Below are positions 1 to 64,000 of a DNA stretch of 64,000 nucleotides, one piece after another. Origin of the DNA: Tridacna crocea (lineage: Eukaryota > Mollusca > Bivalvia > Cardiida > Cardiidae). The stretch lies in assembly GCA_943736015.1 (NCBI GenBank), contig OX031063.1, positions 31,244,172 through 31,308,171 on the forward strand, read 5' to 3'. Below the pieces are notes generated by a model that was not told the origin of the DNA, did no database searches, and saw only the letters and a program-made list of their open reading frames with translations. The stretch's first letter is position 1. Each line of letters opens with the position of its first letter. A program made the translations under genes and the position numbers.

Positions 1-25
1 ACAGCTGCAATATCAAGTTTGCCAC

Positions 26-102
26 TAGATAGATAGATATACAGAAAGATAGATAGGTAGATAGATATGTAGATAGAGTGATAGAAAGATAGATAGATAG
101 AA
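26..102 (+). repeat. Imperfect (GATA)n microsatellite
   Basis: Runs of gata/agat interrupted by atac, aaag, ggtag, atgt and gtg words. In units 10 and 12 this tract ends in a 22-bp tandem duplication (46195-46216 and 56225-56246). Confidence 0.95.
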
Positions 103-379
103 TTAAAAGTACAAAAAGCGAAAGAAATTGATGGGATAGTGAGACGAGAGGAAAGTTTGAAGGAAGGAAAACGAAGTCAAGGGAGACAGAAAGAGAGAAC
201 TTGACAGAATAGATAAATAGAAAATGAGACAGAAGATAGTGGAATAGCGAAAGAGACAGAAAGAAACAGAGACAGAGAGACTGTGTTAAAGGAGGCAGTG
301 AGATACAGATAGAAAGAGGGAGGAAAAGAAATAGGAAGGGATAGAGAGAGAAATATAGAGCGAGAGGAAGACAGAAAGC

Positions 380-395
380 GAGAGAGAGAGAGAGA
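380..395 (+). repeat. (GA)n microsatellite
   Basis: An uninterrupted GA run of about 7-8 dinucleotides inside the purine tract. Unit 11 has one more GA (near 51495), which shifts the reading frame of the antisense frame there. Confidence 0.92.
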
Positions 396-659
396 CAGAG
401 ATACAGCAAGAGACTGAGAGTGGAAGTCAGTGTTGAGAGAAAGATAAAATGAGGAGCAGAGAGTAAGACAAACAGTTCGAAAGGCAGTAGATAGAGAAGA
501 AGGGCCAAAGAGAGAAAAAGAGAGAAACAATAGAGATAGACAAATGGAGAGAAATGTAGAGAGACAGAAATAGCGAACCAGAGATAGAAATAGATATCGA
601 AATGAAGAAGAGATAGAGAGTGAGAGATTACAGAAATGAGGGTGATTACATTATTTTCA

Positions 660-2115
660 GATCGTTCAGACTGAGGGTTAAGATCATGAAGAAGACGTTG
701 AGGCCGAAGAGTTATCGGTGAAACACAGGGTTCATAAGTTTCGTCATCGGAAGGCACATTCAATTAAGTTAGGTTCAAATATGAAAAAAAAAACAGAATA
801 AACAAGCTAATCGAGCATTGGGTTGAAATAATAGAAGGACATTGTTTCATGGTTTGGGGGAACATCGAACTTAGAACGTATTTCACCGCCTGAGACAAAG
901 TAAAAGGAACCAAAAGAACACATTTCCGACTGGCGTTGCAGGCTAACAGGAAGGGAGTAAAATCTCTGGAAGGACACAGGCTGGTAGCTTGATCAAACAT
1001 CTCACTCACCAAGGCTGCCATCTCAATTCTTAAAATAACATAAAGCAAGCTGTTGTAGTAACCAATGGACAGAGGATACATCTTCGAACTGTGGGCATAT
1101 CAAGAAGGCAAGGGATACAGTCTAATTGAAAACGGGTAAATTTTAAGACAGAACACAGCTTTAGGGCCTTATGGTATATACGAGTGACTTAGACTGAGGG
1201 TTTTCCATTCCTTACTTTGGGTTCAACGATCTAATCTTTTAAGACTGGAAGAAAAGTTGCATTTGGGATACTCTGAAATTACTCTTACAGATTTAAAGTA
1301 CATGTCAGGAAAAGAGTGCATAGACAATCTCTGCATAAGGCACCATATGATTGAGGCAGTGGTTCAGGGCCTGGGGGCTACGTTCAACTGACTAAAGGGA
1401 CGATTTCAAAGTCTTAGAGGATACGAAATAGAATGGCGAAACATTCCACGAACCGAGGATACAATCTCAAGGACTCAATACGCTTGTTACGAATTCATGG
1501 TTGGTTTGGGGCGCTGTGAATATGAAATCGCCGACTGGGGGTACAGGCTTCGGAACTTGTGCAGTAACAGAAAGGCAGAATGACACTTTCAGGACCTATT
1601 GGCAGGCAATTTCAAGCGGTATGGAGCTCGAAACTAAAGGTGTAAACTCAAAGAAAAACAATAAATATTTCTCGGACTGAGGGTACATCTCTTCAACTAC
1701 AGGTAAATCAAACAGACTGAAAGGGGTAATGCATGGCATTTCCTTAAATTGAAATTAAAAACAAGTTTATAGACCATTTGCATTTGACAGACCGACGATA
1801 CATCTTACAGAAACACACATACAAGGGACCAAAAGGTGATTAATCATATCGAATAACTTCCAGAGGTAAGGTTTATCTCAGTGACTAAGGCTAAAGCTGA
1901 ATGAAGTAGAAAAATAAGGAACTAGTTGATTCTCAAGCGTTCGTCGACTCAGCTCATGGTATTGAGTTCATCTCACAAATTGAGGGTACATACTGGGATT
2001 GGGTTACATGAGATTAAAGACGATGGTAAGGACTAATGGGCTAGTAATACGGACTAAATGTATTTTTCCCGATATGAAAGAACAACCTGTGGACTGAGGA
2101 TACAATCAGTAAGAA
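660..2115 (+). repeat. Decayed ~20-bp minisatellite (GACTGAGGRTACATC-like motif)
   Basis: Diverged copies of one motif occur at 669, 1067, 1086, 1191, 1370, 1390, 1413, 1451, 1533, 1674, 1714, 1790, 1978, 2030, 2051 and 2091, all on the plus strand. Clear examples are ggactgagggtacatctctt (1674), ggacagaggatacatcttcg (1067), ggactgaggatacaatcag (2091), gactgggggtacaggcttcg (1533) and aattgagggtacatactgg (1978). Neighbour spacings cluster at 19-23 bases (1067/1086, 1370/1390, 1390/1413, 2030/2051), near 40 (1413/1451, 1674/1714, 2051/2091) and near 105 (1086/1191), as expected of an old tandem repeat of about 20 bases. This region is otherwise unassigned DNA. Confidence 0.7.
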
Positions 2116-2159
2116 ACAGAGATTACTTGTTTTATGGAACTGATGCGGCAAAGTATCTT

Positions 2160-2470
2160 CTCATCTCAGTGCTGATAATCCTTCAAACACAGTCAGAAAA
2201 AGAAAGCAGCAAGTGCCAAAGGGAACAATATTGTGCGAAGTACTGGTACAGCAAAGCATTGATCTCCCTCCTAATAGCTTGTATCTTTCTTTAAATTGAA
2301 TCAAAAACTCTGCCTTTCAAGCCTCTTAAAATTCACTTCTGCAAAATTCTAAATATGTGGCCATCAGAATCTAGTGTTCACACATTTTGCTTTTTCCATC
2401 ATTGTTCTTTACAAACAGTTACAATGTCTTCTTGCGCATAACAACCTTCCAGGAATAAATAATAAAGACT
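2160..2470 (+). repeat. Direct duplication, copy D1
   Basis: The core at 2205-2248 (agcagcaagtgccaaaggga through gaagtactggta) matches 2624-2667 at 41 of 44 positions by eye. Downstream both copies continue with related cctcc...agctt...ttcttt...gaat blocks and then the tail module (ctttacaaacagttacaatg... at 2408-2456). This stretch overlaps a 78-codon plus-strand frame (2058-2294) that I do not regard as a gene. Confidence 0.85.
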
Positions 2471-2505
2471 GGAAATGTATTTCCCTTTGTGAAAGTAAAA
2501 TCTGC

Positions 2506-2542
2506 GGACTAACGACAATCACTTAGACTGAAAATATGCTCT
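2506..2542 (+). repeat. Outlying pair of the ~20-bp motif
   Basis: ggactaacgacaatcactt at 2506 is followed 19 bases later by agactgaaaatatgctctg. It has the same spacing as the main cluster but lies between the two copies of the 419-bp-offset duplication. Confidence 0.5.
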
Positions 2543-2579
2543 GTAGAATTAATGACTGTTATACTGACAGGGCGCAATC

Positions 2580-2790
2580 TTATCTCAGCGCTCATTATTA
2601 TTTCGACTATGTTATATGAGAAAAGCAGCCAGTGTCAAAGGGAACAACATTGTGCGAAGTACTGGTAAATAGTTATCCTCCCTGTAAAAGCTTATATTTT
2701 CTTGAATCCGCACCTGTGCATCATTTTTCTGCACAAAATGTTAAAATTTGTTCTTGCACATAAAATCCCTTTAGAAATCAAGTAAACATG
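2580..2790 (+). repeat. Direct duplication, copy D2 (offset 419 bp)
   Basis: Second copy of the D1 block, more diverged towards its 3' end. It includes the shared motif gtgcgaagtactggta and a tail module (caaaatgttaaaatttgttcttgcacataaaatcc). A third trace, aatgtgcaaggtactggtaa, lies at about 4840-4860. Confidence 0.8.
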
Positions 2791-2821
2791 TAAAAATCAA
2801 ATTCACTTCCCTCTCTCTCTC

Positions 2822-3075
2822 AGATCGTATTGCCCAGTTGCTTGGTCGGTAAAGTACATGGCTTATAACCTATACACTCGCAGGTCCACTCCCCAAGCTG
2901 TACCAATTTCTGTCTAGTGGCTAGTGGTTTGGAAAGACTGTTACAAGAGCACTGACCGCGCCATTTACCTGACATCTAGGTAAAACACCATTAAAAACAA
3001 CATGCAAACACAGAAATCTAACTCCGCTACAACATCCAGCACTAACAACTTAATCGTCATCATCATCATCATCAT
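2822..3075 (+). repeat. SINE-like element: tRNA-like head (T1), body, (ATC)n tail
   Basis: Head: an A-box-like segment gttgcttggtcggtaaa (2838-2853) and a B-box-like segment gcaggtccactcc (2880-2892). The A-to-B spacing of about 43 bases is that of a tRNA gene. Between them cttataa (2862-2868) sits where an anticodon loop would be; its stem pairs at only two positions. The body of about 160 bases is unassigned, and the element ends in (ATC)n, a usual 3' tail for tRNA-derived SINEs. The B box is diverged and no T run of four or more follows it closely, so this copy is probably inactive. The family is not identified. Confidence 0.65.
3058..3075 (+). repeat. (CAT)n/(ATC)n microsatellite, length polymorphic between units
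   Basis: Repeat counts in units 1-12 are 6, 6, 6, 6, 8, 6, 6, 9, 9, 7, 9 and 7. This tract accounts for much of the length difference between units 1-9. Confidence 0.95.
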
Positions 3076-3600
3076 CCAAGCAATTCTTAGAAAGCTTCAC
3101 AACTGCCGTAAACTTGAACAGCTTTACTCAATACAAGTTTAGTTCACTTTTCAACACTGTTAAAAGAAATCGGAAAAAACATCTTTGTTCTACAAATCAG
3201 CTCCATTTCTGTACTCGATTTCCAACTTGGCCAAAGTATTTCAAATTGCTTATCCACAGTTTTTCCTTTTATTATCTTAAGAAGTTTTGATTCTTTCCAA
3301 AAGATCAGTAAACAACAAGTAAATAAAAACTTATTATTATAGTGCTTTTTCATGATATTGTGACAACCTTCGGGATATGATACCAGTACTTTCTCCTTTT
3401 ATAGCAAGATCTTTTAAAGGTAATGCAAACAAGACTTATAAAACATATTTCTCGCTTACCTTATCGATATCCCGTCTATTGATCGATTAACTTCAAAAGT
3501 AGACTTCGGCAACATAGTCCTTTGCTTCATCACTTCTTTACAAGATCAGATTGTGTCAAGGATTCCTAAACATGAAATATCAAAAAACACATTCTCTCTT
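3076..3600 (+). other. AT-rich stretch with no recognised feature
   Basis: About 525 bases between the ATC tail and the CTGT tract. I see no tRNA-like box, motif array or coding signal. A 69-codon minus-strand frame (3144-3353) exists in units 1, 3 and 4 (unit 2 has a shifted end). Units 5-12 have an A-to-C change at the base matching 3339 that turns its fifth codon into TAG, so it is not maintained. Confidence 0.7.
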
Positions 3601-3620
3601 TCTGTCTGTCTGTCTGTCTC
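3601..3620 (+). repeat. (CTGT)n microsatellite in a CT-rich tract
   Basis: tctgtctgtctgtctgtctc preceded by ctctctt. Units 5-8 have a T instead of C at the first ctg, a marker of the second haplotype block. CT-rich tracts also stand before the T1 (2810-2822) and T6 (4556-4577) heads, so they seem to be part of the repeated module. Confidence 0.93.
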
Positions 3621-3625
3621 TCAGC

Positions 3626-4085
3626 ATCACTGACCAAAGGTCTATAGTTCGATTTCTCGGCCAATCTTATTTTCTGTGTCAGGATTCGGGAAGGTAGAAA
3701 GGAAAGGACCCGTTAAACAAACTCAAATAAAACATAGGTAATTGCCTGTGATATAACTCAAAGTATGTTGAAGTCGTCAGATCGGGCTCATAACTTCCAT
3801 TTTCGTTAACATGACGCTCTTTAAGATCTGAACAAATAGAAAACAAAACTTCATCAGCGTAATTCTCAGCTAAGTTGCTCAGTTGATGCCATGATCGGCC
3901 TGAAACTTGGGGTTAACAGGTTCGATTTCCCAGCTGTTGCAATTTTTATCCGAGATTTGATATTATTTTCTCGTCACTCCGCATTTTCTTTCCCTTCTTT
4001 CAATTCACAACACAACTGGACATCACTTTTCTTTACAAAAATGTTACCATTTCTTCTCGCACATAACAATCCTCCAGGAATAAAA
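3626..4085 (+). repeat. tRNA-derived composite module, copy I (heads T2 and T3 plus tail)
   Basis: Starts with a B-box-like remnant T2 (tagttcgatttctc, 3646-3659; no A box seen). It continues through a block at 3773-3812 that repeats at 4203-4242 with about two differences in 40 bases, then head T3, then a tail module at 3980-4085 (ctttacaaaaatgttacc, cttctcgcacataacaat, cctccaggaataaa). The matching parts of copy II lie about 425-485 bases downstream. Part of this copy (3712-3828) is deleted in units 10-12. Confidence 0.8.
3866..3947 (+). repeat. tRNA-like head T3 with A box, B box and T5 run
   Basis: agttgctcagttgatgcc (from 3873) resembles a tRNA A box/D arm. ggttcgatttc at 3919-3929 is one base off the B-box consensus GGTTCGANTCC. 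A run of five T follows at 3943-3947. It is homologous to T5 (4292-4380), with identical gttgctcagttgatg and cctgaaact blocks. The acceptor stem is not recognisable, so it is tRNA-derived rather than a tRNA gene. Confidence 0.65.
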
Positions 4086-4520
4086 GTAGCGGCAAAGTAA
4101 TGTTTCACGATTAAAACCCAAGGTTCTATAGTTCGATAGCCCGGCTATTCTAATTTTCTTTTTCAGGATTGGTGCGTGCCATATAACTGAAATTATGTTG
4201 AAATCGTCAGATCGGGCTCATAACTTTCATTTTCGTTAACATGGCTCCCTTAAAGATATGATCGATCACAAAATCTTCATCAGCATGATTTTTTACCTTA
4301 GTTGCTCAGTTGATGACGAACGAGGCCTGAAACTAGGGGTTCTCGGGTTCGATTCCCCAGCTATTCGACTCTATTTTTTTAAGTTTTGATTACATGACAA
4401 GCGTCATTCATTATACATCGCTCACATTTTGCCCCTTAAATTCAGAAAAGAACTCCTACCTGGTTTTTTATAAAATGTAACTATGTCTACTCGTATAGAA
4501 CAATCCCCAAGGCATAAAGT
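4086..4520 (+). repeat. tRNA-derived composite module, copy II (heads T4 and T5 plus tail)
   Basis: Head T4 has a B-box-like tagttcgatagcc at 4130-4142, preceded by gcggcaaagtaatgtt, which recurs as gcggcaaagtaacgtt before T6. The cgtcagatcgggctcataac block (4205-4224), head T5 and a tail module (4421-4515: cacattttgcc... aaaatgtaactatgtctactcg... caatccccaaggcataaa) follow. The order matches copy I. Confidence 0.8.
4292..4380 (+). repeat. tRNA-like head T5: A box, consensus B box, T7 terminator-like run (unit 1)
   Basis: A-box/D-arm-like tagttgctcagttgatg at 4299-4315. B box ggttcgattcc at 4346-4356, an exact match to GGTTCGANTCC. The T arm tcggg-ttcgatt-cccca pairs at 4 of 5 positions. A run of seven T stands at 4374-4380, only 18 bases after the B box. 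The A-to-B spacing (47) is tRNA-like. These are the elements of a type 2 Pol III promoter with a terminator, predicting a transcript of about 85-90 nt. D and anticodon stems are degenerate and no acceptor stem is visible, so a functional tRNA is unlikely. Confidence 0.65.
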
Positions 4521-4584
4521 GAAAACTTCAAAATCAGCTAATTTCCTTCAATCCCGCTCTCACTCCCTCTCTCTTTAGACCGTC

Positions 4585-4660
4585 CATCATTAGCCAAGGC
4601 AGCGGCAAAGTAACGTTCCAGGCTTTAAACTGAAGGTTCTATGGTTCGAATCCCAGCATA
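4585..4660 (+). repeat. tRNA-like head T6 with consensus B box
   Basis: A-box-like tagccaaggcagcgg at 4591-4605 and B box ggttcgaatcc at 4643-4653, an exact match to GGTTCGANTCC. Spacing is 52 bases. The middle contains ctttaaa flanked by cag and ctg, a possible remnant of an anticodon arm. No T run of four or more follows until about 4689, so termination near the element is weaker than for T5. It is homologous to T4 and stands after the CT-rich tract 4556-4577, as T1 does after 2810-2822. Confidence 0.6.
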
Positions 4661-4966
4661 TCTAATTTCCATCTTTAGACCAGTTATATTTTAGTTTTAT
4701 AATTATAGGTCTCCTCTGTTTCTGGGGACTTTTACCACCCATATGCCACAGAGGCGAAGGCAGCCACCAATTTCTAAGGCCCCGAGTGGCGGGGGCCCTA
4801 TTAAATTTTCATCGCTCACAGATTTTTTTGTTTTGGAATAATGTGCAAGGTACTGGTAAGTGAAATTCCAACACAGCATGGATGGTGCACATATAACTGA
4901 TATGACTGAAATAATACACTTTCAACTCTGTATGAATCCGCTACAAAAAATTACACTCAAAATTAC
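4661..4966 (+). other. Unassigned stretch with a GC-rich hairpin
   Basis: About 300 bases without a coding signal. The only clear structure is the hairpin at 4778-4797. A trace of the D1/D2 block (aatgtgcaaggtactggtaa) lies at about 4840-4860, beside a T-rich run (4826-4836). Confidence 0.6.
4778..4797. other. GC-rich inverted repeat (6-bp stem, 8-nt loop)
   Basis: GGCCCC (4778-4783) pairs with GGGGCC (4792-4797) around gagtggcg. It stands out in AT-rich surroundings, and the stem is unchanged in every unit where I read it. Whether it marks the end of an old mobile element or has a role is not known. Confidence 0.6.
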
Positions 4967-5025
4967 GGACTGGGGGAGCATCATATCAAGTAAGAAATGA
5001 TCATACAGACTGAGGAAAATATGAG
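4967..5025 (+). repeat. Outlying pair of the ~20-bp motif near the unit end
   Basis: ggactgggggagcatcat at 4967 and agactgaggaaaatatgag at 5007, 40 bases apart. Because units are joined head to tail, these copies sit just before the purine tract of the next unit, so the tract appears to be embedded in the old minisatellite. Confidence 0.6.
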
Positions 5026-5118
5026 AAAGGAAGCAAATTACTTTTTTAAAAGGAAAAGTATGGGCATCATGGTAAGAGAATACAGTCTTTCAAACGTAAG
5101 ACACACAACAAGGATACC

Positions 5119-8100
5119 ACAGCTGCAATATCAAGTTTGCCACTAGATAGATAGATATACAGAAAGATAGATAGGTAGATAGATATGTAGATAGAGTGAT
5201 AGAAAGATAGATAGATAGAATTAAAAGTACAAAAAGCGAAAGAAATTGATGGGATAGTGAGACGAGAGGAAAGTTTGAAGGAAGGAAAACGAAGTCAAGG
5301 GAGACAGAAAGAGAGAACTTGACAGAATAGATAAATAGAAAATGAGACAGAAGATAGTGGAATAGCGAAAGAGACAGAAAGAAACAGAGACAGAGAGACT
5401 GTGTTAAAGGAGGCAGTGAGATACAGATAGAAAGAGGGAGGAAAAGAAATAGGAAGGGATAGAGAGAGAAATATAGAGCGAGAGGAAGACAGAAAGCGAG
5501 AGAGAGAGAGAGACAGAGATACAGCAAGAGACTGAGAGTGGAAGTCAGTGTTGAGAGAAAGATAAAATGAGGAGCAGAGAGTAAGACAAACAGTTCGAAA
5601 GGCAGTAGATAGAGAAGAAGGGCCAAAGAGAGAAAAAGAGAGAAACAATAGAGATAGACAAATGGAGAGAAATGTAGAGAGACAGAAATAGCGAACCAGA
5701 GATAGAAATAGATATCGAAATGAAGAAGAGATAGAGAGTGAGAGATTACAGAAATGAGGGTGATTACATTATTTTCAGATCGTTCAGACTGAGGGTTAAG
5801 ATCATGAAGAAGACGTTGAGGCCGAAGAGTTATCGGTGAAACACAGGGTTCATAAGTTTCGTCATCGGAAGGCACATTCAATTAAGTTAGGTTCAAATAT
5901 GAAAAAAAAAACAGAATAAACAAGCTAATCGAGCATTGGGTTGAAATAATAGAAGGACATTGTTTCATGGTTTGGGGGAACATCGAACTTAGAACGTATT
6001 TCACCGCCTGAGACAAAGTAAAAGGAACCAAAAGAACACATTTCCGACTGGCGTTGCAGGCTAACAGGAAGGGAGTAAAATCTCTGGAAGGACACAGGCT
6101 TGTAGCTTGATCAAACATCTCACTCACCAAGGCTGCCATCTCAATTCTTAAAATAATATAAAGCAAGCTGTTGTAGTAACCAATGGACAGAGGATACATC
6201 TTCGAACTGTGGGCATATCAAGAAGGCAAGGGATACAGTCTAATTGAAAACGGGTAAATTTTAAGACAGAACACAGCTTTAGGGCCTTATGGTATATACG
6301 AGTGACTTAGACTGAGGGTTTTCCATTCCTTACTTTGGGTTCAACGATCTAATCTTTTAAGACTGGAAGAAAAGTTGCATTTGGGATACTCTGAAATTAC
6401 TCTTACAGATTTAAAGTACATGTCAGGAAAAGAGTGCATAGACAATCTCTGCATAAGGCACCATATGATTGAGGCAGTGGTTCAGGGCCTGGGGGCTACG
6501 TTCAACTGACTAAAGGGACGATTTCAAAGTCTTAGAGGATACGAAATAGAATGGCGAAACATTACACGAACCGAGGATACAATCTCAAGGACTCAATACG
6601 CTTGTTACGAATTCATGGTTGGTTTGGGGCGCTGTGAATATGAAATCGCCGACTGGGGGTACAGGCTTCGGAACTTGTGCAGTAACAGAAAGGCAGAATG
6701 ACACTTTCAGGACCTATTGGCAGGCAATTTCAAGCGGTATGGAGCTCGAAACTAAAGGTGTAAACTCAAAGAAAAACAATAAATATTTCTCGGACTGAGG
6801 GTACATCTCTTCAACTACAGGTAAATCAAACAGACTGAAAGGGGTAATGCATGGCATTTCCTTAAATTGAAATTAAAAACAAGTTTATAGACCATTTGCA
6901 TTTGACAGACCGACGATACATCTTACAGAAACACACATACAAGGGACCAAAAGGTGATTAATCATATCGAATAACTTCCAGAGGTAAGGTTTATCTCAGT
7001 GACTAAGGCTAAAGCTGAATGAAGTAGAAAAATAAGGAACTAGTTGATTCTCAAGCGTTCGTCGACTCAGCTCATGGTATTGAGTTCATCTCACAAATTG
7101 AGGGTACATACTGGGATTGGGTTACATGAGATTAAAGACGATGGTAAGGACTAATGGGCTAGTAATACGGACTAAATGTATTTTTCCCGATATGAAAGAA
7201 CAACCTGTGGACTGAGGATACAATCAGTAAGAAACAGAGATTACTTGTTTTATGGAACTGATGCGGCAAAGTATCTTCTCATCTCAGTGCTGATAATCCT
7301 TCAAACACAGTCAGAAAAAGAAAGCAGCAAGTGCCAAAGGGAACAATATTGTGCGAAGTACTGGTACAGCAAAGCATTGATCTCCCTCCTAATAGCTTGT
7401 ATCTTTCTTTAAATTGAATCAAAAACTCTGCCTTTCAAGCCTCTTAAAATTCACTTCTGCAAAATTCTAAATATGTGGCCATCAGAATCTAGTGTTCACA
7501 CATTTTGCTTTTTCCATCATTGTTCTTTACAAACAGTTACAATGTCTTCTTGCGCATAACAACCTTCCAGGAATAAATAATAAAGACTGGAAATGTATTT
7601 CCCTTTGTGAAAGTAAAATCTGCGGACTAACGACAATCACTTAGACTGAAAATATGCTCTGTAGAATTAATGACTGTTATACTGACAGGGCGCAATCTTA
7701 TCTCAGCGCTCATTATTATTTCGACTATGTTATATGAGAAAAGCAGCCAGTGTCAAAGGGAACAACATTGTGCGAAGTACTGGTAAATAGTTATCCTCCC
7801 TGTAAAAGCTTATATTTTCTTGAATCCGCACCTGTGCATCATTTTTCTGCACAAAATGTTAAAATTTGTTCTTGCACATAAAATCCCTTTAGAAATCAAG
7901 TAAACATGTAAAAATCAAATTCACTTCCCTCTCTCTCTCAGATCGTATTGCCCAGTTGCTTGGTCGGTAAAGTACATGGCTTATAACCTATACACTCGCA
8001 GGTCCACTCCCCAAGCTGTACCAATTTCTGTCTAGTGGCTAGTGGTTTGGAAAGACTGTTACAAGAGCACTGACCGCGCCATTTACCTGACATCTAGGTA

Positions 8101-10237
8101 AAACACCATTAAAAACAACATGCAAACACAGAAATCTAACTCCGCTACAACATCCAGCACTAACAACTTAATCGTCATCATCATCATCATCATCCAAGCA
8201 ATTCTTAGAAAGCTTCACAACTGCCGTAAACTTGAACAGCTTTACTCAATACAAGTTTAGTTCACTTTTCAACACTGTTAAAAGAAATCGGAAAAAAACA
8301 TCTTTGTTCTACAAATCAGCTCCATTTCTGTACTCGATTTCCAACTTGGCCAAAGTATTTCAAATTGCTTATCCACAGTTTTTCCTTTTATTATCTTAAG
8401 AAGTTTTGATTCTTTCCAAAAGATCAGTAAACAACAAGTAAATAAAAACTTATTATTATAGTGCTTTTTCATGATATTGTGACAACCTTCGGGATATGAT
8501 ACCAGTACTTTCTCCTTTTATAGCAAGATCTTTTAAAGGTAATGCAAACAAGACTTATAAAACATATTTCTCGCTTACCTTATCGATATCCCGTCTATTG
8601 ATCGATTAACTTCAAAAGTAGACTTCGGCAACATAGTCCTTTGCTTCATCACTTCTTTACAAGATCAGATTGTGTCAAGGATTCCTAAACATGAAATATC
8701 AAAAAACACATTCTCTCTTTCTGTCTGTCTGTCTGTCTCTCAGCATCACTGACCAAAGGTCTATAGTTCGATTTCTCGGCCAATCTTATTTTCTGTGTCA
8801 GGATTCGGGAAGGTAGAAAGGAAAGGACCCGTTAAACAAACTCAAATAAAACATAGGTAATTGCCTGTGATATAACTCAAAGTATGTTGAAGTCGTCAGA
8901 TCGGGCTCATAACTTCCATTTTCGTTAACATGACGCTCTTTAAGATCTGAACAAATAGAAAACAAAACTTCATCAGCGTAATTCTCAGCTAAGTTGCTCA
9001 GTTGATGCCATGATCGGCCTGAAACTTGGGGTTAACAGGTTCGATTTCCCAGCTGTTGCAATTTTTATCCGAGATTTGATATTATTTTCTCGTCACTCCG
9101 CATTTTCTTTCCCTTCTTTCAATTCACAACACAACTGGACATCACTTTTCTTTACAAAAATGTTACCATTTCTTCTCGCACATAACAATCCTCCAGGAAT
9201 AAAAGTAGCGGCAAAGTAATGTTTCACGATTAAAACCCAAGGTTCTATAGTTCGATAGCCCGGCTATTCTAATTTTCTTTTTCAGGATTGGTGCGTGCCA
9301 TATAACTGAAATTATGTTGAAATCGTCAGATCGGGCTCATAACTTTCATTTTCGTTAACATGGCTCCCTTAAAGATATGATCGATCACAAAATCTTCATC
9401 AGCATGATTTTTTACCTTAGTTGCTCAGTTGATGACGAACGAGGCCTGAAACTAGGGGTTCTCGGGTTCGATTCCCCAGCTATTCGACTCTATTTTTTTA
9501 AGTTTTGATTACATGACAAGCGTCATTCATTATACATCGCTCACATTTTGCCCCTTAAATTCAGAAAAGAACTCCTACCTGGTTTTTTATAAAATGTAAC
9601 TATGTCTACTCGTATAGAACAATCCCCAAGGCATAAAGTGAAAACTTCAAAATCAGCTAATTTCCTTCAATCCCGCTCTCACTCCCTCTCTCTTTAGACC
9701 GTCCATCATTAGCCAAGGCAGCGGCAAAGTAACGTTCCAGGCTTTAAACTGAAGGTTCTATGGTTCGAATCCCAGCATATCTAATTTCCATCTTTAGACC
9801 AGTTATATTTTAGTTTTATAATTATAGGTCTCCTCTGTTTCTGGGGACTTTTACCACCCATATGCCACAGAGGCGAAGGCAGCCACCAATTTCTAAGGCC
9901 CCGAGTGGCGGGGGCCCTATTAAATTTTCATCGCTCACAGATTTTTTTGTTTTGGAATAATGTGCAAGGTACTGGTAAGTGAAATTCCAACACAGCATGG
10001 ATGGTGCACATATAACTGATATGACTGAAATAATACACTTTCAACTCTGTATGAATCCGCTACAAAAAATTACACTCAAAATTACGGACTGGGGGAGCAT
10101 CATATCAAGTAAGAAATGATCATACAGACTGAGGAAAATATGAGAAAGGAAGCAAATTACTTTTTTAAAAGGAAAAGTATGGGCATCATGGTAAGAGAAT
10201 ACAGTCTTTCAAACGTAAGACACACAACAAGGATACC
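5119..10237 (+). repeat. Array unit 2 (5119 bp)
   Basis: Carries the T/A haplotype at the sites matching 1039 and 1446 of unit 1, and the unit-1-type late haplotype. One extra A in the ggaaaaaaacat run near 8291 explains the extra base. Six ATC repeats. Confidence 0.97.
9411..9499 (+). repeat. tRNA-like head T5, unit 2
   Basis: Same A box, exact B box and 7-T run (9493-9499) as in unit 1. Confidence 0.65.
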
Positions 10238-13200
10238 ACAGCTGCAATATCAAGTTTGCCACTAGATAGATAGATATACAGAAAGATAGATAGGTAGATA
10301 GATATGTAGATAGAGTGATAGAAAGATAGATAGATAGAATTAAAAGTACAAAAAGCGAAAGAAATTGATGGGATAGTGAGACGAGAGGAAAGTTTGAAGG
10401 AAGGAAAACGAAGTCAAGGGAGACAGAAAGAGAGAACTTGACAGAATAGATAAATAGAAAATGAGACAGAAGATAGTGGAATAGCGAAAGAGACAGAAAG
10501 AAACAGAGACAGAGAGACTGTGTTAAAGGAGGCAGTGAGATACAGATAGAAAGAGGGAGGAAAAGAAATAGGAAGGGATAGAGAGAGAAATATAGAGCGA
10601 GAGGAAGACAGAAAGCGAGAGAGAGAGAGAGACAGAGATACAGCAAGAGACTGAGAGTGGAAGTCAGTGTTGAGAGAAAGATAAAATGAGGAGCAGAGAG
10701 TAAGACAAACAGTTCGAAAGGCAGTAGATAGAGAAGAAGGGCCAAAGAGAGAAAAAGAGAGAAACAATAGAGATAGACAAATGGAGAGAAATGTAGAGAG
10801 ACAGAAATAGCGAACCAGAGATAGAAATAGATATCGAAATGAAGAAGAGATAGAGAGTGAGAGATTACAGAAATGAGGGTGATTACATTATTTTCAGATC
10901 GTTCAGACTGAGGGTTAAGATCATGAAGAAGACGTTGAGGCCGAAGAGTTATCGGTGAAACACAGGGTTCATAAGTTTCGTCATCGGAAGGCACATTCAA
11001 TTAAGTTAGGTTCAAATATGAAAAAAAAAACAGAATAAACAAGCTAATCGAGCATTGGGTTGAAATAATAGAAGGACATTGTTTCATGGTTTGGGGGAAC
11101 ATCGAACTTAGAACGTATTTCACCGCCTGAGACAAAGTAAAAGGAACCAAAAGAACACATTTCCGACTGGCGTTGCAGGCTAACAGGAAGGGAGTAAAAT
11201 CTCTGGAAGGACACAGGCTTGTAGCTTGATCAAACATCTCACTCACCAAGGCTGCCATCTCAATTCTTAAAATAATATAAAGCAAGCTGTTGTAGTAACC
11301 AATGGACAGAGGATACATCTTCGAACTGTGGGCATATCAAGAAGGCAAGGGATACAGTCTAATTGAAAACGGGTAAATTTTAAGACAGAACACAGCTTTA
11401 GGGCCTTATGGTATATACGAGTGACTTAGACTGAGGGTTTTCCATTCCTTACTTTGGGTTCAACGATCTAATCTTTTAAGACTGGAAGAAAAGTTGCATT
11501 TGGGATACTCTGAAATTACTCTTACAGATTTAAAGTACATGTCAGGAAAAGAGTGCATAGACAATCTCTGCATAAGGCACCATATGATTGAGGCAGTGGT
11601 TCAGGGCCTGGGGGCTACGTTCAACTGACTAAAGGGACGATTTCAAAGTCTTAGAGGATACGAAATAGAATGGCGAAACATTACACGAACCGAGGATACA
11701 ATCTCAAGGACTCAATACGCTTGTTACGAATTCATGGTTGGTTTGGGGCGCTGTGAATATGAAATCGCCGACTGGGGGTACAGGCTTCGGAACTTGTGCA
11801 GTAACAGAAAGGCAGAATGACACTTTCAGGACCTATTGGCAGGCAATTTCAAGCGGTATGGAGCTCGAAACTAAAGGTGTAAACTCAAAGAAAAACAATA
11901 AATATTTCTCGGACTGAGGGTACATCTCTTCAACTACAGGTAAATCAAACAGACTGAAAGGGGTAATGCATGGCATTTCCTTAAATTGAAATTAAAAACA
12001 AGTTTATAGACCATTTGCATTTGACAGACCGACGATACATCTTACAGAAACACACATACAAGGGACCAAAAGGTGATTAATCATATCGAATAACTTTCAG
12101 AGGTAAGGTTTATCTCAGTGACTAAGGCTAAAGCTGAATGAAGTAGAAAAATAAGGAACTAGTTGATTCTCAAGCGTTCGTCGACTCAGCTCATGGTATT
12201 GAGTTCATCTCACAAATTGAGGGTACATACTGGGATTGGGTTACATGAGATTAAAGACGATGGTAAGGACTAATGGGCTAGTAATACGGACTAAATGTAT
12301 TTTTCCCGATATGAAAGAACAACCTGTGGACTGAGGATACAATCAGTAAGAAACAGAGATTACTTGTTTTATGGAACTGATGCGGCAAAGTATCTTCTCA
12401 TCTCAGTGCTGATAATCCTTCAAACACAGTCAGAAAAAGAAAGCAGCAAGTGCCAAAGGGAACAATATTGTGCGAAGTACTGGTACAGCAAAGCATTGAT
12501 CTCCCTCCTAATAGCTTGTATCTTTCTTTAAATTGAATCAAAAACTCTGCCTTTCAAGCCTCTTAAAATTCACTTCTGCAAAATTCTAAATATGTGGCCA
12601 TCAGAATCTAGTGTTCACACATTTTGCTTTTTCCATCATTGTTCTTTACAAACAGTTACAATGTCTTCTTGCGCATAACAACCTTCCAGGAATAAATAAT
12701 AAAGACTGGAAATGTATTTCCCTTTGTGAAAGTAAAATCTGCGGACTAACGACAATCACTTAGACTGAAAATATGCTCTGTAGAATTAATGACTGTTATA
12801 CTGACAGGGCGCAATCTTATCTCAGCGCTCATTATTATTTCGACTATGTTATATGAGAAAAGCAGCCAGTGTCAAAGGGAACAACATTGTGCGAAGTACT
12901 GGTAAATAGTTATCCTCCCTGTAAAAGCTTATATTTTCTTGAATCCGCACCTGTGCATCATTTTTCTGCACAAAATGTTAAAATTTGTTCTTGCACATAA
13001 AATCCCTTTAGAAATCAAGTAAACATGTAAAAATCAAATTCACTTCCCTCTCTCTCTCAGATCGTATTGCCCAGTTGCTTGGTCGGTAAAGTACATGGCT
13101 TATAACCTATACACTCGCAGGTCCACTCCCCAAGCTGTACCAATTTCTGTCTAGTGGCTAGTGGTTTGGAAAGACTGTTACAAGAGCACTGACCGCGCCA

Positions 13201-15355
13201 TTTACCTGACATCTAGGTAAAACACCATTAAAAACAACATGCAAACACAGAAATCTAACTCCGCTACAACATCCAGCACTAACAACTTAATCGTCATCAT
13301 CATCATCATCATCCAAGCAATTCTTAGAAAGCTTCACAACTGCCGTAAACTTGAACAGCTTTACTCAATACAAGTTTAGTTCACTTTTCAACACTGTTAA
13401 AAGAAATCGGAAAAAACATCTTTGTTCTACAAATCAGCTCCATTTCTGTACTCGATTTCCAACTTGGCCAAAGTATTTCAAATTGCTTATCCACAGTTTT
13501 TCCTTTTATTATCTTAAGAAGTTTTGATTCTTTCCAAAAGATCAGTAAACAACAAGTAAATAAAAACTTATTATTATAGTGCTTTTTCATGATATTGTGA
13601 CAACCTTCGGGATATGATACCAGTACTTTCTCCTTTTATAGCAAGATCTTTTAAAGGTAATGCAAACAAGACTTATAAAACATATTTCTCGCTTACCTTA
13701 TCGATATCCCGTCTATTGATCGATTAACTTCAAAAGTAGACTTCGGCAACATAGTCCTTTGCTTCATCACTTCTTTACAAGATCAGATTGTGTCAAGGAT
13801 TCCTAAACATGAAATATCAAAAAACACATTCTCTCTTTCTGTCTGTCTGTCTGTCTCTCAGCATCACTGACCAAAGGTCTATAGTTCGATTTCTCGGCCA
13901 ATCTTATTTTCTGTGTCAGGATTCGGGAAGGTAGAAAGGAAAGGACCCGTTAAACAAACTCAAATAAAACATAGGTAATTGCCTGTGATATAACTCAAAG
14001 TATGTTGAAGTCGTCAGATCGGGCTCATAACTTCCATTTTCGTTAACATGACGCTCTTTAAGATCTGAACAAATAGAAAACAAAACTTCATCAGCGTAAT
14101 TCTCAGCTAAGTTGCTCAGTTGATGCCATGATCGGCCTGAAACTTGGGGTTAACAGGTTCGATTTCCCAGCTGTTGCAATTTTTATCCGAGATTTGATAT
14201 TATTTTCTCGTCACTCCGCATTTTCTTTCCCTTCTTTCAATTCACAACACAACTGGACATCACTTTTCTTTACAAAAATGTTACCATTTCTTCTCGCACA
14301 TAACAATCCTCCAGGAATAAAAGTAGCGGCAAAGTAATGTTTCACGATTAAAACCCAAGGTTCTATAGTTCGATAGCCCGGCTATTCTAATTTTCTTTTT
14401 CAGGATTGGTGCGTGCCATATAACTGAAATTATGTTGAAATCGTCAGATCGGGCTCATAACTTTCATTTTCGTTAACATGGCTCCCTTAAAGATATGATC
14501 GATCACAAAATCTTCATCAGCATGATTTTTTACCTTAGTTGCTCAGTTGATGACGAACGAGGCCTGAAACTAGGGGTTCTCGGGTTCGATTCCCCAGCTA
14601 TTCGACTCTATTTTTTTAAGTTTTGATTACATGACAAGCGTCATTCATTATACATCGCTCACATTTTGCCCCTTAAATTCAGAAAAGAACTCCTACCTGG
14701 TTTTTTATAAAATGTAACTATGTCTACTCGTATAGAACAATCCCCAAGGCATAAAGTGAAAACTTCAAAATCAGCTAATTTCCTTCAATCCCGCTCTCAC
14801 TCCCTCTCTCTTTAGACCGTCCATCATTAGCCAAGGCAGCGGCAAAGTAACGTTCCAGGCTTTAAACTGAAGGTTCTATGGTTCGAATCCCAGCATATCT
14901 AATTTCCATCTTTAGACCAGTTATATTTTAGTTTTATAATTATAGGTCTCCTCTGTTTCTGGGGACTTTTACCACCCATATGCCACAGAGGCGAAGGCAG
15001 CCACCAATTTCTAAGGCCCCGAGTGGCGGGGGCCCTATTAAATTTTCATCGCTCACAGATTTTTTTGTTTTGGAATAATGTGCAAGGTACTGGTAAGTGA
15101 AATTCCAACACAGCATGGATGGTGCACATATAACTGATATGACTGAAATAATACACTTTCAACTCTGTATGAATCCGCTACAAAAAATTACACTCAAAAT
15201 TACGGACTGGGGGAGCATCATATCAAGTAAGAAATGATCATACAGACTGAGGAAAATATGAGAAAGGAAGCAAATTACTTTTTTAAAAGGAAAAGTATGG
15301 GCATCATGGTAAGAGAATACAGTCTTTCAAACGTAAGACACACAACAAGGATACC
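10238..15355 (+). repeat. Array unit 3 (5118 bp)
   Basis: Same haplotype as unit 2, without the extra A. Shares with unit 4 only a C-to-T change giving aactttcagagg (near 12095), which suggests that units 3 and 4 are recent sisters. Six ATC repeats. Confidence 0.97.
14529..14617 (+). repeat. tRNA-like head T5, unit 3
   Basis: Same boxes; 7-T run at 14611-14617. Confidence 0.65.
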
Positions 15356-18300
15356 ACAGCTGCAATATCAAGTTTGCCACTAGATAGATAGATATACAGA
15401 AAGATAGATAGGTAGATAGATATGTAGATAGAGTGATAGAAAGATAGATAGATAGAATTAAAAGTACAAAAAGCGAAAGAAATTGATGGGATAGTGAGAC
15501 GAGAGGAAAGTTTGAAGGAAGGAAAACGAAGTCAAGGGAGACAGAAAGAGAGAACTTGACAGAATAGATAAATAGAAAATGAGACAGAAGATAGTGGAAT
15601 AGCGAAAGAGACAGAAAGAAACAGAGACAGAGAGACTGTGTTAAAGGAGGCAGTGAGATACAGATAGAAAGAGGGAGGAAAAGAAATAGGAAGGGATAGA
15701 GAGAGAAATATAGAGCGAGAGGAAGACAGAAAGCGAGAGAGAGAGAGAGACAGAGATACAGCAAGAGACTGAGAGTGGAAGTCAGTGTTGAGAGAAAGAT
15801 AAAATGAGGAGCAGAGAGTAAGACAAACAGTTCGAAAGGCAGTAGATAGAGAAGAAGGGCCAAAGAGAGAAAAAGAGAGAAACAATAGAGATAGACAAAT
15901 GGAGAGAAATGTAGAGAGACAGAAATAGCGAACCAGAGATAGAAATAGATATCGAAATGAAGAAGAGATAGAGAGTGAGAGATTACAGAAATGAGGGTGA
16001 TTACATTATTTTCAGATCGTTCAGACTGAGGGTTAAGATCATGAAGAAGACGTTGAGGCCGAAGAGTTATCGGTGAAACACAGGGTTCATAAGTTTCGTC
16101 ATCGGAAGGCACATTCAATTAAGTTAGGTTCAAATATGAAAAAAAAAACAGAATAAACAAGCTAATCGAGCATTGGGTTGAAATAATAGAAGGACATTGT
16201 TTCATGGTTTGGGGGAACATCGAACTTAGAACGTATTTCACCGCCTGAGACAAAGTAAAAGGAACCAAAAGAACACATTTCCGACTGGCGTTGCAGGCTA
16301 ACAGGAAGGGAGTAAAATCTCTGGAAGGACACAGGCTTGTAGCTTGATCAAACATCTCACTCACCAAGGCTGCCATCTCAATTCTTAAAATAATATAAAG
16401 CAAGCTGTTGTAGTAACCAATGGACAGAGGATACATCTTCGAACTGTGGGCATATCAAGAAGGCAAGGGATACAGTCTAATTGAAAACGGGTAAATTTTA
16501 AGACAGAACACAGCTTTAGGGCCTTATGGTATATACGAGTGACTTAGACTGAGGGTTTTCCATTCCTTACTTTGGGTTCAACGATCTAATCTTTTAAGAC
16601 TGGAAGAAAAGTTGCATTTGGGATACTCTGAAATTACTCTTACAGATTTAAAGTACATGTCAGGAAAAGAGTGCATAGACAATCTCTGCATAAGGCACCA
16701 TATGATTGAGGCAGTGGTTCAGGGCCTGGGGGCTACGTTCAACTGACTAAAGGGACGATTTCAAAGTCTTAGAGGATACGAAATAGAATGGCGAAACATT
16801 ACACGAACCGAGGATACAATCTCAAGGACTCAATACGCTTGTTACGAATTCATGGTTGGTTTGGGGCGCTGTGAATATGAAATCGCCGACTGGGGGTACA
16901 GGCTTCGGAACTTGTGCAGTAACAGAAAGGCAGAATGACACTTTCAGGACCTATTGGCAGGCAATTTCAAGCGGTATGGAGCTCGAAACTAAAGGTGTAA
17001 ACTCAAAGAAAAACAATAAATATTTCTCGGACTGAGGGTACATCTCTTCAACTACAGGTAAATCAAACAGACTGAAAGGGGTAATGCATGGCATTTCCTT
17101 AAATTGAAATTAAAAACAAGTTTATAGACCATTTGCATTTGACAGACCGACGATACATCTTACAGAAACACACATACAAGGGACCAAAAGGTGATTAATC
17201 ATATCGAATAACTTTCAGAGGTAAGGTTTATCTCAGTGACTAAGGCTAAAGCTGAATGAAGTAGAAAAATAAGGAACTAGTTGATTCTCAAGCGTTCGTC
17301 GACTCAGCTCATGGTATTGAGTTCATCTCACAAATTGAGGGTACATACTGGGATTGGGTTACATGAGATTAAAGACGATGGTAAGGACTAATGGGCTAGT
17401 AATACGGACTAAATGTATTTTTCCCGATATGAAAGAACAACCTGTGGACTGAGGATACAATCAGTAAGAAACAGAGATTACTTGTTTTATGGAACTGATG
17501 CGGCAAAGTATCTTCTCATCTCAGTGCTGATAATCCTTCAAACACAGTCAGAAAAAGAAAGCAGCAAGTGCCAAAGGGAACAATATTGTGCGAAGTACTG
17601 GTACAGCAAAGCATTGATCTCCCTCCTAATAGCTTGTATCTTTCTTTAAATTGAATCAAAAACTCTGCCTTTCAAGCCTCTTAAAATTCACTTCTGCAAA
17701 ATTCTAAATATGTGGCCATCAGAATCTAGTGTTCACACATTTTGCTTTTTCCATCATTGTTCTTTACAAACAGTTACAATGTCTTCTTGCGCATAACAAC
17801 CTTCCAGGAATAAATAATAAAGACTGGAAATGTATTTCCCTTTGTGAAAGTAAAATCTGCGGACTAACGACAATCACTTAGACTGAAAATATGCTCTGTA
17901 GAATTAATGACTGTTATACTGACAGGGCGCAATCTTATCTCAGCGCTCATTATTATTTCGACTATGTTATATGAGAAAAGCAGCCAGTGTCAAAGGGAAC
18001 AACATTGTGCGAAGTACTGGTAAATAGTTATCCTCCCTGTAAAAGCTTATATTTTCTTGAATCCGCACCTGTGCATCATTTTTCTGCACAAAATGTTAAA
18101 ATTTGTTCTTGCACATAAAATCCCTTTAGAAATCAAGTAAACATGTAAAAATCAAATTCACTTCCCTCTCTCTCTCAGATCGTATTGCCCAGTTGCTTGG
18201 TCGGTAAAGTACATGGCTTATAACCTATACACTCGCAGGTCCACTCCCCAAGCTGTACCAATTTCTGTCTAGTGGCTAGTGGTTTGGAAAGACTGTTACA

Positions 18301-20473
18301 AGAGCACTGACCGCGCCATTTACCTGACATCTAGGTAAAACACCATTAAAAACAACATGCAAACACAGAAATCTAACTCCGCTACAACATCCAGCACTAA
18401 CAACTTAATCGTCATCATCATCATCATCATCCAAGCAATTCTTAGAAAGCTTCACAACTGCCGTAAACTTGAACAGCTTTACTCAATACAAGTTTAGTTC
18501 ACTTTTCAACACTGTTAAAAGAAATCGGAAAAAACATCTTTGTTCTACAAATCAGCTCCATTTCTGTACTCGATTTCCAACTTGGCCAAAGTATTTCAAA
18601 TTGCTTATCCACAGTTTTTCCTTTTATTATCTTAAGAAGTTTTGATTCTTTCCAAAAGATCAGTAAACAACAAGTAAATAAAAACTTATTATTATAGTGC
18701 TTTTTCATGATATTGTGACAACCTTCGGGATATGATACCAGTACTTTCTCCTTTTATAGCAAGATCTTTTAAAGGTAATGCAAACAAGACTTATAAAACA
18801 TATTTCTCGCTTACCTTATCGATATCCCGTCTATTGATCGATTAACTTCAAAAGTAGACTTCGGCAACATAGTCCTTTGCTTCATCACTTCTTTACAAGA
18901 TCAGATTGTGTCAAGGATTCCTAAACATGAAATATCAAAAAACACATTCTCTCTTTCTGTCTGTCTGTCTGTCTCTCAGCATCACTGACCAAAGGTCTAT
19001 AGTTCGATTTCTCGGCCAATCTTATTTTCTGTGTCAGGATTCGGGAAGGTAGAAAGGAAAGGACCCGTTAAACAAACTCAAATAAAACATAGGTAATTGC
19101 CTGTGATATAACTCAAAGTATGTTGAAGTCGTCAGATCGGGCTCATAACTTCCATTTTCGTTAACATGACGCTCTTTAAGATCTGAACAAATAGAAAACA
19201 AAACTTCATCAGCGTAATTCTCAGCTAAGTTGCTCAGTTGATGCCATGATCGGCCTGAAACTTGGGGTTAACAGGTTCGATTTCCCAGCTGTTGCAATTT
19301 TTATCCGAGATTTGATATTATTTTCTCGTCACTCCGCATTTTCTTTCCCTTCTTTCAATTCACAACACAACTGGACATCACTTTTCTTTACAAAAATGTT
19401 ACCATTTCTTCTCGCACATAACAATCCTCCAGGAATAAAAGTAGCGGCAAAGTAATGTTTCACGATTAAAACCCAAGGTTCTATAGTTCGATAGCCCGGC
19501 TATTCTAATTTTCTTTTTCAGGATTGGTGCGTGCCATATAACTGAAATTATGTTGAAATCGTCAGATCGGGCTCATAACTTTCATTTTCGTTAACATGGC
19601 TCCCTTAAAGATATGATCGATCACAAAATCTTCATCAGCATGATTTTTTACCTTAGTTGCTCAGTTGATGACGAACGAGGCCTGAAACTAGGGGTTCTCG
19701 GGTTCGATTCCCCAGCTATTCGACTCTATTTTTTTAAGTTTTGATTACATGACAAGCGTCATTCATTATACATCGCTCACATTTTGCCCCTTAAATTCAG
19801 AAAAGAACTCCTACCTGGTTTTTTATAAAATGTAACTATGTCTACTCGTATAGAACAATCCCCAAGGCATAAAGTGAAAACTTCAAAATCAGCTAATTTC
19901 CTTCAATCCCGCTCTCACTCCCTCTCTCTTTAGACCGTCCATCATTAGCCAAGGCAGCGGCAAAGTAACGTTCCAGGCTTTAAACTGAAGGTTCTATGGT
20001 TCGAATCCCAGCATATCTAATTTCCATCTTTAGACCAGTTATATTTTAGTTTTATAATTATAGGTCTCCTCTGTTTCTGGGGACTTTTACCACCCATATG
20101 CCACAGAGGCGAAGGCAGCCACCAATTTCTAAGGCCCCGAGTGGCGGGGGCCCTATTAAATTTTCATCGCTCACAGATTTTTTTGTTTTGGAATAATGTG
20201 CAAGGTACTGGTAAGTGAAATTCCAACACAGCATGGATGGTGCACATATAACTGATATGACTGAAATAATACACTTTCAACTCTGTATGAATCCGCTACA
20301 AAAAATTACACTCAAAATTACGGACTGGGGGAGCATCATATCAAGTAAGAAATGATCATACAGACTGAGGAAAATATGAGAAAGGAAGCAAATTACTTTT
20401 TTAAAAGGAAAAGTATGGGCATCATGGTAAGAGAATACAGTCTTTCAAACGTAAGACACACAACAAGGATACC
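15356..20473 (+). repeat. Array unit 4 (5118 bp)
   Basis: Shares the aactttcagagg variant (near 17213) with unit 3, its immediate neighbour, and otherwise has the unit 2-4 haplotype. Six ATC repeats. Confidence 0.97.
19647..19735 (+). repeat. tRNA-like head T5, unit 4
   Basis: Same boxes; 7-T run at 19729-19735. Confidence 0.65.
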
Positions 20474-23400
20474 ACAGCTGCAATATCAAGTTTGCCACTA
20501 GATAGATAGATATACAGAAAGATAGATAGGTAGATAGATATGTAGATAGAGTGATAGAAAGATAGATAGATAGAATTAAAAGTACAAAAAGCGAAAGAAA
20601 TTGATGGGATAGTGAGACGAGAGGAAAGTTTGAAGGAAGGAAAACGAAGTCAAGGGAGACAGAAAGAGAGAACTTGACAGAATAGATAAATAGAAAATGA
20701 GACAGAAGATAGTGGAATAGCGAAAGAGACAGAAAGAAACAGAGACAGAGAGACTGTGTTAAAGGAGGCAGTGAGATACAGATAGAAAGAGGGAGGAAAA
20801 GAAATAGGAAGGGATAGAGAGAGAAATATAGAGCGAGAGGAAGACAGAAAGCGAGAGAGAGAGAGAGACAGAGATACAGCAAGAGACTGAGAGTGGAAGT
20901 CAGTGTTGAGAGAAAGATAAAATGAGGAGCAGAGAGTAAGACAAACAGTTCGAAAGGCAGTAGATAGAGAAGAAGGGCCAAAGAGAGAAAAAGAGAGAAA
21001 CAATAGAGATAGACAAATGGAGAGAAATGTAGAGAGACAGAAATAGCGAACCAGAGATAGAAATAGATATCGAAATGAAGAAGAGATAGAGAGTGAGAGA
21101 TTACAGAAATGAGGGTGATTACATTATTTTCAGATCGTTCAGACTGAGGGTTAAGATCATGAAGAAGACGTTGAGGCCGAAGAGTTATCGGTGAAACACA
21201 GGGTTCATAAGTTTCGTCATCGGAAGGCACATTCAATTAAGTTAGGTTCAAATATGAAAAAAAAAACAGAATAAACAAGCTAATCGAGCATTGGGTTGAA
21301 ATAATAGAAGGACATTGTTTCATGGTTTGGGGGAACATCGAACTTAGAACGTATTTCACCGCCTGAGACAAAGTAAAAGGAACCAAAAGAACACATTTCC
21401 GACTGGCGTTGCAGGCTAACAGGAAGGGAGTAAAATCTCTGGAAGGACACAGGCTTGTAGCTTGATCAAACATCTCACTCACCAAGGCTGCCATCTCAAT
21501 TCTTAAAATAATATAAAGCAAGCTGTTGTAGTAACCAATGGACAGAGGATACATCTTCGAACTGTGGGCATATCAAGAAGGCAAGGGATACAGTCTAATT
21601 GAAAACGGGTAAATTTTAAGACAGAACACAGCTTTAGGGCCTTATGGTATATACGAGTGACTTAGACTGAGGGTTTTCCATTCCTTACTTTGGGTTCAAC
21701 GATCTAATCTTTTAAGACTGGAAGAAAAGTTGCATTTGGGATACTCTGAAATTACTCTTACAGATTTAAAGTACATGTCAGGAAAAGAGTGCATAGACAA
21801 TCTCTGCATAAGGCACCATATGATTGAGGCAGTGGTTCAGGGCCTGGGGGCTACGTTCAACTGACTAAAGGGACGATTTCAAAGTCTTAGAGGATACGAA
21901 ATAGAATGGCGAAACATTACACGAACCGAGGATACAATCTCAAGGACTCAATACGCTTGTTACGAATTCATGGTTGGTTTGGGGCGCTGTGAATATGAAA
22001 TCGCCGACTGGGGGTACAGGCTTCGGAACTTGTGCAGTAACAGAAAGGCAGAATGACACTTTCAGGACCTATTGGCAGGCAATTTCAAGCGGTATGGAGC
22101 TCGAAACTAAAGGTGTAAACTCAAAGAAAAACAATAAATATTTCTCGGACTGAGGGTACATCTCTTCAACTACAGGTAAATCAAACAGACTGAAAGGGGT
22201 AATGCATGGCATTTCCTTAAATTGAAATTAAAAACAAGTTTATAGACCATTTGCATTTGACAGACCGACGATACATCTTACAGAAACACACATACAAGGG
22301 ACCAAAAGGTGATTAATCATATCGAATAACTTCCAGAGGTAAGGTTTATCTCAGTGACTAAGGCTAAAGCTGAATGAAGTAGAAAAATAAGGAACTAGTT
22401 GATTCTCAAGCGTTCGTCGACTCAGCTCATGGTATTGAGTTCATCTCACAAATTGAGGGTACATACTGGGATTGGGTTACATGAGATTAAAGACGATGGT
22501 AAGGACTAATGGGCTAGTAATACGGACTAAATGTATTTTTCCCGATATGAAAGAACAACCTGTGGACTGAGGATACAATCAGTAAGAAACAGAGATTACT
22601 TGTTTTATGGAACTGATGCGGCAAAGTATCTTCTCATCTCAGTGCTGATAATCCTTCAAACACAGTCAGAAAAAGAAAGCAGCAAGTGCCAAAGGGAACA
22701 ATATTGTGCGAAGTACTGGTACAGCAAAGCATTGATCTCCCTCCTAATAGCTTGTATCTTTCTTTAAATTGAATCAAAAACTCTGCCTTTCAAGCCTCTT
22801 AAAATTCACTTCTGCAAAATTCTAAATATGTGGCCATCAGAATCTAGTGTTCACACATTTTGCTTTTTCCATCATTGTTCTTTACAAACAGTTACAATGT
22901 CTTCTTGCGCATAACAACCTTCCAGGAATAAATAATAAAGACTGGAAATGTATTTCCCTTTGTGAAAGTAAAATCTGCGGACTAACGACAATCACTTAGA
23001 CTGAAAATATGCTCTGTAGAATTAATGACTGTTATACTGACAGGGCGCAATCTTATCTCAGCGCTCATTATTATTTCGACTATGTTATATGAGAAAAGCA
23101 GCCAGTGTCAAAGGGAACAACATTGTGCGAAGTACTGGTAAATAGTTATCCTCCCTGTAAAAGCTTATATTTTCTTGAATCCGCACCTGTGCATCATTTT
23201 TCTGCACAAAATGTTAAAATTTGTTCTTGCACATAAAATCCCTTTAGAAATCAAGTAAACATGTAAAAATCAAATTCACTTCCCTCTCTCTCTCAGATCG
23301 TATTGCCCAGTTGCTTGGTCGGTAAAGTACATGGCTTATAACCTATACACTCGCAGGTCCACTCCCCAAGCTGTACCAATTTCTGTCTAGTGGCTAGTGG

Positions 23401-25597
23401 TTTGGAAAGACTGTTACAAGAGCACTGACCGCGCCATTTACCTGACATCTAGGTAAAACACCATTAAAAACAACATGCAAACACAGAAATCTAACTCCGC
23501 TACAACATCCAGCACTAACAACTTAATCGTCATCATCATCATCATCATCATCATCCAAGCAATTCTTAGAAAGCTTCACAACTGCCGTAAACTTGAACAG
23601 CTTTACTCAATACAAGTTTAGTTCACTTTTCAACACTGTTAAAAGAAATCGGAAAAAACATCTTTGTTCTACAAATCAGCTCCATTTCTGTACTCGATTT
23701 CCAACTTGGCCAAAGTATTTCAAATTGCTTATCCACAGTTTTTCCTTTTATTATCTTAAGAAGTTTTGATTCTTTCCAAAAGATCAGTAAACAACAAGTA
23801 AATAAAAACTTATTATTCTAGTGCTTTTTCATGATATTGTGACAACCTTCGGGATATGATACCAGTACTTTCTCCTTTTATAGCAAGATCTTTTAAAGGT
23901 AATGCAAACAAGACTTATAAAACATATTTCTCGCTTACCTTATCGATATCCCGTCTATTGATCGATTAACTTCAAAAGTAGACTTCGGCAACATAGTCCT
24001 TTGCTTCATCACTTCTTTACAAGATCAGATTGTGTCAAGGATTCCTAAACATGAAATATCAAAAAACACATTCTCTCTTTTTGTCTGTCTGTCTGTCTCT
24101 CAGCATCACTGACCAAAGGTCTATAGTTCGATTTCTCGGCCAATCTTATTTTCTGTGTCAGGATTCGGGAAGGTAGAAAGGAAAGGACCCGTTAAACAAA
24201 CTCAAATAAAACATAGGTAATTGCCTGTGATATAACTCAAAGTATGTTGAAGTCGTCAGATCGGGCTCATAACTTCCATTTTCGTTAACATGACGCTCTT
24301 TAAGATCTGAACAAATAGAAAACAAAACTTCATCAGCGTAATTCTCAGCTAAGTTGCTCAGTTGATGCCATGATCGGCCTGAAACTTGGGGTTAACAGGT
24401 TCGATTTCCCAGCTGTTGCTATTTTTATCCGAGATTTGATATTATTTTCTCGTCACTCCGCATTTTCTTTCCCTTCTTTCAATTCACAACACAACTGGAC
24501 ATCACTTTTCTTTACAAAAATGTTACCATTTCTTCTCGCACATAACAACCCTCCAGGAATAAAAGTAGCGGCAAAGTAATGTTTCACGATTAAAACCCAA
24601 GGTTCTATAGTTCGATAGCCCGGCTATTCTAATTTTCTTTTTCAGGATTGGTGCGTGCCATATAACTGAAATTATGTTGAAATCGTCAGATCGGGCTCAT
24701 AACTTTCATTTTCGTTAACATGGCTCCCTTAAAAATATGATCGATCACAAAATCTTCATCAGCATGATTTTTTACCTTAGTTGCTCAGTTGATGACGAAC
24801 GAGGCCTGAAACTAGGGGTTCTCGGGTTCGATTCCCCAGCTATTCGACTCTATTTTTTTAAGTTTTGATTACATGACAAGCGTCATTCATTATACATCGC
24901 TCACATTTTGCCCCTTAAATTCAGAAAAGAACTCCTACCTGGTTTTTTATAAAATGTAACTATGTCTACTCGTATAGAACAATCCCCAAGGCATAAAGTG
25001 AAAACTTCAAAATCAGCTAATTTCCTTCAATCCCGCTCTCACTCCCTCTCTCTTTAGACCGTCCATCATTAGCCAAGGCAGCGGCAAAGTAACGTTCCAG
25101 GCTTTAAACTGAAGGTTCTATGGTTCGAATCCCAGCATATCTAATTTCCATCTTTAGACCAGTTATATTTTAGTTTTATAATTATAGGTCTCCTCTGTTT
25201 CTGGGGACTTTTACCACCCATATGCCACAGAGGCGAAGGCAGCCACCAATTTCTAAGGCCCCGAGTGGCGGGGGCCCTATTAAATTTTCATCGCTCACAG
25301 ATTTTTTTGTTTTGGAATAATGTGCAAGGTACTGGTAAGTGAAATTCCAACACAGCATGGATGGTGCACATATAACTGATATGACTGAAATAATACACTT
25401 TCAACTCTGTATGAATCCGCTACAAAAAATTACACTCAAAATTACGGACTGGGGGAGCATCATATCAAGTAAGAAATGATCATACAGACTGAGGAAAATA
25501 TGAGAAAGGAAGCAAATTACTTTTTTAAAAGGAAAAGTATGGGCATCATGGTAAGAGAATACAGTCTTTCAAACGTAAGACACACAACAAGGATACC
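20474..25597 (+). repeat. Array unit 5 (5124 bp), hybrid between two haplotypes
   Basis: The early part matches units 2-4 (T and A at the sites equivalent to 1039 and 1446). The later part matches units 6-8 (C, T, T, C and A at the sites equivalent to 3339, 3602, 3941, 4070 and 4255). The changeover therefore lies between about 21919 and 23818. Eight ATC repeats instead of six account for its extra 6 bases. Confidence 0.97.
24771..24859 (+). repeat. tRNA-like head T5, unit 5
   Basis: Same boxes; 7-T run at 24853-24859. The G-to-A change just upstream (ttaaaaatatg) marks the second haplotype block and leaves the promoter boxes unchanged. Confidence 0.65.
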
Positions 25598-28500
25598 ACA
25601 GCTGCAATATCAAGTTTGCCACTAGATAGATAGATATACAGAAAGATAGATAGGTAGATAGATATGTAGATAGAGTGATAGAAAGATAGATAGATAGAAT
25701 TAAAAGTACAAAAAGCGAAAGAAATTGATGGGATAGTGAGACGAGAGGAAAGTTTGAAGGAAGGAAAACGAAGTCAAGGGAGACAGAAAGAGAGAACTTG
25801 ACAGAATAGATAAATAGAAAATGAGACAGAAGATAGTGGAATAGCGAAAGAGACAGAAAGAAACAGAGACAGAGAGACTGTGTTAAAGGAGGCAGTGAGA
25901 TACAGATAGAAAGAGGGAGGAAAAGAAATAGGAAGGGATAGAGAGAGAAATATAGAGCGAGAGGAAGACAGAAAGCGAGAGAGAGAGAGAGACAGAGATA
26001 CAGCAAGAGACTGAGAGTGGAAGTCAGTGTTGAGAGAAAGATAAAATGAGGAGCAGAGAGTAAGACAAACAGTTCGAAAGGCAGTAGATAGAGAAGAAGG
26101 GCCAAAGAGAGAAAAAGAGAGAAACAATAGAGATAGACAAATGGAGAGAAATGTAGAGAGACAGAAATAGCGAACCAGAGATAGAAATAGATATCGAAAT
26201 GAAGAAGAGATAGAGAGTGAGAGATTACAGAAATGAGGGTGATTACATTATTTTCAGATCGTTCAGACTGAGGGTTAAGATCATGAAGAAGACGTTGAGG
26301 CCGAAGAGTTATCGGTGAAACACAGGGTTCATAAGTTTCGTCATCGGAAGGCACATTCAATTAAGTTAGGTTCAAATATGAAAAAAAAAACAGAATAAAC
26401 AAGCTAATCGAGCATTGGGTTGAAATAATAGAAGGACATTGTTTCATGGTTTGGGGGAACATCGAACTTAGAACGTATTTCACCGCCTGAGACAAAGTAA
26501 AAGGAACCAAAAGAACACATTTCCGACTGGCGTTGCAGGCTAACAGGAAGGGAGTAAAATCTCTGGAAGGACACAGGCTTGTAGCTTGATCAAACATCTC
26601 ACTCACCAAGGCTGCCATCTCAATTCTTAAAATAACATAAAGCAAGCTGTTGTAGTAACCAATGGACAGAGGATACATCTTCGAACTGTGGGCATATCAA
26701 GAAGGCAAGGGATACAGTCTAATTGAAAACGGGTAAATTTTAAGACAGAACACAGCTTTAGGGCCTTATGGTATATACGAGTGACTTAGACTGAGGGTTT
26801 TCCATTCCTTACTTTGGGTTCAACGATCTAATCTTTTAAGACTGGAAGAAAAGTTGCATTTGGGATACTCTGAAATTACTCTTACAGATTTAAAGTACAT
26901 GTCAGGAAAAGAGTGCATAGACAATCTCTGCATAAGGCACCATATGATTGAGGCAGTGGTTCAGGGCCTGGGGGCTACGTTCAACTGACTAAAGGGACGA
27001 TTTCAAAGTCTTAGAGGATACGAAATAGAATGGCGAAACATTCCACGAACCGAGGATACAATCTCAAGGACTCAATACGCTTGTTACGAATTCATGGTTG
27101 GTTTGGGGCGCTGTGAATATGAAATCGCCGACTGGGGGTACAGGCTTCGGAACTTGTGCAGTAACAGAAAGGCAGAATGACACTTTCAGGACCTATTGGC
27201 AGGCAATTTCAAGCGGTATGGAGCTCGAAACTAAAGGTGTAAACTCAAAGAAAAACAATAAATATTTCTCGGACTGAGGGTACATCTCTTCAACTACAGG
27301 TAAATCAAACAGACTGAAAGGGGTAATGCATGGCATTTCCTTAAATTGAAATTAAAAACAAGTTTATAGACCATTTGCATTTGACAGACCGACGATACAT
27401 CTTACAGAAACACACATACAAGGGACCAAAAGGTGATTAATCATATCGAATAACTTCCAGAGGTAAGGTTTATCTCAGTGACTAAGGCTAAAGCTGAATG
27501 AAGTAGAAAAATAAGGAACTAGTTGATTCTCAAGCGTTCGTCGACTCAGCTCATGGTATTGAGTTCATCTCACAAATTGAGGGTACATACTGGGATTGGG
27601 TTACATGAGATTAAAGACGATGGTAAGGACTAATGGGCTAGTAATACGGACTAAATGTATTTTTCCCGATATGAAAGAACAACCTGTGGACTGAGGATAC
27701 AATCAGTAAGAAACAGAGATTACTTGTTTTATGGAACTGATGCGGCAAAGTATCTTCTCATCTCAGTGCTGATAATCCTTCAAACACAGTCAGAAAAAGA
27801 AAGCAGCAAGTGCCAAAGGGAACAATATTGTGCGAAGTACTGGTACAGCAAAGCATTGATCTCCCTCTTAAAAGCTTGTATCTTTCTTTAAATTGAATCA
27901 AAAACTCTGCCTTTCAAGCCTCTTAAAATTCACTTCTGCAAAATTCTAAATATGTGGCCATCAGAATCTAGTGTTCACACATTTTGCTTTTTCCATCATT
28001 GTTCTTTACAAACAGTTACAATGTCTTCTTGCGCATAACAACCTTCCAGGAATAAATAATAAAGACTGGAAATGTATTTCCCTTTGTGAAAGTAAAATCT
28101 GCGGACTAACGACAATCACTTAGACTGAAAATATGCTCTGTAGAATTAATGACTGTTATACTGACAGGGCGCAATCTTATCTCAGCGCTCATTATTATTT
28201 CGACTATGTTATATGAGAAAAGCAGCCAGTGTCAAAGGGAACAACATTGTGCGAAGTACTGGTAAATAGTTATCCTCCCTGTAAAAGCTTATATTTTCTT
28301 GAATCCGCACCTCTGCATCATTTTTCTGCACAAAATGTTAAAATTTGTTCTTGCACATAAAATCCCTTTAGAAATCAAGTAAACATGTAAAAATCAAATT
28401 CACTTCCCTCTCTCTCTCAGATCGTATTGCCCAGTTGCTTGGTCGGTAAAGTACATGGCTTATAACCTATACACTCGCAGGTCCACTCCCCAAGCTGTAC

Positions 28501-30715
28501 CAATTTCTGTCTAGTGGCTAGTGGTTTGGAAAGACTGTTACAAGAGCACTGACCGCGCCATTTACCTGACATCTAGGTAAAACACCATTAAAAACAACAT
28601 GCAAACACAGAAATCTAACTCCGCTACAACATCCAGCACTAACAACTTAATCGTCATCATCATCATCATCATCCAAGCAATTCTTAGAAAGCTTCACAAC
28701 TGCCGTAAACTTGAACAGCTTTACTCAATACAAGTTTAGTTCACTTTTCAACACTGTTAAAAGAAATCGGAAAAAACATCTTTGTTCTACAAATCAGCTC
28801 CATTTCTGTACTCGATTTCCAACTTGGCCAAAGTATTTCAAATTGCTTATCCACAGTTTTTCCTTTTATTATCTTAAGAAGTTTTGATTCTTTCCAAAAG
28901 ATCAGTAAACAACAAGTAAATAAAAACTTATTATTCTAGTGCTTTTTCATGATATTGTGACAACCTTCGGGATATGATACCAGTACTTTCTCCTTTTATA
29001 GCAAGATCTTTTAAAGGTAATGCAAACAAGACTTATAAAACATATTTCTCGCTTACCTTATCGATATCCCGTCTATTGATCGATTAACTTCAAAAGTAGA
29101 CTTCGGCAACATAGTCCTTTGCTTCATCACTTCTTTACAAGATCAGATTGTGTCAAGGATTCCTAAACATGAAATATCAAAAAACACATTCTCTCTTTTT
29201 GTCTGTCTGTCTGTCTCTCAGCATCACTGACCAAAGGTCTATAGTTCGATTTCTCGGCCAATCTTATTTTCTGTGTCAGGATTCGGGAAGGTAGAAAGGA
29301 AAGGACCCGTTAAACAAACTCAAATAAAACATAGGTAATTGCCTGTGATATAACTCAAAGTATGTTGAAGTCGTCAGATCGGGCTCATAACTTCCATTTT
29401 CGTTAACATGACGCTCTTTAAGATCTGAACAAATAGAAAACAAAACTTCATCAGCGTAATTCTCAGCTAAGTTGCTCAGTTGATGCCATGATCGGCCTGA
29501 AACTTGGGGTTAACAGGTTCGATTTCCCAGCTGTTGCTATTTTTATCCGAGATTTGATATTATTTTCTCGTCACTCCGCATTTTCTTTCCCTTCTTTCAA
29601 TTCACAACACAACTGGACATCACTTTTCTTTACAAAAATGTTACCATTTCTTCTCGCACATAACAACCCTCCAGGAATAAAAGTAGCGGCAAAGTAATGT
29701 TTCACGATTAAAACCCAAGGTTCTATAGTTCGATAGCCCGGCTATTCTAATTTTCTTTTTCAGGATTGGTGCGTGCCATATAACTGAAATTATGTTGAAA
29801 TCGTCAGATCGGGCTCATAACTTTCATTTTCGTTAACATGGCTCCCTTAAAAATATGATCGATCACAAAATCTTCATCAGCATGATTTTTTACCTTAGTT
29901 GCTCAGTTGATGACGAACGAGGCCTGAAACTAGGGGTTCTCGGGTTCGATTCCCCAGCTATTCGACTCTATTTTTTTAAGTTTTGATTACATGACAAGCG
30001 TCATTCATTATACATCGCTCACATTTTGCCCCTTAAATTCAGAAAAGAACTCCTACCTGGTTTTTTATAAAATGTAACTATGTCTACTCGTATAGAACAA
30101 TCCCCAAGGCATAAAGTGAAAACTTCAAAATCAGCTAATTTCCTTCAATCCCGCTCTCACTCCCTCTCTCTTTAGACCGTCCATCATTAGCCAAGGCAGC
30201 GGCAAAGTAACGTTCCAGGCTTTAAACTGAAGGTTCTATGGTTCGAATCCCAGCATATCTAATTTCCATCTTTAGACCAGTTATATTTTAGTTTTATAAT
30301 TATAGGTCTCCTCTGTTTCTGGGGACTTTTACCACCCATATGCCACAGAGGCGAAGGCAGCCACCAATTTCTAAGGCCCCGAGTGGCGGGGGCCCTATTA
30401 AATTTTCATCGCTCACAGATTTTTTTGTTTTGGAATAATGTGCAAGGTACTGGTAAGTGAAATTCCAACACAGCATGGATGGTGCACATATAACTGATAT
30501 GACTGAAATAATACACTTTCAACTCTGTATGAATCCGCTACAAAAAATTACACTCAAAATTACGGACTGGGGGAGCATCATATCAAGTAAGAAATGATCA
30601 TACAGACTGAGGAAAATATGAGAAAGGAAGCAAATTACTTTTTTAAAAGGAAAAGTATGGGCATCATGGTAAGAGAATACAGTCTTTCAAACGTAAGACA
30701 CACAACAAGGATACC
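25598..30715 (+). repeat. Array unit 6 (5118 bp)
   Basis: Second late haplotype, shared with units 5, 7 and 8. Shares with unit 7 the variant ccctcttaaaagcttg near 27866 where other units have cctcctaatagc. It reads cacctctgc near 28313, as do units 7, 9, 10, 12 and 13. Six ATC repeats. Confidence 0.97.
29889..29977 (+). repeat. tRNA-like head T5, unit 6
   Basis: Same boxes; 7-T run at 29971-29977. Confidence 0.65.
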
Positions 30716-33700
30716 ACAGCTGCAATATCAAGTTTGCCACTAGATAGATAGATATACAGAAAGATAGATAGGTAGATAGATATGTAGATAGAGTGATAGA
30801 AAGATAGATAGATAGAATTAAAAGTACAAAAAGCGAAAGAAATTGATGGGATAGTGAGACGAGAGGAAAGTTTGAAGGAAGGAAAACGAAGTCAAGGGAG
30901 ACAGAAAGAGAGAACTTGACAGAATAGATAAATAGAAAATGAGACAGAAGATAGTGGAATAGCGAAAGAGACAGAAAGAAACAGAGACAGAGAGACTGTG
31001 TTAAAGGAGGCAGTGAGATACAGATAGAAAGAGGGAGGAAAAGAAATAGGAAGGGATAGAGAGAGAAATATAGAGCGAGAGGAAGACAGAAAGCGAGAGA
31101 GAGAGAGAGACAGAGATACAGCAAGAGACTGAGAGTGGAAGTCAGTGTTGAGAGAAAGATAAAATGAGGAGCAGAGAGTAAGACAAACAGTTCGAAAGGC
31201 AGTAGATAGAGAAGAAGGGCCAAAGAGAGAAAAAGAGAGAAACAATAGAGATAGACAAATGGAGAGAAATGTAGAGAGACAGAAATAGCGAACCAGAGAT
31301 AGAAATAGATATCGAAATGAAGAAGAGATAGAGAGTGAGAGATTACAGAAATGAGGGTGATTACATTATTTTCAGATCGTTCAGACTGAGGGTTAAGATC
31401 ATGAAGAAGACGTTGAGGCCGAAGAGTTATCGGTGAAACACAGGGTTCATAAGTTTCGTCATCGGAAGGCACATTCAATTAAGTTAGGTTCAAATATGAA
31501 AAAAAAAACAGAATAAACAAGCTAATCGAGCATTGGGTTGAAACAATAGAAGGACATTGTTTCATGGTTTGGGGGAACATCGAACTTAGAACGTATTTCA
31601 CCGCCTGAGACAAAGTAAAAGGAACCAAAAGAACACATTTCCGACTGGCGTTGCAGGCTAACAGGAAGGGAGTAAAATCTCTGGAAGGACACAGGCTTGT
31701 AGCTTGATCAAACATCTCACTCACCAAGGCTGCCATCTCAATTCTTAAAATAACATAAAGCAAGCTGTTGTAGTAACCAATGGACAGAGGATACATCTTC
31801 GAACTGTGGGCATATCAAGAAGGCAAGGGATACAGTCTAATTGAAAACGGGTAAATTTTAAGACAGAACACAGCTTTAGGGCCTTATGGTATATACGAGT
31901 GACTTAGACTGAGGGTTTTCCATTCCTTACTTTGGGTTCAACGATCTAATCTTTTAAGACTGGAAGAAAAGTTGCATTTGGGATACTCTGAAATTACTCT
32001 TACAGATTTAAAGTACATGTCAGGAAAAGAGTGCATAGACAATCTCTGCATAAGGCACCATATGATTGAGGCAGTGGTTCAGGGCCTGGGGGCTACGTTC
32101 AACTGACTAAAGGGACGATTTCAAAGTCTTAGAGGATACGAAATAGAATGGCGAAACATTCCACGAACCGAGGATACAATCTCAAGGACTCAATACGCTT
32201 GTTACGAATTCATGGTTGGTTTGGGGCGCTGTGAATAAGAAATCGCCGACTGGGGGTACAGGCTTCGGAACTTGTGCAGTAACAGAAAGGCAGAATGACA
32301 CTTTCAGGACCTATTGGCAGGCAATTTCAAGCGGTATGGAGCTCGAAACTAAAGGTGTAAACTCAAAGAAAAACAATAAATATTTCTCGGACTGAGGGTA
32401 CATCTCTTCAACTACAGGTAAATCAAACAGACTGAAAGGGGTAATGCATGGCATTTCCTTAAATTGAAATTAAAAACAAGTTTATAGACCATTTGCATTT
32501 GACAGACCGACGATACATCTTACAGAAACACACATACAAGGGACCAAAAGGTGATTAATCATATCGAATAACTTCCAGAGGTAAGGTTTATCTCAGTGAC
32601 TAAGGCTAAAGCTGAATGAAGTAGAAAAATAAGGAACTAGTTGATTCTCAAGCGTTCGTCGACTCAGCTCATGGTATTGAGTTCATCTCACAAATTGAGG
32701 GTACATACTGGGATTGGGTTACATGAGATTAAAGACGATGGTAAGGACTAATGGGCTAGTAATACGGACTAAATGTATTTTTCCCGATATGAAAGAACAA
32801 CCTGTGGACTGAGGATACAATCAGTAAGAAACAGAGATTACTTGTTTTATGGAACTGATGCGGCAAAGTATCTTCTCATCTCAGTGCTGATAATCCTTCA
32901 AACACAGTCAGAAAAAGAAAGCAGCAAGTGCCAAAGGGAACAATATTGTGCGAAGTACTGGTACAGCAAAGCATTGATCTCCCTCTTAAAAGCTTGTATC
33001 TTTCTTTAAATTGAATCAAAAACTCTGCCTTTCAAGCCTCTTAAAATTCACTTCTGCAAAATTCTAAATATGTGGCCATCAGAATCTAGTGTTCACACAT
33101 TTTGCTTTTTCCATCATTGTTCTTTACAAACAGTTACAATGTCTTCTTGCGCATAACAACCTTCCAGGAATAAATAATAAAGACTGGAAATGTATTTCCC
33201 TTTGTGAAAGTAAAATCTGCGGACTAACGACAATCACTTAGACTGAAAATATGCTCTGTAGAATTAATGACTGTTATACTGACAGGGCGCAATCTTATCT
33301 CAGCGCTCATTATTATTTCGACTATGTTATATGAGAAAAGCAGCCAGTGTCAAAGGGAACAACATTGTGCGAAGTACTGGTAAATAGTTATCCTCCCTGT
33401 AAAAGCTTATATTTTCTTGAATCCGCACCTCTGCATCATTTTTCTGCACAAAATGTTAAAATTTGTTCTTGCACATAAAATCCCTTTAGAAATCAAGTAA
33501 ACATGTAAAAATCAAATTCACTTCCCTCTCTCTCTCAGATCGTATTGCCCAGTTGCTTGGTCGGTAAAGTACATGGCTTATAACCTATACACTCGCAGGT
33601 CCACTCCCCAAGCTGTACCAATTTCTGTCTAGTGGCTAGTGGTTTGGAAAGACTGTTACAAGAGCACTGACCGCGCCATTTACCTGACATCTAGGTAAAA

Positions 33701-35833
33701 CACCATTAAAAACAACATGCAAACACAGAAATCTAACTCCGCTACAACATCCAGCACTAACAACTTAATCGTCATCATCATCATCATCATCCAAGCAATT
33801 CTTAGAAAGCTTCACAACTGCCGTAAACTTGAACAGCTTTACTCAATACAAGTTTAGTTCACTTTTCAACACTGTTAAAAGAAATCGGAAAAAACATCTT
33901 TGTTCTACAAATCAGCTCCATTTCTGTACTCGATTTCCAACTTGGCCAAAGTATTTCAAATTGCTTATCCACAGTTTTTCCTTTTATTATCTTAAGAAGT
34001 TTTGATTCTTTCCAAAAGATCAGTAAACAACAAGTAAATAAAAACTTATTATTCTAGTGCTTTTTCATGATATTGTGACAACCTTCGGGATATGATACCA
34101 GTACTTTCTCCTTTTATAGCAAGATCTTTTAAAGGTAATGCAAACAAGACTTATAAAACATATTTCTCGCTTACCTTATCGATATCCCGTCTATTGATCG
34201 ATTAACTTCAAAAGTAGACTTCGGCAACATAGTCCTTTGCTTCATCACTTCTTTACAAGATCAGATTGTGTCAAGGATTCCTAAACATGAAATATCAAAA
34301 AACACATTCTCTCTTTTTGTCTGTCTGTCTGTCTCTCAGCATCACTGACCAAAGGTCTATAGTTCGATTTCTCGGCCAATCTTATTTTCTGTGTCAGGAT
34401 TCGGGAAGGTAGAAAGGAAAGGACCCGTTAAACAAACTCAAATAAAACATAGGTAATTGCCTGTGATATAACTCAAAGTATGTTGAAGTCGTCAGATCGG
34501 GCTCATAACTTCCATTTTCGTTAACATGACGCTCTTTAAGATCTGAACAAATAGAAAACAAAACTTCATCAGCGTAATTCTCAGCTAAGTTGCTCAGTTG
34601 ATGCCATGATCGGCCTGAAACTTGGGGTTAACAGGTTCGATTTCCCAGCTGTTGCTATTTTTATCCGAGATTTGATATTATTTTCTCGTCACTCCGCATT
34701 TTCTTTCCCTTCTTTCAATTCACAACACAACTGGACATCACTTTTCTTTACAAAAATGTTACCATTTCTTCTCGCACATAACAACCCTCCAGGAATAAAA
34801 GTAGCGGCAAAGTAATGTTTCACGATTAAAACCCAAGGTTCTATAGTTCGATAGCCCGGCTATTCTAATTTTCTTTTTCAGGATTGGTGCGTGCCATATA
34901 ACTGAAATTATGTTGAAATCGTCAGATCGGGCTCATAACTTTCATTTTCGTTAACATGGCTCCCTTAAAAATATGATCGATCACAAAATCTTCATCAGCA
35001 TGATTTTTTACCTTAGTTGCTCAGTTGATGACGAACGAGGCCTGAAACTAGGGGTTCTCGGGTTCGATTCCCCAGCTATTCGACTCTATTTTTTTAAGTT
35101 TTGATTACATGACAAGCGTCATTCATTATACATCGCTCACATTTTGCCCCTTAAATTCAGAAAAGAACTCCTACCTGGTTTTTTATAAAATGTAACTATG
35201 TCTACTCGTATAGAACAATCCCCAAGGCATAAAGTGAAAACTTCAAAATCAGCTAATTTCCTTCAATCCCGCTCTCACTCCCTCTCTCTTTAGACCGTCC
35301 ATCATTAGCCAAGGCAGCGGCAAAGTAACGTTCCAGGCTTTAAACTGAAGGTTCTATGGTTCGAATCCCAGCATATCTAATTTCAATCTTTAGACCAGTT
35401 ATATTTTAGTTTTATAATTATAGGTCTCCTCTGTTTCTGGGGACTTTTACCACCCATATGCCACAGAGGCGAAGGCAGCCACCAATTTCTAAGGCCCCGA
35501 GTGGCGGGGGCCCTATTAAATTTTCATCGCTCACAGATTTTTTTGTTTTGGAATAATGTGCAAGGTACTGGTAAGTGAAATTCCAACACAGCATGGATGG
35601 TGCACATATAACTGATATGACTGAAATAATACACTTTCAACTCTGTATGAATCCGCTACAAAAAATTACACTCAAAATTACGGACTGGGGGAGCATCATA
35701 TCAAGTAAGAAATGATCATACAGACTGAGGAAAATATGAGAAAGGAAGCAAATTACTTTTTTAAAAGGAAAAGTATGGGCATCATGGTAAGAGAATACAG
35801 TCTTTCAAACGTAAGACACACAACAAGGATACC
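30716..35833 (+). repeat. Array unit 7 (5118 bp)
   Basis: Sister of unit 6 by the shared ccctcttaaaagcttg variant. Private changes include gaataagaaatcg near 32238 (other units gaatatgaaatcg), aaacaatagaag near 31544 and tttcaatctttag near 35385. Six ATC repeats. Confidence 0.97.
35007..35095 (+). repeat. tRNA-like head T5, unit 7
   Basis: Same boxes; 7-T run at 35089-35095. Confidence 0.65.
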
Positions 35834-38800
35834 ACAGCTGCAATATCAAGTTTGCCACTAGATAGATAGATATACAGAAAGATAGATAGGTAGATAGATA
35901 TGTAGATAGAGTGATAGAAAGATAGATAGATAGAATTAAAAGTACAAAAAGCGAAAGAAATTGATGGGATAGTGAGACGAGAGGAAAGTTTGAAGGAAGG
36001 AAAACGAAGTCAAGGGAGACAGAAAGAGAGAACTTGACAGAATAGATAAATAGAAAATGAGACAGAAGATAGTGGAATAGCGAAAGAGACAGAAAGAAAC
36101 AGAGACAGAGAGACTGTGTTAAAGGAGGCAGTGAGATACAGATAGAAAGAGGGAGGAAAAGAAATAGGAAGGGATAGAGAGAGAAATATAGAGCGAGAGG
36201 AAGACAGAAAGCGAGAGAGAGAGAGAGACAGAGATACAGCAAGAGACTGAGAGTGGAAGTCAGTGTTGAGAGAAAGATAAAATGAGGAGCAGAGAGTAAG
36301 ACAAACAGTTCGAAAGGCAGTAGATAGAGAAGAAGGGCCAAAGAGAGAAAAAGAGAGAAACAATAGAGATAGACAAATGGAGAGAAATGTAGAGAGACAG
36401 AAATAGCGAACCAGAGATAGAAATAGATATCGAAATGAAGAAGAGATAGAGAGTGAGAGATTACAGAAATGAGGGTGATTACATTATTTTCAGATCGTTC
36501 AGACTGAGGGTTAAGATCATGAAGAAGACGTTGAGGCCGAAGAGTTATCGGTGAAACACAGGGTTCATAAGTTTCGTCATCGGAAGGCACATTCAATTAA
36601 GTTAGGTTCAAATATGAAAAAAAAAACAGAATAAACAAGCTAATCGAGCATTGGGTTGAAATAATAGAAGGACATTGTTTCATGGTTTGGGGGAACATCG
36701 AACTTAGAACGTATTTCACCGCCTGAGACAAAGTAAAAGGAACCAAAAGAACACATTTCCGACTGGCGTTGCAGGCTAACAGGAAGGGAGTAAAATCTCT
36801 GGAAGGACACAGGCTTGTAGCTTGATCAAACATCTCACTCACCAAGGCTGCCATCTCAATTCTTAAAATAACATAAAGCAAGCTGTTGTAGTAACCAATG
36901 GACAGAGGATACATCTTCGAACTGTGGGCATATCAAGAAGGCAAGGGATACAGTCTAATTGAAAACGGGTAAATTTTAAGACAGAACACAGCTTTAGGGC
37001 CTTATGGTATATACGAGTGACTTAGACTGAGGGTTTTCCTTTCCTTACTTTGGGTTCAACGATCTAATCTTTTAAGACTGGAAGAAAAGTTGCATTTGGG
37101 ATACTCTGAAATTACTCTTACAGATTTAAAGTACATGTCAGGAAAAGAGTGCATAGACAATCTCTGCATAAGGCACCATATGATTGAGGCAGTGGTTCAG
37201 GGCCTGGGGGCTACGTTCAACTGACTAAAGGGACGATTTCAAAGTCTTAGAGGATACGAAATAGAATGGCGAAACATTCCACGAACCGAGGATACAATCT
37301 CAAGGACTCAATACGCTTGTTACGAATTCATGGTTGGTTTGGGGCGCTGTGAATATGAAATCGCCGACTGGGGGTACAGGCTTCGGAACTTGTGCAGTAA
37401 CAGAAAGGCAGAATGACACTTTCAGGACCTATTGGCAGGCAATTTCAAGCGGTATGGAGCTCGAAACTAAAGGTGTAAACTCAAAGAAAAACAATAAATA
37501 TTTCTCGGACTGAGGGTACATCTCTTCAACTACAGGTAAATCAAACAGACTGAAAGGGGTAATGCATGGCATTTCCTTAAATTGAAATTAAAAACAAGTT
37601 TATAGACCATTTGCATTTGACAGACCGACGATACATCTTACAGAAACACACATACAAGGGACCAAAAGGTGATTAATCATATCGAATAACTTCCAGAGGT
37701 AAGGTTTATCTCAGTGACTAAGGCTAAAGCTGAATGAAGTAGAAAAATAAGGAACTAGTTGATTCTCAAGCGTTCGTCGACTCAGCTCATGGTATTGAGT
37801 TCATCTCACAAATTGAGGGTACATACTGGGATTGGGTTACATGAGATTAAAGACGATGGTAAGGACTAATGGGCTAGTAATACGGACTAAATGTATTTTT
37901 CCCGATATGAAAGAACAACCTGTGGACTGAGGATACAATCAGTAAGAAACAGAGATTACTTGTTTTATGGAACTGATGCGGCAAAGTATCTTCTCATCTC
38001 AGTGCTGATAATCCTTCAAACACAGTCAGAAAAAGAAAGCAGCAAGTGCCAAAGGGAACAATATTGTGCGAAGTACTGGTACAGCAAAGCATTGATCTCC
38101 CTCTTAATAGCTTGTATCTTTCTTTAAATTGAATCAAAAACTCTGCCTTTCAAGCCTCTTAAAATTCACTTCTGCAAAATTCTAAATATGTGGCCATCAG
38201 AATCTAGTGTTCACACATTTTGCTTTTTCCATCATTGTTCTTTACAAACAGTTACAATGTCTTCTTGCGCATAACAACCTTCCAGGAATAAATAATAAAG
38301 ACTGGAAATGTATTTCCCTTTGTGAAAGTAAAATCTGCGGACTAACGACAATCACTTAGACTGAAAATATGCTCTGTAGAATTAATGACTGTTATACTGA
38401 CAGGGCGCAATCTTATCTCAGCGCTCATTATTATTTCGACTATGTTATATGAGAAAAGCAGCCAGTGTCAAAGGGAACAACATTGTGCGAAGTACTGGTA
38501 AATAGTTATCCTCCCTGTAAAAGCTTATATTTTCTTGAATCCGCACCTGTGCATCATTTTTCTGCACAAAATGTTAAAATTTGTTCTTGCACATAAAATC
38601 CCTTTAGAAATCAAGTAAACATGTAAAAATCAAATTCACTTCCCTCTCTCTCTCAGATCGTATTGCCCAGTTGCTTGGTCGGTAAAGTACATGGCTTATA
38701 ACCTATACACTCGCAGGTCCACTCCCCAAGCTGTACCAATTTCTGTCTAGTGGCTAGTGGTTTGGAAAGACTGTTACAAGAGCACTGACCGCGCCATTTA

Positions 38801-38889
38801 CCTGACATCTAGGTAAAACACCATTAAAAACAACATGCAAACACAGAAATCTAACTCCGCTACAACATCCAGCACTAACAACTTAATCG

Positions 38890-38920
<31 letters not shown>

Positions 38921-40960
38921 AGCAATTCTTAGAAAGCTTCACAACTGCCGTAAACTTGAACAGCTTTACTCAATACAAGTTTAGTTCACTTTTCAACACT
39001 GTTAAAAGAAATCGGAAAAAACATCTTTGTTCTACAAATCAGCTCCATTTCTGTACTCGATTTCCAACTTGGCCAAAGTATTTCAAATTGCTTATCCACA
39101 GTTTTTCCTTTTATTATCTTAAGAAGTTTTGATTCTTTCCAAAAGATCAGTAAACAACAAGTAAATAAAAACTTATTATTCTAGTGCTTTTTCATGATAT
39201 TGTGACAACCTTCGGGATATGATACCAGTACTTTCTCCTTTTATAGCAAGATCTTTTAAAGGTAATGCAAACAAGACTTATAAAACATATTTCTCGCTTA
39301 CCTTATCGATATCCCGTCTATTGATCGATTAACTTCAAAAGTAGACTTCGGCAACATAGTCCTTTGCTTCATCACTTCTTTACAAGATCAGATTGTGTCA
39401 AGGATTCCTAAACATGAAATATCAAAAAACACATTCTCTCTTTTTGTCTGTCTGTCTGTCTCTCAGCATCACTGACCAAAGGTCTATAGTTCGATTTCTC
39501 GGCCAATCTTATTTTCTGTGTCAGGATTCGGGAAGGTAGAAAGGAAAGGACCCGTTAAACAAACTCAAATAAAACATAGGTAATTGCCTGTGATATAACT
39601 CAAAGTATGTTGAAGTCGTCAGATCGGGCTCATAACTTCCATTTTCGTTAACATGACGCTCTTTAAGATCTGAACAAATAGAAAACAAAACTTCATCAGC
39701 GTAATTCTCAGCTAAGTTGCTCAGTTGATGCCATGATCGGCCTGAAACTTGGGGTTAACAGGTTCGATTTCCCAGCTGTTGCTATTTTTATCCGAGATTT
39801 GATATTATTTTCTCGTCACTCCGCATTTTCTTTCCCTTCTTTCAATTCACAACACAACTGGACATCACTTTTCTTTACAAAAATGTTACCATTTCTTCTC
39901 GCACATAACAACCCTCCAGGAATAAAAGTAGCGGCAAAGTAATGTTTCACGATTAAAACCCAAGGTTCTATAGTTCGATAGCCCGGCTATTCTAATTTTC
40001 TTTTTCAGGATTGGTGCGTGCCATATAACTGAAATTATGTTGAAATCGTCAGATCGGGCTCATAACTTTCATTTTCGTTAACATGGCTCCCTTAAAAATA
40101 TGATCGATCACAAAATCTTCATCAGCATGATTTTTTACCTTAGTTGCTCAGTTGATGACGAACGAGGCCTGAAACTAGGGGTTCTCGGGTTCGATTCCCC
40201 AGCTATTCGACTCTATTTTTTTAAGTTTTGATTACATGACAAGCGTCATTCATTATACATCGCTCACATTTTGCCCCTTAAATTCAGAAAAGAACTCCTA
40301 CCTGGTTTTTTATAAAATGTAACTATGTCTACTCGTATAGAACAATCCCCAAGGCATAAAGTGAAAACTTCAAAATCAGCTAATTTCCTTCAATCCCGCT
40401 CTCACTCCCTCTCTCTTTAGACCGTCCATCATTAGCCAAGGCAGCGGCAAAGTAACGTTCCAGGCTTTAAACTGAAGGTTCTATGGTTCGAATCCCAGCA
40501 TATCTAATTTCCATCTTTAGACCAGTTATATTTTAGTTTTATAATTATAGGTCTCCTCTGTTTCTGGGGACTTTTACCACCCATATGCCACAGAGGCGAA
40601 GGCAGCCACCAATTTCTAAGGCCCCGAGTGGCGGGGGCCCTATTAAATTTTCATCGCTCACAGATTTTTTTGTTTTGGAATAATGTGCAAGGTACTGGTA
40701 AGTGAAATTCCAACACAGCATGGATGGTGCACATATAACTGATATGACTGAAATAATACACTTTCAACTCTGTATGAATCCGCTACAAAAAATTACACTC
40801 AAAATTACGGACTGGGGGAGCATCATATCAAGTAAGAAATGATCATACAGACTGAGGAAAATATGAGAAAGGAAGCAAATTACTTTTTTAAAAGGAAAAG
40901 TATGGGCATCATGGTAAGAGAATACAGTCTTTCAAACGTAAGACACACAACAAGGATACC
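35834..40960 (+). repeat. Array unit 8 (5127 bp)
   Basis: Second late haplotype. Its cctcttaatagc near 38103 is intermediate between the unit 6/7 and the common forms. Nine ATC repeats account for its 9 extra bases. Private change ttttcctttcc near 37040. Confidence 0.97.
40134..40222 (+). repeat. tRNA-like head T5, unit 8
   Basis: Same boxes; 7-T run at 40216-40222. Confidence 0.65.
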
Positions 40961-43900
40961 ACAGCTGCAATATCAAGTTTGCCACTAGATAGATAGATAT
41001 ACAGAAAGATAGATAGGTAGATAGATATGTAGATAGAGTGATAGAAAGATAGATAGATAGAATTAAAAGTACAAAAAGCGAAAGAAATTGATGGGATAGT
41101 GAGACGAGAGGAAAGTTTGAAGGAAGGAAAACGAAGTCAAGGGAGACAGAAAGAGAGAACTTGACAGAATAGATAAATAGAAAATGAGACAGAAGATAGT
41201 GGAATAGCGAAAGAGACAGAAAGAAACAGAGACAGAGAGACTGTGTTAAAGGAGGCAGTGAGATACAGATAGAAAGAGGGAGGAAAAGAAATAGGAAGGG
41301 ATAGAGAGAGAAATATAGAGCGAGAGGAAGACAGAAAGCGAGAGAGAGAGAGAGACAGAGATACAGCAAGAGACTGAGAGTGGAAGTCAGTGTTGAGAGA
41401 AAGATAAAATGAGGAGCAGAGAGTAAGACAAACAGTTCGAAAGGCAGTAGATAGAGAAGAAGGGCCAAAGAGAGAAAAAGAGAGAAACAATAGAGATAGA
41501 CAAATGGAGAGAAATGTAGAGAGACAGAAATAGCGAACCAGAGATAGAAATAGATATCGAAATGAAGAAGAGATAGAGAGTGAGAGATTACAGAAATGAG
41601 GGTGATTACATTATTTTCAGATCGTTCAGACTGAGGGTTAAGATCATGAAGAAGACGTTGAGGCCGAAGAGTTATCGGTGAAACACAGGGTTCATAAGTT
41701 TCGTCATCGGAAGGCACATTCAATTAAGTTAGGTTCAAATATGAAAAAAAAAACAGAATAAACAAGCTAATCGAGCATTGGGTTGAAATAATAGAAGGAC
41801 ATTGTTTCATGGTTTGGGGGAACATCGAACTTAGAACGTATTTCACCGCCTGAGACAAAGTAAAAGGAACCAAAAGAACACATTTCCGACTGGCGTTGCA
41901 GGCTAACAGGAAGGGAGTAAAATCTCTGGAAGGACACAGGCTTGTAGCTTGATCAAACATCTCACTCACCAAGGCTGCCATCTCAATTCTTAAAATAACA
42001 TAAAGCAAGCTGTTGTAGTAACCAATGGACAGAGGATACATCTTCGAACTGTGGGCATATCAAGAAGGCAAGCGATACAGTCTAATTGAAAACGGGTAAA
42101 TTTTAAGACAGAACACAGCTTTAGGGCCTTATGGTATATACGAGTGACTTAGACTGAGGGTTTTCCATTCCTTACTTTGGGTTCAACGATCTAATCTTTT
42201 AAGACTGGAAGAAAAGTTGCATTTGGGATACTCTGAAATTACTCTTACAGATTTAAAGTACATGTCAGGAAAAGAGTGCATAGACAATCTCTGCATAAGG
42301 CACCATATGATTGAGGCAGTGGTTCAGGGCCTGGGGGCTACGTTCAACTGACTAAAGGGACGATTTCAAAGTCTTAGAGGATACGAAATAGAATGGCGAA
42401 ACATTCCACGAACCGAGGATACAATCTCAAGGACTCAATACGCTTGTTATGAATTCATGGTTGGTTTGGGGCGCTGTGAATATGAAATCGCCGACTGGGG
42501 GTACAGGCTTCGGAACTTGTGCAGTAACAGAAAGGCAGAATGACACTTTCAGGACCTATTGGCAGGCAATTTCAAGCGGTATGGAGCTCGAAACTAAAGG
42601 TGTAAACTCAAAGAAAAACAATAAATATTTCTCGGACTGAGGGTACATCTCTTCAACTACAGGTAAATCAAACAGACTGAAAGGGGTAATGCATGGCATT
42701 TCCTTAAATTGAAATTAAAAACAAGTTTATAGACCATTTGCATTTGACAGACCGACGATACATCTTACAGAAACACACATACAAGGGACCAAAAGGTGAT
42801 TAATCATATCGAATAACTTCCAGAGGTAAGGTTTATCTCAGTGACTAAGGCTAAAGCTGAATGAAGTAGAAAAATAAGGAACTAGTTGATTCTCAAGCGT
42901 TCGTCGACTCAGCTCATGGTATTGAGTTCATCTCACAAATTGAGGGTACATACTGGGATTGGGTTACATGGGATTAAAGACGATGGTAAGGACTAATGGG
43001 CTAGTAATACGGACTAAATGTATTTTTCCCGATATGAAAGAACAACCTGTGGACTGAGGATACAATCAGTAAGAAACAGAGATTACTTGTTTTATGGAAC
43101 TGATGCGGCAAAGTATCTTCTCATCTCAGTGCTGATAATCCTTCAAACACAGTCAGAAAAAGAAAGCAGCAAGTGCCAAAGGGAACAATATTGTGCGAAG
43201 TACTGGTACAGCAAAGCATTGATCTCCCTCCTAATAGCTTGTATCTTTCTTTAAATTGAATCAAAAACTCTGCCTTTCAAGCCTCTTAAAATTCACTTCT
43301 GCAAAATTCTAAATATGTGGCCATCAGAATCTAGTGTTCACACATTTTGCTTTTTCCATCATTGTTCTTTACAAACAGTTACAATGTCTTCTTGCGCATA
43401 ACAACCTTCCAGGAATAAATAATAAAGACTGGAAATGTATTTCCCTTTGTGAAAGTAAAATCTGCGGACTAACGACAATCACTTAGACTGAAAATATGCT
43501 CTGTAGAATTAATGACTGTTATACTGACAGGGCGCAATCTTATCTCAGCGCTCATTATTATTTCGACTATGTTATATGAGAAAAGCAGCCAGTGTCAAAG
43601 GGAACAACATTGTGCGAAGTACTGGTAAATAGTTATCCTCCCTGTAAAAGCTTATATTTTCTTGAATCCGCACCTCTGCATCATTTTTCTGCACAAAATG
43701 TTAAAATTTGTTCTTGCACATAAAATCCCTTTAGAAATCAAGTAAACATGTAAAAATCAAATTCACTTCCCTCTCTCTCTCAGATCGTATTGCCCAGTTG
43801 CTTGGTCGGTAAAGTACATGGCTTATAACCTATACACTCGCAGGTCCACTCCCCAAGCTGTACCAATTTCTGTCTAGTGGCTAGTGGTTTGGAAAGACTG

Positions 43901-44016
43901 TTACAAGAGCACTGACCGCGCCATTTACCTGACATCTAGGTAAAACACCATTAAAAACAACATGCAAACACAGAAATCTAACTCCGCTACAACATCCAGC
44001 ACTAACAACTTAATCG

Positions 44017-44047
<31 letters not shown>

Positions 44048-46086
44048 AGCAATTCTTAGAAAGCTTCACAACTGCCGTAAACTTGAACAGCTTTACTCAA
44101 TACAAGTTTAGTTCACTTTTCAACACTGTTAAAAGAAATCGGAAAAAAACATCTTTGTTCTACAAATCAGCTCCATTTCTGTACTCGATTTCCAACTTGG
44201 CCAAAGTATTTCAAATTGCTTATCCACAGTTTTTCCTTTTATTATCTTAAGAAGTTTTGATTCTTTCCAAAAGATCAGTAAACAACAAGTAAATAAAAAC
44301 TTATTATTCTAGTGCTTTTTCATGATATTGTGACAACCTTCGGGATATGATACCAGTACTTTCTCCTTTTATAGCAAGATCTTTTAAAGGTAATGCAAAC
44401 AAGACTTATAAAACATATTTCTCGCTTACCTTATCGATATCCCGTCTATTGATCGATTAACTTCAAAAGTAGACTTCGGCAACATAGTCCTTTGCTTCAT
44501 CACTTCTTTACAAGATCAGATTGTGTCAAGGATTCCTAAACATGAAATATCAAAAAACACATTCTCTCTTTCTGTCTGTCTGTCTGTCTCTCAGCATCAC
44601 TGACCAAAGGTCTATAGTTCGATTTCTCGGCCAATCTTATTTTCTGTGTCAGGATTCGGGAAGGTAGAAAGGAAAGGACCCGTTAAACAAACTCAAATAA
44701 AACATAGGTAATTGCCTGTGATATAACTCAAAGTATGTTGAAGTCGTCAGATCGGGCTCATAACTTCCATTTTCGTTAACATGACGCTCTTTAAGATCTG
44801 AACAAATAGAAAACAAAACTTCATCAGCGTAATTCTCAGCTAAGTTGCTCAGTTGATGCCATGATCGGCCTGAAACTTGGGGTTAACAGGTTCGATTTCC
44901 CAGCTGTTGCAATTTTTATCCGAGATTTGATATTATTTTCTCGTCACTCCGCATTTTCTTTCCCTTCTTTCAATTCACAACACAACTGGACATCACTTTT
45001 CTTTACAAAAATGTTACCATTTCTTCTCGCACATAACAACCCTCCAGGAATAAAAGTAGCGGCAAAGTAATGTTTCACGATTAAAACCCAAGGTTCTATA
45101 GTTCGATAGCCCGGCTATTCTAATTTTCTTTTTCAGGATTGGTGCGTGCCATATAACTGAAATTATGTTGAAATCGTCAGATCGGGCTCATAACTTTCAT
45201 TTTCGTTAACATGGCTCCCTTAAAGATATGATCGATCACAAAATCTTCATCAGCATGATTTTTTACCTTAGTTGCTCAGTTGATGACGAACGAGGCCTGA
45301 AACTAGGGGTTCTCGGGTTCGATTCCCCAGCTATTCGACTCTATTTTTTAAGTTTTGATTACATGACAAGCGTCATTCATTATACATCGCTCACATTTTG
45401 CCCCTTAAATTCAGAAAAGAACTCCTACCTGGTTTTTTATGAAATGTAACTATGTCTACTCGTATAGAACAATCCACAAGGCATAAATGAAAACTTCAAA
45501 ATCAGCTAATTTCCTTCAATCCCGCTCTCACTCCCTCTCTCTTTAGACCGTCCATCATTAGCCAAGGCAGCGGCAAAGTAACGTTCCAGGCTTTAAACTG
45601 AAGGTTCTATGGTTCGAATCCCAGCATATCTAATTTCCATCTTTAGACCAGTTATATTTTAGTTTTATAATTATAGGTCTCCTCTGTTTCTGGGGACTTT
45701 TACCACCCATATGCCACAGAGGCGAAGGCAGCCACCAATTTCTAAGGCCCCGAGTGGCGGGGGCCCTATTAAATTTTCATCGCTCACAGATTTTTTTGTT
45801 TTGGAATAATGTGCAAGGTACTGGTAAGTGAAATTCCAACACAGCATGGATGGTGCACATATAACTGATATGACTGAAATAATACACTTTCAACTCTGTA
45901 TGAATCCGCTACAAAAAATTACACTCAAAATTACGGACTCGGGGAGCATCATATCAAGTAAGAAATGATCATACAGACTGAGGAAAATATGAGAAAGGAA
46001 GCAAATTACTTTTTTAAAAGGAAAAGTATGGGCATCATGGTAAGAGAATACAGTCTTTCAAACGTAAGACACACAACAAGGATACC
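40961..46086 (+). repeat. Array unit 9 (5126 bp), start of third haplotype
   Basis: Third late haplotype: C, C, A, C and G at the five late marker sites. The 7-T run downstream of the tRNA-like element is shortened to 6 T, as in units 10-12. It shares the variants aagcgatacag (near 42072) and gttacatgggatta (near 42965) with the partial unit 13. Its last part shares tttttatgaaatg, gcataaatgaaaac and ggactcgggg with unit 11. Nine ATC repeats. It lacks the 117-bp deletion of units 10-12. Confidence 0.97.
45262..45349 (+). repeat. tRNA-like head T5, unit 9 (T6 run)
   Basis: Same boxes; the T run is one base shorter (45344-45349), still enough for a Pol III terminator. The lost T also opens a 73-codon frame across the element (45228-45449), which is best read as a by-product. 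Confidence 0.65.
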
Positions 46087-46194
46087 ACAGCTGCAATATC
46101 AAGTTTGCCACTAGATAGATAGATATACAGAAAGATAGATAGGTAGATAGATATGTAGATAGAGTGATAGAAAGATAGATAGATAGAATTAAAA

Positions 46195-46216
46195 AGAGAG
46201 ATAGATAGAATTAAAA
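46195..46216 (+). repeat. 22-bp tandem duplication, unit 10
   Basis: agagagatagatagaattaaaa repeats the preceding gatagatagaattaaaa segment. One T-to-G change distinguishes it from the unit 12 copy. It shifts the antisense frame across the tract. Confidence 0.93.
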
Positions 46217-49200
46217 GTACAAAAAGCGAAAGAAATTGATGGGATAGTGAGACGAGAGGAAAGTTTGAAGGAAGGAAAACGAAGTCAAGGGAGACAGAAA
46301 GAGAGAACTTGACAGAATAGATAAATAGAAAATGAGACAGAAGATAGTGGAATAGCGAAAGAGACAGAAAGAAACAGAGACAGAGAGACTGTGTTAAAGG
46401 AGGCAGTGAGATACAGATAGAAAGAGGGAGGAAAAGAAATAGGAAGGGATAGAGAGAGAAATATAGAGCGAGAGGAAGACAGAAAGCGAGAGAGAGAGAG
46501 AGACAGAGATACAGCAAGAGACTGAGAGTGGAAGTCAGTGTTGAGAGAAAGATAAAATGAGGAGCAGAGAGTAAGACAAACAGTTCGAACGGCAGTAGAC
46601 AGAGAAGAAGGGCCAAAGAGAGAAAAAGAGAGAAACAATAGAGATAGACAAATGGAGAGAAATGTAGAGAGACAGAAATAGCGAAACCAGAGATAGAAAT
46701 AGATATCAAAATGAAGAAGAGATAGAGAGTGAGAGATTACAGAAATGAGGGTGATTACATTATTTTCAGATCGTTCAGACTGAGGGTTAAGATCATGAAG
46801 AAGACGTTGAGGCCGAAGAGTTATCGGTGAAACACAGGGTTCATAAGTTTCGTCATCGGAAGGCACATTCAATTAAGTTAGGTTCAAATATGAAAAAAAC
46901 AGAATAAACAAGCTAATCGAGCATTGGGTTGAAATAATAGAAGGACATTGTTTCATGGTTTGGGGGAACATCGAACTTAGAACGTATTTCACCGCCTGAG
47001 ACAAAGTAAAAGGAACCAAAAGAACACATTTCCGACTGGCGTTGCAGGCTAACAGGAAGGGAGTAAAATCTCTGGAAGGACACAGGCTTGTAGCTTGATC
47101 AAACATCTCACTCACCAAGGCTGCCATCTCAATTCTTAAAATAACATAAAGCAAGCTGTTGTAGTAACCAATGGACAGAGGATACATCTTCGAACTGTGG
47201 GCATATCAAGAAGGCAAGCGATACAGTCTAATTGAAAACGGGTAAATTTTAAGACAGAACACAGCTTTAGGGCCTTATGGTATATACGAGTGACTTAGAC
47301 TGAGGGTTTTCCATTCCTTACTTTGGGTTCAACGATCTAATCTTTTAAGACTGGAAGAAAAGTTGCATTTGGGATACTCTGAAATTACTCTTACAGATTT
47401 AAAGTACATGTCAGGAAAAGAGTGCATAGACAATCTCTGCATAAGGCACCATATGATTGAGGCAGTGGTTCAGGGCCTGGGGGCTACGTTCAACTGACTA
47501 AAGGGACGATTTCAAAGTCTTAGAGGATACGAAATAGAATGGCGAAACATTCCACGAACCGAGGATACAATCTCAAGGACTCAATACGCTTGTTACGAAT
47601 TCATGGTTGGTTTGGGGCGCTGTGAATATGAAATCGCCGACTGGGGGTACAGGCTTCGGAACTTGTGCAGTAACAGAAAGGTAGAATGACACTTTCAGGA
47701 CCTATTGGCAGGCAATTTCAAGCGGTATGGAGCTCGAAACTAAAGGTGTAAACTCAAAGAAAAACAATAAATATTTCTCGGACTGAGGGTACATCTCTTC
47801 AACTACAGGTAAATCAAACAGACTGAAAGGGGTAATGCATGGCATTTCCTTAAATTGAAATTAAAAACAAGTTTATAGACCATTTGCATTTGACAGACCG
47901 ACGATACATCTTACAGAAACACACATACAAGGGACCAAAAGGTGATTATTAATATCGAATAACTTCCAGAGGTAAGGTTTATCTCAGTGACTAAGGCTAA
48001 AGCTGAATGAAGTAGAAAAATAAGGAACTAGTTGATTCTCAAGCGTTCGTCGACTCAGCTCATGGTATTGAGTTCATCTCACAAATTGAGGGTACATACT
48101 GGGATTGGGTTAAATGAGATTAAAGACGATGGTAAGGACTAATGGGCTAGTAATACGGACTAAATGTATTTTTCCCGATATGAAAGAACAACCTGTGGAC
48201 TGACGATACAATCAGTAAGAAACAGAGATTACTTGTTTTATGGAACTGATGCGGCAAAGTATCTTCTCATCTCAGTGCTGATAATCCTTCAAACACAGTC
48301 AGAAAAAGAAAGCAGCAAGTGCCAAAGGGAACAATATTGTGCGAAGTACTGGTACAGCAAAGCATTGATCTCCCTCCTAATAGCTTGTATCTTTCTTTAA
48401 ATTGAATCAAAAACTCTGCCTTTCAAGCCTCTTAAAATTCACTTCTGCAAAATTCTAAATATGTGGCCATCAGAATCTAGTGTTCACACATTTTGCTTTT
48501 TCCATCATTGTTCTTTACAAACAGTTACAATGTCTTCTTGCGCATAACAACCTTCCAGGAATAAATAAATACAGACTGGAAATGTATTTCCCTTTGTGAA
48601 AGTAAAATCTGCGGACTAACGACAATCACTTAGACTGAAAATATGCTCTGTAGAATTAATGACTGTTATACTGACAGGGCGCAATCTTATCTCAGCGCTC
48701 ATTATTATTTCGACTATGTTATATGAGAAAAGCAGCCAGTGTCAAAGGGAACAACATTGTGCGAAGTACTGGTAAATAGTTATCCTCCCTGTAAAAGCTT
48801 ATATTTTCTTGAATCCGCACCTCTGCATCATTTTTCTGCACAAAATGTTAAAATTTGTTCTTGCACATAAAATCCCTTTAGAAATCAAGTAAACATGTAA
48901 AAATCAAATTCACTTCCCTCTCTCTCTCAGATCGTATTGCCCAGTTGCTTGGTCGGTAAAGTACATGGCTTATAACCTATACACTCGCAGGTCCACTCCC
49001 CAAGCTGTACCAATTTCTGTCTAGTGGCTAGTGGTTTGGAAAGACTGTTACAAGAGCACTGACCGCGCCATTTACCTGACATCTAGGTAAAACACCATTA
49101 AAAACAACATGCAAACACAGAAATCTAACTCCGCTACAACATCCAGCACTACCAACTTAATCGTCATCATCATCATCATCATCATCCAAGCAATTCTTAG

Positions 49201-49820
49201 AAAGCTTCACAACTGCCGTAAACTTGAACAGCTTTACTCAATACAAGTTTAGTTCACTTTTCAACACTGTTAAAAGAAATCGGAAAAAACATATTTGTTC
49301 TACAAATCAGCTCCATTTCTGTACTCGATTTCCAACTTGGCCAAAGTATTTCAAATTGCTTATCCACAGTTTTTCCTTTTATTATCTTAAGAAGTTTTGA
49401 TTCTTTCCAAAAGATCAGTAAACAACAAGTAAATAAAAACTTATTATTCTAGTGCTTTTTCATGATATTGTGACAACCTTCGGGATATGATACCAGTACT
49501 TTCTCCTTTTATAGCAAGATCTTTTAAAGGTAATGCAAACAAGACTTATAAAACATATTTCTCGCTTACCTTATCGATATCCCGTCTATTGATCGATTAA
49601 CTTCAAAAGTAGACTTCGGCAACATAGTCCTTTGCTTCATCACTTCTTTACAAGATCAGATTGTGTCAAGGATTCCTAAACATGAAATATCAAAAAACAC
49701 ATTCTCTCTTTCTGTCTGTCTGTCTGTCTCTCAGCATCACTGACCAAAGGTCTATAGTTCGATTTCTCGGCCAATCTTATTTTCTGTGTCAGGATTCGGG
49801 AAGGTAGAAAGGAAAGGACC

Positions 49821-49822
49821 CT
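49821..49822 (+). other. 117-bp deletion junction, unit 10
   Basis: ggaccc joins directly to tgaacaaatag. Relative to unit 1, bases 3712-3828 are missing, with only a 1-base overlap at the junction. The same junction is found in units 11 and 12. Confidence 0.95.
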
Positions 49823-50284
49823 GAACAAATAGAAAACAAAACTTCATCAGCGTAATTCTCAGCTAAGTTGCTCAGTTGATGCCATGATCGGCCTGAAACT
49901 TGGGGTTAACAGGTTCGATTTCCCAGCTGTTGCAATTTTTATCCGAGATTTGATATTATTTTCTCGTCACTCCGCATTTTCTTTCCCTTCTTTCAATTCA
50001 CAACACAACTGGACATCACTTTTCTTTACAAAAATGTTACCATTTCTTCTCGCACATAACAACCCTCCAGGAATAAAAGTAGCGGCAAAGTAATGTTTCA
50101 CGATTAAAACCCAAGGTTCTATAGTTCGATAGCCCGGCTATTCTAATTTTCTTTTTCAGGATTGGTGCGTGCCATATAACTGAAATTATGTTGAAATCGT
50201 CAGATCGGGCTCATAACTTTCATTTTCGTTAACATGGCTCCCTTAAAGATATGATCGATCACAAAATCTTCATCAGCATGATTT

Positions 50285-50372
50285 TTTACCTTAGTTGCTC
50301 AGTTGATGACGAACGAGGCCTGAAACTAGGGGTTCTCGGGTTCGATTCCCCAGCTATTCGACTCTATTTTTT
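50285..50372 (+). repeat. tRNA-like head T5, unit 10 (T6 run)
   Basis: Same boxes; 6-T run at 50367-50372. Here copy I of the module has lost 117 bases upstream of T3, while T5 is untouched. Confidence 0.65.
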
Positions 50373-53300
50373 AAGTTTTGATTACATGACAAGCGTCATT
50401 CATTATACATCGCTCACATTTTGCCCCTTAAATTCAGAAAAGAACTCCTACCTGGTTTTTTATAAAATGTAACTATGTCTACTCGTATAGAACAATCCAC
50501 AAGGCATAAAGTGAAAACTTCAAAATCAGCTAATTTCCTTCAATCTCGCTCTCACTCCCTCTCTCTTTAGACCGTCCATCATTAGCCAAGGCAGCGGCAA
50601 AGTAACGTTCCAGGCTTTAAACTGAAGGTTCTATGGTTCGAATCCCAGCATATCTAATTTCCATCTTTAGACCAGTTATATTTTAGTTTTATAATTATAG
50701 GTCTCCTCTGTTTCTGGGGACTTTTACCACCCATATGCCACAGAGGCGAAGGCAGCCACCAATTTCTAAGGCCCCGAGTGGCGGGGGCCCTATTAAATTT
50801 TCATCGCTCACAGATTTTTTTGTTTTGGAATAATGTGCAAGGTACTGGTAAGTGAAATTCCAACACAGCATGGATGGTGCACATATAACTGATATGACTG
50901 AAATAATACACTTTCAACTCTGTATGAATCCGCTACAAAAAAATTACACTCAAAATTACGGACTGGGGGAGCATCATATCAAGTAAGAAATGATCATACA
51001 GACTGAGGAAAATATGAGAAAGGAAGCAAATTACTTTTTTAAAAGGAAAAGTATGGGCATCATGGTAAGAGAATACAGTCTTTCAAACGTAAGACACACA
51101 ACAAGGATACCACAGCTGCAATATCAAGTTTGCCACTAGATAGATAGATATACAGAAAGATAGATAGGTAGATAGATATGTAGATAGAGTGATAGAAAGA
51201 TAGATAGATAGAATTAAAAGTACAAAAAGCGAAAGAAATTGATGGGATAGTGAGACGAGAGGAAAGTTTGAAGGAAGGAAAACGAAGTCAAGGGAGACAG
51301 AAAGAGAGAACTTGACAGAATAGATAAATAGAAAATGAGACAGAAGATAGTGGAATAGCGAAAGAGACAGAAAGAAACAGAGACAGAGAGACTGTGTTAA
51401 AGGAGGCAGTGAGATACAGATAGAAAGAGGGAGGAAAAGAAATAGGAAGGGATAGAGAGAGAAATATAGAGCGAGAGGAAGACAGAAAGCGAGAGAGAGA
51501 GAGAGAGACAGAGATACAGCAAGAGACTGAGAGTGGAAGTCAGTGTTGAGAGAAAGATAAAATGAGGAGCAGAGAGTAAGACAAACAGTTCGAAAGGCAG
51601 TAGACAGAGAAGAAGGGCCAAAGAGAGAAAAAGAGAGAAACAATAGAGATAGACAAATGGAGAGAAATGTAGAGAGACAGAAATAGCGAAACCAGAGATA
51701 GAAATAGATATCGAAATGAAGAAGAGATAGAGAGTGAGAGATTACAGAAATGAGGGTGATTACATTATTTTCAGATCGTTCAGACTGAGGGTTAAGATCA
51801 TGAAGAAGACGTTGAGGCCGAAGAGTTATCGGTGAAACACAGGGTTCATAAGTTTCGTCATCGGAAGGCACATTCAATTAAGTTAGGTTCAAATATGAAA
51901 AAAACAGAATAAACAAGCTAATCGAGCATTGGGTTGAAATAATAGAAGGACATTGTTTCATGGTTTGGGGGAACATCGAACTTAGAACGTATTTCACCGC
52001 CTGAGACAAAGTAAAAGGAACCAAAAGAACACATTTCCGACTGGCGTTGCAGGCTAACAGGAAGGGAGTAAAATCTCTGGAAGGACACAGGCTTGTAGCT
52101 TGATCAAACATCTCACTCACCAAGGCTGCCATCTCAATTCTTAAAATAACATAAAGCAAGCTGTTGTAGTAACCAATGGACAGAGGATACATCTTCGAAC
52201 TGTGGGCATATCAAGAAGGCAAGGGATACAGTCTAATTGAAAACGGGTAAATTTTAAGACAGAACACAGCTTTAGGGCCTTATGGTATATACGAGTGACT
52301 TAGACTGAGGGTTTTCCATTCCTTACTTTGGGTTCAACGATCTAATCTTTTAAGACTGGAAGAAAAGTTGCATTTGGGATACTCTGAAATTACTCTTACA
52401 GATTTAAAGTACATGTCAGGAAAAGAGTGCATAGACAATCTCTGCATAAGGCACCATATGATTGAGGCAGTGGTTCAGGGCCTGGGGGCTACGTTCAACT
52501 GACTAAAGGGACGATTTCAAAGTCTTAGAGGATACGAAATAGAATGGCGAAACATTCCACGAACCGAGGATACAATCTCAAGGACTCAATACGCTTGTTA
52601 CGAATTCATGGTTGGTTTGGGGGCGCTGTGAATATGAAATCGCCGACTGGGGGTACAGGCTTCGGAACTTGTGCAGTAACAGAAAGGTAGAATGACACTT
52701 TCAGGACCTATTGGCAGGCAATTTCAAGCGGTATGGAGCTCGAAACTAAAGGTGTAAACTCAAAGAAAAACAATAAATATTTCTCGGACTGAGGGTACAT
52801 CTCTTCAACTACAGGTAAATCAAACAGACTGAAAGGGGTAATGCATGGCATTTCCTTAAATTGAAATTAAAAACAAGTTTATAGACCATTTGCATTTGAC
52901 AGACCGACGATACATCTTACAGAAACACACACATACAAGGGACCAAAAGGTGATTAATCATATCGAATAACTTCCAGAGGTAAGGTTTATCTCAGTGACT
53001 AAGGCTAAAGCTGAATGAAGTAGAAAAATAAGGAACTAGTTGATTCTCAAGCGTTCGTCGACTCAGCTCATGGTATTGAGTTCATCTCACAAATTGAGGG
53101 TACATACTGGGATTGGGTTAAATGAGATTAAAGACGATGGTAAGGACTAATGGGCTAGTAATACGGACTAAATGTATTTTTCCCGATATGAAAGAACAAC
53201 CTGTGGACTGAGGATACAATCAGTAAGAAACAGAGATTACTTGTTTTATGGAACTGATGCGGCAAAGTATCTTCTCATCTCAGTGCTGATAATCCTTCAA

Positions 53301-54164
53301 ACACAGTCAGAAAAAGAAAGCAGCAAGTGCCAAAGGGAACAATATTGTGCGAAGTACTGGTACAGCAAAGCATTGATCTCCCTCCTAATAGCTTGTATCT
53401 TTCTTTAAATTGAATCAAAAACTCTGCCTTTCAAGCCTCTTAAAATTCACTTCTGCAAAATTCTAAATATGTGGCCATCAGAATCTAGTGTTCACACATT
53501 TTGCTTTTTCCATCATTGTTCTTTACAAACAGTTACAATGTCTTCTTGCGCATAACAACCTTCCAGGAATAAATAAATACAGACTGGAAATGTATTTCCC
53601 TTTGTGAAAGTAAAATCTGCGGACTAACGACAATCACTTAGACTGAAAATATGCTCTGTAGAATTAATGACTGTTATACTGACAGGGAGCAATCTTATAT
53701 CAGCGCTCATTATTATTTCGACTATGTTATATGAGAAAAGCAGCCAGTGTCAAAGGGAACAACATTGTGCGAAGTACTGGTAAATAGTTATCCTCCCTGT
53801 AAAAGCTTATATTTTCTTGAATCCGCACCTGTGCATCATTTTTCTGCACAAAATGTTAAAATTTGTTCTTGCACATAAAATCCCTTTAGAAATCAAGTAA
53901 ACATGTAAAAATCAAATTCACTTCCCTCTCTCTCTCAGATCGTATTGCCCAGTTGCTTGGTCGGTAAAGTACATGGCTTATAACCTATACACTCGCAGGT
54001 CCACTCCCCAAGCTGTACCAATTTCTGTCTAGTGGTTTGGAAAGACTGTTACAAGAGCACTGACCGCGCCATTTACCTGACATCTAGGTAAAACACCATT
54101 AAAAACAACATGCAAACACAGAAATCTAACTCCGCTACAACATCCAGCACTACCAACTTAATCG

Positions 54165-54195
<31 letters not shown>

Positions 54196-54827
54196 AGCAA
54201 TTCTTAGAAAGCTTCACAACTGCCGTAAACTTGAACAGCTTTACTCAATACAAGTTTAGTTCACTTTTCAACACTGTTAAAAGAAATCGGAAAAAACATA
54301 TTTGTTCTACAAATCAGCTCCATTTCTGTACTCGATTTCCAACTTGGCCAAAGTATTTCAAATTGCTTATCCACAGTTTTTCCTTTTATTATCTTAAGAA
54401 GTTTTGATTCTTTCCAAAAGATCAGTAAACAACAAGTAAATAAAAACTTATTATTCTAGTGCTTTTTCATGATATTGTGACAACCTTCGGGATATGATAC
54501 CAGTACTTTCTCCTTTTATAGCAAGATCTTTTAAAGGTAATGCAAACAAGACTTATAAAACATATTTCTCGCTTACCTTATCGATATCCCGTCTATTGAT
54601 CGATTAACTTCAAAAGTAGACTTCGGCAACATAGTCCTTTGCTTCATCACTTCTTTACAAGATCAGATTGTGTCAAGGATTCCTAAACATGAAATATCAA
54701 AAAACACATTCTCTCTTTCTGTCTGTCTGTCTGTCTCTCAGCATCACTGACCAAAGGTCTATAGTTCGATTTCTCGGCCAATCTTATTTTCTGTGTCAGG
54801 ATTCGGGAAGGTAGAAAGGAAAGGACC

Positions 54828-54829
54828 CT
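54828..54829 (+). other. 117-bp deletion junction, unit 11
   Basis: Same ggaccc/tgaac junction as unit 10, so it descends from one event. Confidence 0.95.
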
Positions 54830-55291
54830 GAACAAATAGAAAACAAAACTTCATCAGCGTAATTCTCAGCTAAGTTGCTCAGTTGATGCCATGATCGGCC
54901 TGAAACTTGGGGTTAACAGGTTCGATTTCCCAGCTGTTGCAATTTTTATCCGAGATTTGATATTATTTTCTCGTCACTCCGCATTTTCTTTCCCTTCTTT
55001 CAATTCACAACACAACTGGACATCACTTTTCTTTACAAAAATGTTACCATTTCTTCTCGCACATAACAACCCTCCAGGAATAAAAGTAGCGGCAAAGTAA
55101 TGTTTCACGATTAAAACCCAAGGTTCTATAGTTCGATAGCCCGGCTATTCTAATTTTCTTTTTCAGGATTGGTGCGTGCCATATAACTGAAATTATGTTG
55201 AAATCGTCAGATCGGGCTCATAACTTTCATTTTCGTTAACATGGCTCCCTTAAAGATATGATCGATCACAAAATCTTCATCAGCATGATTT

Positions 55292-55379
55292 TTTACCTTA
55301 GTTGCTCAGTTGATGACGAACGAGGCCTGAAACTAGGGGTTCTCGGGTTCGATTCCCCAGCTATTCGACTCTATTTTTT
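55292..55379 (+). repeat. tRNA-like head T5, unit 11 (T6 run)
   Basis: Same boxes; 6-T run at 55374-55379. Confidence 0.65.
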
Positions 55380-56224
55380 AAGTTTTGATTACATGACAAG
55401 CGTCATTCATTATACATCGCTCACATTTTGCCCCTTAAATTCAGAAAAGAACTCCTACCTGGTTTTTTATGAAATGTAACTATGTCTACTCGTATAGAAC
55501 AATCCACAAGGCATAAATGAAAACTTCAAAATCAGCTAATTTCCTTCAATCCCGCTCTCACTCCCTCTCTCTTTAGACCGTCCATCATTAGCCAAGGCAG
55601 CGGCAAAGTAACGTTCCAGGCTTTAAACTGAAGGTTCTATGGTTCGAATCCCAGCATATCTAATTTCCATCTTTAGACCAGTTATATTTTAGTTTTATAA
55701 TTATAGGTCTCCTCTGTTTCTGGGGACTTTTACCACCCATATGCCACAGAGGCGAAGGGAGCCACCAATTTCTAAGGCCCCGAGTGGCGGGGGCCCTATT
55801 AAATTTTCATCGCTCACAGATTTTTTTGTTTTGGAATAATGTGCAAGGTACTGGTAAGTGAAATTCCAACACAGCATGGATGGTGCACATATAACTGATA
55901 TGACTGAAATAATACACTTTCAACTCTGTATGAATCCGCTACAAAAAATTACACTCAAAATTACGGACTCGGGGAGCATCATATCAAGTAAGAAATGATC
56001 ATACAGACTGAGGAAAATATGAGAAAGGAAGCAAATTACTTTTTTAAAAGGAAAAGTATGGGCATCATGGTAAGAGAATACAGTCTTTCAAACGTAAGAC
56101 ACACAACAAGGATACCACAGCTGCAATATCAAGTTTGCCACTAGATAGATAGATATACAGAAAGATAGATAGGTAGATAGATATGTAGATAGAGTGATAG
56201 AAAGATAGATAGATAGAATTAAAA

Positions 56225-56246
56225 AGATAGATAGATAGAATTAAAA
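56225..56246 (+). repeat. 22-bp tandem duplication, unit 12
   Basis: A perfect tandem copy of the preceding 22 bases, so it is probably closer to the original duplication than the unit 10 version. Confidence 0.93.
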
Positions 56247-59200
56247 GTACAAAAAGCGAAAGAAATTGATGGGATAGTGAGACGAGAGGAAAGTTTGAAG
56301 GAAGGAAAACGAAGTCAAGGGAGACAGAAAGAGAGAACTTGACAGAATAGATAAATAGAAAATGAGACAGAAGATAGTGGAATAGCGAAAGAGACAGAAA
56401 GAAACAGAGACAGAGAGACTGTGTTAAAGGAGGCAGTGAGATACAGATAGAAAGAGGGAGGAAAAGAAATAGGAAGGGATAGAGAGAGAAATATAGAGCG
56501 AGAGGAAGACAGAAAGCGAGAGAGAGAGAGAGACAGAGATACAGCAAGAGACTGAGAGTGGAAGTCAGTGTTGAGAGAAAGATAAAATGAGGAGCAGAGA
56601 GTAAGACAAACAGTTCGAACGGCAGTAGACAGAGAAGAAGGGCCAAAGAGAGAAAAAGAGAGAAACAATAGAGATAGACAAATGGAGAGAAATGTAGAGA
56701 GACAGAAATAGCGAAACCAGAGATAGAAATAGATATCAAAATGAAGAAGAGATAGAGAGTGAGAGATTACAGAAATGAGGGTGATTACATTATTTTCAGA
56801 TCGTTCAGACTGAGGGTTAAGATCATGAAGAAGACGTTGAGGCCGAAGAGTTATCGGTGAAACACAGGGTTCATAAGTTTCGTCATCGGAAGGCACATTC
56901 AATTAAGTTAGGTTCAAATATGAAAAAAACAGAATAAACAAGCTAATCGAGCATTGGGTTGAAATAATAGAAGGACATTGTTTCATGGTTTGGGGGAACA
57001 TCGAACTTAGAACGTATTTCACCGCCTGAGACAAAGTAAAAGGAACCAAAAGAACACATTTCCGACTGGCGTTGCAGGCTAACAGGAAGGGAGTAAAATC
57101 TCTGGAAGGACACAGGCTTGTAGCTTGATCAAACATCTCACTCACCAAGGCTGCCATCTCAATTCTTAAAATAACATAAAGCAAGCTGTTGTAGTAACCA
57201 ATGGACAGAGGATACATCTTCGAACTGTGGGCATATCAAGAAGGCAAGCGATACAGTCTAATTGAAAACGGGTAAATTTTAAGACAGAACACAGCTTTAG
57301 GGCCTTATGGTATATACGAGTGACTTAGACTGAGGGTTTTCCATTCCTTACTTTGGGTTCAACGATCTAATCTTTTAAGACTGGAAGAAAAGTTGCATTT
57401 GGGATACTCTGAAATTACTCTTACAGATTTAAAGTACATGTCAGGAAAAGAGTGCATAGACAATCTCTGCATAAGGCACCATATGATTGAGGCAGTGGTT
57501 CAGGGCCTGGGGGCTACGTTCAACTGACTAAAGGGACGATTTCAAAGTCTTAGAGGATACGAAATAGAATGGCGAAACATTCCACGAACCGAGGATACAA
57601 TCTCAAGGACTCAATACGCTTGTTACGAATTCATGGTTGGTTTGGGGCGCTGTGAATATGAAATCGCCGACTGGGGGTACAGGCTTCGGAACTTGTGCAG
57701 TAACAGAAAGGTAGAATGACACTTTCAGGACCTATTGGCAGGCAATTTCAAGCGGTATGGAGCTCGAAACTAAAGGTGTAAACTCAAAGAAAAACAATAA
57801 ATATTTCTCGGACTGAGGGTACATCTCTTCAACTACAGGTAAATCAAACAGACTGAAAGGGGTAATGCATGGCATTTCCTTAAATTGAAATTAAAAACAA
57901 GTTTATAGACCATTTGCATTTGACAGACCGACGATACATCTTACAGAAACACACATACAAGGGACCAAAAGGTGATTATTAATATCGAATAACTTCCAGA
58001 GGTAAGGTTTATCTCAGTGACTAAGGCTAAAGCTGAATGAAGTAGAAAAATAAGGAACTAGTTGATTCTCAAGCGTTCGTCGACTCAGCTCATGGTATTG
58101 AGTTCATCTCACAAATTGAGGGTACATACTGGGATTGGGTTAAATGAGATTAAAGACGATGGTAAGGACTAATGGGCTAGTAATACGGACTAAATGTATT
58201 TTTCCCGATATGAAAGAACAACCTGTGGACTGACGATACAATCAGTAAGAAACAGAGATTACTTGTTTTATGGAACTGATGCGGCAAAGTATCTTCTCAT
58301 CTCAGTGCTGATAATCCTTCAAACACAGTCAGAAAAAGAAAGCAGCAAGTGCCAAAGGGAACAATATTGTGCGAAGTACTGGTACAGCAAAGCATTGATC
58401 TCCCTCCTAATAGCTTGTATCTTTCTTTAAATTGAATCAAAAACTCTGCCTTTCAAGCCTCTTAAAATTCACTTCTGCAAAATTCTAAATATGTGGCCAT
58501 CAGAATCTAGTGTTCACACATTTTGCTTTTTCCATCATTGTTCTTTACAAACAGTTACAATGTCTTCTTGCGCATAACAACCTTCCAGGAATAAATAAAT
58601 ACAGACTGGAAATGTATTTCCCTTTGTGAAAGTAAAATCTGCGGACTAACGACAATCACTTAGACTGAAAATATGCTCTGTAGAATTAATGACTGTTATA
58701 CTGACAGGGCGCAATCTTATCTCAGCGCTCATTATTATTTCGACTATGTTATATGAGAAAAGCAGCCAGTGTCAAAGGGAACAACATTGTGCGAAGTACT
58801 GGTAAATAGTTATCCTCCCTGTAAAAGCTTATATTTTCTTGAATCCGCACCTCTGCATCATTTTTCTGCACAAAATGTTAAAATTTGTTCTTGCACATAA
58901 AATCCCTTTAGAAATCAAGTAAACATGTAAAAATCAAATTCACTTCCCTCTCTCTCTCAGATCGTATTGCCCAGTTGCTTGGTCGGTAAAGTACATGGCT
59001 TATAACCTATACACTCGCAGGTCCACTCCCCAAGCTGTACCAATTTCTGTCTAGTGGCTAGTGGTTTGGAAAGACTGTTACAAGAGCACTGACCGCGCCA
59101 TTTACCTGACATCTAGGTAAAACACCATTAAAAACAACATGCAAACACAGAAATCTAACTCCGCTACAACATCCAGCACTACCAACTTAATCGTCATCAT

Positions 59201-59850
59201 CATCATCATCATCATCCAAGCAATTCTTAGAAAGCTTCACAACTGCCGTAAACTTGAACAGCTTTACTCAATACAAGTTTAGTTCACTTTTCAACACTGT
59301 TAAAAGAAATCGGAAAAAACATATTTGTTCTACAAATCAGCTCCATTTCTGTACTCGATTTCCAACTTGGCCAAAGTATTTCAAATTGCTTATCCACAGT
59401 TTTTCCTTTTATTATCTTAAGAAGTTTTGATTCTTTCCAAAAGATCAGTAAACAACAAGTAAATAAAAACTTATTATTCTAGTGCTTTTTCATGATATTG
59501 TGACAACCTTCGGGATATGATACCAGTACTTTCTCCTTTTATAGCAAGATCTTTTAAAGGTAATGCAAACAAGACTTATAAAACATATTTCTCGCTTACC
59601 TTATCGATATCCCGTCTATTGATCGATTAACTTCAAAAGTAGACTTCGGCAACATAGTCCTTTGCTTCATCACTTCTTTACAAGATCAGATTGTGTCAAG
59701 GATTCCTAAACATGAAATATCAAAAAACACATTCTCTCTTTCTGTCTGTCTGTCTGTCTCTCAGCATCACTGACCAAAGGTCTATAGTTCGATTTCTCGG
59801 CCAATCTTATTTTCTGTGTCAGGATTCGGGAAGGTAGAAAGGAAAGGACC

Positions 59851-59852
59851 CT
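59851..59852 (+). other. 117-bp deletion junction, unit 12
   Basis: Same ggaccc/tgaac junction as units 10 and 11. Confidence 0.95.
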
Positions 59853-60311
59853 GAACAAATAGAAAACAAAACTTCATCAGCGTAATTCTCAGCTAAGTTG
59901 CTCAGTTGATGCCATGATCGGCCTGAAACTTGGGGTTAACAGGTTCGATTTCCCAGCTGTTGCAATTTTTATCCGAGATTTGATATTATTTTCTCGTCAC
60001 TCCGCATTTTCTTTCCCTTCTTTCAATTCACAACACAACTGGACATCACTTTTCTTTACAAAAATGTTACCATTTCTTCTCGCACATAACCCTCCAGGAA
60101 TAAAAGTAGCGGCAAAGTAATGTTTCACGATTAAAACCCAAGGTTCTATAGTTCGATAGCCCGGCTATTCTAATTTTCTTTTTCAGGATTGGTGCGTGCC
60201 ATATAACTGAAATTATGTTGAAATCGTCAGATCGGGCTCATAACTTTCATTTTCGTTAACATGGCTCCCTTAAAGATATGATCGATCACAAAATCTTCAT
60301 CAGCATGATTT

Positions 60312-60399
60312 TTTACCTTAGTTGCTCAGTTGATGACGAACGAGGCCTGAAACTAGGGGTTCTCGGGTTCGATTCCCCAGCTATTCGACTCTATTTTTT
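60312..60399 (+). repeat. tRNA-like head T5, unit 12 (T6 run)
   Basis: Same boxes; 6-T run at 60394-60399. Confidence 0.65.
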
Positions 60400-61138
60400 A
60401 AGTTTTGATTACATGACAAGCGTCATTCATTATACATCGCTCACATTTTGCCCCTTAAATTCAGAAAAGAACTCCTACCTGGTTTTTTATAAAATGTAAC
60501 TATGTCTACTCGTATAGAACAATCCACAAGGCATAAAGTGAAAACTTCAAAATCAGCTAATTTCCTTCAATCTCGCTCTCACTCCCTCTCTCTTTAGACC
60601 GTCCATCATTAGCCAAGGCAGCGGCAAAGTAACGTTCCAGGCTTTAAACTGAAGGTTCTATGGTTCGAATCCCAGCATATCTAATTTCCATCTTTAGACC
60701 AGTTATATTTTAGTTTTATAATTATAGGTCTCCTCTGTTTCTGGGGACTTTTACCACCCATATGCCACAGAGGCGAAGGCAGCCACCAATTTCTAAGGCC
60801 CCGAGTGGCGGGGGCCCTATTAAATTTTCATCGCTCACAGATTTTTTTGTTTTGGAATAATGTGCAAGGTACTGGTAAGTGAAATTCCAACACAGCATGG
60901 ATGGTGCACATATAACTGATATGACTGAAATAATACACTTTCAACTCTGTATGAATCCGCTACAAAAAAATTACACTCAAAATTACGGACTGGGGGAGCA
61001 TCATATCAAGTAAGAAATGATCATACAGACTGAGGAAAATATGAGAAAGGAAGCAAATTACTTTTTTAAAAGGAAAAGTATGGGCATCATGGTAAGAGAA
61101 TACAGTCTTTCAAACGTAAGACACACAACAAGGATACC

Positions 61139-64000
61139 ACAGCTGCAATATCAAGTTTGCCACTAGATAGATAGATATACAGAAAGATAGATAGGTAGAT
61201 AGATATGTAGATAGAGTGATAGAAAGATAGATAGATAGAATTAAAAGTACAAAAAGCGAAAGAAATTGATGGGATAGTGAGACGAGAGGAAAGTTTGAAG
61301 GAAGGAAAACGAAGTCAAGGGAGACAGAAAGAGAGAACTTGACAGAATAGATAAATAGAAAATGAGACAGAAGATAGTGGAATAGCGAAAGAGACAGAAA
61401 GAAACAGAGACAGAGAGACTGTGTTAAAGGAGGCAGTGAGATACAGATAGAAAGAGGGAGGAAAAGAAATAGGAAGGGATAGAGAGAGAAATATAGAGCG
61501 AGAGGAAGACAGAAAGCGAGAGAGAGAGAGAGACAGAGATACAGCAAGAGACTGAGAGTGGAAGTCAGTGTTGAGAGAAAGATAAAATGAGGAGCAGAGA
61601 GTAAGACAAACAGTTCGAAAGGCAGTAGATAGAGAAGAAGGGCCAAAGAGAGAAAAAGAGAGAAACAATAGAGATAGACAAATGGAGAGAAATGTAGAGA
61701 GACAGAAATAGCGAACCAGAGATAGAAATAGATATCGAAATGAAGAAGAGATAGAGAGTGAGAGATTACAGAAATGAGGGTGATTACATTATTTTCAGAT
61801 CGTTCAGACTGAGGGTTAAGATCATGAAGAAGACGTTGAGGCCGAAGAGTTATCGGTGAAACACAGGGTTCATAAGTTTCGTCATCGGAAGGCACATTCA
61901 ATTAAGTTAGGTTCAAATATGAAAAAAAAAACAGAATAAACAAGCTAATCGAGCATTGGGTTGAAATAATAGAAGGACATTGTTTCATGGTTTGGGGGAA
62001 CATCGAACTTAGAACGTATTTCACCGCCTGAGACAAAGTAAAAGGAACCAAAAGAACACATTTCCGACTGGCGTTGCAGGCTAACAGGAAGGGAGTAAAA
62101 TCTCTGGAAGGACACAGGCTTGTAGCTTGATCAAACATCTCACTCACCAAGGCTGCCATCTCAATTCTTAAAATAACATAAAGCAAGCTGTTGTAGTAAC
62201 CAATGGACAGAGGATACATCTTCGAACTGTGGGCATATCAAGAAGGCAAGCGATACAGTCTAATTGAAAACGGGTAAATTTTAAGACAGAACACAGCTTT
62301 AGGGCCTTATGGTATATACGAGTGACTTAGACTGAGGGTTTTCCATTCCTTACTTTGGGTTCAACGATCTAATCTTTTAAGACTGGAATAAAAGTTGCAT
62401 TTGGGATACTCTGAAATTACTCTTACAGATTTAAAGTACATGTCAGGAAAAGAGTGCATAGACAATCTCTGCATAAGGCACCATATGATTGAGGCAGTGG
62501 TTCAGGGCCTGGGGGCTACGTTCAACTGACTAAAGGGACGATTTCAAAGTCTTAGAGGATACGAAATAGAATGGCGAAACATTCCACGAACCGAGGATAC
62601 AATCTCAAGGACTCAATACGCTTGTTACGAATTCATGGTTGGTTTGGGGCGCTGTGAATATGAAATCGCCGACTGGGGGTACAGGCTTCGGAACTTGTGC
62701 AGTAACAGAAAGGCAGAATGACACTTTCAGGACCTATTGGCAGGCAATTTCAAGCGGTATGGAGCTCGAAACTAAAGGTGTAAACTCAAAGAAAAACAAT
62801 AAATATTTCTCGGACTGAGGGTACATCTCTTCAACTACAGGTAAATCAAACAGACTGAAAGGGGTAATGCATGGCATTTCCTTAAATTGAAATTAAAAAC
62901 AAGTTTATAGACCATTTGCATTTGACAGACCGACGATACATCTTACAGAAACACACATACAAGGGACCAAAAGGTGATTAATCATATCGAATAACTTCCA
63001 GAGGTAAGGTTTATCTCAGTGACTAAGGCTAAAGCTGAATGAAGTAGAAAAATAAGGAACTAGTTGATTCTCAAGCGTTCGTCGACTCAGCTCATGGTAT
63101 TGAGTTCATCTCACAAATTGAGGGTACATACTGGGATTGGGTTACATGGGATTAAAGACGATGGTAAGGACTAATGGGCTAGTAATACGGACTAAATGTA
63201 TTTTTCCCGATATGAAAGAACAACCTGTGGACTGAGGATACAATCAGTAAGAAACAGAGATTACTTGTTTTATGGAACTGATGCGGCAAAGTATCTTCTC
63301 ATCTCAGTGCTGATAATCCTTCAAACACAGTCAGAAAAAGAAAGCAGCAAGTGCCAAAGGGAACAATATTGTGCGAAGTACTGGTACAGCAAAGCATTGA
63401 TCTCCCTCCTAATAGCTTGTATCTTTCTTTAAATTGAATCAAAAACTCTGCCTTTCAAGCCTCTTAAAATTCACTTCTGCAAAATTCTAAATATGTGGCC
63501 ATCAGAATCTAGTGTTCACACATTTTGCTTTTTCCATCATTGTTCTTTACAAACAGTTACAATGTCTTCTTGCGCATAACAACCTTCCAGGAATAAATAA
63601 TAAAGACTGGAAATGTATTTCCCTTTGTGAAAGTAAAATCTGCGGACTAACGACAATCACTTAGACTGAAAATATGCTCTGTAGAATTAATGACTGTTAT
63701 ACTGACAGGGCGCAATCTTATCTCAGCGCTCATTATTATTTCGACTATGTTATATGAGAAAAGCAGCCAGTGTCAAAGGGAACAACATTGTGCGAAGTAC
63801 TGGTAAATAGTTATCCTCCCTGTAAAAGCTTATATTTTCTTGAATCCGCACCTCTGCATCATTTTTCTGCACAAAATGTTAAAATTTGTTCTTGCACATA
63901 AAATCCCTTTAGAAATCAAGTAAACATGTAAAAATCAAATTCACTTCCCTCTCTCTCTCAGATCGTATTGCCCAGTTGCTTGGTCGGTAAAGTACATGGC
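61139..64000 (+). repeat. Array unit 13, partial (first 2862 bp), cut by window edge
   Basis: Reverts to the long form: 10-A run near 61922, no 22-bp duplication, gcgaaccag without the extra A. It shares aagcgatacag and gttacatgggatta with unit 9. Private change ggaataaaagttgc near 62388. The window ends before the site of the 117-bp deletion. Confidence 0.97.

What the first reader, a model, noticed from the sequence alone, without database searches (positions are those of the whole stretch)
1..64000. Very long composite satellite filling the whole window
A 5.12-kb unit repeated more than twelve times without interruption and without a gene is long for a satellite. It is comparable in scale to known macrosatellites such as human D4Z4 and DXZ4, though unrelated in sequence as far as I can see. 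The unit is built from older repeats (GATA/GA tracts, a decayed minisatellite, tRNA-derived modules), so it is a repeat made of repeats.
Basis: partly seen in the sequence, partly recalled or inferred. Interest (0 to 1): 0.7.

Follow-up and report, generated by a model that had tools for sequence, protein, structure and literature searches.

The report
Half-megabase macrosatellite from old repeats
The window is one slice of a roughly half-million-base tandem array in the middle of one animal chromosome (probably a clam relative's), in which a 5.1-kb apparently non-coding block made of older repeats is copied about a hundred times; it is a large new example of a known kind of repeat rather than a new kind of thing.

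Summary
In detail: 12 complete units of about 5.1 kb plus a partial one fill the window head to tail, at least 99.5% identical by substitutions, with no gene found. The window lies in a 60.8-Mb chromosome (C8) of a 1.05-Gb genome, probably a bivalve's. The array spans about 512 kb at mid-chromosome. One unit probe has 101 matches genome-wide; the 100 listed are on C8. By published usage this is a macrosatellite. The unit is a repeat made of repeats: a GATA/GA tract, a decayed minisatellite, four tRNA-like A/B-box modules, and the last ~125 bp of a dispersed element. A diverged relative of part of the unit lies on C2. Likeness falls with distance, a 20,178-bp block of four units is duplicated with four differences, and edge units are more diverged: signs of unequal exchange. 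Two 200-N gaps bracket a 127.6-kb stretch in reverse orientation, so the apparent inversion is probably a scaffolding artefact and the copy number probably a minimum. No function is shown; a role as this chromosome's centromere is possible and untested. New member of a known kind.

The parts
1..64000 (+). Slice of the macrosatellite array: units start at 1, 5119, 10238, 15356, 20474, 25598, 30716, 35834, 40961, 46087, 51112, 56117, 61139
   Evidence: anchor positions and alignment of 13 units
1..5118 (+). Unit 1, reference unit (5118 bp)
1..640 (+). Purine-rich GATA/GA microsatellite-derived tract (79% purine); TRF period-4 TAGA at 26-101
641..2150 (+). Decayed minisatellite: 10 matches to GACTGAGGGTACA with <=3 mismatches (200 shuffles: mean 0.33, max 3), irregularly spaced
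   Evidence: the motif was chosen from this sequence
2203..2248 (+). Short module repeated at 2622-2667 (93.5%)
2838..2894 (+). tRNA-like A/B-box module 1 (degenerate)
3711..3827 (+). 117-bp block present in units 1-9 and absent in units 10-12 (unit-1 coordinates worked out from the alignment columns, so good to about 10 bp)
3743..3938 (+). Module repeated at 4173-4365 (80%)
3867..3930 (+). tRNA-like A/B-box module 2
4302..4357 (+). tRNA-like A/B-box module 3 (B box GGTTCGATTCCC, no mismatch to the consensus used)
4591..4654 (+). tRNA-like A/B-box module 4 (B box GGTTCGAATCCC, no mismatch to the consensus used)
4674..4798 (+). Last ~125 bp of a dispersed element that ends GGCCCCGAGTGGCGGGGGCC; a 33-base probe in it has 512 matches genome-wide at <=3 mismatches, the array's own copies included
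40961..61138 (+). Four-unit higher-order block of 20,178 bp; the next 20,178 bp (from 61139 to beyond the window) are a copy with 4 substitutions

Best explanation
It is a single-locus, apparently non-coding macrosatellite. Shown: about 101 assembled copies of a unit of mostly 5.0-5.3 kb over about 512 kb in the middle of C8; the unit is a mosaic of older repeats; copies are 99.5-100% alike in the window region; likeness falls with distance; a four-unit block is duplicated; edge units are more diverged. Inferred: a stretch that had already collected a GATA/GA tract, a minisatellite, tRNA-derived SINE-like pieces and the end of a mobile element was duplicated in tandem, then grew and was kept uniform by unequal exchange between sister chromatids or homologues, plus gene conversion. 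I find no product encoded by it; the default reading is that it is packaged as heterochromatin and kept by recombination rather than by selection on its sequence. The reverse-oriented 127.6-kb stretch is most likely a repeat-only contig placed the wrong way round between two scaffold gaps.
For: Unit spacing and identity (19 full units, 99.54-100%, mean 99.74%). One locus: exact 24-mer 72 of 72 on C8; second probe 101 matches, 100 listed, all on C8 31,055,049-31,564,329. Distance effect: Mantel r 0.52, p 0.0001. Block duplication of 20,178 bp with 4 substitutions; a run of six unit spacings recurs 19 units away (spacings only). Edges: left remnants 82-85%, first unit of the + stretch about 95-96%, right-edge unit 97.6%. 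Mosaic origin: box pairs, dispersed element end, diverged relative on C2 holding several of the modules, not strictly in the unit's order. Runs of exactly 200 N on both sides of the reverse stretch, + orientation on both outer sides.
Against: No reads were available, so copy number and the near-identical blocks rest on the assembly, and only part of the + stretch was read base by base. The reverse stretch is a distinct subfamily (units about 5.27 and 5.14 kb, mostly 97-98% to the window unit), and its end units are no closer to one neighbour than to the other. The first unit of the + stretch has 25 private differences in about 1.6 kb, as a true array edge would, so the reverse stretch may belong elsewhere. 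One probe match of 101 is unlisted. Heterochromatin and lack of function are inferred.
Confidence: 0.85

Rival explanations
1. The array is the functional centromere, or the pericentromeric heterochromatin, of chromosome 8: a chromosome-specific centromeric macrosatellite.
For: It lies at 51-52% of the chromosome length, is about 0.5 Mb and homogeneous, and holds two assembly gaps. [quoted passage not shown]
Against: No CenH3 data, no karyotype for this species, arm ratio unknown. No CENP-B-box-like motif at <=1 mismatch in a simple scan of one unit (motif recalled). I could not see whether other chromosomes carry arrays at their middles.
Confidence: 0.18
2. A functional non-coding array: pol III/TFIIIC-binding boundary or transcribed RNA (DXZ4- or tRNA-array-like).
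For: Four A/B-box pairs per unit, all on the + strand at <=7 mismatches, so some 400 in the assembled array by multiplication; each of the four B boxes is unchanged in 20 of 20 matches in the 104-kb stretch. A human 7.3-kb tRNA tandem repeat (9-43 copies) is proposed as a boundary element (PMC4041453, title and abstract start in the search listing).
Against: No tRNA model matches. At looser limits the reverse strand and the shuffles score too (<=10 mismatches: unit 10 forward, 7 reverse; segment 7 against shuffle mean 3.2). B-box constancy is expected from homogenisation: 0 of 43 variable positions in 286 bp of modules, about 2.4 expected by proportion, is not significant. Some B boxes are changed in edge units. 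No CTCF-like core found.
Confidence: 0.07
3. Assembly artefact: a short array inflated by the assembler.
For: Two 200-N gaps, a reversed stretch, near-identical 20-kb blocks.
Against: Units carry distinct, spatially ordered variants and length classes. Probe copies run at mostly regular spacing up to the right border, which I read directly. Unresolved arrays are more often collapsed than inflated (general knowledge).
Confidence: 0.04
4. A true inverted pair: two arms of the same array facing each other around 31.182 Mb.
For: The assembly shows 25 reverse copies left of the second gap and 75 listed forward copies right of it.
Against: The turning points coincide with 200-N gaps, and the piece beyond the other gap is again + orientation; the reversed piece is repeat in every sample, so proximity data can hardly orient it.
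Confidence: 0.15

Closest known systems
Human macrosatellites RS447 (4.7 kb x 20-103), D4Z4 (3.3 kb x 1 to >100), ZAV on chr 9 (5.3 kb), PMC3018141 passages
   Same: Several-kb unit in tandem, up to about 100 copies, at one or two loci; within-array identity above 99% is given there for the TAF11-Like array (99.3-99.7%); ZAV monomers also contain microsatellite, LTR and LINE pieces
   Different: Sequence relation not tested; this unit is AT-rich and no ORF scanned matches a known family, whereas RS447 and D4Z4 carry an ORF and ZAV is 60% GC
DXZ4 (3-kb units, X-linked), PMC3218863 passages
   Same: Single-locus macrosatellite that is not obviously protein coding
   Different: DXZ4 is 62% GC and binds CTCF; this unit is about 38% GC with no CTCF-like core in a simple scan
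Pacific oyster satellitome, PMC8268682 passages
   Same: Bivalve satellites, some tied to mobile elements, some with monomers above 2 kb
   Different: There monomers are 21-3287 bp and the longest array among those inspected is about 40 kb, with a gap; here 5.1 kb and about 512 kb
Human tRNA tandem repeat 1q23.3 (PMC4041453, title and abstract start only)
   Same: Kilobase unit with tRNA-related sequence in tandem
   Different: That unit is GC-rich and binds CTCF; here only decayed box motifs

Membership tests
Macrosatellite | Repeat unit of several kb in tandem, same orientation | tested here: met
   12 full units + partial in window, 19 full units in 104 kb; the 127.6-kb reverse stretch lies between gaps
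Macrosatellite | Specific to one or two chromosomes | tested here: met
   72 of 72 exact anchors on C8; second probe 101 matches, the 100 listed all on C8; a related 1.1-kb mosaic, 68-86% by piece, on C2
Macrosatellite | High identity between copies | tested here: met
   99.54-100%, mean 99.74%, substitutions only, among 19 units
Macrosatellite | Copy number varies between individuals | not testable with these tools
   one assembly only
D4Z4/RS447-type (coding) macrosatellite | ORF of a known protein in each unit | tested here: not met
   10 of 14 listed ORFs >=50 aa scanned against Pfam, none at cut-off (best E 0.031); the 4 left out are three low-complexity GA-strand frames and one short frame overlapping a scanned one; spliced genes not tested
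DXZ4-type macrosatellite | GC-rich, CTCF-binding unit | tested here: not met
   GC 32-41% per segment, CpG o/e 0.64, no CTCF-like core at <=2 mismatches of a recalled consensus; binding itself not testable
Centromeric satellite | CenH3 association / primary constriction | not testable with these tools
   no ChIP, FISH or karyotype; position 51-52% of C8 only
tRNA-derived SINE | Internal pol III A and B boxes at tRNA spacing | tested here: met
   consensus recalled; 5 hits (4 places) at <=7 total mismatches, 0 on the reverse strand, 100 shuffles mean 0.03, max 1; less clear at <=10
tRNA-derived SINE | tRNA-like head recognised by a tRNA model | tested here: not met
   ARAGORN 0; no tRNA among Rfam matches at E<=1 on 1-5300 or E<=10 on 2800-4720; relaxed ARAGORN gives weak calls on both strands
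rRNA/snRNA/5S tandem gene cluster | A structural RNA gene in the unit | tested here: not met
   no Rfam match at E<=1 on 1-5300

The most novel reading that the evidence does not exclude
The array is the chromosome-8 centromere of this animal: a centromere built on a single-chromosome, 5.1-kb composite macrosatellite that was assembled from SINE-like pieces, a minisatellite and the end of a mobile element, so that each chromosome may have its own unrelated centromeric array.
Probability: 0.18. Interest if true: 0.6.

Novelty: new member of a known kind. Interest (0 to 1): 0.33.

Why it matters
A half-megabase, single-locus macrosatellite in a (probable) bivalve would be over ten times the longest array given for the satellites inspected in the Pacific oyster (about 40 kb, PMC8268682 passages). 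Its parts can still be traced, with a diverged relative of part of the unit on chromosome 2 and degenerate remnants at its edge, so it is a good case for studying how composite macrosatellites start and spread. It also warns that inversions in chromosome-scale assemblies can be repeat-only contigs placed between gaps. If the locus proves to be the centromere, it gives a sequence handle on a mollusc centromere.

Tried and rejected
Rejected: gene cluster (no Rfam match at E<=1, no Pfam match at cut-off in the 10 ORFs scanned). Whole unit as one dispersed transposon: in the 6 dispersed loci with shared upstream sequence, only unit 4674-4798 or 4688-4798 matches. Simple palindrome reading: both turning points are 200-N gaps.

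Led nowhere: a whole-unit DNA search of the own genome was not scored. Comparing the end units of the reversed stretch with the start of the + stretch gave no preference: 40-42 substitutions for its end units, 37-40 for units of the + stretch itself. Relaxed ARAGORN gave only weak calls on both strands. Open frames of two dispersed copies were printed but not scanned. Paper searches: mollusc macrosatellite, 2 papers hold the terms, neither on this as far as title or passages show; gastropod satellite, 0; mitochondrial size, 0; chromosome lengths, 4 unrelated papers. Two assemblies of similar size with 18 chromosomes were compared through passages: Tridacna derasa has other chromosome lengths (81.02, 77.16, 75.31 Mb ...) and a 24.95-kb mitochondrion; Lumbricus terrestris has 361 scaffolds, the longest 98.9 Mb. 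Whether the C2 relative is itself an array stayed open: 5 of 105 matches, all reverse strand, are unlisted, and the search meant to place them did not complete.
Full report
Observation. The window holds 12 complete units and a 2862-bp partial unit, head to tail, beginning at 1, 5119, 10238, 15356, 20474, 25598, 30716, 35834, 40961, 46087, 51112, 56117 and 61139, with no N. Unit lengths are 5118, 5119, 5118, 5118, 5124, 5118, 5118, 5127, 5126, 5025, 5005 and 5022 bp. Full units differ by 0-22 substitutions and 0-12 indel events. Units 10-12 lack a 117-bp block, at about 3711-3827 in unit-1 coordinates.

Where it is. The window is C8:31,244,172-31,308,171 of a 1,048,827,098-base genome in 31 contigs. 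C8 is 60,784,671 bases long. C1 to C18 are 77.2 to 40.2 Mb, C19 and C20 under 60 kb, and so are the five of C21-C31 that I looked at. C31, 29,009 bases, carries a mitochondrial COX1 whose frame has three TGA codons. I read that COX1 as bivalve from memory of such proteins; no call names the organism. Two published 18-chromosome assemblies of similar size do not fit (passages).

Extent. An exact 24-mer has 72 forward matches and no reverse match in the genome, all on C8. A 32-base probe from another part of the unit, with up to 3 mismatches, has 76 forward and 25 reverse matches; the 100 listed are all on C8, from 31,055,049 to 31,564,329, and one forward match is unlisted. Samples and border fetches give this order. 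First, a left flank with diverged + orientation remnants at 31,052,549-31,054,197 (82-85%). Then a 200-N run, a 127,573-bp stretch in reverse orientation, and a second 200-N run (31,181,972-31,182,171). Last, the + stretch with the window, ending at 31,566,074. I take the 200-N runs to be scaffold gaps (inference). An eight-copy 156-bp satellite begins about 150 bp after the array's end. From the first gap on, the array is 511,676 bases long, at 51-52% of the chromosome. The + stretch was read directly over 104 kb, at both ends and in short samples; elsewhere it is known by probe spacing, which is 5.0-5.2 kb except for one of 7.55 kb that holds a 2.4-kb partial unit.

Orientation. The reversed stretch is array in every sample taken (12 short loci plus parts of L049 and L061) and has 25 probe copies at 5.1-5.3-kb spacing. 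It lies between gaps, while both outer pieces are + orientation. I infer a contig placed the wrong way round. Against certainty: its end units are no closer to one neighbour than to the other, and the first unit of the + stretch has 25 private differences in about 1.6 kb, as a true array edge would, so the reversed stretch may also belong elsewhere. It is its own subfamily, with units of about 5.27 kb (the end unit holds a 135-bp duplication) and 5.14 kb. Since contigs end inside the array, the copy number is probably a minimum.

How it grew. Among 19 full units of a contiguous 104-kb stretch, identity is 99.54-100%, mean 99.74% (substitutions only). Difference rises with distance (Mantel r 0.52, p 0.0001, 9,999 permutations). 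The block 31,285,132-31,305,309 (window 40961-61138) is followed by a copy of the same 20,178 bp with 4 substitutions. A run of six spacings recurs 19 units away. Edge units are more diverged. These are the marks of unequal exchange and conversion, as established for tandem arrays; the process itself is inferred.

What the unit is made of. Bases 1-640 are 79% purine, GATA/GA-derived. Bases 641-2150 hold 10 matches to GACTGAGGGTACA (<=3 mismatches) against a mean of 0.33 and a maximum of 3 in 200 shuffles; the motif was chosen after seeing the sequence, so this overstates the surprise. The 3' half holds internal repeats, 3743-3938 with 4173-4365 at 80% and others, and four tRNA-like A/B-box pairs, all on the + strand, at <=7 mismatches to a recalled consensus, against a shuffle mean of 0.03 (max 1 of 100); at <=10 mismatches the reverse strand has 7 hits and the contrast is weak. 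No tRNA model matches, so 'tRNA-derived' rests on box motifs. Of 7 loci fetched, picked from the list, 6 share 0.5-1.3 kb among themselves up to that end, and the seventh has the short end five times in one orientation.

A relative on chromosome 2. Two probes also hit C2 near 58.514 Mb at 3 mismatches. A 1.5-kb fetch shows pieces related to unit 2701-2791, 4196-4525, 4622-4678, 3715-3960 and 4828-4912, in that order (so not strictly the unit's), within about 1.1 kb at 78-86%, without the 4674-4798 element end. A sample about 5 kb to one side matches 2575-2669 at 75%; a sample about 5.5 kb to the other side does not match the unit. So part of the mosaic exists outside the array and probably predates its amplification. 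Whether C2 holds a small array is open.

Function. No Pfam match at cut-off in the 10 of 14 ORFs scanned, no structural RNA, no CTCF-like or CENP-B-box-like motif in simple scans of one unit. Each B box is identical in 20 of 20 matches of the 104-kb stretch, but some are altered in edge units. The 43 variable positions miss the four modules where about 2.4 would be expected, which is not significant. I see no evidence of selection on the sequence. The mid-chromosome place, and the oyster precedent of CenH3-associated sequences found at the centromeres of one or two chromosome pairs only (PMC7348941, passages), keep a centromere role open.

Comparison. Macrosatellites are described as several-kb units that tend to be specific to one or two chromosomes: RS447 4.7 kb x 20-103, D4Z4 3.3 kb, DXZ4 3 kb x 50-100, ZAV 5.3 kb (PMC3018141, passages). 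[quoted passage not shown] The array fits. It differs from DXZ4 and D4Z4 in composition or lack of a known ORF. In the Pacific oyster the longest monomer is 3287 bp and the longest array among those inspected about 40 kb (PMC8268682, passages). I found no paper on this array in searches; the library is open-licence only, three of these lists were capped, and the species is unknown to me.

Verdict. A new member of a known kind.

Noticed in passing
C8:31,054,199-31,054,398 and 31,181,972-31,182,171 (outside the window): Two 200-N runs bracket a 127.6-kb repeat stretch that reads in reverse; likely a misplaced or misoriented contig in the assembly.
   Followed up: partly
L050:5226-6487 (right border of the array): A 156-bp satellite, 8.1 copies, 94% matches, starts about 150 bp after the array ends; by eye, similar sequence also lies in L071, about 5.5 kb from the chromosome-2 relative of the unit.
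   Followed up: partly
L063-L067, L069 (C2, C6, C13, C8, C17, C18): A dispersed element with a hairpin-like end GGCCCCGAGTGGCGGGGGCC; pairs of copies are 78-99% identical over 0.5-1.3 kb. Class not determined.
   Followed up: partly
L068 (C8:17,677,500-17,679,900): The ~90-bp end of that dispersed element occurs five times in one orientation within 2.2 kb, perhaps the start of another satellite.
   Followed up: no
C31 (29,009 bp), locus L062: Mitochondrial genome, large for an animal; its COX1 frame is 607 aa long, with what look like long extensions at both ends.
   Followed up: no
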